Shown here piece after piece: positions 1 through 64,000 of a stretch of 64,000 bases of DNA. A program made the translations under genes and the position numbers. The stretch is from Rhabditophanes sp. KR3021 (taxonomy: Eukaryota; Nematoda; Chromadorea; Rhabditida; Alloionematidae): positions 6,138,001-6,202,000 of the forward strand of contig CAUJLY010000004.1 of NCBI GenBank assembly GCA_963281155.1. The letters run 5' to 3'. The notes under the pieces are model-generated. The model was not told the DNA's origin, did no database searches, and was given only the letters and a program-made list of their open reading frames with translations. Within the stretch, counting starts at the first letter, position 1, and each line of letters starts with the position of its first letter.

Positions 1-336
1 GAAATCTTGATGACACCAATAGAATAGTAAATTGATAAGTTAAAAATGTACGGCTCTTTTGAAGATCATCTCTGCGTGAAATGTGACGCGTTTAAGCATG
101 CAACATACTTAGGACTAAAGAATGGCACCTGCTCATAAGTTATGAGCTTGAATTTGAGCTTGTGTGGTTTTAAATTAAATAAAATGTTTCAATGAATGCA
201 AAATAACTAGATACAGTTGTCTATTTGCAATTATTTATGAAAATAAAAATAAAGCAATACATTAAAGTGAAATAAAATAAATACACAAATAAAAATTACT
301 ATATATTAATGTGGCATATATACAAACTATTATAAC
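1..336. other. AT-rich intergenic sequence at the window edge
   Basis: No ORF with codon structure, no RNA gene and no repeat was recognised. It probably holds the 5' flank of the LIM-homeobox gene that starts at 337. Confidence 0.5.
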
Positions 337-1679
337 ATGACTTTACTTCCAGATTCTTGTGACGTTCCATCTTGTTTTGTGTGCCAGAAAGCAATAACTG
401 AAAGATACTTTATGCGGATCCAGGACAATGACTATCATTCGCAGTGCGTTAAATGTTCAGAATGTGAAAGTCTGCTAACATCAAGTTGTTACATTAGGGA
501 TTATAAATTCTTCTGTCCGAATGATTTTTATAAGTAAGTTCAGCAATTTAGATAAACCAGATTCGAAATACACCTTGTCGAGACTTCTTTTTTATCATTG
601 TCTTGCAGGTGGCCTAACCAAATGAGATTTTAACTTTCTACATAAGAGCGTTGATTAATGTAAACCTATTTTGGCACTTATAAACATAGTACAAAAGAAA
701 TATTTTTTACCATTTGTGGTCTTCCCTTATTAATAATCTTACCAGGCGAACCACTTGATTTTATAAATATGCCACTAGACTCAGTTTTTCTAGGGCTTAA
801 AACTGGGCAACAGTTCTTTTATAACATCAGTTTAAAGCACATTCCTGGAGCAATATATATTTTATAAAAATTCTGTTAATGCAGCTTTAAAGACATAGTA
901 GTTGTGTATTTAAATCATCAAACAGATCTTTGATATCTCTTTTGCGACGGTCGTAGGAGGCGTTTAATTTTTCACAAAAATAATATTACAGACAAATTTA
1001 CGGAATTCGTGTTTTAATTATAAGGAAATAATTTGTATTTTTTGCAGAAAATTTGGGGTCAAATGCTCAACTTGTAGGGAAGGAATTTTGCCGGGAATTG
1101 AGGTGCAAAAAACACACGAATTCACGTATCATGTCAAATGCTTTCACTGTGCCATATGCAAACGTGAGTTGGATGTAGGAGATGAATATTTTTTAATCAA
1201 AAATGATGGGAAGATTGTTTGCAAGAGCGACTATGAAACAGCTAATATAAAGCCTGACAGTGATGGAGACAGTGGGAGTAAAAGGCCGCGAACCACGATA
1301 TCAGCTCGGAATTCGGAGATTCTAAAAGCGGCTTTTCAGATTAACAGTAAACCTGCGCGTCATATACGAGAGCAACTTGCTCGCGATACAGGTTTGCACA
1401 TGAGGGTTGTGCAAGTCTACCTCCAGAACCGCCGAGCTAAAGAGTTAGTTTCCAAATCGATAGCTTAAATTTACCATTTCATTTAGAAAAAGAATGCAAA
1501 AAGATATAGGAAGAAGATGGGAGTCAACGCCAAGTAAGAACAATGATTCTAGATTTTATGAAAATATAAGCAATAGAAGTTTTGGCTCAGTCAATTTCAA
1601 TGACTCTGACTCCGAGGGAAGTATGATGAGTTGGCCAAAATCCATGAGATCTCAAAATCAGATGCTTAATTCAATATGA
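337..1679 (+). CDS. LIM-homeodomain transcription factor, Lhx1/Lhx5 (Lim1) type
   Basis: Three exons: 337-533, 1048-1443 and 1487-1679 (introns 514 and 43 bp, GT-AG, frame kept), giving about 261 residues. The first exon holds LIM domain 1 (C-x2-C, H-x2-C, C-x2-C, C-x2-D ligands). The second begins with LIM domain 2 directly after a 'KKFGVKC' linker like that of Lhx1. A homeodomain follows, starting 'RPRTTISA' and containing 'KPARHIREQLARDTGL', which is diagnostic of the Lim1 subclass. Lim1 proteins are nuclear regulators of neural and head patterning. The third exon gives 'KRMQKDIGRRW', matching the Lhx1 stretch after helix 3. The protein is much shorter than vertebrate Lhx1 (about 400 aa) because the C-terminal tail is short. 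Oddity: helix 3 reads 'VVQVYLQNRRAK', so the near-invariant Trp48 and Phe49 are Tyr and Leu. The start is the Met 12 residues before the first LIM cysteine. Confidence 0.9.
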
Positions 1680-1882
1680 AAAGTGTTCCATTAGAAATTA
1701 ATTAATAATTCTATTTCTCAATTAATTAATGACTTTTACTCTCTATTAATAATTTTTATTTCGATTAATAACTTTTACTCTCAACAGGAAGCAAATATTT
1801 ATTTAAATAAATGAAACTTCAGCAATTGCTTTTTAAATTAAAACTTTTATTATTAAATCTGTACATTTAAAAAGTATATATT

Positions 1883-1981
1883 TTACGATCTATTTGAACA
1901 ACTGCTACCGGTTTCATCTGATGTTGAATCTATGTGGCGAAGGTCGTCATGCAGCAAACTAACTGGTTCCGATGTGTGCTC
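1883..1981 (-). other. Alternative last coding exon of the single-pass membrane protein
   Basis: After a perfect acceptor (ttttcag) the minus strand reads 32 codons and a stop ('EHTSEPVSLL...'). It is in the same phase (0) as the 2134-2325 exon and also begins with Glu. Exon 2 (donor after 2452) can therefore splice to either last exon, giving a 155-aa or about 124-aa protein with different tails. A short GT-AG unit of 41 bp also sits just upstream of it. The coding look and in-phase splice site support a real exon; use is inferred. Confidence 0.45.
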
Positions 1982-2133
1982 CTGAAAATTACAAAATAAA
2001 AACACCTTTCTAAATAACTTACAAGTATTTTATCAAAAATAGGCATCAAAAAGAAGTTAGTATGCGCATATTAGACACAACAATTGCATTACCACAAACA
2101 AAATAATGAAAGCAATAAATAAAGTTACAAAAT

Positions 2134-2773
2134 TCAGACATTTAGGGAAGTTTTGGTTGGTGGATTGAGAGATTGTCGTTCATTTGTCATTTGATTATAT
2201 TCATGAGGAGTTCCGGATCTTGTTATTTGTTGGGGTGCATTTTTTTCTAAATCTGTAAATTTGTGCACTCTCTCCCAGTTGTGTGGTTCGTATGAGTTGT
2301 AGCGATGAGGTAGAGAATTTTGTTCCTGCAAAGTGTAAAGATATTAATTATTTGAAAATGATGTGTAATGTTATTCATAAAGATTGATAATATGAAAGGC
2401 AGAAAGCTGTCGTAGATAGGAATAAGCATTTAAACAAACAGTTAAACATACGTATTGTTGCTGTACAATTCTTTTCTTGGACCTTCTTTTTCTACGCACT
2501 GACAATATTCTGCATACTAAGATGACCATTACGCCTAATGCTGAGAATAACATAAAAACAAACGTCATGTTCCTCATATCATTGATATAATTTGTCATTC
2601 GGTGCATGTCATCTGCAACCTATAGATAATTGCCAATAAATTAGAACTTTAATAATAAAGCTTACTTGTACCATTTTTGGGATTCCTTTTAAAAGTTGGT
2701 TAAGATCTGGGTAAGGTTGTTGCTCCATCATCATGGGCTCGGGCATCTGGTGGTGACTATTAGAGCTACCCAT
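2134..2773 (-). CDS. Small single-pass membrane protein, family not recognised
   Basis: Minus-strand exons 2666-2773, 2452-2619 and 2134-2325 (introns 46 and 126 bp) give 155 residues: 36 + 56 + 63. The N-terminus is Met/Gln-rich, without a signal peptide. One hydrophobic segment follows at about residues 55-76 ('TFVFMLFSALGVMVILVC'). It is followed at once by a strongly basic stop-transfer stretch ('RRKRRSKKR') and a polar tail. This suggests a type III or tail-facing-cytosol topology (inference). I know no family with this layout. An alternative last exon lies at 1883-1981. It converges head to tail with the LIM gene, their stop codons being about 200-450 bp apart. Confidence 0.6.
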
Positions 2774-4041
2774 TTTGAATCAAAAAACCTAAAATAGTAA
2801 AATTTGTAACAATTAAGTGAAATTTAATGAAAAACAATCAATGTGTTTAGTTAAGTTTTAATATATATTAAGATTAACGGAAAAGATGGAGTAACTAGAG
2901 GAAATAGTCCTCCCATCATGATAACTTCTTTTATAAACAACGAAGTGGCAAAAGTTGCAGTTAGTTTATGGATGGGTTTTAACAAAGATTTATCACCAAA
3001 ATATAACATAAATATAGGATGTATATGTGTAACACATATTAATAAACAGCATGGTATATTTAATGGTCCAGTCAAGTGAAACTTAGTGACAACCTAAGGA
3101 CAGGTACAAAATAAATAACGTATTTAGATTGCATATGACAAATAGAAAGTGATATAGTATTTGCTTTAAAAGTTAGTGAGATGTATGATGCAAAAAGTCT
3201 TATTCATCTTCAATTGTTTTAGGTGTATTTAAATAGTTAGATATTTATGTACACATATTTTACTATATTTGCTTATTAAATTTAGTTATTATGCTAACTT
3301 GTGGACGTTAAAAATTAATTGTAAGACAAGAAGCGTATAAAAGTCGGAAAATTAAAAATCATAAAAATTAAATTTATCGTATTATGTAAAGCTAGTCGGT
3401 ATAAATAGATGATGGATTGAATAAATTCTGAATTAAATAGAGTGGCTCGCGATCTTATCTTTTTATTTAAATAATCACAACAATTTCAACTTGTTTAAAG
3501 CTATGATGTAAAAAAGTTTATGCCATTGCCAACACTTTATTGACATACTTTTAAAAAGCATAGCTCGCAAAAAGATTTGAAGTATCTTGTAATTACATTT
3601 TGTTAAAGATTTTGTTAAGATCATTGTGCTTTCAACACATAGATGTAGGGCAAACAGTTGTTAATAGAACGGCATTTTAAAAGAAACAAATAAGAGAAAA
3701 TAAGAGAATGAATGAGAGTGCTGGCAATTCATAATTTATTGCTATTTATTTATTACAATTTCCAATTTACGGAACAAAGGAAGACTCGCATTAATGTCAA
3801 TTAATATTAATAACCCCATTGATTTATACCATCTTGTGGTGTAAATTTGATTACCTTAATGCAGACCCTTTAAACAAATTCCCTAACAGTTGTTGTCTAA
3901 AGATTGTCGTTTATAAATTATTGAAATACTAAAATACAATTAAGAATCCAAATTTATTTTTTAATAATATGCGAATATAAAAGGCGAAGTTTGTATGTTT
4001 GGGGTAGATTGACTTCCTTATTATTAGTTTTTTGGCATTTC
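2774..4041. other. Intergenic, AT-rich, no gene recognised
   Basis: The only long frame (minus, about 2851-3075) starts at TTG, has no splice context and has a random hydrophobic composition, so I do not call it. No RNA gene or long repeat was seen. Confidence 0.4.
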
Positions 4042-4616
4042 TTAATATTCATCTCTAGGAATAATTCCTTTAAGAGAGTTCCTAAAAAAGAAAAAAGATT
4101 AAGCTAGGAATTAAGTAAAGAAACATACTGAATTGGGTAGGGATTAGCAACGGCTTGCCATGATTCTCTTTCATCAAATTGCCAATGCCCTTGCTTAAGA
4201 GCGGGAACATGTTTTTCGCGCACTGAATCAAATACAGCTTTATCCTGTTCCTTTGGATCATTTTGAGTCAATGTTCTAATTTCTTCCGTAAATGTTTCAT
4301 CTAACGGTAATTTCCCTCCAAAGTCGAGCAAATGAGCTGCCCATCCAATATGAACCATCAAAATTCCCAAGAAAACCAAAATAAAAGCAATAGGTAAAAA
4401 GACTCCAGCATAAGCACCACATTCAATTGCCACACAAGTTACAATAAGTCCTAACATCATCGTAACTCCGAGTATAAACAAAAGAGCTCCAGTAATCAAA
4501 ACACATGTCCTAGCTGGCCAAACTGCTTGATATAAAGGTAAGAGTGGTAAACAAAATATAGGACATCTTCTAGCTAAATACCAAGGCACGTATTGACCAT
4601 TTGATGCGTAAGGCAT
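4042..4616 (-). CDS. Multi-pass small membrane protein, family not recognised
   Basis: Exons 4129-4616 and 4042-4081 with a 47-bp intron (gtatgt...ttttag) give 175 residues ending 'SLKGIIPRDEY'. The intron-free reading would end earlier in 'YVSLLNS', but the spliced end fits frame and intron size better. Two clear hydrophobic helices lie at about residues 38-60 and 68-95, with a possible third at 18-33 rich in Cys and Pro ('CPIFCLPLLPLY'). A soluble acidic C-terminal third follows (about residues 105-175). The N-terminus has no cleavable signal peptide. The layout suggests a tetraspan-like or TMEM-type protein, but no motif allows a family name. The start is the first ATG of the frame. Confidence 0.6.
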
Positions 4617-5584
4617 TATTAAATTGAATTAAAAAATAGGCAAAGATTGTTTAGTTGGTAGTAATAACAACGAAGATATGTTATGCTATGATTGAAAGAT
4701 ATATATTTTGCCAGCTAGATCAGTAACAAGACAGAAGAATTAATGAATATTATTTGTGATAAAGAAGATCGCCTACGTTATAATTGACTAGGCAATATGT
4801 GTGCAATAATAAGAATAGAGTAAAATAGACAATTATTGTCTATGACTTCAAGAAATCAATGACAAATATCACGGCAGTAGCATTTTATTTATTTCTCAAC
4901 ATATATGTTTAATTCTTGTTGTTGATGACGACAATATGAATCACAAATTGAAAGATAGGACCAAAATATTTGTACATAAAAAAATGGAAATGCACATAGT
5001 GCTTTAAAAACACAAATAATAATAACCTTATAAAGCTTTTAAAGATTATTTATATATCTAACTAAAAATAGATACCATAGTTGTCTAAATGAAATAATAA
5101 ACAATATTCTTAATTAAATCATTCACATAAGATAAAGTTCACTAATATTAATAGACGGTATTTTCTATCATACAAGATAAGGCCTTTGTCATTTTGTTCT
5201 AAATACATTTTTAAAACTTGATTTACAAGTAGTCATTCCATAAAGTCTAATTAAACTAATGAGCTGTTACTTTGTAATTCGTGTCAGTTTGTTATTTTTA
5301 GTAATATTAGATTGGAAATTCCACTGGCTTTAGAAATAAATATATTGGATTATAAATAAAAGAGGATCACAATAAACAAAGAATGACCTTTTAAATAATT
5401 TAATACAAATAGTAAAAAAAAGATAGAACATATCAAATTTATTTCTCATAAAACTTATGACAACCACCAAATAACATTTAGTAATTTCAGAAACAAATAA
5501 TGATTTATTGCTATTAATCTTAATGTGGCAAATTATTAGACTATGTAAGCTCCGTTTTCCCCATGGTATTTAGATAGATTACAA
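4617..5584. other. Intergenic, AT-rich, no gene recognised
   Basis: No coding frame, RNA gene or repeat could be supported on either strand. Several TTTATT/AATAAA-type hexamers near 5330-5450 may serve as 3' ends. Confidence 0.4.
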
Positions 5585-6424
5585 TTAAGAAATTTGAATG
5601 GTGATAGTCTTCTTCTTCTTTTTACCATCAGCTGGAGGTTCAGGCGGAGCCATTTGCGAAGAATCGGCTCCGTCCATCTTTGAAGGCTCCCCGGCGATAC
5701 TTTTTGTTTCGTCATCTGGGGCTATATCTTCTTTGACTGGGATAAGGGCAGTGGTATCTTCGTCATTTTTCATATCTTCGTTTCCTTTCTTTTTTTCTTT
5801 TTCCATCGATGCTATCTTCTTATTCTTGCCTTCCTTTCTAACAGCAGCAAGAGTCTTTGCGATGATTGCATCAATGTCGAGACCTTTTTCATTAGCGGGT
5901 GTGGCAACTATTGGTGGAGAAGCAACTATTGGTGGAGAAGCAACTACCGGAGAAGCAATTACTGGAGTAGCTGGATTTAGAGCATTTTCAGGCAATCCCA
6001 TTTCTCTATTCATCATAGCAACGTTCTGGAGGGGCAATGTCAAAAAAGGCACGTTGGGAGATTTTTGGATTTTAGCACATTGCTGGAACGTAACCATATG
6101 TTCATTAATAAATGTAACAGTTTGAGCGATATCTTTTGGTGACGTCTTATTCCATTTTTTGAAATCTAGCTTCAAACATTGTTCGTAGTAAACATCTACT
6201 TTTGGTAAACTGCCAGCACAGATTGCCTTTTCGCTTAAAAGTTTGATAGCGTCAGCAATCATTTGTTTGGTTAGTTCTTTCTTGATGTCGCCTTTCTTAA
6301 ATTTGGATCCATTCTTTTGGAGGAGTTCATTCTGAAGCAAACAGTAGCAGTAGAGACTTTTAGCATAGGAAAGAATGCTTCCTACTCTAAGGATTTTGTA
6401 GGTGGAAGGCGAAATTAGAAGCAA
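5585..6424 (-). CDS. Lys/Pro-rich protein of unknown family; 5' exon unresolved
   Basis: The minus-strand frame is open for about 279 codons up to the stop at 5585-5587 but contains no usable ATG near its 5' end. The frame opens after a stop near 6440, close to AG dinucleotides that would serve as acceptors, so an upstream exon is missing from this model. Residues about 1-130 look globular with scattered Cys. Residues about 140-180 are a Pro/Val/Ala repeat ('VVASPPIVASPPIVATP'). The C-terminal 90 residues are charged and low-complexity, ending in a Lys run and 'TITIQIS'. No family was recognised and no localisation can be given. Confidence 0.5.
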   Translation of the reverse strand: MLLISPSTYKILRVGSILSYAKSLYCYCLLQNELLQKNGSKFKKGDIKKELTKQMIADAIKLLSEKAICAGSLPKVDVYYEQCLKLDFKKWNKTSPKDIAQTVTFINEHMVTFQQCAKIQKSPNVPFLTLPLQNVAMMNREMGLPENALNPATPVIASPVVASPPIVASPPIVATPANEKGLDIDAIIAKTLAAVRKEGKNKKIASMEKEKKKGNEDMKNDEDTTALIPVKEDIAPDDETKSIAGEPSKMDGADSSQMAPPEPPADGKKKKKTITIQIS

Positions 6425-6730
6425 AATACTAGCGAGTGACTAATCACAAAAATGGGACAAAAACACATACTAAATTTGAATTTATTAAGTAGATATCCAA
6501 AATATTTTTACTAATATGCTAATTTTTGATCGCAGCGATTTTCTCGAATGTGTATATAAAGAAGTCTTGCATATTAACAATGTTTTATAAAGTAAAGGTA
6601 CAGTCGAATGTTAAGAGCAATAAAGAAATGAATGAATTTATTTAAATGAAAATAACTAAATAATAAAATGGATAAAAAATGATTAAAAAAGAAAGTTTAG
6701 CTAAGAAAAAGAAAATGTTGGATGTGTTAG
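6425..6730. other. Short intergenic stretch
   Basis: It must contain, or lead to, the missing 5' exon of the Lys/Pro-rich gene, but I could not fix its boundaries. Nothing else was recognised. Confidence 0.3.
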
Positions 6731-8235
6731 CTAATTATGAATGAGGGATAAATTGTTTTTTTGAACACTTGAAGAAAAGTCACTGAGCAAGTCCGTTTGT
6801 TCTTTAACAACAACGATAGTTTTTCTTGAGTCAACAGATGGAATTAATTTGTAAGATTCCATTAGTTCAATGTACTCATTAACTTTGTATTCTCCCAAAT
6901 ATACTTTTTGACATTCGAAGGCATCATGAAATACCAAATGATTAACACTTTCAAAAGACATCTTGTTGTTGTTAACTAAATCTGGCAAGTTGTTAACATC
7001 AACTACGGCAATGTCATAGCCACTGAATTTGGCAGTTGATTGAAAAGGGTTGAAAATTGGTTCCATGACTTTGTGAGCTTTAAGAAAGGTTGAAGCAATT
7101 AACTTTTGGATGAGGGTATAAACGCTTACAGCTGTATCTTTAGTTGCACACAAAATTAAAGTCTTAGGGCCTGAATTTTCGATTTCGGTTTGAGATCCTT
7201 GCAATAAGGAGTTGACAATTGGCAACAAATAGGCAGAAGCGGCGTCGTGAGAATTTGATATGAGGGTCAGATCTGAATTACCTTCAACAATACTGGAGAT
7301 AACTTTCCTTTGGAAGGAAGATGTCGCAATCAAATTTAACTCTTCCATATTCTTTTGCAACATATGATTACATTCCATTTTACTCCAAAAGTCTTTCAAA
7401 TTTGCAAAGGTTGAAATTGAGGTTTCTTTTTTGTCAGTCATTTTGGATAAATATGACGTTTGATCAAAGGCATCAAGCTGGCTTAAATGAAGTCTAATCT
7501 CATCTTGTTCAGATTCAAGAGATGAACTAGTGTTAGATAATTCAGATTGTCCATTGTCGCAACAATTATTTACAGGACTGTGATGTACTGTATTCATTGT
7601 GCTGCAGAAGTCATTTATGGAAGATTCTTTTAAAGAAGTTACAATACTGAATGAATTCTGTTTGATTTTATCGGCATTTTTTAAAATGCATTCTTTATCA
7701 CACAAGTCATTATTATTTTGATCCTCAATAATATTAATGTTTGGAGAATGGACAATTTCACAAAGGTGAGGTCTTTCGACAATATCAATTTTATTATTGT
7801 ACTCTTGCTTGTCTAGATCCAAAATGGGTTGGTTGAAAATGTTGAACCTTGTTTGGCGTATGTTTTTCTTCGTAATATCTGCATTCATATTGATATTCTT
7901 AGTAAATGTACCCCACTCGGATCTATAAATAATACTTAAACTTTTTTAATTCAAACTTACGAATAGGTAAACATTTTAGTAGGATTTACAGCGGCATTGG
8001 GAATATCATTAGGTTTGTTATTTGAATGCTTATTGATCAAGGGCTTATAGTAATATTTGACATTATTTTGACGAGTAATGTTATCGTTGTGGTGTTGATA
8101 ATTCTTGTAATAGTTATTAGAATTGCGATATGACGTATTATTTCTAACAGGATGAATTATTTCAGTAACTTTAAAAGTTGATTGACTAAATGTGGTAATT
8201 GGAGAAGAAGAATTTGTTTGTTTAATAAAATTCAT
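6731..8235 (-). CDS. Decayed DEAD-box (Vasa/Ded1-like) protein with all nucleotide-binding motifs lost
   Basis: Exons 7961-8235 and 6731-7922, with a 38-bp intron (gtaagt...tatag, phase 2), give 488 residues. The first 260 are Asn/Ser-rich and disordered, as in germline helicases. Residues about 263-445 follow the order of a DEAD-box RecA1 domain. An F-x(n)-N leader ('FWSKMECNHMLQKNM') comes first, then the Q-motif region 'SFQRKVISSIVEGNSDL'. 'SHDAASAYLLPIVNSLL' lines up with the usual GSGKTAAFLLPIL segment, 'ATKDTA' with PTRELA, and 'HLVFHDAFE' with the LVLDEADR segment. So motif I has lost its Gly-Lys-Thr, motif Ia its Arg-Glu, motif II its Asp-Glu-Ala-Asp, and no SAT motif follows. The RecA2 domain is absent. 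Family knowledge says such a protein cannot bind ATP normally; a scaffold role is inference. The frame is intact, so it is not obviously a pseudogene. Confidence 0.65.
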
Positions 8236-8951
8236 GCTAAGTAAGTGTATTTCTTTGAAGAAAAGTTTTAAGAATGAATAAACCTTTTTGAAGGATAGTT
8301 TATATAGTTTTTAAAAATTCCCTAAAGTATGGATCCTAGAGGTGTATTAATTTTGAGCCTTCAGCAATTATATGAATATTCCTTCTATAGGTTCATAGTA
8401 CAACTTAGTAAGCTCTTGTAATGTACTCGAAGCATTATTTTATTTACTAATTAATTAAAAGTTTTCGTGTTTCACAGTAATTAGTTATACAATTATTGGA
8501 TTTTACCAGAACCATCAATAGATGAGCATTTTGAGCAATTCTTAGAAATATGGGGTTAATGATTGAGATTTATTTATGTAATACGTAATAATACTTCCTT
8601 TATTGCGGTACCTCTTAACTTCACTAAAAGTCACTATTTTTAATCCCCTTTCCAAAAAGCCCAATGATGATCTTTGTTTGTGCTAAAATCTCAATAATCT
8701 TTTCAAACTTAAGAATATTCCAATCACTTTCAATTATACTAATTTTTTATTTAACAAATATATAAATATCTCTTGTAAAAGTCATTTGAGTTATGATCCT
8801 TATAATTTAAATTTTTGTGCAATTTATCATTCATACTGCTATATTCAAAACGTATTCAATTTTTGTTACATATGACCATATTTTATTAAGACATAATTAT
8901 TAATAAGCAACAACGTTTAACTTAACAGAAAAGATATTAAAACAATAAAAA
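8236..8951. other. Intergenic, AT-rich, no gene recognised
   Basis: Nothing coding or repetitive was supported between the DEAD-like gene start and the EXOSC9 stop. Confidence 0.4.
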
Positions 8952-10133
8952 TTACTTTGATCCGAGTTTGGCAATAGCTTCTGCGTGTCCGAATAGGTCG
9001 TCACCAATTTCATCATCTTCATCGTCAGACTCTTCCATTGGAATATCAGGCTGTTCATGACCGACAACATTTTCATTTACTATCTTAATAGACCCCGGCT
9101 TAACTCTTTTTTCAAATTCAAATCCTGGAGTAGACATTTTAGTTAGCTTACAAGCCATTTGGTCGTTTCTATTCTCCGCATCACTATCGTAATCCTCAAC
9201 TTTGGTTTGAAAGGGTAAAGATATCTTGTTTGGAGTCATTTCGAAACTGTTTTCATCATCCAAATTGATCAGTTCATTAAATTTGCTTAATGGCTGCTTT
9301 GCTTTCCTTCTTTCGGCATCGATTTTTAAGGCTTTTGTGAGAATGTCTGATACATGCTTTGCCCGAATTCTGGCAATTTCAGCTAATTTAGCCAAATGAG
9401 TTGCACTAATGTCAATATGATTACATTGGAATGTTGAGCAGATTTCGTTTCTATCATTTGCCGAAATAACAATTGCACCACCTAAAGACTGTTCTTCTCT
9501 GTGAGTTGGATCCACGATGCTGATTTCCTCATCATTAAAAAGACCAAAAGTAGTTGCAATTGGCGTATGGAAAATAGTCAAAGGCTTTCCATATTTGTAA
9601 GAATCATCATAAATGTAATCACATTGAGGTGTCGTTTCGTAGACAGGCAAATAAGTGTGCTTCAAAGCTCCAATCACAGCTACACTGCCAGCATCAGCCA
9701 AGCCTCCACAGTCGTCGATCAAATGAATGTCAACCCGGCATTGCATACAAGTCTCTCCGATTCTGATACATAAACTGTCCACATCTACACAATCAGAATC
9801 TCTTACAGTTTGCTCAATACAACGCAGCATCTCAATGTGTTTTCCCTCTAACTTTCCAATCTCTGCTCTGCAATTGCCGAGGTTTCCTTTTGACAAGAAC
9901 ATGTCAATATACCCCGAACTCTTCCGATTGTCCTTAATGGGTCCCCAATTTAAGGAGACTTTGGCAAAGACTTTAGTTTTGCCCAAAATAACCAAACAGG
10001 ATCCTAATTCTTCCCCAAACATAACTTTCATCTCCCGGTGATCATAATTCATACGATCATCAAGTCGGCAATTGTTTCTTATACCCGAAAGAATAAATTC
10101 CTTTTCTTGGTTTGATAATGGATCTTCGCGCAT
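8952..10133 (-). CDS. EXOSC9: Exosome complex component RRP45 (EXOSC9)
   Basis: A single 393-residue open frame. EXOSC9 is a catalytically inert RNase PH-like subunit of the nine-subunit exosome barrel, which carries out 3'-5' RNA decay and processing in nucleus and cytosol. The N-terminus 'MREDPLSNQEKEFI' and 'RLDDRMNYDHREM' match the RRP45 opening. 'GSCLVILGKTKVFAKVS' and 'RVDIHLIDDCGGLADAGSV' are conserved RNase PH-fold strands. An acidic C-terminal tail ends in 'ESDDEDDEIGDDLFG', typical of the family. The frame stays open upstream of 10133, but that part is hydrophobic and lies beyond an acceptor-like tttag just before the ATG. I therefore start at 10133, as family homology requires. It lies 151 bp downstream of PFDN5 on the same strand. 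Confidence 0.93.
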   Translation of the reverse strand: MREDPLSNQEKEFILSGIRNNCRLDDRMNYDHREMKVMFGEELGSCLVILGKTKVFAKVSLNWGPIKDNRKSSGYIDMFLSKGNLGNCRAEIGKLEGKHIEMLRCIEQTVRDSDCVDVDSLCIRIGETCMQCRVDIHLIDDCGGLADAGSVAVIGALKHTYLPVYETTPQCDYIYDDSYKYGKPLTIFHTPIATTFGLFNDEEISIVDPTHREEQSLGGAIVISANDRNEICSTFQCNHIDISATHLAKLAEIARIRAKHVSDILTKALKIDAERRKAKQPLSKFNELINLDDENSFEMTPNKISLPFQTKVEDYDSDAENRNDQMACKLTKMSTPGFEFEKRVKPGSIKIVNENVVGHEQPDIPMEESDDEDDEIGDDLFGHAEAIAKLGSK

Positions 10134-10284
10134 ACCTCTAAAAGCATTACTTAATAAATAAAATAAAAATGAAGTAATCAGATATAAGATGGTCATTTAA
10201 CCTAATAACAACATAAATACAGGATTAAAGCGAGCAATTTTATTATGATAGCTTAATCAATTTTTATTAGCAATACTATGGAGT

Positions 10285-10899
10285 TTACTTCGCAGGGATT
10301 GCACTAGCGCCGGCTGCAGCAGAGACCTTGGCTTGATAATTAACCTTTAGCATTTGTTGCGTGGTTTTCTTTTCCATTAGTAGCTTTTCGATCTCGACAA
10401 CACGTTCGTTGAGGAAAAGACCCTTTCTTGCAAAAAAGTCGATAGCTTTGTCTTTTTTCATCTCGACAAAGTAACCAGTTCCAATTTCGATTAGGAAGCT
10501 ATTAGGGTCTTCAACTTTGGCCTTGACGAATAACTAAAAGTAAGACATTAAAATGAAGTTAAATAAAATGGAAATATTACGAAATAAACACTAAGATTCA
10601 AATTTGGGCGATATAAATTTAGATGATACAAATTAGATTGAGTAATGCAAATTTAGGATGTATAAAATTAAACAGATATATTTATTACTTACAGTCTCAG
10701 TCAAAGGAATTAGATGAGCTTTTTTCTTTTCATCCCCATTAACAGAAGCAACGGTATCCTTTGAGTTTTCGAACTTTTGTTTGACTCCTTTCAACTGAAC
10801 CAGGGATTCTTCGAAAAATTTTACTTCTCCTTCAATAGCCTGAATATATCTTCCGATTTGTTCAATAGATAAAGCATTGATGTCCAATTTAGCAGCCAT
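10285..10899 (-). CDS. PFDN5: Prefoldin subunit 5
   Basis: Exons 10693-10899 and 10285-10533 (intron 159 bp, phase 0) give 151 residues against about 154 in human. Prefoldin is the cytosolic hexameric chaperone that hands nascent actin and tubulin to CCT; PFDN5 is an alpha-type subunit. The N-terminal helix 'IGRYIQAIEGEVKFFEESL' forms the first coiled-coil arm. The central hairpin has 'IPLTETLFVKAKV' and 'IEIGTGYFVE', the alpha-prefoldin beta-hairpin signature, followed by a Lys-rich second helix. It is divergent from WDR7, which starts 153 bp away on the other strand, so the two probably share a promoter region. Confidence 0.93.
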
Positions 10900-11052
10900 T
10901 TTGAATATTGTGTTAAACTAGCATCAGTACATATCTCTCCAACCCAAACTTTGTAAACATCCATGCAAGAAGACTCACCCTACTTTCAAATCATTTGCTA
11001 AACCAACAATTGATTTTCAATTTTTGTTTATTCTCAATTTGTATATATTTAA

Positions 11053-14000
11053 ATGACTGTCAGGAATAGTCCTATTCTTTCTCATATCCGGCACCATAAT
11101 CACAATGCTGTAAATCCACAAATGTTCCTTATTCCGAAGTCTAACTTTGAAATTTCTATTGCTCTTTGGGGCCATAAGGCACCAATTAACAAAATTTCGC
11201 AGATTACTACACTACCTGATACAACAACGATTATAACTGGATCGTTGGATGGGCAAATTGTGATATGGAGAACGGACCCTAAAAATAGTTCTAATCTTCA
11301 GCCTCGGATGATGTTGCTAGGGCATACGAGTGAAATAACATCCTTGTCCAGGGTGTCTTTTCTGAAAGATTCCAAAAAATTTGTAGCCTCCAGTTTGGAC
11401 GGCCAAATGAGCCTGTGGGATGCTGAGGAAGGTCGCTGCATCGACGCAGTCACCAATTCTGCTTTCATCCACCGCAAAATAATCCCCTATGATATTCAGC
11501 ATTACAAACAAACAACCTTATTTTGCTGTGGAGATTATGCGGAAATATTAGTCATGGATCCGAATGATTTAAATGTCTTGTTTACACTTACATCGCGGGT
11601 CGAACCCGACTGGATGGCTGCTTTGTCAGTAGTGAGGCCATTTGAAAAACATGATGTTGCAATTGGCATTTCAATGGCAGGAGTCGTTAAATTGTGGTCA
11701 TTACTGGATTGTGAAAAAAAAGACGCCCCGCCATTTTTAAACGAGGAAGAGTCACAAATATTAAGTATGAGGAACGTTCATAGTGTCGCATGTAGTGAAC
11801 TGAATACCCGTATGATGTTGATTATATCTCCAAACTGTTGGCAAATCATAGACTTAACTGATCTAAAGTCTCTCACTGTTTCAGAAACCGTATGTTTAAC
11901 AGTTACCACTCAATATTTTAATTATTTATTGAATATGTCATTATTTTGATTATTTTGATTATTTATTGAATATGTCATAATTTTGATTATTTTGATTATT
12001 TATTGAATATGTCATTATTTTAATTATTTATTCCAAAATGTAATTCATTTACTCATTTCAAAAATACATATACCTATTTATCGCCTATTTATTTACTTAA
12101 TTGTTGTTTATTTAGACTGTTGACGCAGTAAATGGCAGTATCATTGATATTGATAAGGTTGCAATAGGATTCGCTGATTCAAATGTTGTTCTATTTCAAT
12201 TACCAAGAAGGTAAGTACTATTTTTAACTGTTTCAACACTAATTAATTATCTAATCATTTCAGCAGGTTAACGGGGCGACAAGTTCGTGACAAGTTTGGT
12301 GAAAGAAAAGATAATATTGGAGGGTTCGACCATCCTTTTGTCTTTGCTGTTTTGAAAGGAAATGATGTGAGCCCCCTGACACCTATTAGGAATGTCTGTT
12401 TTTATTTTTCCAATGAAACAGGTACAGTGATTCGAGGAGATCAGACAGGAACCTTGTCTATATGGCATATACCAAAGCAGCATGATGTCTTGATGCAAGA
12501 ATATCTCAGAAAACAAAGACCGCTTTTGTATGATGCAAGTGCAAATCAGAGTATGACATCTTTGTGGAAATTACTTGCTCACAACTCACCCCCATCTATT
12601 GTTGATTACGAAGTTGGTAAAAGTATAACATCAACGTTATTTATAGCCAACCATGGAAAATTATTAATAGGTCGAGAAGATGGTTCAATAGTGATCAGGT
12701 ATGCTATTCATGCAATTATGAAGCAATTACTTGACTTTAATACACCGGAAGCGCAGAAATCAAGAATTTTGATTGGACATAATGGAGCAGTGACAACCAT
12801 TTTATACCCATATGATCTACATCCTCGGTACGATCCAAATACCGTGATATCAGGTGGAATTGACTTTTCGGTCATAGTATGGAACATTGCAACAGGTGGT
12901 CAAATTCACAAATTCTGTGTTCAAGGAGGACCAATTTTAAGATTGCTTATTACTCCATACAATTCTAACGTAAGTCAAACAAACAACAAATTTCTTTTCT
13001 AAAATTAGTAACAAACAAATTTCTTTGCTTAAATTAATAACAAACAAATTTCTTTGCTAAAATTAATAACAAACAAATTATTTTGCTTAAATCAAAGAAT
13101 GGTTTATTTATTCCCATTAAATAAATTCACAAATTTAAGCAACATCAAATTGCTATTTATAAAGCCATTAAAAGTAAACGACATATTTTAACGGTACAGA
13201 TTGTAGCATACAAAAACACCAATTTTGAATTACATCTATTTTAGTGGAAATATTTATCTGACTAATTGTTTGGTTCTTTTAGGTTCGAATCCAAAAATGT
13301 ATTTGTGCAATTGCTTCGGACAACTCCGCGGCGTTATTATCTTTAAACGAACAAAAATGTATATTATTAGCATCGAGGCAGTTGACACCAATAGTCGAAA
13401 TTAAATTTAGACCGTTAGATGATTTTATGTTGTTAAAATGCGAAGATCATTCTGTTTATGTTTGGCAAATGGAAACTGCAAATTTAGATAGGATTGTGTC
13501 AGGAATCTATTCTGATGACGTAATGATGGCGTGTGAGGAACAAGTTGGATTATTTGATGCTGGAGACGAAGCGGGAGCTGCACAGGCTATTCAATTGTTT
13601 AGAGCTTTGAAAAACAAAAACGTGTCAGCGTTCAAGAAGATCGTCACCCTTGACAATAGAGATAATTTGGATGGCAGTGGTGAAGCTGACCTTATCATCC
13701 CACCACCAATTCGAGTCACTCCTCTTACCAAGGTTTCGGAACAGTCACACATAGTGACTATTAATCTACAAGCCGTCATAATGGGATTACTTGCAATGGA
13801 TCGTGAGTTTGAATTAACAACAAAAGCAGCTGAAGCAGAATTAGCTTCACATGTCGATGCAAAAGATCCGAATAAAATAGGAGAAGCCAAAGCCAAATTA
13901 GTGTCAGACATCATTTCCACCCCAACAACTCTAGATGGTGGTTCTCTCGAAGCTTACAATGTTTATATTGACACTGCCAAGTTGATAATATCCTTATTGT

Positions 14001-17000
14001 ATGCATGGAATTTAGATCCAAAAATAGATCAGATGGTTGTTAATTCACTAAAAATTCATAAACCGAAAGGACCTTTGAATTTTGGTCTGCTTTCGCACAA
14101 AAACTTTACCTCCCTCTACTTACCATTGTGTGGGCCAAAGAAAATTGATAGCCAGCCCATTCCAGCAGCGTTAATGTTATTTGATACTTTCGCTAAAAGT
14201 GTGCATTGGCAAATTAATTCAAGTTTGACAACTATTCACCTAGTTTCAATTATATCCGTTTCAAACACCTTGATGTCTTTAAAGAATAGAACATTAAAGC
14301 ATGTTAGTTATAATGTTTCGGAAAGGAGAAACGGAACAATGCTACATAGAAAGTCGTCAGTCAGAAGTCTGGACAGTACCTCAGAAGTTGATGTCCAAAA
14401 TATGAAACAGATTTGGTCCTTAATAGCTGCTATGCACTGTGTGAATATTAGTGAAATGGTTGAAAATAAAGATACTTTCTGCAATCCAAAGGTGGAATTA
14501 CTAGCAAGAAAGTGGCAAGATAGCTGCATTGAAATCCGCGAAGCTTCACAGGCATTGTTGATTAGAGAATTCAATAGACTTGGAGTAAAAGGAAGGGAAG
14601 ATTTAATCCATGCATGGTCCCAATTCCTACCAGTCAATTTAGATTCTAGTTTGAGTATATTTGGATCAGGAAAAGCCGATAAAGGAGTGTCTAATTCAGG
14701 TTCAGGTACAAACTTTGGAAATGCATTAGGGATAACGGAGATGGTTGTCCCTCCAACATCGAAATCCGCGCCACCAAGGCCGCCTGTTCCCGCCAGACCT
14801 CCATCAGTTAAAGCATCTAATGGGAAAGTTGCGAAGGATGCCACCGAATTACCGAGTATTGAAAGCTGCAATGGTATTCAACAAATACGTAAAAATCAAG
14901 CTACAGCAATCGTACTGCTTGGTGTAATAGGGGCAGAATTCAACTCTCAACTTCAAAACCATTTTGATCTAGCCAGAGCAACTAGCCATTCTCTATTAGA
15001 ATTGCTGATATCTCCACCATCTCTTCTCCTTCCATTAGATACTCCTTTACGGAGGGCTGCTATAGATCTAATTGGAAAGGGATTTACAATTTGGCAACCT
15101 CATTTAGATATTTCAAAAGTATTGCTGGGATTGTTAGAATTAGCTTCAAGTGGGTGCCTTTTTAGTGATCTTAACTAATTTTATTTATTTTAGGGTAACT
15201 TACTTAAGAAAATTAAAAAAGTTTATCATTAAAAATCAACTAGAACATATCAAAAAACAAGTGATGCATTAATATTTCCTAATGTGCTCTTCGTATCCAC
15301 ATTTTGAGAAGTCATTTAGGATAAGTTGCGCGGCTTTCAAGTTTCCTTGGGGTTTGTTGACAATACAAAGTCTAGAGATATAATGCAAGATTGGCTGCTG
15401 GTGAGTTGATGTCTAAGTGCATGGATAAGGATGCTTTCTGCATTTTCGCAGTTGTCTTTGAAGGGTATTCTTTCATGACTACAATTAAGTTCTTTCCAGC
15501 AATAGAAACTTCGTTCAGGAATTTCTCTTTCTTGTCAAAAACGAAATCCAATTCGAGAGAAGAGTTGAAGTAATGTTTGTGAGTGATTACTCTATTTTTC
15601 GGATTAACTGATTCACCAGCATATTTTATGGCATCAATGACGTCTTCCGATTTTCATCCACCAGCGAGAACTGTGGAATCCAAGAATAAGTAAACCCAGC
15701 ATGATTTGTCTCCTTGGTTAGCTCGGAGTTGATCTAGCTGATTTTAACGACTTTTGCTAATGCTTCAGCGGGAGTATCTAACTTAATTAACCTTTTAGAC
15801 ATTGTAATTGTATCATTCCCCCGCTTTCATTACAAGATTAGACAAGCAATGTCCGATTAGTTCTATCGATTTGTACTCGAACATGTCTAGCAAATTGTCA
15901 GAATTTGTTCCTTGTGCCAAGTTGGTTGAAGACGGATTGGCAATTATCATGCATCGTTCCCAAATTGATGCTAATCTAGGTCATAGTTTTTCTTTATATT
16001 TGACACCGAAATAACCAGCAGACTTTGAATATTGATACGTTTCTAATACTTTAGATGACATATGACGGTTTTCATCAGCTGCTAAGTCAGACTTATGTAG
16101 GTAGAGTCTCGAGATCTTGTCATCTGTCTTCCTATGTACCAGAAATTATCCATAAAAGCATATACAACATTTTTACCAATCAGGAGATCGCCAGTTTCTT
16201 TTAATTTTGGCAAAAGAAAGTTGTATAATACTTTCTTTTCAGGTATACCAATAAGTAATTCTGTAATCTCTTTTCTACAATCCGCTAGCTTTTTCTTTAA
16301 TCCCTTGCAAATAAAGAAGCTTATGTGGTGGGGTGACGCAAATCTTTTCAAACTATGTGAGGAAGAACATTTCTTTTCTTTTCCTTGAACTTGATATTGC
16401 TCCCCTCTGGATTACATGTGATTATTAAATCCCACCAAACATCTGAACCTTCCATCTCATCGTAAGCTGCTAAAATCTTCTTGAAAGTTTTAACAGTAAG
16501 CGACCATGAAGTTATATCTAAAAGTTTTACGAATATCTTTTGATAAAAACTTTTCCATTGGCCCTTTTTCTCTAGTGCCTCCAACTACCTTTGTAATTTG
16601 ACAATCATCGTCTGTTTCTGAAGTAAATAAGATAAAGTAATATAAAATTAGACTTACCAGGAGCAACATGATTCTTGCTTCTTGTCAGACAAAGACCTGT
16701 CCCATCAGAACAACTTCTTTTTGGCCTACCAGGTGTCAAACTGTTACTATTTATTCCTTGAGACAAACTGCTTACTCCTCTTCTGATACTTTTGAGAAGG
16801 TCCTCTTGATCTTTGTAGGCTTTTCTTTTTCCACTTTAGAATAAGTAAAACACCAATTGAGGCGATGTTGGCACTAAAATCAATAAGAATGATTCCTATG
16901 CGTTTAATTTGATCTTAAATATACGTAAATAGCCTGAGCTAACATTTAAATTTCAAAGTATTAAAGAACTGTTAATACGCGTCTCTTTTAATTTGATACT

Positions 17001-17829
17001 AAATATAAAATTAATAAAAAATGATGATCTAAAATCTAAACTTCTTTCTTCAAGTGGAGATAAGTTGTCTGGAACTACGCCTGGTACCAGGTGTTTTCCT
17101 TTAACGCCTGCTGCAGATGCTTGTCGAACTGCCCGTCATGCCCTATCTTTGATTGCTTCGGCCCGTCCTCAGGCTGTTATCTTGGCTTTGAGTACAGAAG
17201 TGGCTAGGTTTAATTCAAGTTCTCAACATCAAGCCATTCAACATTCATACATTTCTCCATTGGTAAGATCGAGCGTGGAGGTGTTAAGAATAATTGAACA
17301 GTTGACCGAAAAACAATATAATGAAGTGATTAAATTGATCATTCCAGTAGGGGATATTTTGGTGCACTGTATTGAGGCTCCGACATTGAAAGCAAATACA
17401 TTATCAAAAATGTTCCCTCCCATTCAAAAGTTCCACATGGTCGCTTATTGTTCAACGTCACGGAGAATCGCTATCGGAGGAGCGAATGGGAAGCTGGTAA
17501 TACACGATCTCAAAAGTTCAAAAGCTCAAGTAGTCCAGGCTCACAATCAACCAATCACAGCTCTAGACTTTTCATCTGATGGCAAAGTATTATGTGTGTA
17601 TTGCGCAACAGAGGCAAAAGTATCTCTCTGGCAAAGTCAAATGTCTTTCCTAGGAATGGGTCAAAATTCCCTGAAATGCATGAAAGTAATGCAAGCCCCC
17701 GCTGAATTCCCAATCGAAACACCGGGCGAAACGCCGCAAATCTTTCGAGCTAAAATTATATTCAATGGTCCAAAGTCGTTGACACTTATGTTGCCAAATG
17801 GTCGTGAAAGTCGAATTACATTTGGATAA
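11053..17829 (+). CDS. WDR7: WDR7 / Rabconnectin-3 beta, WD-repeat regulator of V-ATPase assembly
   Basis: Five exons: 11053-11889, 12116-12210, 12264-12969, 13283-15153 and 17055-17829, giving about 1427 residues (human about 1490). With DMXL proteins it forms Rabconnectin-3, which drives V-ATPase assembly on acidic vesicles. N-terminal WD repeats include 'ALWGHKAP', 'TGSLDGQIVIW' and 'LDGQMSLWDAEEGRCID'. The middle part holds 'REDGSIVI', 'SGGIDFSVIVWNI' and 'HSVYVWQME'. After a long spacer comes 'PLRRAAIDLIGKGFTIWQPHLDISKVLLG' region (abbreviated here), and the last exon has 'DACRTARHALSLI' plus a final WD pair. Exon 3 has a tandem NAG acceptor (cagcag), allowing one residue of variation. 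The fourth intron (15154-17054) is 1.9 kb and carries an antisense GIY-YIG-like pseudogene. An AATAAA lies about 20 bp after the stop. Confidence 0.93.
11930..12030. repeat. Tandem repeat in WDR7 intron 1
   Basis: A unit of about 40 bp built on 'ttattgaatatgtcat' and 'tattttgattattttgat' is present about three times, with small differences. It is a local tandem duplication inside the intron. Confidence 0.7.
12976..13095. repeat. Tandem repeat in WDR7 intron 3
   Basis: A unit of about 30 bp ('aacaaacaaatttctttgct' followed by taaaattaat) occurs four times, with point changes between copies. Confidence 0.75.
15260..16850 (-). pseudogene. Broken GIY-YIG-like coding unit inside WDR7 intron 4, antisense to WDR7
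   Basis: On the minus strand several coding-looking blocks follow each other with stops and frame changes. A Lys/Ser-rich N-terminal part (about 16840-16590) and a block with 'SDVWWDLIITCNPEGS' come first. Then comes 'VVYAFMDNFWYIGRQ' (16174-16127), with the VVY and YIG strands of a GIY-YIG nuclease; its later part is 'RLASIWERCMIIANPSS' and 'MFEYKSIELIG' (about 15985-15820). A second module is 'CWVYLFLDSTVLAGG', a stop, 'SEDVIDAIKYAG' and 'SIAGKNLIVVMKEYPSK' (about 15710-15400). GIY-YIG domains are small single-strand-nicking nuclease folds known from homing endonucleases, repair enzymes and retroelements. The unit is not translatable as it stands. Family assignment rests on motif order only. 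Confidence 0.5.
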
Positions 17830-19658
17830 AGATTGTGTAATCCAAATAATAAATTGACTTCACCTCCACATATATTTCATTTATTGACACTTTATGTCAA
17901 TTTATATTTTATACATATATTATAAATACCTTAATATTCACTTATGCTTTGTTTTGTAACTGCCTGTTTAATAAATAAAAGATTTTTACTAAAGATTCAT
18001 CTGCCTGCATGCTAATGGTTCTGAAGGATACTTATTTTATTCCATATCCTGTTTGGTCTGTCCCAAGTATCTGACAAGACTGTCTAGACTTCATAAACGG
18101 AAAAAATTTACAATAACAGTCTTCGCTTTTCAAATATAAAAATGATACATATCAATCTTATTAAAAACAATTATAAAAATATATTCAAGATTCAACTAAG
18201 AATCAAAACTTTGCGATATGCTTTACAGTTAAAATATTGTGTCAGGTGGAGTATACCTGTGACAGAGGAAAGCATGGACAAAGCACAATGTAAAATAATA
18301 AGTTTATTATATTAAATTACAATAGAATAAGGCGGATCAAGGATGATCAAAGTGGCCTCTTGATAATCCTAAAATAGAATTAACTAGTGACGAACACAAT
18401 AATAAATTCATTTGGTAAATTAACATAGTTTGCTTCAGTTCAACAAGACCTGAAAACATGAAATCAAACGAATTCCATTAAAAGATGAATCACATTCAAT
18501 CTCTTAACCTATACTTGTGTATGGATTTTCTCCAATAACATTTTGTACTAAAATTTCTCGTATATAGGTTTTTCCCTTTAATAAGACCAAATTCTTCGAA
18601 GTTTTAGCTAATGACATGGTCGATGCTATTAAATTTGGCACTGAAGCGTCATCAATAGCAAAGCTAATAAAACTATTGTTTGAAAGACTGCTTCCAATCA
18701 AGCCATTTTTCTCAATGAGTTTGATAATTTTCGCCACAAGTTAACTTTCATTATTTGCGAGTTTGAGAAGTTGTTAGCACATGTTGTCTTGACAATTTCT
18801 TTAAGCCTTTCATTCAAAAACAGCCACATTTAATAATACTATCAAGACTTTGTTCCACCAACATTCATTAAGGCTAGTCTGCATTTTCGATTTTTTTCTT
18901 CTACCAGCGTTAATTAAGTTTTCATTAGAATTGGAAATGTCCGTTTGGATAAATTTTTCTTGCTGATCTTCAATAGAACCAAGATGATTTTAATGTGTAG
19001 CAACAAGACATTGTGGTGTACCGTCATAATCTTATGACCGAAAGTGTTTGAGTTTTATTGATGTCCTTGGCAATTTCCTCATCATGTACAAAAGGACTTA
19101 GTTTTAAAAATGGGAGCCAATGTAAATAAATTCTATTTCCAATTCAGAAAGAAAAAAGTTAACAGAACTACAAAAATAACAACTCACTAATCTCATTTCT
19201 TCTATAAGATGTTTCACCCATCTTCAGTTGTTCAATATACACGTCATTGAGTTTCAAGCAGTATAGTGTAATAACAAGGGTATTATTTTAAATAAGTTGT
19301 ACTTATGTAAAAAGCGGCTTATTCGAAAAAATAACATCGGAAAAGAAAGTAGTTTATTGATAAAGAATGCATTTTTAAAACTCAACAGTAGATTGCGGGC
19401 GCCGAATTTCGTAAACAGCCTATTTATTTCCATACAGAATGAGTGCTTTCAACGGTAAAGCTTTGCGAGTGCCTTACAATTCAGACCCCTTGAATGAAAC
19501 GATAGTTTCAAAAATAAAAAAGGAGCATCGTAAAATAGTTATACTTTATTAAAAATTGACATTAACTAATCAGAGCGTTTAGAGAATATCAACAAATTAA
19601 CGTCAATTGACTAAATTTTTATATTTACTTTTCTGTATTGATAGTAATCTTATTAAAA
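17830..19658. other. Intergenic region with decayed minus-strand coding remnants
   Basis: From about 19060 down to 18500 the minus strand shows coding-like pieces separated by stops and shifts. Examples are 'NLINAGRRKKSKMQTSLNE', 'ERLKEIVKTTCANNFSN' and a 77-codon frame at 18504-18737 ending 'NVIGENPYTSIG'. The mix looks like an old transposase or host gene remnant (a hAT-type transposase is one possibility), but no catalytic motif supports a name. The rest is AT-rich with no feature recognised. Confidence 0.35.
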
Positions 19659-22600
19659 TTATAGAAACCGGTGAAGACAATAGTACCCCGGGAAATGTTT
19701 TGAACAGATTTCGATGCTTTGAATGGCTTCATTTGGATCCATCGTTCTAGCAGTGAAGTCTGAACAAGCTTCAGCGCAATATACTTCTCCATTCATAAGC
19801 TTACAGCCAGGGAAATAGACCTCCTCTCCAAAGTTATTTTTGCCTTTTGTAGCACAAACACCTTTGGAATCTATGTAAACCATTATTCTAACGTTTGCAT
19901 TGTTGAAGGTCCAAAGAGAACCATCAATTGCTACATATACGGGGAAGTATCTGGTGGTGATGTCGACTCTGACCGATAAATTGGGTATCATTACATAACC
20001 TATAATAACAAAACTTTAGTACTCTTTTAAGAAAATTCACTTGTCTGGTGGAGTTCGCTAATTGATATTAACAAATCATATTAAATAATACAAATTTGTT
20101 TTAATTATATTTTAAAAGACAAGGATTAGTAAAGTGTTTTTGTTTGACAGCCAAATTTGCTTCACTTATAAAGATCTTTTATACAATTAAGTTGGCATTT
20201 TGATTATGAAGGCAAGTAGTCAATAGTAGAAGTAAAGAACGTCCTAGCAAAATCAGCAATATTGATGCAAGTGTCCTGTTGCTAAGAAGTGAAACAATAA
20301 GAGAAGATGTCAGTGCAGAAGCTAAGTTATCAACTATCCACCATTATAATCAAATGTGTAGTGGTAGATGCATCAAATGAAGCCTATCCCAAACCCTAAC
20401 TACGAATCCAAGATTGTGAAAGGATTGGATTACAAATGTAAAAGCTGTAAATCAACTTTCAATGAGGTCACTTTTCTTGCAGACCATTTAGAGGAAAGGG
20501 TTTGTGCCAAGTTAAAAGCTGAAATTGATGAGACTTTAAAAGAATAAGGAAATTATCTGATGTCAAGTTGCTCGAAAAGGTTATGGGTGAATTGAAGAAG
20601 GCTAAGTCTCGCAGTATATCCAAAGAAAATCAATCTACGTTCTAGTTGGCTTGCCTGCTGATGCTAGCTCAGTACCATTTAACGAATTTAAGAATGGAAC
20701 CTTGTATGATGGTGTTTCAGGCAACGTAGAAAGAAGACTTCTTGAGCACATTTCAGACACCAAACTTCACTTTAAGAGATTCATTCCTTTGAATGACAAA
20801 GAAACAAGAATTATGAATATTTTGAAGAAGGAACGACAACTTGTAGCTTTCTATTGTAATGAATTGCTTTCAAATAAAGCTCTTGCATTTGAGTATGCTA
20901 TCACATTGGAACTACAAAATGTATCGACAAGCATTGACGGATCGGCGCAATCAAATGACGTCATGTCTAAGAAAGATCCAGAAATTGCAAAAAGAATCTC
21001 AGTGATCGCCATTGACAAATCTACTTCTCAATGACATTCTGTCTAATTTGTATTATTTTGTCTCCTTTTAATAAACGCTTTTGATATTGATCAGCTGTGA
21101 TTTTGTATGCATTTTTGACTGTTCTCTACTTACCTAAAATTAAAATAAATTAATATAAGTTAAGACTAATAAACGATTGCCTGGTGGAATTCGAATTGAC
21201 AGTCCCGAATTAATATTCAACAAACCAGTTGGATTAGTAAAGTTGAACACTTTTAGATCAAACCCTGTGCCAAACGTTACATAGGAAGGTATAGTGTACC
21301 TGTGCTTTGATATTTTTTGATGACTAACCGTGATGTTCACATTAGTCTTTTTGTGTATTATTTTATGGCTTGGTTGTTCAGGACAAATTGTTGTGCACTT
21401 ACACTTTTTTGTAGTGGGCATAGGTGGATAGGTGCATGTTGGATAAATCGGACATTCTGTTGTTGTTGGAGGGTAAGTCCAAGTTATTGGGGGATAAGTG
21501 AACGTGATAGGGCATCTTGTCGTTGGTGGATACGTGATAGGGCATCTTGTCGTTGGCGGATACGTGATAGGGCATCTTGTCGTTGGCGGATACGTGATAG
21601 GACATCTTGTCGTTGGCGGATACGTGATAGGACATCTTGTTGTTGGTGGATATGTAAATGTTATTATTCTACAGGTTGTTGTTGTGGGTTTTTTCGTACA
21701 TTTACAAGGAGTAGTGCAACTGCACGGCGTAGTACATTTGCAAGGTTTCTTCGTGGTTGTCGTAGCACATGTTCTAGTTGTTGGAGCACATGTTCTAGTT
21801 GTCGTAGCACATGTTCTAGTTGTCGGAGCACAGGTCGTCGTTGTGGTAGTGGTGGTAGTCGTTGTAGTAGTGGGGTGAATGCAATTATAGAAGGGATAAT
21901 CATACTGCAAGGTTTCAATAACTGTGATCACTATTTTGATATCAATGTAGAATGAGTGAATACTTCCGACTATTTGTGAGAATCTTGTCTCTCCATTAAC
22001 AATTCTAAATCCAGAGTAGTACGTTTGATTATTAACCCATGCAACGGGATTATTTTCAATATCTCCTAATACAATAATTATGTTTCCATCTCGATCAAAA
22101 GTAACAGGGTGTCCTAGAAATATACAAGTAAAATAAAAAAATGACTTAATTTACCGGTTTGATCAATGTATATTGGATAATATCCGGAATTCTCAAATAT
22201 TGAAACTCCATAACCTATTAATAGTTTATAATGATGAGAGGTTAGATTTTATCTTACCGGGCACAAATAGATATCCCTTTGAAACTTTGTAATGTAAATC
22301 AGTTGTTAATTTGCCAAAGTTAGAAATACTGGTGAAATCAAATGTTTGCCAATTTATACTAACACTGAAATAGGATTCATAAACTGAGATATCAACGCCA
22401 GTATTCGGATTCCAGGGATGACAAAGATAGTAGCCCGGGAATGAATTTCCTAATTGGTTAATGATAACGATTGTCTGTTGAATATTAACATATGATGTAA
22501 AACCCCTAGTTGAGGCATTTGAATAAATTATAGCATTATTAATTTCGATGAAGCCAGTACAAATTCTATTGTTCTTTCCTCGCAATAATGGGGCACCATT

Positions 22601-25240
22601 ACTGTCAGTATAGACAGGAATAATTTCTTCGTTAAAGAAGGTAAACATTCCCCCGAACTCATCCGCATAACAAGGCCAGTATTTTACTTCGGTTGTTGCC
22701 CAGCAAATTTGTACTCCAATTCTTGGAATCTATAAATAAAAAACAAATTCTTAAGAATTTGACAAGCACCAAATATTACCATAATGTATCCACTCTTAAT
22801 TGTATAATCTAAACCAGAATTTACTAGAGGCAATCCAGTAATCGTTTGAGAGTAATCAAAGTGAGTCAAATCAAATCCACAGCCAAAGTCGATTGTAATA
22901 TTTGTGGCTTTCACTATATTTGGGTTGAAAGCATTGATTGAATAGTATCCATAATACATATCTAAAAAATGTTTTAGGCATTTTAAACGATAATAAACAT
23001 ACTTCCTAATTGAATGATAGACTCCACAGTTTTTTGGATGCAAATATATTTTCGATAGACGATATCAGTTTTTTTACTGTAATAGTAAACTCCATTTTCT
23101 TCCCGATAACCAATATATATGACCCCTGTAGACAATTTAACAAGTGGACACATATCTTCATTCAAAAATACCTCATACGAGTTCATATCATAATCAAATG
23201 CAAAAGGCATTCCATTGTGATCTATATAAACGGGTACCCATACTTCTAATATTTGAATTGCGTAATATGGCAGAATGATATAATTTTTTGGGCATTTCAG
23301 CTGCCCGAAGTTAGTTATCTTTCCATATCCAAAGTATTGCTCAATGTTAATCAAAAGACTGAAATCGAAACCAATTCCAAAATCGCAAGATAATTTGGAC
23401 ATGTCGAAGTTAGAGTTGTAATTGTAACTATATAAGGTATAATATCCCAGGAAATGCTTTCCCAAATTTTGAATTGTTTCAATAGTTTCCTTAATGTCAA
23501 TAAATGTTGTGTGGCAGAAACCAGTTGTAATTGAATAGATAACTTGTTTGTTGATAATTTTGTAACCACCAAAGTATCCTCCTTTTGGATTAACTGTTAC
23601 TGGACAGCCTTGAATGTCAATTAAGACTTGGATCAAAGTCTGCGTTTCCGAAAAAGCCCATAGTCCACCACTTTTATCCATAAAGACGTGGAAGTAAATT
23701 TTCTCAATTGATATTTGGACCCCGTAGTAGGGTATGAGTACATATCCAAAAGGTACTACTTGGTTTAAATTTCCTTCAATTTTGTATAAGCCGACTGGAT
23801 CTGTAATGATAACTGTGCTCAAGTCCACACCTATTCCAAAATTAATGTCTAATTTGTCAAAGTCCAAATTATCATTGGGATTGAAGGGATATAAAGTATA
23901 ATAGGCATTGTTTTCCGGTCCGATTTCATTGATTTCATTAATGACTATTGTGATATTTATATTTGTAATTTCAGTTATTGTCTCAATATTTGTTGGGGAA
24001 GGCAAAATAGTATCAACTAATTTTCCATTTTTTATTATATAACCACCGAAAAATTGGCCATCGCTTCCTTTGATGTATGGGGCTCCTTGTGAGTCCAGAT
24101 AAACAACTATTTCAACGGAACTAGGATCAAATGTAACTAAATCACCGCATTTCTTGGCATAGACAGGATAATATACGACTTCAATTGTTAATTGCACGCC
24201 GATATTAGGGACCTTAAAACTTTGTTATTAAATGTTAAGCATTAAATTTACCATAATTAAGTGAGGTGGCAGTTTGATATTATAGGCGTTAGGGGCCATT
24301 TGAACTAAAGAGTTTTCATTTGCAGGCAATTGTGCCAAATTATATTCATAAGGCAAACCGAACATAGCATCAGAACTTTTTCTTCCATGAGAATGCATAA
24401 TCTCAACCTCATTATCTTCATAAAACAGGGGGTACTCAGAAAGATTGTTTTCTAAGATTAATGATTCGTCGTAGTGACCTCTGTACACTTTGTTGTTAAA
24501 GTTAGCTACTTTTACAGCTCCAGACATTACAATAAATCCTGCTCTTAGACGACCGTCAGGAGAATAAGCACATGGTATTCCTTGATCGGAGATTAAAATT
24601 TGAATAACACTACCATCTGCTCGAAAACTAAACATCTATTAGAAATAAAGATAACTAAGAATATGTTACCTGCAGGGAACAAGTGTATGAATGTCCACAT
24701 AAACAGGATAGAAAAGACCTGAAATAACACCATAATTATTATGCAAACATAAATAAGACGTTCTCAGAAGATGAACTGGTGGGTTTGGAAATGGAGAGGT
24801 CTTGGAAGAATTGTATGGTACCCAATATCAACAACCGTATCATTTTTGCAATAATTTTAATTGTTAATCAATTAACTTTGTTTAAAAAATAATAATCTAA
24901 ACTACTTGACCAAGCTTAAACATATATAATTGAGTCGTAAAGTGCTTGTAGTAATCAAAAGACTATAGCAACCCAATATTTTTGGTTTTGTATAATTTTA
25001 CTTAAACTTACCGTCGTCTAAATAAGGTATTCCGAAATTCTTAAGACAAGCATAGCCAGGTGGCACTGGAAAGTTTTCTCCTGTGTTAACAACAAACTGT
25101 GACATCGTATAACCAAACGCAGTATCTGGTTCCTCTTCACTTGTCTTGTTGGGAAGTTTGTGTTGGTGAGGTTTAGCTATTCCATGACAGACATTGGTCA
25201 AAGCAGCTAAAAGCAGCAAGCAGCAAATCAAATGTTTCAT
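19659..25240 (-). CDS. Large secreted multi-repeat protein with a mucin-like Cys/Thr insert, novel family
   Basis: Nine exons: 25012-25240, 24681-24718, 24252-24635, 23003-24212, 22780-22961, 22258-22729, 22155-22214, 21175-22113 and 19659-19999. The spliced frame is 1284 residues. A signal peptide ('MKHLICCLLLLAALTNVCHG') is followed by the family's N-terminal domain ('FVVNTGENFPVPPGY'). Then come about seven units of roughly 150 residues. Each has a 'VPxxGVQ' entry, a 'YFPVYxDxxG' strand, a 'DxxGxP' turn, a 'GYxxxNG' turn, an 'LGxxFxGYYxLxPFNPN' segment and a 'DFGxGFDLS' segment. Unit 5 is split by a Thr/Cys/Pro mucin-like insert with a Thr13 run and a 'YPPTTRCPIT' tandem repeat. Introns fall at unit borders, as expected for growth by exon duplication. 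Intron 2 needs a weak donor (gttccc) to keep frame. The last intron (1175 bp) holds an antisense GIY-YIG pseudogene. Extracellular location is inferred from the signal peptide; function is unknown. Confidence 0.7.
20036..20072 (-). repeat. Duplicated remnant of host exon 8 at the far side of the intron insertion
   Basis: The minus strand here reads 'cgaactccaccagacaa' after 'ttgttaatatcaatt'. It closely matches the end of exon 8 at 21175-21225 ('cgaattccaccaggcaat' after 'ttgaatattaattcg') with an 11-12 base deletion. The remnant lies just before the acceptor of exon 9, so host sequence flanks the inserted element on both sides. Confidence 0.5.
20250..21034 (+). pseudogene. Zinc finger plus GIY-YIG-like coding unit in intron 8 of the secreted gene, antisense to it
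   Basis: On the plus strand a finger 'YKCKSCKSTFNEVTFLADH' (about 20431-20500; C-x2-C-x12-H-x5-C) is followed by a charged helix, an in-frame TAA and a frame change. A clean 127-codon frame then runs to 21034. It has the GIY-type strand 'IYVLVG' (about 20634), the YIG-type 'LYDGVSGNVERRLLEH' (about 20703-20750), a 'KETRIMNILKKERQLV' helix and 'ALAFEYAITLE' with a candidate catalytic Glu. That order matches GIY-YIG nucleases of the LEM-3/ANKLE1 style (inference from motif order). It is a decayed, non-translatable unit in present form, though the last frame is well kept. Confidence 0.55.
21505..21655 (-). repeat. 30-bp coding minisatellite
   Basis: Five copies of a 30-bp unit (plus strand 'gtgatagggcatcttgtcgt' followed by tggcggatac) encode tandem 'YPPTTRCPIT' decapeptides in exon 8 of the 1284-aa secreted protein. 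Copies differ by 0-3 bases, so the expansion is recent. A related Thr-Cys run lies just 3' on the plus strand. Confidence 0.85.
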
Positions 25241-25439
25241 GAATAAAAATTGATATTAAGTAACACCTTTTCAAATTTGTTTTTATAGCAACTGATAAGG
25301 ATATAAAATACTTTATTTTGTCTATATTTGCGGCATGGATCAAAAGAGATGTCTCCATTAAAATAACGTTTTCTTTAATTGCTTACTAAATTTTATTAAG
25401 GATAAAATAAACAATACACACTTGTTAAAATATACAACA

Positions 25440-26514
25440 TTATTTTGTTGTTTGTTTGTCTACTTTTAATTGTTGTAGAACATCATCTGTTTTACTGAAG
25501 ATGGGTGAACCTTTTTGTTCTTTAAGGCCTGGATATACTTTTCCGTCTACTTTTACTACAGGCAAATTATTTGAGTCAGCAAACACTTCGTATTTTTTAC
25601 CATCTGCATCAAAGGTATATGCTTTATTTGTACACGTCTCAATCAAAACAGGGTAAAATTGACGATCAGACGACGTGCTAACAAGATATCCTTAAAAAAT
25701 TAATCACTTTAAAACAAATAGTCCATTATATTTATTACCTTCTAGAGGATAGAACCCTTCTGGAATCGTGATAGAGCCTTCTTCTTCGGGCTCGATGTTA
25801 TATTTGGCATAATCAAATATTTTTTCAGTAAAAGGTTTAATTGCAGACCCATAAGTCTTGATTCCGTCTATATCCATCAACCCAGTATAAATGTGATTTC
25901 CACAGACAACTACTGGGAAACCTTTTGGAATCGAATAGAACACTGATCAATTTCTTGTCATCAGAATATGCTGAAGGCCGTCCATCCTTGTTGATAATTA
26001 TGGGATAAAAGGTGTTGTTTGCCGAAGTTTTGACAAACATACCACTTATCGGGACATAGCCGAATCTGGAAATATATACATTTGAACAAGAAGTGAAATA
26101 GTACTTACGGTATTTCAATACTGCCAGCTAATGCAAGTGTCCTAATAACTCTTTGAATAATAATCAAATTGCATTGTAAAATATAGTATGCAGGATGGTG
26201 CTTTCCCAGTTTTAATATAGTCGATATGACACTTTCAAAATCTAAAGAATAACAATTGTATTGCATAGTTCCGTGGGCCATAATCATTTTGCCATTCTGC
26301 TCAAAATATCCATTATAAATAATCATATTGATAATAACATAAGGGGCTTCTTCGCCATCTTTCCACACATCAAATCTTTCGCCTTCATCATTGAGAGTAA
26401 AAATAAAGCCAGAGAAATTCATGTAACAAGGATAGTAATTGTTAGTGTCGTCTAACCTTACTGCATAATTTGGCACCATCAACATCTTCATTTTTAAATG
26501 AGCTTGCTTAATAC
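25440..26514 (-). pseudogene. Decaying member of the secreted repeat family
   Basis: Exons 26109-26514, 25739-26065 and 25440-25690 (introns 43 and 48 bp) carry three of the family's units: 'VPNYAVRLDDTNNYYP', 'GKHHPAYYI', 'NNTFYPIIINKDGRPSAYS', 'RQFYPVLIE' and 'FADSNNLPVVK'. The 5' end opens at an acceptor with no signal-peptide exon between it and the next gene. In exon 2 a run of four A (25923-25926 on the plus strand as tttt) puts the frame out by one. The first frame reads 'ISVLFDSK', but the homologous continuation 'GFPVVV' is in the next frame. A lost 5' end and a shift suggest a pseudogene; sequencing error or ribosomal slippage at the A run are alternatives. Confidence 0.55.
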
Positions 26515-26619
26515 CTATTAATTTAAATAAATATTATTCTACATTGGAGTGAACATTTTAAGGAAAATATACATCAAAGGTTTTTTTTAAAACACCGTTT
26601 TTGAATTTAGCACATTGTT

Positions 26620-26860
26620 GGTGAAGAAAACCAAGCTTATGTCTATTTCCTAATTAACTCAAGACAACGCCGTCAACATTCCTGCCTACTATCTACTGTT
26701 CAAGAAAAGAGTTTACTATGTCGACGAGTCTGGAAAAAAGACAGGATTAATCTACACTTTGAACAGTACAATCGTGTTTTAAAAAACGGCAACTTATTTG
26801 ACAGAAAGGAGTCTAGAATGGACAAGATAAAAAACCATCCAGTTGCCAGTACTATCTAAA
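26620..26860 (+). pseudogene. Plus-strand coding remnant, family unknown
   Basis: Between two minus-strand secreted genes the plus strand has about 38 open codons ('NIPAYYLLFKKRVYYVDES', then 'TGLIYTLNSTIVF') and, one frame over, 'KNGNLFDRKESRMDKIKNH'. The two read as one peptide broken by a single shift. I do not recognise it. It sits where the 5' end of the decayed gene should be and may mark the insertion that truncated that gene. Confidence 0.3.
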
Positions 26861-26911
26861 GAATTGACTAGTGACGAATAATTTTAATATTAATTTGTTT
26901 CCCTCGTTTAG

Positions 26912-29900
26912 TCAGTTTAATTTTGATAAAATACCTCTATTTATTTTTCCCATTCCTTGAACAGTGGACCAATCGAATTCTGTCAAGTCAATTTCCGAAC
27001 TGTTAACTTGTTTAGGTGTCATTGCTCCGGCATCTTCATCCATTCCTAAAAGTAGTCTTGCGATGGCTGGCGGACTATTCATTCGGAGTGCTTCTTGTGT
27101 ATTCCTGTCTAAGGTTTGAACTTCTGATTCTGTTAAACTTTTTTGTACTTTTTTGCCTGCGTTATCAATATCAATTACCTTAGTTTCAGTGGGCTTAACA
27201 AAAATCTGATCATTTTCGACTGGCTTAATAGTAACATCTTTAATTTGATTTTTTTCAATAGTCACTTCATCATTTGGTTTGGCAAATATGTCGAGACTAG
27301 ATTTGGGTATGTTTTCACTATCGCCTATCATAATACCATCAATTGGGTTATTTTCTGGAGATCCCTTTTTGCCTTTGTGATTATTGTTTTTCATAAAATC
27401 GAAGATTTCATCGTCGTTGTTATTTTCTACATTAATATCAATGTTTGCGTCTTCTGAGTCTATTTCACCTTGATCGTTATTTACATTAGATTTATCCTTC
27501 ATGGAATCTAATCCATCACTAGCTCGAGGCTTACCTTGACCATTTTCGTTACTGTTAGCATTACCTTGATCATTTTCATTACTTTTAGCAATGCCTTGAT
27601 TATTTCCATTAGATGTTTTCGGTTTGCCAGTAGTGCCTTTTGCAAAGAGATCATTATTTTCATTTGCTTTTGGATTTTTCAAGAAATTAAAAATGTCTTC
27701 CTCACTATCTTTGGTTTTCGGCTTATTATTCGATTCTACAATTTCCTTAGATTTCTTATTGGAGTCTTCACTTTTTTTCTTTTCAGCCGAATCAGTATTA
27801 CCATTCTTATCATCGTTATTGTTTAATATATCAAATGGAGTTACAGGTTTGGTCTTGTCACTTGTATCGAAACCAAATAAGTTATCAATATCATCCTTTG
27901 TTTCTTTGTCAAATGAAACCTTGTTAGGTTTTTGATCATCTTTCCCAAAGATTGTGTTAAATTCCTCTGAAGAAGTTTGGTCTTTTTTGTTATCAGAACC
28001 ATTATTATCTGGTTTGTCCCCATCATTTTTAGACACAATGTTGAATGGATCGTTCGAATCCGGACCATTGTTATTATTGCCGAATGGATTGTTCGAATCT
28101 GAGCCCTTGTTATTTGATCCCGGACTATTGTTATTTGAACCTGACGAGTCTCCCTTATTTTTCATTAAATCCAAAATATCACTAGAAACAAATGGTGAGG
28201 GTATTTCGTCTTTCTTTCCATCTTCTTTTTTTCCGAATATATTATCCAAATTCTCATCAGATTTTCCATCTTTTTTACTACCAAAGTCAAATGGATTCTT
28301 TGAACCAGGTTTGTTATTATCTTTCAAACCAAATGGATTATTTGAATCTGGACTATCTTTTTTACCCCCGAAGTCAAATGGATTCTTTGAACCAGGTTTG
28401 TTATTATCTTTCAAACCAAATGGATTATTTGAATCTGGACCATCTTTTTTACCACCAAAGTCAAATGGATTCTTTGAACCAGGCTTATTATTATCTTTCA
28501 AACCAAATGGATTATTTAAATCTGGACCATCTTTTCTTTTACCAAAGTCAAATGGATTCTTGGAACCAAATTTATTATTATCTTTCAAACCAAATGGATT
28601 ATTTGAATCTGAACCATTTTTTCTTTTACCAAAATCAAATGGATTATTTGAATCTGGACCATCTTTTCTTTTGCCAAAGTCAAATGGATTCTTTGAATCT
28701 GGACCATCTTTTCTTTTGCCAAAGTCAAATGGATTCTTTGAATCTGGACCATCTTTTCTTTTGCCAAAGTCAAATGGGTTCTTTGAATTTGGACTATCTT
28801 TTCTTTTACCAAAACCAAGTATATCGAATGGATTCTCCGAGCCCGGTTTATCTGATGATGTGGCTATAGAATTACTGATTGCATTTCCACCATTTCCATT
28901 ATTATCTTCATTTTTGTGTCCAAACGGATTATTATTTCCAATATTCAAATTAGGTTGTCCATTAAGATTATTTGAGCCAAATAGATCATTATTTTGTTCA
29001 GGTGAATTATCAGATGATGTTGCAATTGAATTACTGATAGCATTACCTCCTTCATTTGGTGATTTTGAACCGAATAAACCAGAGTTTTCATTCGGAGTTT
29101 TTGAACCAAACAGATTTGAAGCGAATGGATTTTTCAAACCACCTGCGTTAGGATTTTTAACACCGAATGGATTATTAGAACCACCTGCGTTAGGATTTTT
29201 AACACCGAATGGATTATTAGAATCACCTCCAGTCGGATTCTTATCACCGAATGGATTATTAGAAACATCATTATTTTTAATACCAAATGGATTTGAAACG
29301 GAATTTCCATTTGGTGTGTTTGGACCCAACAAATTCGATCCAGCTACATTGCCATTTGGCGTATTTGAGCCTCCTATTATTCCTCCCTGCATGTCCGGAA
29401 GATTTCCTCCGAAAGTAGTCTGACCTTGTCCTCCTGGAATATTTATTCCCGCCAAAGCAGGATTATTGACATTGGACGGATTAGTAATTGAATCTGTAGG
29501 CTCAATATTATTAGAACCATGCGGTACCCCAGCCATGAATCTTTCTGCATTTTGAGTGTCTAACTTTTCATCATAGGGGTTGATAGTCCAGTACCCATAA
29601 AATCTTGAACCAAGTTTATTTATCTCAGCAATAATTACGTCAATATTTAATGGCTTTTGTGATATTTGGCCTGTAGTTGAGGCATTCTTAAGGACTCCGT
29701 CAAAATCTCTATAACCCACAATATATCCATTATCTTTAGTTAAGATAAGAGGAATATTATCAGCGTCCAAAAGAACCGGGATGACGGAACCGTCTTCGTC
29801 AACAGTGTATGTCAAGTTGTCCTTTGAACTGACATAAACAGGGAAGTAACGTCCCTTAAGTTTTACACCTATTTTGGGCACCATAATGAAGTCACTTTTT

Positions 29901-31205
29901 ATTTCGACGTTTAAGCCAGCTCGAATTAGTCCCATTCCAAAGAAGTCATTTTTATTCTTTATTCGTTGGAAGTTAATTCCTACTCCTATGAGTGGAACCA
30001 TAACATCATTTCCGCCCATTTCTTCTGAACTATCGCTAGCACCGGAACCATCACTATTTGCCAAATTTAATTCAGATCCTGCAAATTTGTCCGGATGAAT
30101 CAAATAATAGCCAGGGAAGCGGACACCTAATCTATTTGTATTTTTGATGGCTATTGAAATAAGGTCAGATTTTGCAGAATGAAGTTTCCCTCTACCAGTT
30201 GAATATATATACTGCCCATTACGTTCACGGTAGCCAGGCCACGTTTTGCCATTGTTTATTGCAACAGGCAAGCCATCTGAATCCCATTTTACTTTTATCA
30301 TTTTACCATTTCTGGAAAGTTTTTTTTATTAAGGAAAATTAAACATACTCATCAATTGTTCCAGAAACACTGTCTTTATCGCAATAGACTGCGTACCATT
30401 TCTTGCTTGGCCCAATTGTTACGCCATAATAAACAACCCATACAAAGCCAGCAGGGACCTTAATTGCCAACCCTTCTGTTACTAGGCCAAGGCCAATTGC
30501 CTTTCTAAAATTAACTCTCCTCCAATTTATTCCTTTCAAAATATAGCCCTCGAAAACAATAAGACCACTTTGACTTTCTTCTGCACAAAGCTTACCGGGT
30601 ATTAGTTTTCTACCTCTTTTAAATGTTGGAAACGTCTTGAACTCAAGGAATGAAATGATTGCCAAATCATACGTTCCAAAAAACCACGGCCCATTTGGAT
30701 CTGATGGTGTAGGAATTGAATTAATTATAACGAAACCAACATATAGTCTATGATCTCGCCCTAAACCAGCCGGTAAGCCATTACTGTCTCCAAAGATCTT
30801 CATTCTTCTTCCGCTAGCTGTAAAGGAGTAAGCGACCCCTCTACGATTTAAGTAGACCTCATAGAAATTTCCACTATCATCAAAACTGCAGCCAAAATTC
30901 TTTACTTTCACATATCCTCTTTTAGGGACAAAAAATAAATTGGTATTCACGACAAACCGAGTATTGATATTTGTGGCATTTGCAGCAGCTGAAGCATTAC
31001 TCGTAGTTGTTGTTGTAGTAGTAATAATATTGACAGTTCCGAATGGCACGACTTTTTGAATCTGGGCAAGACCGCCAATCATTTGAAATCCATTAGAAGG
31101 TTGGTTTTGCTGTACAAAACCGAAAAAGTTTCTATTGTGTCTATTAGCTTCATTTATTGGAATTCCTGCAGACAGTAGTATAAATAAAAGTAATGGAAGT
31201 ATCAT
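26912..31205 (-). CDS. Giant secreted protein with family domains and an NPF-rich repetitive tail
   Basis: Two exons, 30349-31205 and 26912-30311, with a 37-bp intron (phase 2), give 1418 residues. A signal peptide ('MILPLLLFILLSAGIPI') and a short Thr run are followed by the family N-terminal domain ('RFVVNTNLFFVPKRGYVKV', 'FGDSNGLPAGL', 'YVGFVIIN'). Two repeat units come next ('KKWYAVYCDKD', 'FPGYYLIHPDKF'; 'GRYFPVYVSSKDNL', 'GYWTINPYDE'). From about residue 550 on, the protein is low-complexity: about twenty Asn-Pro-Phe motifs in tandem blocks such as 'NPFDFGKRKDGPDSK' and 'NPFGLKDNNKPGSK'. An acidic Asn/Asp/Lys-rich stretch and a short ordered C-terminus ('LDRNTQEALRMNSPP') follow. The repeats resemble structural or phase-separating extracellular proteins (inference). 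No known family was recognised. Confidence 0.75.
28270..28830 (-). repeat. Coding tandem repeats with NPF cores
   Basis: Two interleaved units of about 45-50 bp, encoding 'NPFDFGKRKDGPDSK' and 'NPFGLKDNNKPGSK', are repeated about eleven times with few differences. This points to unequal crossover or slippage growth inside the exon of the 1418-aa protein. Confidence 0.85.
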
Positions 31206-32852
31206 TTCAAAAATAAATAAGTGTGTCTATTTAATTATGTTTTATATGGTTCTTTTATCAAGTTCCTGACTTCACCATAAATCGTATTTTATTTAAGGAG
31301 ACATTGTATATTGTTATTCATAAACATTATCAATATTTATTTTAATTATACAATCTTACTCTTTTTAATTTAATAAATAAGTTGTAAAGTTAATTAAAGA
31401 ATCAATCAAAAGTTTACACAATTTATGAAATTCGTTTAGTATTCATTATAGGTACTAAGTATTGAGAAGTTGTATTTTATTAGATTATTTTGTGGTAATT
31501 GAATTTACATGCTTTAACTTTTCTTTTCATATGCTTATTATTGTTTTTAATCAGATATTAGATATGTGGCAAACATTGTAAAGGTTGTTATTATGGGTAA
31601 AAATACGTGTGTATATAAATATGAAGATGAGTACTAAATGATACATAAAACATAGATAAGCCAGAACAAGGCTTTTGATTGTATGCGATGAACTTTATGT
31701 AAATCATAACAAGACAGTATAATAAATATAATGAGTACTTTGTGGTAAAATAAAAAATGGTTATTTGAAATGTCTTGTAATATGAAGCTTTATGACAAAT
31801 CCAATTTAAATGTGTAAATAAAATTTATTATTGCAATCCAAAGAAATAAACATTTTTTAAAAGCTAGTTAAAAGCTTTAATATATATATTTTTTATATTG
31901 CCTAATGGTACACGATTATTCGCTTCGCAAAACATCTTTAAAAATGTTAAAATATTTTTATACTTAATCAAAATTTTAAAGATGATTAATATTTCATATA
32001 GTTAGTAATGCCATTTCCTGAAAATTGTGTTTTGTTATTGGGTAGTTTAAAAATTGCGATTCTTGGTATGTACATGAGGAAAGTTAGTTCATGTATTATA
32101 AAATTCATTTAATGGGAGATAATATTTGACAATGTTTGATAATATTTGGTAATGTATGATATTAGATAGTGTTTGTTAAGCTTTTTAGAACCATAATTTG
32201 GTCTAACACTTCATTTAAATTAGTCCTTTATGTATAAGTCAGTTGATGGCAACATATAGACTTTATCTGCTATCACCTAAAATAACTATATATCTAGATA
32301 AATACATATTTGTATAAAACAAAGCCCATCTCTTCATTCAAAATAATTGGTTTTCAAGGGATAAATAAGTATATACAAAAGTTATGCATTCCAATCACTC
32401 ATGGAGAAGAAATATTTCTTTGTGCTTTGGAGTTTTCATTCCTACAAGTTTATACTCTTCTAAGCTGGTAAAATCTTTTTCCCAATAAAAAATAATAATA
32501 AAAAATATTGAAATAATAATACAATTTAGTTTACTTTGTTCACATCGCCAATTCCTCCACGTACACCTTATTAGCAATGAAAATGTGATCTTTTATTTTG
32601 CATGCTTACCTAAAATGTCTGAAAATATTCAATTTCAATATTTTTTTAATTAAAGTCAATAATAAGCCCTTATATTTTGCCTTTATTTCAAACTTTTTAT
32701 CAAAACTTTTTATCTAAATTTTATCTCAAATTTTATCTAGACTTTCAAGTCATCTCTATTATAAAAATAGTTTCAAAGTTAATATTTGTTTGCTTAATTG
32801 TGTGTATATAATATTTATATTTATTTAATGTTAATTTTTGCAGATAATCAAA
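31206..32852. other. Intergenic, strongly AT-rich, no gene recognised
   Basis: This is the shared upstream region of the divergent 1418-aa secreted gene and the SK channel gene. A TATA-like 'gttttatatgg' lies near 31230-31242 for the minus-strand gene. A 60-codon minus frame at 32395-32577 starts at TTG and is not supported. Just upstream of 32853 an acceptor-like tttttgcag precedes the SK start. Confidence 0.4.
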
Positions 32853-35107
32853 ATGAAGGCAGCTGCGAACATCATTTCAGATTTTGGGGGAAAAACTTCA
32901 AAGTTAACCATATACACATCTTATCGTAAGTACATATTCAAAAAAGTGACGTTATGGGTAAATTATTAATCTAAAATTAAATTTGAAAGGTATCTGTACT
33001 AGGTAAAATTACTAGGTATAAGTAACTTAGTATTTAATAGGCCTTTCACAACAATATTTTTCAATTAAATGATCCACAATAATTCATACACATTAAATGG
33101 CTTCTTTAATGCGTTTTTAGCATAGCACACCACCATTAAATAGACATATAAATTTAGTTTTGCAAAAATATCTGACTAGAGGATGATGAAAGTGTATATT
33201 ATAACAAGCTAAAACAATGGAAACCTTTAAATAAGATTTTAGCTTATCTTTAAGCATACTTATTTTTTGTCGTCATTTATTGTTAATCAGTTTTGTTTTG
33301 TATTTATTTTTCTTGCCCACAAACACACTGCTTAAACTTATCGGTGTTAATTTTTTGCTGCTACTTTTTGATATAATTTTTTGCTACTAATATTTGATAT
33401 TACTCTGCCGGTATTAATTTGTGGTGTTAATAAATGCTTTTAGATATTCAAAACATTCATTTTATTGTATATACTACCTTCAAAGCAGAGATTATTATCT
33501 AATCCAAATTTTAATATTATAAATATTACAAAAAAAGACACACACCACAACCATTATGAGTTGAGATTTTAAAGCAAAAATATAGATACTGAAATATATT
33601 ACTTATATTTGCCTTTCCTTGATATGCCTTTCATTTCAGCATTAAGATCTCTAAAACATTCGCAAGATGACATTCAAACCTCCAGATCCCGTCAGAAAGT
33701 GGTTTTCGGACGTGGATACGCCAGAAACATTACCTCTCCAGATAACGTCAAAGAAAAATACTCAATGAGGCAAAAGTTAAGAAAAAACAAGCTCGATACA
33801 TGTAAAATTTGCCTTCTATTTTCTATCCTTGGCCTGATATTAACTGTTATTGATGTAGAGTTATCCTCGTCAAAAGTTGAAGATTTAACCTGGTCCTTTT
33901 ATTTACGTGTTTCTATTATTTTATCTACAATGGTGTTAGACGGCTTTCTAATTTATTATCATATCATTGAAATTAAAGTGAGTAAAATAGGGCATGCTTA
34001 ATTTGTACTGACATATTTGTTTACTTTAGTTAACAGCTCTTGAGGCCATGGATTATAATTGGTATGTAGGATGTACGAGGGAACAAACAATAAAGTTTAT
34101 ACTGGAATTGTCGGTGTGTTCGATATGCCCTCCACTAATAGACTACTCCTTTGAGTGGCCGAATCTAAATCCGGATCCTACTCAACCATTAAAATCCTTT
34201 ACAATTCCGCTGAATGTTTTAATTAGTTTCCCGATGTTTATCAGATTATATTGGTTGGCTAGGTACTTAGTATTAAAAGCTGAAATCTACACAAAATCTT
34301 CCTCACGAACTGTGGCCATCTTGGGACAAGTGACGGTCAATTTTCCATTTGTTGTCAAAAGTGCATTGTTTACTCAACCACTGAAAGTTATCACCTTTAG
34401 TATGTTATTGTTTTGGATTTGCGCTTCATGGATGCTGGTTCAGTGTGAAAGATATGCCACGGACTCAGATATGCTGGCAATTCATACGTATTTTAATTTC
34501 ATCTGGTTCGAAATTGTTGTAAGTCAACGCATTAACAGAAAAACAAAATTAACAAAATAATTTTTAGACTATGTTTAGTATAGGCTACGGTGATATTCAA
34601 ATAAAAAGCTTATGCGGAAGAGGCATTGCCGTTTCAACAGGAATTGTAGGTGCTATCATGTCCTCACTGATGACCGTTATCATGGGAAAGGAGCTTATTT
34701 TGTCGTTAGCTGAAAATAGGGTCAATCAAGTGGTAAAAGAATCAAAAAACAATGCCCTTTACAAACATGCAGCGGCGAGAGTATTGCAAAGTGTGTGGCG
34801 AATAAGAAGATGTAAAATAAAAATGCAGAATTACGATTCCCTACACATCGCCTTAAAAAAGAAATTTTCATTTCAACTTCGGATGGAGCAAAGAAACTTG
34901 CTAGCTTATATTTTGGATTTTCGAAGACTTAAATGGAGGATGAGGAAGCGAAATGATGAGATCGACGAACGAATTACTTACAATAGAGTATTTGCTGAAA
35001 CACAGGAAAAAGTAGAAACATTTAGGAGTAGACAGAATGAACTAAATAATAATTTGTTATGCCTTTTTCAAAAGGTGGAAAATTTGGCTAGTTCATACAA
35101 AACATAA
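32853..35107 (+). CDS. Small-conductance calcium-activated potassium channel (SK/KCNN family)
   Basis: Exons 32853-32925, 33640-33977, 34030-34518 and 34568-35107 give 479 residues. SK channels are voltage-insensitive plasma-membrane K+ channels gated by calmodulin bound to their C-terminus. Six hydrophobic segments are present. S1 follows the basic 'RQKLRKNKLDTCKIC' and contains 'SILGLILTVIDVELSS'; S4 is 'FIRLYWLARYLVLKAEIYT', with few charges, as in SK. 'LFWICASWMLVQCERY' is S5. The selectivity filter is 'SIGYGDI', followed by 'CGRGIAVSTGIVGA' (S6). The calmodulin-binding domain is recognisable ('AAARVLQSVWRIRRCKIK', 'FQLRMEQRNLLAYILDFRRLKWRM'), then a coiled coil. Length is near the short SK isoforms. 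The pore turret and the segment after GYGD ('IQIKS' instead of MVPHT) are diverged. The first intron is 714 bp, the others about 50 bp. Confidence 0.9.
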
Positions 35108-35224
35108 AAAGTTGTTGTGTTTATACGAAACATACAAGATTATTTATTTATACAATAATGGCACTTTATGAATAAAACATACTTCATTGTTATATTATAA
35201 AAAATATTATTGAATTATAAAAGA

Positions 35225-37338
35225 TTAGCTTAAATAGTATGTCCAGTAACAGATATTAAATAGGCCTATAAAACAATTAACCTTAGTCCAAAATTATGTG
35301 TTTCTTACCAAAGAAAGTTGGGAAAATTAGCATACTTAACGTGTCTACGGAATCTGTGTTCCAGAAATTGGATTCCTCGTCGATGAAAAACATTTTTATC
35401 CTATTACAAATAGAAGTTCTTTCCACAAATTCATGAGTTTCAAGCAACATTGTTCGTTCCATTGGATTTAGGGCTGCATTATTATCTATGGGGGACGGGA
35501 TGGTGAATCTACTGTGTAGGTTGTCAAGTTTTCCTTTTAATCTTGGGTCGCCTAGAAAGACATTTAATTAATAAGAATCTAGGAACTAACTAGTAACGGA
35601 TGTCCCATATCTCAAAATACCATGTGGGGAAGTTTGTGAAACATTGTGAAGGCATATCTTTGGACTATAAACAGCATTATTTTGATGAACTGTAGGCATT
35701 TTCTTTAGTCTTTTTGCAGCATAATTGTCATTATTTGAAATCATTGCCCCTACTATAGCTAATTCAATGAGTGACAAAAAAACAATTGCCAAGCAAGTCA
35801 TTACCCAAACCTATAAGCAGAATTTAATTAATATAAATAAAAGGAAATAAATCCTTACATCCAAGGCTACAAAGCGTATTTAATTAACATAAATATTTGC
35901 CATGCATCGCAATAGCATATTTTATTTTTGTTGTAGATTAAAATGATTAAATATGTAGAATGAATTATGTATTGTTATTTACCTTTGATATAAGCACACC
36001 TGAAAAGATTAATATCATCTAATTGCGAATTTGTTTGATTAAGCGACCAGTGCTTAATATATAATGAACGGCCTGAGCAGGCAAGTAATTTGGGTATTAT
36101 TTTAAGGAAGTAAATAGCAAAATAATATTATTTTTGTAAAGCCATAACAAATATTTTATTTTATTGGCTCAACTAATCGAGATGAAACGTACCTGGGGAG
36201 ATTTTTCATAATATTTCCAAGCTGGAAGGTTAACGCTAAAAGAGAATTTACCTGAAGCATGGTTCTAGCCGGAATGGCACCCTTCCCCAATGCAAAACCT
36301 ATCCAACTCACGAAAATAATCAAGACAGTGGGTGAATACGCTTGTAAAATGTACCATTCAAATCTTCTGTCAAACTGGAATTCCATTGTCAATTCATTCC
36401 ATTGACCCGCGGGGTACATAACTTCTTTGATAGAGGTTGAAAAGTTTGTTAACCCGAAATCAGGCAATTCAATTTTTTCTTTTAATAAGGATATTGGAGG
36501 AGTGTCTGGGGAATCCACCCACGTCATGTAGACCTGATCTTTATTGTAATTGAATGATAATAAAGTAAGAGAGCATTTGTGTGAATCCATTGGAAATTTC
36601 TCAAACCTCATCACACATGGACCGGTAACCTTCATTCGGTAGTTTACCCATATTTTTCCATTTTGGTAAATCTTAGAAAGTACAAATAAATAAACACTTA
36701 AATAAGCTTAGCTAAAATTACCATTAAAAAGACATTAGGAAATGGACTTCGGTGAATATGCGCTTGCTTGGAGTTAATAAACACAACGTTTGATTTCCAA
36801 ATAGAATCGAAAACTTCGTGAGTTAATGATAAATTTGATTTGCAAGGGTTCATTGCCTCAAACTAAAAAGATAAAATTGCTAAAAATATATGGTTTATTC
36901 TTACATTCAAAGCCGCATCATACCAAATTTCTAAAATTTTTATTAATTTGAAGCTAAATTTAAAAGCCTACCAGTAATGTAAAGATCTAATTCAAAGTCA
37001 GAAGTCAATTCATTAATTGAGTTCACTTCCTGAACCCACACCTCAATACTAACATTCACTCCAATTTCGGATGGAGTCTTAAAATTTTTATAGTTTGCCA
37101 ATAATCTCTCAATAATGATTTTATCAGTCGTGCAGGCATCTGAGTCAATCACCTCAATCATATCCGAAACGTCACTTCCTGCATTTTCCTGCTTATTCCG
37201 TTTATCGTAATTGTAATCATTGTGCATCCGACTATTATCAACAGGTGCGAAGGTAAAATGATCATGAGCTGCTCCTTCAAATTGGGGATATCCATACGTG
37301 AAGACAGTACATAAATTCAATAATAGAACAAATTTCAT
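35225..37338 (-). CDS. Cys-loop ligand-gated ion channel subunit, probable anion channel
   Basis: Nine exons: 36972-37338, 36905-36930, 36722-36862, 36193-36671, 35983-35999, 35859-35866, 35591-35810, 35309-35551 and 35225-35265. All are in frame, giving 513 residues. A signal peptide is followed by an unusually long acidic leader, then '[11 protein letters not shown]', and the Cys-loop '[15 protein letters not shown]' (13 residues between cysteines). M1 is '[17 protein letters not shown]'. M2 is preceded by 'AIPAR', the Pro-Ala-Arg signature of chloride-selective members, and reads '[18 protein letters not shown]'. M3 follows 'YIKALDVW'. M4 ends in '[10 protein letters not shown]', as canonical receptors do, and is only complete if the last 43-bp intron is removed. 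It is closest in style to the protostome amine/GABA-like lgc/ggr group. The ligand cannot be told. Three exons are only 26, 17 and 8 nt. Confidence 0.9.
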
Positions 37339-38942
37339 TCTCTTTAATTTAAAATAGTAATAAAATATTATATATACGTTTATTCATTAAAAGAGATGGA
37401 TGAATAGATAGATAGTTTGTCCCAGTCTAAAATAATAATATATTATATGCATACTTGTGTGTTTTGCATTACATATTTGATATATTTTTAACTTAAACCA
37501 TCCTTAAAAAGAACAGCTAGATTAAAAAAGTTTAGTGATGGACTATTTTTCCAATAAAGTTTATCAAAAAAGTCTTCCGATGGCATTACTTATTTTAACG
37601 ACAATACATCGACAATGATAAGGTGGAGGATAGTGAGCTAAAAAAGTAAATAATATGAATTATAATTTTGGCCAGCTTTGCAATACCGAAATTTATTGCG
37701 CTATTTTTAAAAATAGACCTTTACAACTTCAAAGAGAACGGCAATATTTTTGAGGAAAGCTATTAAATGCTCTTACTTTACCTCTTTTTTGTTGTACAAA
37801 CACCTATCAGAAATAACTATTTTTATAATTCTTTTTAGTCAGTACGTTCTTAAAAATAGACAAATGGGGCACAAAAACTCAGGCTTTAAACCCATAATCA
37901 CTAAATAAACTCTAAACCATGAGCTTATGTATTGTTCTATGAATTGTATTATAATTTGCATTATCAATCAACTTTTATCCTCAAAGACATAACAGAAAGT
38001 TCATTTTAAAATATATTAATTATCCACATTAAAGTATGAGCAAAAAGTAAAGAAGATAATGTGTTTAAATACTTGTAAATTTCCTTACAACTATTGTCGG
38101 TGTGGATTTTTATAAAACTGTCGACCCAAACAATAAAAGTACGGTCTACTGCAACTCCGACTTTTCTTAAAAATAGAATTTCGGTTACTTATATGACCAA
38201 AAGTACTCGTCATTTGCCTATGCAGATTCTAAATATTATGTAAATAGTATGGTTTGAATTTGAAAGGCGCACAAACTTTTTAATAAACTCTAAAGAATCT
38301 CTTCACCCATAATATGCCAATCATTTTTGTTCTTCTGCCACACTTCAAAGCTTTATTTCAATAGCCGTCATCTAAAACTTCTCTTCCTTCTATTTAGTGA
38401 TAAAGAAACAGGAAATTATTTTCTAGTACATATAGGTGGATGAAAATTAACATGAATATTAACGCATCCTTTAATAATAATCTGGGATTTTTGGTCTTTG
38501 TTTGAATTAGTAAATATTATTCTCGTAATAATAGAATGATGCTTTTAATAATACAATTATACTCTTAATAATAGAATAATAATCTTATATTAAACAAATA
38601 CTCGTTTGAGTTGAAATATACCACCAATCATAACTAACCACAAGGCAATTCGTTGAATTTGTACGCTAATTATTCACTTATTCTATTCAGGTGGATAATA
38701 GTTGATAAAAAATAGAAGTTGTTTAGTGGTATGATTTATTTGGATGATGAAAGAATAAAGAAATAATAGAAGGATGAGATTCATAATTTATAGTTGGCAC
38801 TTGTAATAATCATAAATCTTACCATCCGTCACATTTAAGTCCGTAAAAAAGGAAGATAGTTTAGAGGTGTATATTTTAATTTATTTTATAATAATAAAAG
38901 CTATGAAATAATCTAACATCTAGTACTTGTTTAGACAGTGGG
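37339..38942. other. Intergenic, with faint coding-like remnants
   Basis: Plus-strand pieces such as 'KIDLYNFKENGNIFEES' (about 37710-37765) and 'VGVDFYKTVDPNNKS' (about 38096-38150) look coding but are isolated by stops. The first shares 'FKENGNIF' with the remnant at 26.8 kb ('FKNGNLFD'). They may be fragments of one decayed family. Nothing else was recognised. Confidence 0.3.
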
Positions 38943-39232
38943 CTAGCATCTGAGACCTTGAGCAACAGCCATAAAGACTCCAAATGATCCTCCAGATTGA
39001 GCAGACGTTTTTCCGACTTGTCTTAGCAGAGCAGCTCCTCTCAAACCCATTCTAAAATACGAATAACCAAATTATAAAATATTTACCCTGTTGATTACCT
39101 GAATCCAGCAAAACCTCCCAATAAAACTCCTGTAGAACCTCCAATAACTGCACCCATCATGAATCCGGTCTTAAGCTTGCTAAAACATGTTTGGCCTTGT
39201 TGGCCTGGTACTCCTGAACCTACGACTGGCAT
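38943..39232 (-). CDS. ROMO1: ROMO1 / Mgr2-type inner mitochondrial membrane protein
   Basis: Exons 39099-39232 and 38943-39051 (47-bp intron) give 80 residues (human 79). ROMO1 is a two-helix inner-membrane protein that shapes TIM23 import and cristae and is linked to reactive oxygen. 'QTCFSKLKTGFMMGAVIGG' matches the first helix with its conserved Cys-Phe start. 'RMGLRGAALLRQVGKTSAQ', 'SGGSFGVFMAVAQGLRC' match the second helix and the conserved C-terminal Arg-Cys. It is head-to-head with DYNC2LI1 across about 200 bp. Confidence 0.93.
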
Positions 39233-39434
39233 TTTTTATATTTGTATAAAAAAGATAAATGGTTTAAATGAACCAATCATCTTCCCAAGGCCCATACATA
39301 AGTCGTGACAGGAAGAATTCGCGACAAGATTGCTTGAATTTAAAAATGTTAATGGTTGCTATGGAAACTGTATTTGAACATGGCAAATTGATAAATAAAA
39401 GGCTCAAATTGATAAATAAAATACTCAAATTAAT

Positions 39435-40619
39435 ATGGATATTTGGGAACTAGCTAGAGAAAAGATTGAATCTTCTAAAAAAAAACCCATTAAAGATTCG
39501 GATGAAGCAGCTCCTGAACAAGGTAAATAAAAGTTTAATAGTAAATAAATGTTTAATAGTAAATAAAAACATGTTAATAGTAATGAAAGCTAAATATTTA
39601 ATACATTTTTACGTTCAGATTCTTTCTTGTTCACAATTGATAGTAAATTAGATTCTATCGAATCTCACTTGATTATTGTTGGCTCTCCAAACTGTGGAAA
39701 AACTACGCTAATCAACCGTTTTCTGGATAAGAAGGACATTGTAAATCCAACAACTGTCTTGGAATATTCTTTCGGTTATCGGAATAGAGATACTAAGAAA
39801 GATGTTGTCCATATTTGGGAATTGTCTGGCAATGCCAGTTTAGGGAGTCTCGTCAAAGTTCCATTTGGAATGCATAGTCTTCAAAACAATATCGGCCTCT
39901 TCATAGTCCTTGATCTAACTCAACCAAATCAAATATGGAAAATGTTTGAATCCTTTATCAACAATGGAATAGAGCAAATTCAATCGCTTTTACATAAAAA
40001 TAAACGTGGACTAAAAGAAAAATTGACGACAACAGCATGGCAACGCATCGGAGGTAAGGAAAAGGCAGAAAACAGTCTAGTTAATCCTTTCCCTGTTCCA
40101 TTATTTATCTTTGGGGCAAAATATGACCAATTTCAGAATGAAGATACTGAGCGAAGAAGGAACATTATCAAAGGATTAAGAATACTCAACTTTTTATTTG
40201 GTGGTTGTTTAATCTTCACCAGTATCAATATGGAAAATTTAGTTACTCGTGCAAAGTCAATGATGAGTTACGTTGCTTTTAATAATAATTATCCAAAGGG
40301 GTTGATTACTGACATCGAAAAACCCTTGTTCATTCCCTTTGGAACAGATTCATTGGATTTAATTGGTTCGCCCAATAATGAAGGAACTTACTACAAAACT
40401 AACTTTGACGAGGTTTACAATCAGTGGAGATCATTTTTCAACCGCGTTTTCCCACCTCCTTCTTTGAAAGGAAAAGAAGCAGAATCTTTCTTACATGATC
40501 CAAAGTTTGCTGAACCAAGCATTGATAAATTAGTTGATGAAAAGTTGTACAACCTCGAAAGATACATTAAAGAAAATGAGGAAAGAGAAGTAGTCATGAA
40601 TAGAACGGTAAGAGACTAG
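39435..40619 (+). CDS. DYNC2LI1: Cytoplasmic dynein 2 light intermediate chain 1
   Basis: Exons 39435-39522 and 39619-40619 give 362 residues (human about 350). It is the light intermediate chain of the dynein-2 motor that powers retrograde intraflagellar transport, so the organism has cilia. The N-terminus is 'MDIWELAREKIE'. A Ras-like P-loop 'GSPNCGKTTLINRFL' follows, then 'TVLEYSFGYR' and 'VVHIWELSGNASLGSLV'. 'FIVLDLTQPNQIWKMFE' and 'NPFPVPLFIFGAKYDQFQN' match the family closely. The C-terminal 'FFNRVFPPPSLKGKEAE' and 'LYNLERYIKENEE' are also typical. Upstream (39370-39430) lies a short tandem repeat of 'attgataaataaaaggctca' type. Confidence 0.92.
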
Positions 40620-40772
40620 ACAATATTTGATTAACACAATAATATTTAATAATTAAATAAACATAATATATTAGAACAAACATTATATTTGATAACAAAG
40701 TTGTATTATTATCCTTAATAATAGCAATTAATACAATGATTTTATGGGTAAATATAATAGATTTAATAATAT

Positions 40773-43700
40773 TTAAGCCAGTTGTAATTCTTCAATATTC
40801 TCTTCTCTTGTAAATGACTCCTTAAATTGACCAAGTACTTCGATTAGCTTGTCGATCTTTACCTCACCAACAACTTGATTGCTTCTCGTACGAACATTGG
40901 CGGATTGGTTATCCAATTCCTTTTGCCCCAAAACTAAGATATAGTTAAATTGAGCTAATTGAGCATTACGGATTTGCTTGTTAAGAGTATCGCCACAGTC
41001 TAAGTCATACTCAACTTCGAAGCCAGCTTGGAACAATCGCTCCTTGACGGAATTAGCGTATGGGTTGATGGATTCGTGAACTGTAATAATCTTCACTTGT
41101 CTAGGAGATAGCCAGAAAGGCCACTTTCCTCCGAAAGATTCTGCCAAAATAGCTGTCATACGTTCAATTGAACCGAGAACAGCTCTGTGGATCATGACAG
41201 GTCTGATTTTCGCTCCCTTTGCATCGAAGAATGTTAAGTCAAAACGTTCTGGCAATTGGAAATCCAATTGGATGGTAGCACATTGGAAATTTCTTCTTAA
41301 AGCATCTTGAATGGTAATGTCAATCTTTGGTCCGTAGAAGGCTCCATCACCTGTTAAAAGTTTTATTAGTAATTTCAATAAAAATAAATTTTTGTGTTTT
41401 TTAATAAGTGTTCCAATTACAATCACTGTATCCCAACTGTTCTTTAATACTTTGCACATTCCAAATATGAACATGGCTGGAAGGCACTTTACGTGTCGTC
41501 GTATTTATGCCCTGATTTAATTTTATTACTCATTAATATCACTTTCACAACATCGCCTCATTTCTGGAGAATTTACTCTATAATGGCTGATAAATCAACA
41601 AAAACAAAGACTAAAATAGATGATGCTGAAAAGATTGACAGAGTTTTAAGTCAACCCTTGAACCAAGTAGCATTGAAGAAAAGCCAACAACATCTGATGG
41701 TAGAAAGGCACGGTAGGAAAATGTTACCTAACTTTTTACTGGCGTCGGAAAAAGAGTAATATCTTTGTTGTCTTGAATGTAGGTAAAAGAATATGCGATG
41801 TATATATCATAATATTATTCCACCTGAGTTCCTTTGTGCTGAAGATGCTAAGGACCATGTTCTCTATGTAAGCAAGACTACACAAACTATTGGTACAAGG
41901 ATGAGAAAGCACATTTATGACTACGACAAGGCAGTTGAACTCTATAAAGTGTTCACTGATCAGGAAAAAGCTATCCGTGAAGTTTTCAATGCTGGTCAAG
42001 AAATGATTGCCTTGTATAAGTATTATGCCACAGAAGAGCCTGCTGAAAGTATCGAGCCTATCCTCATTGACTATTTCAGAGATGAGAATACCAATAGTGA
42101 TTCTGGTAATCCATCCCTTGACATTGTCTACCTAATGTTCCCTGAAAAGAATGACGACGTCGCAGAACTGATCTATCAAGACTTTTTGGATGGTAATACT
42201 CGCCTGATTTAAGAAAAGACGCTAATTAATTTGTAAAATACAACTTTTTAAGCTGTTGATTATTTTTAAATCTTTTTTAATAAACTGTTCTAACCTGGGT
42301 TCAATTTCCAAGGGAATCCACTGCCATTCAAAGCTTCTGTCAATTCGGCTTCAGCAGCGTCCCATGTTTCAATGGTTCCGAGATATCCTGTTTCTGGTCT
42401 CGTAGACAGATTGAGGGTAAAGGTAAATCCGAAGATATTTGTGTAGACGTGATTGACAAAGTCAAGACATTTGCCTATTTCGTCCTTGATTTGATCGGGA
42501 CGGCAGAAGATGTGAGCATCATCTTGTTGGAAACGTCTGACACGCGTTAATCCTGTCAAAGCTCCGGAAGCTTCATTTCTATGAAGGACTCCAAAGTCAG
42601 CAAACCTAATCGGCAATTCGTTGTGGGTCTTTGGTTTGGAATCAAACATAAGACAATGTCCTGGGCAATTCATTGGTTTGAGGGCAAACTTTTCCTTTTC
42701 AACGTCAATTTGGAACATATCATCGGAATAATGCTCCCAATGGCCAGACTGTTCCCAGAGTTTGGAGTTGTACATGTTAGGTGATACTACCTCGCTAAAG
42801 CCACGTTGTCTGTACTCCTTTCTGATGAAGTTTTGGAGAGCATTGTAGATGAAGGCTCCTTTGGGATGCCAGAAAGCAGACCCTGGTGACAAAGGATGGA
42901 AGAAATAGAGTTCTTGATCTTTTCCGATTTTTCTATGATCACGCTTAGCGGCCTCTTCTTGGAGGGTAACCCATTCCTTTAATTGCTTGCTGTCAGGAAA
43001 TGAAATTCCGTAAACTCTTTGCAAAGACTCAGCTTTGTTATTTCCTTCCCAGTAAGAAGCAGATGCCTTCGTCACTTTGAAAGCCTTGATCTTTCCAGTG
43101 TTACGAACGTGAGGTCCACGACACAAATCAATCAAAGATCCACAACGGTAGACTGTTGTAGTTTCTGTCTTTACTTTTTCATTCAAGATTCTTTGCTTGA
43201 AAACGTTGTACTTGAACATTTCAAGTAAATCGGATTTCTTCATCACTAATCTTTCGAAGTTTTGCTTGTCCTTGACGACACATTTAGAGATAGACTCGAT
43301 TTTGGGGAAGTCCTCTGTCCCAACACTTCCAGACTCGTAATGCATATCGTAATAAAATCCTTCCTCAATCGGTGGGCCGTAACACAAATGACCCCCACAG
43401 AATCTTTCCATGCATTCTCCGAGAACGTGAGCAGAGCTATGCCAGAAGACGGCCTTAGCCTCATCATTGTCAAACTTCAACAATTCCAACGTAGCATCTC
43501 CTTCGAATGGACGATCAAGATCCTAAAATAAAACATAAATAGACGATTTTAAAGAGTTCTTTAGCTAAAGTCAAATAGTCTGTCCACTACAAAATTTTGG
43601 TGTGTATCAAAATACAATTAAATAGTTTAAAACCTTGACAAAAAAAGCTTCAAGCCAATCTAACAATATCAGTAGTTGTATTATTCTAATAACAAAGCAT

Positions 43701-44135
43701 GAGTAGCTTTCACATAGTATCTAGTAGCCAAAGTAAGACATGAATAACTCAAACAAAATAACCTCCATATGTTAGATTTTCACACAGACTTACCCAAACT
43801 TCTCCATTGACTTTTGCAATAACTGAATTTTCAGCCAAACTCTTAGCGATTTTCAAGGCCACATCAAAAGGAGTAGTACGCCAAGATTGTTCTTCAAAGA
43901 TCTTTCCATCAGGTAAGGTGATCTTAATTGGTTCGGGAACTTTGGATGCAATCTCAGCCTTGTATTCAGTCATCAAGCGGTCGAACATTTGATGTCTCTC
44001 CTGAATGTAGACAGGCCATTCTTTAAGCTCATTTTTATCGTCTCTGGTGACGTTCTAAACAATCCAATTAGAATAAAGAAGAAATATTTAAAGACTTGCC
44101 ATGCTTTTAGCAACTTCATCAACAATTGGAGCCAT
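40773..44135 (-). CDS. TARS1: Threonyl-tRNA synthetase
   Basis: Exons 44100-44135, 43794-44054, 42295-43522 and 40773-41350 give 700 residues (human cytosolic 723). It charges tRNA-Thr with threonine. Domains in order: TGS ('[17 protein letters not shown]'), the editing/SAD domain with '[14 protein letters not shown]', and the class II catalytic core with motif 2 '[19 protein letters not shown]' and '[15 protein letters not shown]'. '[14 protein letters not shown]' spans the 944-bp intron. Motif 3 '[15 protein letters not shown]' and the anticodon-binding domain ('[19 protein letters not shown]') follow. The first intron has a GC-AG pair (ATG|gcaagt). The third intron (41351-42294) contains an antisense GIY-YIG pseudogene. 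The first ATG directly follows an acceptor (ttacag|c), and the frame stays open upstream (see 44136-44214). Confidence 0.94.
41583..42212 (+). pseudogene. GIY-YIG-like unit in the TARS intron, antisense to TARS
   Basis: On the plus strand one reading frame runs from ATG at 41583 to the stop at 42210-42212, interrupted by only two TAA codons (41757 and 41784). The N-terminal part is Lys-rich ('[19 protein letters not shown]'). A 'CCLEC' knuckle lies between the stops, and then comes a 139-codon frame. This has '[19 protein letters not shown]' (fused GIY- and YIG-type strands), '[19 protein letters not shown]' and '[11 protein letters not shown]' with a candidate catalytic Glu. It is the best preserved copy of the family in the window. 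Host splice sites lie outside it. Confidence 0.55.
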
Positions 44136-44214
44136 GCTGTAACAACGGTTTTCAGATAAACGTAATAAAAAGGTACGTTTAGCTAGGGTACGACACAGCC
44201 ACGTTGTGTATCTA
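44136..44214 (-). other. Possible in-frame mitochondrial presequence exon of TARS
   Basis: Upstream of the cytosolic start the minus strand stays in frame with TARS from an acceptor (tttatag at about 44215). It encodes an Arg/Leu-rich, almost acid-free peptide ('WLCRTLAKRTFLLRLSENR'). Single TARS genes making both cytosolic and mitochondrial enzymes are known in some invertebrates. The upstream exon supplying an ATG was not found, so this is tentative. Confidence 0.35.
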
Positions 44215-44620
44215 TAAATGATTCAATAACAAAATAAAATAAATAAAGTGCGCAATCATTTCAAAATAAACTAATGACGAAATTATGATGTCACTAAATG
44301 ATAAAAAATGTTTCTTTGAAGACACGGCCTACCACATAAGCTGAACTACAAATGTTATGTTATTTGCACAAGAAAGAGTATGAATCGGACTGGGTTTAAT
44401 CATTTGTGTTATCCTATAACTTCAAAAACAAAGCATTGCAATAGGCACAAGAGTGCTTTTAAAGGGTCAAAAGTTCACTCCAATTAGAACCTAATTAGCG
44501 CTTGTCTTAGCTAAAATATCCAAAAATTTAAATAAAACTTTGGATAAAAGACACTACCCTCAGAATCTTTACACGAATTTCTGATTTCTCGACTATTTAA
44601 AGGTGTTACTTGTTCATTTG

Positions 44621-46061
44621 ATGTTTAAACGATTCCTTTCAACATTCGTTCAGGAAAAATTATTAATTGACGAAATAGTAATCATGTCTACATCAAATAA
44701 GTTACCTAAGGCAGCTAAAACTTTACCTAGTCTTGATGGTATCCAACTAAAGTACAATTTAGTTGATATCGGATGTAATCTAGGTCACCCTAGTTACTCG
44801 AAAGATCTGGAAGATGTGTTAACAAGAGCTAAGCAAGCAGGTAACGAAATCTAACTGATTACATAACTAAACAATGTTGTAGGTGTTAACAAAATTATGA
44901 TAACAGGTCCAAATGTGTCCGGAAGTTTGAAAGTGTGCGAGTTGGCCAAGAAAAAGGTTTGTTAAGAAGGAACAACCAAAAAGTATAGCAAGATAATGAT
45001 TAAAAATTATAAGAGTATAAAAAATTAAAATTTGTATTAGCAATTGGTTTTGCGTTAAAGACTATTCTAACCAAGATAACTCCAATTGCACAGGCATTTT
45101 TGGGTTGACAAAATAAATTTCTTCCGTGAAACACTTGCCATGATCCAGTTGGTGATTTGCCATTTGTACTTTTCATACAAATAAACTCGCCAAACGTCTA
45201 AGACTACCAAGCTTTAGGTAAAATTATTTTCATGACATAAAATAGCTTTAACTGATATTTAAATTTAAAAAGTCTTACAGCAAAGATTTATTCGAAAATG
45301 CATTTAAATATATTAATAAAATATTGTATTTAGCCTGGCTTGTTTTATTTTACTGCAGGAATTCATCCACATGAAGCCAAGGAGTTCGACAGAAACTCAA
45401 TCTCTCAGATTAGGGAAATGTTGAAAGAACCTCACTGTGTCGCCTCCGGGGAATGTGGCCTTGATTACAATCGGATGTTTTCGACTAAAGAAGAGCAGCT
45501 GATATGCTTTGAAGAACAAGTAATTTATTACTACCATTTCATTAATTTATTTTTTACTAGATTAAATTAGCCTGTGAAATACAAAAGCCACTTTTCCTCC
45601 ACGAAAGAGAGGCTCACCATGATATGGTTATGATTTTGGAAAAGTATCGTGATAATCTACCGCCTGCTGTAATCCATTGCTTTACCGGATTCGCAGCTGA
45701 AGCTGCAAAGTATGTTGAGATGGGCCTATACATTGGATTAACTGGTTTTTTGGCTAAAGATAAATCTGACAATGGTGTACAACATGCTTTGAAAAACAAA
45801 ATAATTCCACTAGAACGTTTGATGATCGAAACAGATGCACCTTACATGTTTTGCAACATCGGCAACAAAAAGTTAAAACAAATCAAAGAAAATATTTCCG
45901 AGCATGCTCGTGATTTGCATAAGTATTCATCCTTTGACAGAAACGAACCTTGTGCCCTAGCTGTGATTGCAGAAGTGATAGCACAGTTCTATGGTGAAAG
46001 TGTTGAACATGTTTCCGAACAAACAACCGCAAATGCAAAAACTGTTTTTGGTTTAGAATGA
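44621..46061 (+). CDS. TatD-family metal-dependent DNase
   Basis: Exons 44621-44840, 44883-44956, 45334-45519 and 45561-46061 give 326 residues. TatD enzymes are TIM-barrel 3'-5' exonucleases acting in DNA repair and apoptotic DNA breakdown. 'VDIGCNLGHPSYSKD' opens the barrel, with an atypical Cys-Asn rather than the usual His-x-His. 'TAGIHPHEAKEF' and 'ASGECGLDYNRMFSTKEEQ' carry metal ligands. 'FLHEREAHHDM', 'VIHCFTGFAAEA' and 'LMIETDAPYMF' complete the active site. It resembles the E. coli TatD branch more than TATDN1. The start at 44621 adds 'MFKRFLSTFVQEKLL', a possible mitochondrial presequence; an internal Met at 44684 would give the cytosolic form. The second intron is 377 bp, with nothing recognised inside. 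It is divergent from TARS. Confidence 0.88.
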
Positions 46062-46639
46062 TGTTGTATTTGATTGGAGCGACAATTGTCTATCATAACA
46101 ATTTTGTTGTGCATTCCAAAATAATATAAAGTCAGTCAAATTTTGTAGTTAACCGGAGACAGGTCGTCGAACCATTTTTTAAATATACCAAATACTATCT
46201 GACTTTCTTAAACATCCTATATTTATTGTGTTTGATTTTAATAATAATTTAAAGGAGAGGCAATGTCCACACGTCTTTTTATATGGGTCTGTCTTCCTAT
46301 CATGTACTTGAGATACTACACCTTTTAGGACTTTCTTCTTATCAATAATATTTATACAGACCGCTTGTTATCTAATTAACTTTTATTTTTTGATAATTAT
46401 ACCTAATAACGGTAAATTGATTATCACCTACTGACCATCCCATCTATCAGATAACATTTGTACAAAAAGGTGTCTAAAGTTAATCGTCTCACCATACTTA
46501 CTTAATATTCAAGTCAACCGTCTATTTGCGCTTTCTGTGCCAAACATTTATAGCATTTTTCATCGATCTGACGTGGATTGTATTTGTATCTTTATGTGTT
46601 AATCATTTACGAAGACGTTTTTATAGGAAATATTTTAGA
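46062..46639. other. Intergenic between TatD gene and UMPS
   Basis: No gene was recognised. Acceptor-like AGs preceded by T-rich runs (tttttatag at about 46625, attttag at 46638) lie directly upstream of the UMPS start. Confidence 0.4.
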
Positions 46640-48088
46640 ATGGTCAAGGAATTTTTGGAAAAACTGATGCAAAAAGATGTCGTGAAGATCGGAGATTTCG
46701 TTCTCAAAAGTGGCCTAAGGAGCCCTTTGTATGTGGATGTAAGTTATGAATGAATTAATTAACGTTACAATTAATTCCAGTTACGTCCACTCATTTCAAC
46801 TCCAGCCATTTTGAAGATGGCGGCTGATACTTTGGCTCAAAGAATCATCACTAGCGGAGTGGAGTACGATTATATTGTTGGTGTGCCATATGCCGCACTC
46901 CCAGTTGCAACTCTTGTATGCTCAATTTTGGACAAACCTATGTTAATGAAGAGAAAGGAAGCTAAAAGCTATGGAACCAAGAAGTTGATCGAAGGTATCT
47001 ACGAAGAAGGAAAAAGATGCTTGATCGTTGAGGATGTCGTAACTTCTGGCATGAGTATTGAAGAGACTGTTGACTCACTCGAAAAGGAAGGTCTTATCTG
47101 CAGAGATGTGTTTGCCGTTCTTGACAGACAACAAGGAGGTATCGAAAAATTAGCAGCTCGCGGCATCAATTTGTTTACATGTGTTAATATGGACAACGTC
47201 TTGGATTATCTTATTACCAAAGGAGAAATTACTGAACAAAAAAAGGCTGACATTTTCTACCAGTTGAAGAATCCCGTAAAGGCCGTTCCTGATCCTGCTC
47301 CAGTCAACTGGAATATCAATGAAAGACTAGGGTCATTCCAAAGTGAATTTAACAAGACAATTGTTAACTGCATGATTCAAAAGCAGTCCAATTTATGCCT
47401 TGCCGTTGATTACACATCTACTGAAGAGATTTTAAAAATCGCCGAATTAGCCAAGGATGATATCGTTTGTCTTAAACTTCACTGTGACATTATTGAAGAT
47501 TTCTCCCAGGACTTTGTTGCTAAATTATCTGTATTAGCTAAAAACCACAATTTTCTAATTTTTGAAGACAGAAAGTTGGCTGATACTGGAAATACAGTTG
47601 AATTGCAATTATCCAAAGGAATCCATAAGATTGCATCTTGGGCCAATGTCGTTACCGTTCATTCTGTTTCTGGAGACTCTATCTTGAAGACAGTTGCCAA
47701 GGTCTGCAAGAACGAACAATCATCCTTGCAAGGAGCTTTGCTTATTGCGGAATTAAGCACTAAAGGAGCTTTGACCAACAATGCCGAGTATGTCAAGGAA
47801 ACTCTCAAAATGGCAACTGAAAATGAAGAAACAGTTTCTGGATTTATCACCCAGAAAAGATGTTTGAACGATCCAAAGTTCTTGTACTGGACTCCTGGAG
47901 TAAATCTAGACGTATCTAGTGATGGAGCTGGCCAACAATGGCGTTCAATCGAAAAAGCCATAATCGAAGATGGAAACGATATCATCATCGTAGGCAGAGC
48001 CATTACCGGAGCTGCATCATCATCTGAAATCAAGAAACAACTCCTCCGTTACAAAACTGAAGGCTACAATGCATTATTGCAAAAATAA
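46640..48088 (+). CDS. UMPS: Uridine 5'-monophosphate synthase (OPRT-ODC fusion)
   Basis: Exons 46640-46738 and 46781-48088 give 468 residues (human 480). It converts orotate to OMP and then UMP, the last two steps of de novo pyrimidine synthesis, in the cytosol. Residues about 1-200 are orotate phosphoribosyltransferase, with 'VGVPYAALPVATLV' and the PRPP loop 'CLIVEDVVTSGMSIEETV'. Residues about 220-468 are OMP decarboxylase: 'FEDRKLADTGNTVELQL' has the catalytic Asp-x-Lys-x-x-Asp, with Thr in place of the usual Ile. 'YWTPGVNL' and 'IIIVGRAITGA' close the phosphate site. A paralogue lacking the ODC half follows 357 bp downstream. Confidence 0.95.
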
Positions 48089-48445
48089 GTTACCTTAACT
48101 ATTTATTCTAAAGAACAAAAAAGTATACATTATCACTCAACCAAAAAATGTGCGTGATTGATTGCATCATCATCAGTATGTGGAATGTTGTGTGATGGTA
48201 CAATATCTTTTAAAATCATCTTTGACAATTTGTTTAATTTTATGTTTTAAGAAAAAAGATACTACAAAAGGAGATTGTATTTTGTTTAAAAATGTTTTGT
48301 CTCATTTAAATATCTTATTTATGGAATTACTTTTATCTTGTGACTATCCATCTCTCTTAATGATACTCTATATTGAGAAAGTGTGGGTATTTTAAAATTA
48401 GCACTAGTGAATGTTTTTGTTTCAGATTTTATTGATTAAGAGAAG
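48089..48445. other. Spacer between the two UMPS paralogues
   Basis: No gene was recognised. A strong acceptor-like tttttgtttcag ends at 48425, just 20 bp before the downstream ATG. Confidence 0.45.
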
Positions 48446-49110
48446 ATGGAAAGCGTCAGAAATGAGTTGCTTAAAACCCTTTTGGCTAGGAGGTGTGTCA
48501 AATTGGGGGAATTTTACTTAAAGAGTGGGCAGCCAACAAGAATCTACATTGACCTTAGAGGACTTATTTCATCCCCAAAAGACCTCGCTCTTGCCGCTGA
48601 AGCTATTTGCCACCAAATCAAGGAGTCCGGATTGGAGTTTGATTATGTTGTGGGGGTCCCATACGCAGCCATACCTTTGGCTACCCTTGTCTGTGATAGA
48701 CTTGACAAACCAATGCTCATGAGAAGAAAACAAGCCAAGAGTTACGGCACCAAGAAGCTTATTGAAGGAGAATATGAAGAGGGCAAAACATGTCTTGTAG
48801 TTGAAGATGTTGTCACGAGCGGAGAATCTATCGAGGAAACTGTCAAGGTACGTTGCTATCCAAAAATACCGATAAATAATATTTACAGGCCTTAAATGAC
48901 GAGGGGTTGAAATGCATCGATGTCATTTCTGTTCTTGATCGTATGCAAGGAGGTGTCCAAAACTTGTTAAATCATGGCATCCGCCTTACGCCAGTATTAA
49001 CACTCGAACAGCTTCTTGATCATATGATCTCTAAGGAATTGCTCCAAGTCTCTGACAAAGAACAAATATTCGCAGAATTAGCCAAACCATTTACTAAGAA
49101 AGTTGAATGA
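48446..49110 (+). CDS. Stand-alone orotate phosphoribosyltransferase, UMPS paralogue without the decarboxylase half
   Basis: Exons 48446-48847 and 48889-49110 (41-bp intron) give 207 residues. The protein is alignable throughout with the first 200 residues of the upstream UMPS: 'VKLGEFYLKSGQPTRIYID', 'VVGVPYAAIPLATLVCDRL', 'RRKQAKSYGTKKLIEGEY'. The PRPP-binding loop 'CLVVEDVVTSGESIEETV' is intact, so the enzyme is probably active in making OMP. It ends 'FTKKVE', before where the ODC domain would begin, and no ODC remnant follows. In animals OPRT is normally fused to ODC, so this is a tandem duplicate that lost or never copied the second half. An intron position not shared with UMPS suggests some age. 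Confidence 0.9.
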
Positions 49111-49354
49111 TCTAGTTGTTGTTTCTTACCACCTTTGTTGTTAAATAAAAATTTGAACGAAAAATAATTCTTAATAATTGTTAGACCAAAATGAGATAAG
49201 TATCTTTAATTATCAATTTGGGCATCTAACTTTGTCTAAATATAATCTGTATATTTAACAAATTTTAATCCAAACTTGTTAATTAAATCCCCTTTATTTA
49301 GAAAAAAGAAAAAACACACAAAATAATAATAATTAAAAAATATTGAACAATTAA

Positions 49355-50993
49355 TCAAAAGCGCAAATTAGGTTTATGCTTGACGATCCATCTATCTAAA
49401 GTAGACCAAAACTTGAGAAGACACGCTTTGTCCAAATGTCTTTTGGTCTTGGACAAATCTAAAATATTGACAGACCATTGTTTGATGTGAACGTCAGGTT
49501 TGTCCGTGTCAAACTTCAAATGGTAGCCCAAGACATTTGAAAAAATATTAACTGGATCCCCATTCCATCTCCAGTTTTTAAATTGCCAGGCTGGTCCTTG
49601 TACAAATACAGCTACAACACGATCCCACTCATCGTCATTAAATTTAGTTGGATTGTCTACAATTTTATAAGGAATGACTTCCCCGTTTTCTTTGGTTCTG
49701 TGGACGACCGTCTCATTTGGTCTTTTCATTTCCTTTCTCTTTTCTTCAGATGTTTTGAATGTCAAGTCTTGGAGGATATCAGTTGCATTAAACATTGTTA
49801 TTAGTGAAGATGCTGAGCCAGGTATAATGATAATTGGAGTTCTGGACTTCCTCTTTTGCTGTAATGGAGGAGTTGTGGCGAAGCTTGAGATGGAACGATT
49901 GACTGAAGCTAATGGGCCAGCAGGAGGTTTGATTTCAGAGAACGATGAAACTCCTTGTCCTATTCCCCCGCTACCACCAGTCGAATTTCTTGAATTAACT
50001 AATGACTGCACACCTATTCCATGGAAAGTCAAATTAGGTTTGATCTGGAAGTCAAGATCACTGTGCTTATTGAACTTCTCCTGGTCGTATCGATTGTATC
50101 CAGTAGGCTTTTGTGCAGAAGCAGGTTGACTTGATGTAGCAGACTTCTTGATTGAATCATTTGTGTTGTTAAGTTTTGATTTACGTTTCTCTTCACAAGC
50201 CTTATAAATAACAATAAAGTTTTTGAAGTCTGCTCCATGGCCTTCCATGAATGATATGCGGTCATAGCAAGTTCTTTCATTTGGTCGCATTCTGGACTGA
50301 AGGGTGAGAGGGTCAAGTCTTTTAACATTGCTATCTACTTCCATCAAAGTGCTGTCATCATAACCGGGAACTACAGACAACTTATTATGTTTCTTTTTCT
50401 TGTTTCTTAACTCCAAGATCTTTTCGGGGTTTAGCCCATGGCCCAAGTTACGAATACCAACATCTTCACTGAATGAGTCATGTCCATTGGCACCTAATTT
50501 AATTTTTTTTGCAGATGGCTCCAAAACGGAATAGTTTAAAATTTCGGCAAGCGTGACGGACTCAGGAATTTCTCCCTTTGGCTCCAACTTCACAATATCA
50601 ATGTCCTCTCCTTTTAAATACTTAATTATAAGAAGTCTAAAATAGAACAAAATGACAACTGATCATAAATTACCAAACTAACTTGTCATTTTTTAATACA
50701 GCTGGAATATTTTTCTCAAGAGCTTTGTGGACATACTGAGGATGAGGAAATTCACGTGTCTCCCAAATAGCATTTAGACCTTCCAAGGTTATAGATTCAC
50801 TTTTATCATTAACAATAATGTCTAATTTTCCATCTTTTAGATAAGCAATCTCATGGAATACATAGTAAATATGGTCTTTCTAGAAAGTAAGAGGATTAGA
50901 AGTTAAAAATATAGGGTAACTTACATATTTAATTTCTTCAACGCCTTGGTTTCTAGCACATCGTTCTTGAAAATATTTCAGCGGATTAGACAT
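49355..50993 (-). CDS. CDC73: Parafibromin / CDC73, PAF1 complex subunit
   Basis: Exons 50925-50993, 50683-50879 and 49355-50636 give 515 residues (human 531). CDC73 is a nuclear subunit of the PAF1 complex, which couples RNA polymerase II elongation to histone modification. The N-terminus is 'MSNPLKYFQERCARN'. The middle is low-complexity with 'RMRPNERTCYDRISFMEG' and 'GYNRYDQEKF'. The C-terminal Ras-like domain is well kept: 'RKSRTPIIIIPGSASSLIT', 'DEWDRVVAVFVQGPAWQFK', 'HLDKACLLKFWSTLDRWIV', ending 'HKPNLRF' as in other animals. Intron 2 must use the gttagt donor at 50682, since the nearer gtaatt would create a stop. Confidence 0.94.
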
Positions 50994-51443
50994 GTTAAAA
51001 CTGCTGTTTTAAGGATAGAATCTAACAAAACTAACTTTGCCGTTAATGACATATTTGTTCCAATTGTTTCTTATCTAGTCGTGGCAAGACCACCACTATT
51101 AAAATCCAAGCGGGTTGGATGCACATTAGATTATAGTTTGTCTTATTAGGGAAAATAGATTATTCAATGAAAGGGCACTTTTTGAACGATGCCCAAATTT
51201 GTTGCTACCACATCGAGTAAGATCAAATGACAGTCAATATTGATGCACATGGATGTAGTAGTATTTAAAAATAGATGCTACTTTTAGCTTCTTTTGATCA
51301 AATATTTTTAAATAATTAAAGTGAAATCTTAGGATTTGTTTTTGATATCAGTTTAACTACATGATATTAATATTTTTAATTAGTGTAAACACTGTCAAAA
51401 TGAAAGTATTTAAACAAATTTGATTGTAAAAGTGACATCAAAG
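50994..51443. other. Divergent intergenic region between CDC73 and the first tandem secreted gene
   Basis: No gene was recognised. The plus-strand frame at 50946-51149 is antisense to the CDC73 first exon and is not called. Confidence 0.4.
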
Positions 51444-52315
51444 ATGGTTTCTTTGTTTTATACTGTTGGATTACTTATTGTAATTTTGTCATGCACCTGT
51501 GGTGGGGAAGCGGATCGAAAATCATTACACGATGCCGCAAGGAGATTTTTCTTCTTTGGAGGATTAAGAAACGACGGCTTGTTGCAGATTCCTCAAGTAC
51601 CTCCATTTGGTGCTCAGCAAATAATCACAACTACTGTTACCAAGACAGAAGCTCAAGCTAATGCCACCGCTAGTGGTGGTGGAGGGGCTATCAATATTAA
51701 ATTTGTTATCAACGCCGGACTTTCGTTTGTTCCACCACGTGGCTGGTTCAAAGTTCCAAACTTGGGATGCGCAATTTCAGATGATGACAGATTTTTTGCC
51801 GTATTTATCAACAACAAAGGTATTTGGCTTTTAAGAGACTTAACAATTACAATTTAGGAACACCTGTTGTTTTTACATCTAGCGGCAAGAAAATAAGAGT
51901 ATTTGCTGATTCTAATGGAATTCCAGTGGCATTTTCACATCATAGAATTTTCCTTGGATTCGCAATTATCAATGGTGTCGGAACTGGTGCTGATAGTTTT
52001 GGACCATGGTTTGTTGGCCGCTATGAACTATCAGTACTTGGCAATAGCAGTTTTAAGACATTCCCCAGATTCGTTAGAACTTGTAAAGTCAACATAAAAG
52101 GTCGTATTCCATGTGATGATGTTTGGACAAGATCGAGCGAAGAAGACGATTCAGACGAGGGCAAATGTAAGAAATGTACTAAGAAACCCACTAAGTGCGC
52201 CAAAAAGAAGTGCAAAAAAGACAAGTGGGATTTCGATGATTCTAGTTCCGGAAGTTCTGAGCATCATAAGAAACATAAATGGGACGATGTTTTTGAGTAT
52301 AAATGTAGTCACTAA
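51444..52315 (+). CDS. Secreted protein of the novel family, Lys/Cys tail
   Basis: Exons 51444-51819 and 51858-52315 (38-bp intron, phase 1) give 277 residues. A signal peptide ('MVSLFYTVGLLIVILSCTC') and a Phe-rich stretch come first, then a Thr/Ala/Asn linker ('TTTVTKTEAQANATA'). The family N-terminal domain follows: 'KFVINAGLSFVPPRGWFKV', 'FFAVFINNKGTPVVFTS', 'IRVFADSNGIPVAF', 'IFLGFAIINGV', 'GPWFVGRYELS'. It has no further repeat units. The C-terminus is a Lys/Cys/Ser cluster ('KCKKCTKKPTKCAKKKC') with acidic patches. It is the short counterpart of the first 290 residues of the 1418-aa protein, with the same domain order. Confidence 0.8.
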
Positions 52316-52453
52316 TGTTGTTGTAATCTTTTTTAACATGATAAACAATTGTAAAGTCATTAAATGTGTTTGTTAACATGTCTACATACCATAAATGGTT
52401 GTAAAAGCGGGCATTTAAAGTTGAAACTCAGAGTCATATTCTTCAATGTTAAA

Positions 52454-53511
52454 ATGTTTTTGAAGTTTATTGTTTTGCTGTTAATTGAGTTCGTCGTATC
52501 CAATGAGCTTATTAAGACAAAGCAGTTTCAGCAAGATCCCAACTTTATGAACAATCTCAATCAGATACCACAGATTCCAGTCCTTGCTGGAAACTTTCAG
52601 GACCCAAATTTTATGAATAACCTCAAACAGATTCCTAAAATTCCTTCACTTGATGAAATGGCTCAAATGCAACAACAAATAACACTTAATGCCCAAGCTA
52701 CAGCTACGGCATCAGCGTCCGCTACTTCTGCTCCAAATAAAACACTAGTGGTTAATGCAGGTCTTAACTTTACACCTCCACACGGATTTTTCAAATTGTC
52801 ATTTTTTGGAGTTTCTTACGGCGAAGATGGGAGATTCTTTTTTGTTTATGTAAATATCAACGGTAAGTTATTGATGCAATTATTATATGTTAAATTATTT
52901 AAGGAACTCCCTTGTCGTTTGATGATTTTGGGCAAAAGCGAAGGGTTTTCTTCGACTCAGATGGTGTCCCTGTCGGATTCAAAGATAACAAAGTTTTTAC
53001 CGGCTTTGCCATTATAAATAACATCCCAAACCCATCCTCGAATTCAGGTCCTTATTGGCTAGGTCGATACGAAACAACAATTCTTACAACAATATCTTTA
53101 ACTGCTTTCCCAAAAGTTATTAAGACTACTCAGCTAATTATTGGAATGCATTTTCCAGATGACGATGTTTTTAGTTGCAGACACCATTCGCATGAAATTT
53201 CTGGTTCTGGTAGTGATGAGTCTCGTAATAGCAAAAGGAAGTGCAAACATAAGAAATGCAAGAAAGGTTTTAGCTTCGATGATAGTGATGGGTCAGGAAG
53301 TCAGGAGGAAAGTGGAGAAGTAATAATCAAGAAAAGAAAAAGAATAATAGTTGATTCTGATGATGATGACGATGGAACCGTAATTTCAAACTCAAGACGT
53401 GGAATGTTACTCAAATCAGGTGGTGGAACTGAAATTTCAATTAATGGCAATGGACAAAAACTCAAATCCAAGGGAGTCCAAATTTCGAATCTTTTCGGAA
53501 GCGACTATTAA
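52454..53511 (+). CDS. Secreted protein of the novel family, acidic/basic tail
   Basis: Exons 52454-52862 and 52904-53511 (41-bp intron) give 338 residues. The intron is at the same place and phase as in the neighbour 138 bp upstream (after 'NxxG', before 'TP'), so the two are tandem duplicates. A signal peptide ('MFLKFIVLLLIEFVVSN') is followed by two copies of a 'QDPNFMNNLxQIPxIP' motif and an Ala/Thr/Ser linker. The family domain comes next: 'LVVNAGLNFTPPHGFFKLS', 'RRVFFDSDGVPVGF', 'VFTGFAIINNIP', 'GPYWLGRYE'. The tail alternates Lys-rich and Asp/Ser-rich clusters ('VDSDDDDDGT'). Charge blocks like these are common in mineral- or polymer-binding secreted proteins (inference only). Confidence 0.8.
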
Positions 53512-53940
53512 TTTTATTTACTTATCCATATAAATTACAAATAATACAAATATTGTCTATACGTTAACCATTAAATTTTAAACATTAAATAAACACATTA
53601 TATCCACCATAAATACACAAATAAAGTAGCTAATTATATTTGAACAGACTTCAATTCTTTATGACAGGCCTTAATTAAGTATAACTATTTTATGATTCTT
53701 AGTTTTATATTCATGAAGCTATCGCTTCCTTCCAGGGAGTCTGACTTTTGGTACACTCGTCAATGGTTACTGTTGTAAATACTCTTTCTGGGGAAATAAA
53801 AATGGCTATTCACAAAATTCAGCGCACGTGATAACTGCTTAGTATTTGTTGGATTTATAATTAAAAGTTATTATTTTTCAAAAAGCATATCGTTATGAAG
53901 CCACCCACAACTTGGCTACTTTGAACATAGATCAATTTAA
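53512..53940. other. Intergenic, no gene recognised
   Basis: Convergent 3' ends of the second tandem secreted gene and the LRR gene. AATAAA/TTTATT hexamers are present at 53580-53630. Nothing else was recognised. Confidence 0.4.
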
Positions 53941-55654
53941 TTAGAAGAATGCTTGAAAAACAAAATTGCAAATTGAATTGTCTTGCTTATCGAAATTGTA
54001 TGTTAGGTTTTCTACAATCCAATCTAAGTTAGGTTCGAGTGAGTACATCCTTTTGTGTAGATCAAAAAATGAGTTGCCATAGAATATAACTGTTGCATCT
54101 GTTATTTCATCGTGATAAAAAAATGATTTTGAAAAGGTGTCTTCTTTGATGCCGAGAGTCCAGCAAGCTTTTTCGTGGGTAGGATCATCTGTCTCTGACA
54201 AGAAATCACAGCAACAAATACAAGTCATAATTTCAAGAGATTCTGGTAGTTTGGAGAATTCAGTCTGGCTACAATAAAACTTCAATTCTTTGATTTTTTT
54301 AAAATTATCAAAAAAGTCTGGTGACAAAATAGTATGCTGACTGAATGAAAGTTGCTCAATGTCTGGAAAATGTTCAATTAGCAATTCAAAGTCTGTACTA
54401 GTCAAAGGTTGCCCCTTAAATTCAAGGCATTTAATATGCTTAGGAATTAGACCTAAGCAACTCTGGTATAAAGTATCTGTCGTGGACTTTAAGATATAAA
54501 TACTTGTCTCGAATTCATCCAAAAACTCAGACAGCTTTATTTCAGCTAACGTAACGGTTCTCAAATATTGGGCTTCATTAAGTTTCTCAAATATCGGAAA
54601 AAAGGACTGAGTAAAGGAATAGTTTCGTGGGTTGGCTGCATAAATTCTAAATGTCGTCAACTTGGAAACTAAAAAGTTAATAGATGGTACAAAATAACAT
54701 TCTTTATCCAAATAATCTTACTATTAATTTTATGGAAATAGGTTGCCAGCAAGTCAATCTCAGTCTTTCTACAGAATATTATATCAAGTTCTATGAAACG
54801 CAACTTTGATATCATTTTGCTTAATGTATGCAGGGCACAGTGACTGAATAGACTTATTGTCAATGCAATTCCTTCAAACACATTCATTGAAAATTCTAAA
54901 ACTTCACAGATCGTGTGTTTTTCCTTGTCCGTCGACCACAAAACTTCAGGGAACTTTATCATTTTTAACATACGATCGCCCAATCCTTCTTTTAAGTAAT
55001 ATATAAAGACTAAGGAATGGGAAGCACAAGGAATTAGTGATAATATTTCTAGATTGGGAAATGCTTTAAACCAGGTCTTTCCTTCTTCCCCATAAATTGG
55101 TTCAAACTTGACAGCCATGCACACCACACTCCTTATTTTATCGCATTTTAATGTTCCTATCAATTTAATAAAAATACTTGATGCCAATATGCAATCGAAT
55201 TCAAAGATATCTACAAATGGCAGATAATCAAGTATGGATTGTAGTAATTTGGAAAACTTTTCAAATGAGTTTTCAATTATTGCCTCGCTTGGAAACACGA
55301 CCACAATTTGGAATACATGGTTGTAATGTGACAGAATAATATTTCTCACGTCATTCTCATATTGTCCATCCAATACAAACCGTCCAATTTTTACACTTTT
55401 CTCACTCTAATACAATATTTATTAGCAAACTTGGGGCAACTTACTATCAGGTTAATAAATAAACTTTTGACATACGGGATTTCAATGTCTTCATAAAGTT
55501 GCTTTTCAATTATGGGAATAAAGGTAGGATCTTGAGAACTAATTGTAATAATATCATTGATATTTGTCAAGTAGCTAAATACAGTTTCAACATCCTCCTT
55601 GGTATCGTCATCTTTTTTTGAGATATTAGGCGTCATTTCAATAGATGTAGCCAT
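53941..55654 (-). CDS. Leucine-rich-repeat-like protein, possibly F-box
   Basis: Exons 55445-55654, 54722-55406 and 53941-54668 (introns 38 and 53 bp) give 540 residues. The N-terminal 45 residues ('EDVETVFSYLTNINDIITI') are reminiscent of an F-box helix pair, and the rest has irregular Leu/Ile-spaced repeats: 'FPNLEILSLIPCAS', 'HIKCLEFKGQPLTSTDFELL', 'FPDIEQLSFSQHTILS', 'KIKELKFYCSQTEF'. F-box/LRR proteins select substrates for SCF ubiquitin ligases. The F-box here is weak, so that function is a suggestion only. There is no signal peptide or membrane segment. It is a likely fast-evolving or expanded gene. Confidence 0.6.
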
Positions 55655-56406
55655 TTCGAATTTACGGTTAGTCTTAACAAAATATTAATAAACAAGTATG
55701 ACCTACAGCGAGTGAAAACATATAAATTTACTTATTTGTCATTAACTTAAATATTTTTTTAATATCAAAGACGCATACACACACTTGAGCTGTCACTGAA
55801 CCACGCCAAAAATAAATAAATTTATGAAAATATCGAAAATAGTAGAGTAGTAGAAACTGTTGAAATAGTGAAAATTAATTTTGAATTCGAATTATATTTG
55901 TATCATTTATCAATGGTATCGTCTTATCATATGTAGACATTTGTATCTATTTACGGAAGTATGAACAAAAGACATCTCATGCCAACTAACCATTTAAACA
56001 AACCATTTCAAACAACTGCTTAGGCATATAATAAATTAACTAATTTTTCGACTTTTCAAATTGAACTCTTTATATAAGATGATAAACGTCGTGTATGTCT
56101 TGTTCGCCTTACAGAAGAACAATTCATGGTATAATGCTATTAAGAGGAAAAAAGAGATACTGGAATGGTGAATTATATTAAATTGGGTGTGCTTTGTGAT
56201 GTATAGAAATTAAGTTTATGAAAGGCTTTATTCTTGAGTAGTTCGAACAAAAAGAGGGAAGGTTTTTAATTTTGAATACATTATCAGTTTATGATTAGAG
56301 TACTTGTGGTGTTTTATAGTTATGTGGAAAAATAATGAGGAATGTATAAAAATAATGAAGAATGTATAAAAATAATTTTATTTTCAACTATATAATAAAG
56401 TTATAC
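55655..56406. other. Intergenic, no gene recognised
   Basis: AT-rich, with a short tandem repeat of 'aataatgaagaatgtataaa' at about 56330-56370. No coding frame was supported. Confidence 0.4.
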
Positions 56407-58424
56407 TCATTCGTAACCGTATCCAACTTTATCAGTTTCTGGAAAAGTTACACGGCACCGAGGCAAAGCCAGCTTTAATTGACGAATGATAGAAGGTCTA
56501 TTCGAAATGTATGGCAAAAAATAGAAATGAGCTCGTTGAAGCGCCTCCAGTTTGACTAACCAATAAACCACCGAATCTGAGATTGAAGGATTGAGGACGA
56601 TTTCCTAAAAATAAATAAACAATTATCTGATACTGCACATTTACAAATTGTTGAGTATATAGTAGATAGATGGGTTCACAAATTGTAGTGTTCATAAATT
56701 ACACCACCGAATATGTTGTTTGTATGGAACTAAGGTTCGTACATACTTTTTATAGTGAAAAGTTCACAAACTAGTAAAATGCCTAGTACATTACCCATAT
56801 TATACACTATGCTGAATCTGTTTTATAGACCAAATCGTTAATAGACAGACATTCAAATTTGTAGATACCAACTGTTTATAAACGTTAACTCTTTAAATGC
56901 AGATACTTTATAGTTTTTTATAAGAAAAATGGAATAAACGGATATAATAAATATATTGGCATAATATATTATTGTAGTACACATTGCATAATTATCTTAG
57001 AAGATACTTGAAAATACGGCATAAAAGCAATAAGTGATGAAAATAATAGATGTCAAAACAACTCCGTTGAATATTTTTCTCTCCCATGGCTCAAGCATGT
57101 ACAGTCCAGTAGCTAGTATGTAACGCAAATATAAGGGATGGTAATCATCGGCATCAGAACGACTTGTTACTTTAGTATTAGGCTTGTTACCGTTCTTAAC
57201 CGCTGTCTGTTTACCCATGTTGAAAATGTGAAGAGGTCCTTAGTCTGTTAAAATAAGTATAAAGTTTGTATAAATGAACTCGGTTTGTCGGTAAAAAATA
57301 CTTCAGTAACAAAACAAATTATAAATAAAGATGATAATAAATATTATAGTTTGTTCAGCAAACTAGTTAATCGCTAACACCTTCTCGATAAGCACAAAAG
57401 ACTAACATTCTGGCAATCAATATCAACAGAAGAGTCATAGCAACGTGTAATTTAGAAATGATACATACTACAAAAAGGTTAGATCAACAGTATAGATGGT
57501 CGACGTGCTTAAAACTACACACAATTTGTGAACACTATCTCTTTATATGTAAATATGTAAATATTTTCATGTGTGTATCAATATACTAACTAGTGTAGTA
57601 ATGAATATACCAACTAGTGTAGTAATAAATATATCAGGTAATGTACTATTATATTGTTTGGGGATATTCCGATAAGGAATTATTTTGGTAAAAAATGAAA
57701 CATACCAGATCTTTTAGAGTGTGTGATGGTCTACCCAGTGCTATCTCTTTTATCGCATCGTTTCCGAAATAATCACAAAAATTCAACTTCATACCGCTAA
57801 TGTTATTGCAATGATGAAAGTATTTGAAGCCATTGTCCGCGATGACTGAATCTGAGGCATCAACCTATATAATAAGACATCAGTTATACACGTTTGTTTT
57901 ATAATAAGATAATATATTTGCATAAAGTGTTAGCTTACCTTTACAATATGCACATCTGGTACATGAGCCCATCTTTCCTGATAACTTATTTCTGAGGTTC
58001 TGCTGAACTCTTCTTGCTTCCGCATTCGCGACCTCAACTCTCTTGTTGCATATGTTGATAGTTGCTTCAAATTGTTTTTGTTACTATTTCGTGCGTTTGT
58101 CAAATAACTGAGCACATATTCGTTAGCTTTTGGTAAGTTCGACAAATCAAAACCAGCATTTTTGAGAAATGCTTTCATTTGACTAATAGAAGTAATTACA
58201 CTTCCATCTGATAAAGATACTTGGCTTGCGCCACAATTCATCAACCATTCCAAACATGCCAAATCAGGCCCGAGCACTGCAACTCTTTCAACTTTGTACT
58301 GATTTGATATTCTTTCAACCAACTGCCTCCTGATTCCTGTAAATCTAAAGCTTGCATTACCAGTGTGTCTATATGATTGCTCGAATATTTTGAGATGATG
58401 ACTCAGTAAATGTGGTCTTATCAT
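56407..58424 (-). CDS. DMAC2L: DMAC2L / ATP synthase coupling factor B-like mitochondrial LRR protein
   Basis: Exons 57939-58424, 57706-57864 and 56407-56604, all phase 0, give 280 residues. DMAC2L (ATP5S) and its relatives are matrix LRR proteins linked to ATP synthase and complex I assembly. The N-terminus after '[12 protein letters not shown]' is basic and Ser-rich, a likely mitochondrial presequence. '[19 protein letters not shown]' matches the conserved GPDRAASEWLLRCGA block, '[13 protein letters not shown]' the AIDATDS block. The last exon gives '[19 protein letters not shown]', matching the family C-terminus. The second intron is 1101 bp and contains a complete SPTSS gene on the same strand. 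The start lies 5 bp after an acceptor-like tttatag and 157 bp after TRMT5. Confidence 0.85.
56997..57218 (-). CDS. Small subunit of serine palmitoyltransferase (SPTSSA/B-like)
   Basis: A single-exon frame of 73 residues. SPT small subunits activate the ER serine palmitoyltransferase, the first step of sphingolipid synthesis, and tune acyl-CoA choice. The core '[19 protein letters not shown]' is the hallmark of the family, followed by one membrane helix ('[18 protein letters not shown]'). The N-terminal 26 residues are a basic extension not typical of the human proteins. It lies wholly inside the second intron of DMAC2L, in the same direction. A T-rich AG lies about 26 bp before the ATG. Confidence 0.9.
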   Translation of the reverse strand: MGKQTAVKNGNKPNTKVTSRSDADDYHPLYLRYILATGLYMLEPWERKIFNGVVLTSIIFITYCFYAVFSSIF

Positions 58425-58581
58425 TGTTGCTATAAAAAACGTCAATTATAAGCAATCTACTATTACATCCAAAATACTTTATCCTGTATTGACAGAATGA
58501 AAAAGATTAAATAATATTGTACAAATAAAACAAATTTAGTAACAAAATAAACAAAGAGTCATAACAAGAGGCATAACAAGA

Positions 58582-59941
58582 TTAGACTGATGTTTTTAAG
58601 ATTTTGGCATCAATCTCAACACAATCATTATTATCAAGGGTTCTTTTTTTGCATTCGTTGGCAAAGATGTAATCTGCGGGCAATTGGAATGAACAACAAT
58701 ACATTTCTTTTCTTCCTGCAACATTGCGAACATTGTAAACTTCCAAAAAATCAAGACCATCAATCCCGATATTTTGTTTTACTAATCTTTGTGATTCCTC
58801 ACCAAACCAAGTAGACGGAACATCAACTGAACTTTTAGCAAACAAATAACAATGTACAAAAATAGGAAATTGAAAATCACTTTGATCTTGTCCATGAAGA
58901 AGTGATTTAAGAGCTGGTAAAAAGGTAACCGCAATTGCTGGAAGATTCATAATAACATGGCAATTGATGTCAGTGGATCCTTTGCAAGTTAAGAGGTAAT
59001 TTCTCATGCTCGTTTTGAAAAATTCGGCAGCATCTAAATTTGAAAGTTCAATTAAATCCCCTTCAAGTCTATTTATTTTGACATTCTTTTGCATCCACTT
59101 GACACTTTCTGGGTTTAGATCATTTCCAAAGATCTTACGGACTCCCTTTTTGGCTGCAGGGATGACAAAAGGTCCAACTCCGGCAAATCCGTCAAAAACA
59201 ATTGAGTTGTGGTCTAATTTACTAATTAGACGTTTATGTTCGTTGCCAAGTCGTGAGTTCCAAAAAACTTTCGAGAAATCCATTTGATATCTATTTTTGT
59301 CTTCTATCACTTCCGCAACATAATCTTCCTTCCCTGCCAATAATTCCATTTCGAAGAATCTGAACTCATTGTTGATGGAGTCGATTTTGTTTACAACTGT
59401 CTTGCACCATTTAGTCTTGTCCATGATGATTTGACCGATCAAATGCTTGTAGGGGTATAATTCTTCACGCAAATTGCAATGAGCAATATGCCCAATTTGA
59501 GTGAATCCACTGAAATCAAGATCATCTGGTAGTAAGGCTTTCATCACTCTTTTGATGTCAAAGTCCTCGTAAGTTAACTCGAACTTTTTATAATCCAATG
59601 TGACTTCAGTATCACAAATATTTTTGATTGTGTCTTTAATAATTGGAATGGATGTTTCCGTGATAAGCAGTGGGTTGAAAAGCATTAGGCGTTCTGTTTT
59701 TGAGTCACCGTTAACGATAGGCCTGATTCTATTTAAGGTTGGGATAGTTAATTCCTTTAAGGCAGCAGCTCCTACAAGTCTTCCTACCATATTTGCAGGA
59801 ACTTTGACAAATGGAATTGATACAGTTGTCCTAAAGCATTTTTTTCAATCTAAAACTAATTATTTTGACTTACTTGAATTTATCTTTATCCAATTGAGTG
59901 GATCCGCGAACACATTCAGGAATAATAAAGGGATTTGCCAT
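58582..59941 (-). CDS. TRMT5: tRNA (guanine37-N1)-methyltransferase, TRM5
   Basis: Exons 59874-59941 and 58582-59830 (43-bp intron) give 438 residues (human 509). TRM5 uses S-adenosylmethionine to methylate G37 next to the tRNA anticodon, preventing frameshifting, in cytosol/nucleus and mitochondria. Domains: an N-terminal region with 'FELTYEDFDIKRVMKALLP', then the linker 'HCNLREELYPYKHLIGQII'. The Rossmann core has 'VFDGFAGVGPFVIPAAKKG' (SAM loop), 'IFGNDLNPESVKWMQKNV' and 'HVIMNLPAIAVTFL', where Asn-Leu-Pro replaces the usual Asn-Leu-Pro/Pro-Pro catalytic loop. 'VRNVAGRKEMYCCSFQLP' closes the C-terminus. Start at 59941, after an acceptor-like ttaattag. Confidence 0.94.
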
Positions 59942-60188
59942 TTTAAAAGATCTAATTAAAATCAATCTAGCACTACTTATTTTAGTGCAAAAGTTTGCAT
60001 TCATTTTCAAAGTATGGTTAAAGAAAGGCGCGGACCAACATTCAAACTGTGCAACAACTATTAATTAAATACAGATAAATACTGTTTGAATGTTCTTAAT
60101 CTGTAGATATTTCTATTTAAAGATCAGATTAATTTATGATGCTTCTCTTTGTATATAAATCTGTGGATTTCTTTTTTATATTTAAAGT

Positions 60189-60755
60189 ATGATGTATTTT
60201 GTTATTCCATTAATCTATTTATTTGTTTCTGGTTTGAGATCTATGCCATTATCTGGTCGTGATCGTAATGATTTAGCTGATGTTTCTAATGGCAGGGATG
60301 TTCAAGGAAGCAAATTCGGGAAGTTTGACTATTATGATAAAATTGAGGAATATGTTGATTATAAGGAGGGCAGTAATGCTGGTAAAAAGAAGCACAAGAA
60401 ACAAGCGGAGGAAGATTACGATGAAGAAGACTACTTTACGGATTCTAGGAAAAAGCCAAGAAATAATAAAGACAGTGTAGATCACACAAAAAAGAGAAAA
60501 AACAAAGACGATGGTAACAAAAAAAGAAGAAGACATATGGAAGATAATGATGAGGAGGAAGACGATCGGGAATCTTCAAGAAGAAACCGTAAGCAAGGCG
60601 ATGTTTTTGGAGATGATGAACCGACTGATAAAACAGCTAGAAAAAGAGACAATGAAAAGGATGATTCAGTTGATGAAGATTATCCTCATCGGCGAAAACC
60701 GAGACAAATTCAAGATGATTGGGGACAACATACAAACCGTGTAATTGAAGCTTGA
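60189..60755 (+). CDS. Small secreted, highly charged protein, unknown
   Basis: A single exon of 188 residues. The first 16-20 residues are a signal peptide ('MMYFVIPLIYLFVSGLRS'). The rest is almost entirely Asp, Glu, Lys and Arg in alternating clusters, with Asn and Tyr ('EEDYDEEDYFTDSRKKP', 'KKRRRHMEDNDEEEDD'). It ends 'WGQHTNRVIEA'. No Cys is present. Pairs of basic residues are frequent, so a prohormone is conceivable, but no repeated peptide with a Gly amidation site is seen. An extracellular charged polymer is an equal alternative. It lies about 250 bp from divergent TRMT5. Confidence 0.6.
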   Translation: MMYFVIPLIYLFVSGLRSMPLSGRDRNDLADVSNGRDVQGSKFGKFDYYDKIEEYVDYKEGSNAGKKKHKKQAEEDYDEEDYFTDSRKKPRNNKDSVDHTKKRKNKDDGNKKRRRHMEDNDEEEDDRESSRRNRKQGDVFGDDEPTDKTARKRDNEKDDSVDEDYPHRRKPRQIQDDWGQHTNRVIEA

Positions 60756-60983
60756 GCAATTTCCTACATACTTACTCTTTTAATTGTATGTCTCTAAACA
60801 TATTTAATTGTATCTAAAGGTATAGTATTATGTAAGAGTATCTAAGCATTGACTACATAAAAATGTGCAACGAAGAAAAATTTGTGTATTAACCCATGAT
60901 CACCTTGACGTGCTATATTTGTTGACGTGTAATTAAAGAATAATAAGTTATCGTGTTATTTTATAGGTTTATTTTTTACCAAG

Positions 60984-63780
60984 ATGAACTTATTTTGTAG
61001 CAAGTCTCGCCTCATTTCTCCCAGATTTACCTCGAATCTAACGCGTGCTATCGGCAAAAACTGGTTAAACTTAAAAGATGTTGAACCTATGGACAAAAGA
61101 ATTAAAAAAGGTCAAGAATTTATTAGTCAATATGTTGACGCCAATGACATTGAAAAGGCTGAAGGTATAACGTATTTAACTAAACATTTGTCTGTTGATT
61201 TTGAGAAAATGAATGATGCTATAAAGGTGTATCAAAGGAATCCTAATATTCAATCTTCAAAGGATGTTTACATTAGCTCCAGACCAGAATATATGAAACT
61301 ATTTCAGTCGTTGGCTAATGTACCTGAAGGAATTCAGTTTTTATGCAATTTTAGAGCTGATCTTATTAAACTGCTTAAAACACAAGCTCAAACCAGTCCC
61401 GGGGAATTGTCTCATCTGATTCGAATGGATTTAGTTTTGAAAGATATGCTAACTAATTGGTTTTCATTGAGTAACTTGTCTCTTCAGAGAGTGACTTGGG
61501 ATTCATCCGCCAGTTTAATTCAAAAGCTAGTATCAAAGGAAGCTGTTCATCCAGCCAAAGGTTTGATCGATGTCAAAAGAAGAATGGGAGATAACAGGAG
61601 GTGCTTTATATTCGTTCACTCCGCCATGCCAGATGAACCACTGATCGTTGTTTATGTTGCTTTGATGAATAAGATAGCAGGTAAGTCAGACAACAAACTT
61701 TGTAACAAAAATATCTGACCTTGAACGAATATATTTATTAAAAATACAAATAAAACTAAAATTTCGTGGAATTACATCTTTGAGTACAAAAATCTTTTCT
61801 ACCAAAAGTTTACCAACCAATTTAGCATTTTCAGGAGAGAAATTGCTCACATTTCCTTTCTCAATAATGTGCCGACAATCTCCAAAACTAAGCTGTACTC
61901 CGCGACATCACTTACAGCAAATTTCCACCGAATGACCGTTGTCCTTATGCTCCTTCAGTTGTTTCTCAGAATTAAACACAAAGTCACACTTATCACAAGC
62001 GAATTTCTTCTGTTTATCAAATGGTAATGGTTTTGGCTCTTTGAGTACATGGCATACATACTTTAGAAGTATCCAAAAGTTCCTTGAAGTAGCATCCTAA
62101 TTGCTTAACTTGATTGGAGGTGAGTAGGCTGAGAAATTCAAAGATTTCGATTCTCATAGACAATTATACATCTTTCAATAGCAAGAGCAATGTTGCCGTT
62201 GTACAAAATTGACCGTCTAATTCTAGCCACTTGACGTTGACGTAACTTCCAGTTTTAAACAACTCCCGCATTACATCAATTTTATGAGATAAGAAAGCAA
62301 GTCTATTAACTGTTTTAGCATACTCACGTAAATAACCTATGAATCTTTCTAATCCCCTGTCCTTTTGTCTAACACCAGGATAAAACAAATCTTCATTTGG
62401 AACATAAAGCCCACAAACGTTCTTCTTACTCTCATCCTTTGATTTTGGAACTTTATCAAACAATTTCGGAATCAGCATCTCAGTTGTATAATGAGTGTAT
62501 TTTTCCCTAGCATTGTCGCTAATCATTTTAAGTCCTTCGCAACCGAAGGTTGCAAAATGAGAGTTCGATGAAAATCACTCCAAACATTCGGGACATGTTG
62601 AGATTTCTCCACTCCATCAGCTAATCTTGACAATCTTAGGAACTCACTTTCATTTGAATTAGCAAGAAAACACTAATCTGGCAATACGATGGACAGTTGC
62701 TCCATAATCCGAATTTTTGTCCTTTCCACATGCCGCCACTTTTCTGACCTTGCCTAATCTTATATTAAAATCTAATTAAACTCCCATAATAGCATCTCTA
62801 ACAGATATGTGATAACGTTCTCTTTTCTTATCTTGTCTCGTTTCCTCTTAGCAGCCATGCCAAATAAACACCAGGAGATTAGATGTTAGCAAATCTAAAA
62901 TAATATGACTAATATAAATAAGAAGACAAACACCCCTTATTTTTGTTTAAATAGATGACAAAACACCTTTCATGTTGTAAGCAAATTTTGAAGTAACATT
63001 ATCTCAACCAAAGTAGTTGCTATAAAGCATCTTTAGTGGTTTAAGCTTTAAAACATCGCAAAGTATACATAATAAAGATAATCTAAATTCCCAAGATAAT
63101 TAATAATCATTAAATCAAATCTAGATAACGTGCAAGAGATTGTGAAGGGAATGGATTTGGTTGAAAAAAATGAATTGACAACCGCCAACTACTACTCAAT
63201 TAGTTCCTTACAAGATGGTCTGAAAGGAATTGATTTAGGAAACTTGTTGATTAAATCAGTTGTCAGGGAATTACAAAAAGAGGCCCCTAAAGTTCGTTTA
63301 CATTCGACTATTTCTCCAATTCCTGGTTTCAGAAATTGGTTGTTGAGATGTTTGCATGGCAATTCTAATTTCGAAATTCTAGATCAAAAATCCATCATCT
63401 TGTTAAAAGGAGCAAATTTTGAGACCAGTGATTTATCAAAATTATCAAAAGAATTAATCATCCTAATCGAATCTAATTCTCTAGATGTGTATGAACAATT
63501 TAAAGATTTTTTGATGCATTCTTGTGCAAGATATATTTGCGATGCCCGGACGTTATCAAGTAATTTCCCAATCAACCCTGTTGCGCATTTCCATCTTCAC
63601 AATGGAGCTCAAGTATATCGTTTGAATTGGAGGGGTAATACAAATAGTCGTGGAATCGAACAAAGTTGTGGCTTGATGGTAAATTACTTTTACGACATAG
63701 AAAAAGTTCAAGAAAACAGTGCCAAATATATTAACAACAAAACTGTCCACATTAGCGATAAAGTTAGAAATCTGCTCTAA
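60984..63780 (+). CDS. MLYCD: Malonyl-CoA decarboxylase
   Basis: Exons 60984-61680 and 63125-63780 give 450 residues (human 493). It decarboxylates malonyl-CoA to acetyl-CoA, controlling fatty-acid oxidation, in mitochondria, peroxisomes and cytosol. The N-terminal 'MNLFCSKSRLISPRFTSNL' looks like a mitochondrial presequence. 'GIQFLCNFRADLIKLL', 'LLKTQAQTSPGELSHLIRM' region and 'AVHPAKGLIDVKRRMGDNR' match the helical domain. The catalytic acetyltransferase-like domain has 'STISPIPGFRNWLLRCL' (active Ser) and 'NPVAHFHLHNGAQVYRLNW' (active His). It ends 'VRNLL', without a peroxisomal SKL signal. The single intron is 1444 bp and holds an antisense finger/GIY-YIG pseudogene. An acceptor-like tattttatag lies 18 bp before the start. 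Confidence 0.94.
61750..62880 (-). pseudogene. Zinc finger plus GIY-YIG-like unit in the MLYCD intron, antisense to MLYCD
   Basis: On the minus strand, in order: a Lys/Arg-rich start 'MAAKRKRDKIRKENVITYL', a broken 'CPECLE' finger with a TGA inside, and then a clean 120-codon frame (62164-62526). That frame holds the GIY-type 'VCGLYVPNED', the YIG-type 'LFYPGVRQKDRGLERF' and the helix 'KIDVMRELFKTGSYVNV'. After further stops comes a perfect Cys2His2 finger, 'FACDKCDFVFNSEKQLKEH' with the second His 5 residues on (about 62012-61930). The spacing 'LFYPGV...' to 'MRELFKTG' parallels 'LYDGV...' to 'IMNILKKER' in the 20-kb copy, so they belong together. It is non-translatable as a whole. Confidence 0.5.
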
Positions 63781-64000
63781 TTACAAACAATCTAATAAAA
63801 TTTTTAAATCAATTTGTGTGTAATATGTAATGTTTGTCCAATTTGAGTTTAAAAAGATGGTATAATATGGTTCACAGTTTTTTTGTTAAGATATGTGTGT
63901 ATTTCAATTAAAATTTTTACGTAGGATGAAACTTTAAATGGATGTGTAATTATTTAACTGTAGATGAATGTAAAATCAACTATTTGTGAAAAAAATAAGT
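63781..64000. other. 3' flank of MLYCD to window end
   Basis: An AATAAA-type signal (ctaataaaatt) lies about 15 bp after the MLYCD stop. Nothing else was recognised. Confidence 0.4.

What the first reader, a model, noticed from the sequence alone, without database searches (positions are those of the whole stretch)
15154..63124. A dispersed GIY-YIG/zinc-finger element family that sits antisense inside host introns
In this window the introns are nearly all 37-54 bp, yet four genes each carry one large intron: WDR7 (1901 bp), the 1284-aa secreted gene (1175 bp), TARS (944 bp) and MLYCD (1444 bp). Each of these introns holds a decayed coding unit on the strand opposite to its host. All have two beta-strand motifs in GIY-YIG order, followed by a helix and a candidate Glu. 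Fingers are seen in at least two. Four of four antisense has a 1 in 8 chance if orientation is random, but antisense placement is also what selection against premature polyadenylation would leave. GIY-YIG nucleases are known from homing endonucleases and Penelope-type elements. No reverse transcriptase or transposase was seen beside these units, so their mobility mechanism is open. That these are one family is inference from motif order.
Basis: partly seen in the sequence, partly recalled or inferred. Interest (0 to 1): 0.88.

Follow-up and report, generated by a model that had tools for sequence, protein, structure and literature searches.

The report
Nuclease-coding mobile introns in a nematode
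The genome of the roundworm Rhabditophanes holds at least 198 places matching a gene predicted to encode a DNA-cutting enzyme, mostly as fragments, and in all 30 of 61 examined copies whose host strand could be resolved the copy lies backwards inside a predicted intron of an ordinary gene; they are likely selfish DNA that would spread by cutting genes and leave an intron behind.

Summary
The family is real and larger than four units. Profiles scanned over the window find the TARS, WDR7 and secreted-gene units (E 6e-48, 1e-15, 8e-11); MLYCD is weak (0.008). The host is Rhabditophanes sp. KR3021 (TARS 100% identical). At least 198 places match. One copy, between ryanodine-receptor exons, keeps a 442-codon frame: zinc finger, GIY-YIG, zinc finger, GIY-YIG. 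Automatic scoring of 61 copies, element masked: 29 antisense, 1 sense, 31 unresolved; the sense call proved to be antisense in a receptor-channel gene. In six loci the last ~45 nt before the predicted 3' splice site are similar element sequence, and similarity stops at the exon. Some copies carry a 40-50 nt mini-intron abutting a strong 5' splice site, a predicted recursive splice site. Best reading: spliceosomal introns likely moved by their own nuclease, antisense because their splice signals lie opposite its gene. Nearest known: introners, and mirusvirus shintrons, described in viruses. Mobility, cutting and splicing are inferred; target-site duplications are not general (P=0.051).

The parts
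15154..17054 (-). Unit 1: element in the WDR7 intron (host on +); coding remnants on -
   Evidence: 15375-15653(-) E 1.3e-15, 15816-15980(-) 4.2e-10; also hit by the N-half of the intact copy, C4:6153822-6154130, E 3e-8
15144..15153 (.). Direct repeat copy 1, CTTCAAGTGG, at the predicted host 5' splice site
   Evidence: 10-nt exact repeat; control p 0.002, 0.004, not corrected for 23-24 introns tested
17048..17057 (.). Direct repeat copy 2, CTTCAAGTGG, at the predicted host 3' splice site
   Evidence: joining the flanks at one repeat copy keeps the host frame (own reading)
15154..15193 (+). Predicted mini-intron, ending TTTATTTTAG, followed by GGTAAC (recursive-splice-like site)
   Evidence: one of 6 of 25 introns that fit the pattern
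20000..21180 (+). Unit 2: element in an intron of the secreted gene (host on -)
   Evidence: 20606-21031(+) E 7.8e-11; Pfam GIY-YIG 0.0048, below cut-off
20431..20505 (+). Finger-like motif CX2CX12HX5C of unit 2
   Evidence: sequence; same spacing in the intact copy P0001; own reading
21134..21180 (-). Predicted mini-intron ending TTTTAATTTTAG next to GTAAGT
   Evidence: sequence; not matched by the pattern
20041..20052 (-). Repeat TCCACCAGACAA, upstream (host sense) of a retained short host intron of 45 nt; partner TCCACCAGGCAA at 21177-21188
   Evidence: 11 of 12 nt alike; exact 8-mer p 0.04, uncorrected
41351..42294 (+). Unit 3: element in the TARS intron (host on -)
   Evidence: 41787-42209(+) E 1e-41 with the profile not seeded by it, 5.7e-48 with the one seeded by it; query with 150 scored matches
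61681..63124 (-). Unit 4: probable element in the MLYCD intron (host on +)
   Evidence: 62167-62574(-) E 0.0077 and 0.11; zf-C2H2 at 61911-62096(-) E 0.0016, below cut-off; intron splits Pfam MCD between 70 and 71
26611..26856 (+). Fifth remnant of the family, between exons of a minus-strand secreted gene
   Evidence: E 1.7e-4 and 0.0015; exons by own reading

Best explanation
A GIY-YIG/zinc-finger gene family with at least 198 matching places lies antisense in predicted host introns in all 30 of 61 examined copies that could be resolved, in one subfamily the element runs right up to the predicted 3' splice site, and the copies are likely mobile spliceosomal introns that would spread by double-strand cuts of the nuclease they are predicted to encode. 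Shown: the family, the antisense position in the resolved copies, element sequence reaching the splice junctions in some introns, and fewer amino-acid-changing than silent differences between copies. Inferred: the protein would cut exonic sites or 5' splice sites, the repaired break would receive a copy, and the copy would be spliced out because its splice signals lie on the strand opposite its gene. That layout would force antisense orientation. In some copies a mini-intron next to a strong 5' splice site would let this intron of roughly 1-2 kb be removed in two steps (predicted, no RNA seen).
For: Family. Protein: 442-codon frame, Pfam GIY-YIG over the cut-off for the whole protein, best stretch in domain 1, second stretch in domain 2 only at relaxed E; both halves match the family profiles; GIY-YIG matches 7 and LEM-3_GIY-YIG 5 of 27 members; group I intron endonuclease TIGR01453 on domain 2, E 0.0023, below cut-off. 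Orientation: 29 antisense, 1 sense, 31 unresolved of 61; the sense one (L044) has Neur_chan_memb exons on both sides on the opposite strand, E 8.4e-16 and 0.007. Intron status: one Pfam domain runs across the junction in L004, L050, L056, L061, L067, L043 (6 of 30 joined antisense proteins) and in L042. Termini: 16 of 253 pairs share the last 37 nt of the intron versus 0 of 253 the following exon; 6 versus 0 at the other end. Selection: median dN/dS 0.44 for domain 2 over the 237 of 1271 pairs with dS<1.5. Module AG|GTRA 25-70 nt after the donor: 6 of 25 introns versus 0.05 in shuffles.
Confidence: 0.6

Rival explanations
1. The elements insert only into introns that already existed, and antisense copies are what selection against premature polyadenylation leaves.
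For: L032 and unit 2 keep what reads as a complete host intron of 43-45 nt downstream of the element, with 9- and 8-nt exact repeats at the 5' splice site, p 0.013 and 0.04 uncorrected.
Against: In six loci the intron's last ~45 nt are similar element sequence up to the acceptor with no host intron left. Unit 1 has its 10-nt repeat across coding sequence. No resolved copy is in sense.
Confidence: 0.24
2. The copies move with help from another element (transposase or reverse transcriptase elsewhere), the GIY-YIG protein being only an accessory, as in Penelope-like elements.
For: L040 lies near Helitron-helicase-like and endonuclease-like ORFs (own reading). GIY-YIG endonucleases occur in Penelope-like elements (PMC3846280, listing only).
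Against: No RT or transposase family at E 0.01 in 27 aligned members, most of them partial; no further frame of 110 codons or more in the intron of the open-frame copy. dN/dS below 1 between copies.
Confidence: 0.12
3. An ordinary host gene family (LEM-3/ANKLE1-like nucleases) that expanded by duplication and decayed.
For: LEM-3_GIY-YIG matches 5 of 27 members.
Against: At least 198 dispersed places, termini shared without shared flanking exons, resolved copies nested antisense. No ankyrin or LEM family in the open-frame copy at E 1.
Confidence: 0.04

Closest known systems
Shintrons (spliceosomal homing introns) of mirusviruses, PMC12768974 (passages read)
   Same: Endonuclease genes, GIY-YIG among them, inside introns with spliceosomal borders and without group I/II signatures; spread by nuclease cutting is proposed there.
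   Different: There in viral genomes, mostly in virion genes and with target-gene specificity. Here in an animal nucleus, at least 198 places, many unrelated genes, all resolved copies antisense, two nuclease domains in the longest copy. Strand of the viral genes was not seen by me.
Introners, PMC9860276 (passages read)
   Same: Similar sequences forming introns in many genes of one genome; splice sites come from the element, from duplicated target or from neighbouring exon.
   Different: Reported families have median lengths of 30-654 nt and were found in only two animal groups; non-autonomous transposons are proposed as their source. Here curated introns are 660-2389 nt and hold a nuclease gene or its remains.
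Group I introns with homing endonuclease genes, some antisense (PMC9548176, listing only)
   Same: Nuclease gene inside an intron, sometimes on the opposite strand (title).
   Different: Those are self-splicing introns in ribosomal DNA; here no Rfam match in 8 sources and protein-coding hosts.
Stwintrons / recursive splicing (PMC8469720, PMC9024468, listing only)
   Same: Two introns removed by consecutive splicing.
   Different: In stwintrons an internal intron splits a splice signal of the outer one; here the first intron would end just before the donor of the second and is a terminal part of a nuclease-coding element. Prediction only.

Membership tests
GIY-YIG nuclease superfamily | Match to the GIY-YIG profile over its curated cut-off | tested here: met
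   Open-frame copy P0001: PF01541 26.3 bits, cut-off 22.6; at E 0.01 GIY-YIG matches 7 of 27 members. Units 2 and 3 alone stay below the cut-off
GIY-YIG nuclease superfamily | Catalytic Tyr, Tyr, Arg, Glu and Asn in order (roles recalled) | tested here: met
   P0001 domain 1: VYVF 85, YYIG 96, IRRF 105, IIERC 158, VTNLS 170; domain 2: DIYLF 296, IYVG 321, RKRM 330, NVETILI 382, TTNSDSG 395
Introner | Introns of different genes in one genome share sequence that does not extend into exons | tested here: met
   16 of 253 pairs share the intron's last 37 nt, 0 of 253 the next exon; 6 of 253 versus 0 at the other end
Introner | Target-site duplications or terminal inverted repeats (seen in part of the families) | tested here: inconclusive
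   Repeats in unit 1, unit 2 and L032, not general, P=0.051; inverted repeats not tested
Introner | Removal by the spliceosome | not testable with these tools
   No RNA data
Shintron | Homing-type endonuclease gene inside a spliceosomal intron | tested here: met
   GIY-YIG genes in predicted GT/GC-AG introns of conserved genes; splicing itself not seen
Shintron | No group I or II intron signature | tested here: met
   0 Rfam matches at gathering score in 8 sources, 96065 bases
Shintron | Target-gene specificity of each nuclease type | tested here: not met
   Copies lie in many unrelated genes
Shintron | Homing into intron-free copies of the site | not testable with these tools
   No empty allele or related strain held
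Penelope-like element | Reverse transcriptase in the same element | tested here: not met
   No RT family in 27 members nor in the open-frame protein
LEM-3/ANKLE1 | Ankyrin repeats and LEM domain besides the GIY-YIG domain (recalled) | tested here: not met
   P0001 shows neither at E 1; finger-like motifs instead

The most novel reading that the evidence does not exclude
An animal has autonomous introners: spliceosomal introns that carry their own two-headed homing-type nuclease on the opposite strand, insert at proto-splice sites or 5' splice sites, bring their splice signals with them, and carry a built-in recursive splice site so that a long intron can be removed in a genome of very short introns. 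They would be the first nuclease-driven intron-gain system in a cellular genome.
Probability: 0.45. Interest if true: 0.95.

Novelty: new variant of a known kind. Interest (0 to 1): 0.86.

Why it matters
Where new spliceosomal introns come from is a long-standing question. Known introner families have median lengths of 30-654 nt and are rare in animals. [quoted passage not shown] A nematode genome with at least 198 matching places, one with a long open frame, would make nuclease-driven intron gain testable in a free-living worm. The predicted recursive splice site raises a second testable idea: elements adapt their ends so that they can be removed from a genome of short introns.

Tried and rejected
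Target-site duplications as a general mark: rejected; n=24, mean longest match 6.0 versus 5.7; n=23, permutation P=0.051 after dropping L037, whose acceptor I had misplaced. Sense-strand nesting: 10 sense junctions were printed; several contain the element's own protein by own reading; they were not Pfam-scanned. An unmasked coding score gave 17 antisense, 5 sense, 8 undecided of 30 3'-flanks; in L032 and L037 the sense call came from a farther gene; it was replaced by masked scoring. There, unit 4 was left out (no element span found: 61 of 62 loci), the thresholds (22, lead of 6) are mine, and the sample is the best matches, not a random one. Short-intron training sets were contaminated, so splice-site weights were set by hand; a larger coding training set was gathered but not used. 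Relatives elsewhere: P0001 alone found none at 1e-3 among 2809 candidates; the 27-row profile found 3 proteins, all from Rhabditophanes KR3021; that search needs shared exact words. PDB sequences: best E 0.11, Endonuclease II. A model of unit 3 alone was poor (pLDDT 49.1) and not searched. Prior art: ten searches listed no report of nuclease-coding introners or shintrons in an animal; I saw listings, and passages of two papers; the library holds open-licence papers only.

Full report
WHAT WAS CHECKED. The window is C4:6138001-6202000 of a 44.8-Mb, six-contig genome. A 410-aa TARS exon is 100% identical to a protein of Rhabditophanes sp. KR3021 and 85% to Parastrongyloides trichosuri, so the organism is taken to be that nematode. 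The four large introns exist as predicted introns; three borders are as stated and the secreted-gene intron is 20000-21180. The lengths of the other introns of the window were not checked.

THE FAMILY. The TARS unit as query gave 150 scored matches out of 534 candidates in its own genome, best E 3e-47 apart from itself; 2 of the 150 lie in an open frame of 400 codons or more. The N-terminal half of the open-frame copy gave 94 matches. Merged, with unit 2 added, these are 198 distinct places at E 0.001 or better, a lower bound because candidates were capped. Iterated profiles, with window rows removed afterwards, were scanned over 538 window ORFs. Units 1, 2 and 3 come out strongly also with the profile that was not seeded by the window (E 2.8e-13, 6.1e-10, 1e-41). 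Unit 4 is weak (0.0077 and 0.11), and a fifth remnant at 26611-26856 reaches 1.7e-4.

POSITION AND STRAND. With element sequence masked, an automatic splice-and-coding score was run on both strands of 61 distinct copies: 29 antisense, 1 sense, 31 unresolved; of the unresolved, 16 lean antisense, 5 sense and 10 tie. The one 'sense' copy, L044, scored a neighbour gene. It has pieces of one receptor-channel family on both sides, on the opposite strand: Neur_chan_memb 47-160, E 8.4e-16, and 205-232, E 0.007, below cut-off. Thus 30 of 30 resolved copies are antisense. Of 30 joined antisense host proteins, 22 matched a Pfam family, and in 6 one domain runs across the junction: L004 (SMP), L050 (pyruvate kinase), L056 (WD40), L061 (EMP70), L067 (LDL-A, weakly) and L043 (adaptor subunit). 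L042 adds Ion_trans 2-89 across position 45. The open-frame copy lies between MIR and RIH exons of a ryanodine-receptor-like gene. The joined proteins were chosen from the antisense strand, so Pfam supports the introns, not the orientation count.

THE ELEMENT ENDS AT THE SPLICE SITES. In host orientation, L018, L042, L041, L055, L061 and L049 share a similar intron end, in L042 aaattatgttcaatgccgattctgataacaattcattccag, followed by unrelated exons; the similarity continues inwards into the element. Across 23 curated introns, 16 of 253 pairs share the last 37 nt and 0 of 253 the following exon; 6 of 253 share the first 37 nt and 0 of 253 the preceding exon. Joined exons keep an open frame in L042 (an ERG-type channel by own reading), L049 (LST-2-like), L061 and L055. 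At the other end several copies carry a 40-50 nt stretch with a CTAAC-like branch site and TTTTATTTTAG directly followed by GTGAGT or GTAAGT. A pattern for this module 25-70 nt after the donor is met in 6 of 25 introns, versus a mean of 0.05 (maximum 2) in 300 shuffles and none in deeper windows. The pattern was written after seeing sites, four of the six are one subfamily, and L013 and L015 had been added because of it; without those two it is 4 of 23. L039's second copy, L004, L030 and unit 2 look alike but do not fit the pattern.

HOW IT LIKELY WORKS. Inference: the two-domain nuclease cuts DNA; repair copies the element into the break; splice signals on the strand opposite the gene let the host remove it. 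Antisense orientation would then be built in, not only selected. Unit 1 shows a 10-nt duplication in coding sequence, which fits intron gain (p 0.002). L032 and unit 2 show 9- and 8-nt exact repeats at the 5' splice site of a retained short intron (p 0.013 and 0.04), which fits landing on an existing 5' splice site. These p values are not corrected for 24 introns. As a set the copies do not show target duplications beyond chance (P=0.051), so the insertion chemistry is open.

KNOWN OR NEW. Mirusvirus shintrons put the same kinds of nuclease in spliceosomal introns, and that paper says the association had not been observed before (passages). Introners were found in only two animal groups in a survey of 3,325 genomes and have median lengths of 30-654 nt (passages). 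Ten literature searches listed no animal case of a nuclease-coding intron of this kind. I file it as a new variant: an introner-like family that encodes a homing-type nuclease. It fails the shintron feature of target-gene specificity, so I do not call it a shintron, though it may work like one.

LIMITS.

Noticed in passing
G000 contigs C1-C6: Copies are very unevenly spread: C6 (11.2 Mb) has 8 of 198 places where 49.5 are expected by length (P 1.7e-15), and 142 of 187 places on C1-C4 lie in the central half of the contig. C6 may be the X chromosome; not tested.
   Followed up: partly
window 26611-26856 (+): A fifth remnant of the family sits between exons of a second secreted gene whose exon is similar to the one next to unit 2; either older than the duplication or a second arrival.
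   Followed up: partly
L040 (C1:7291000-7297500): A 509-codon open frame with one finger-like motif and one GIY-YIG domain lies near Helitron-helicase-like and endonuclease-like ORFs (own reading), with no host intron found: a possible exception to the intronic rule.
   Followed up: no
L039 5500-6360: A second, decayed copy lies near the open-frame one in the ryanodine-receptor region, on the same strand, with its own AG|GTAAG site.
   Followed up: no
L018 and L049 (both on C6): Domain 1 of these copies differs at about 5 sites in 92 codons while the domain-2 stretch is 83% identical in DNA, which suggests recent copying or conversion of one half.
   Followed up: no
P0122, P0123, P0124: Three Rhabditophanes gene models in UniRef contain pieces of the family; their given names (DUF695, SBDS_C, GLOBIN) fit none of the element's domains.
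   Followed up: no
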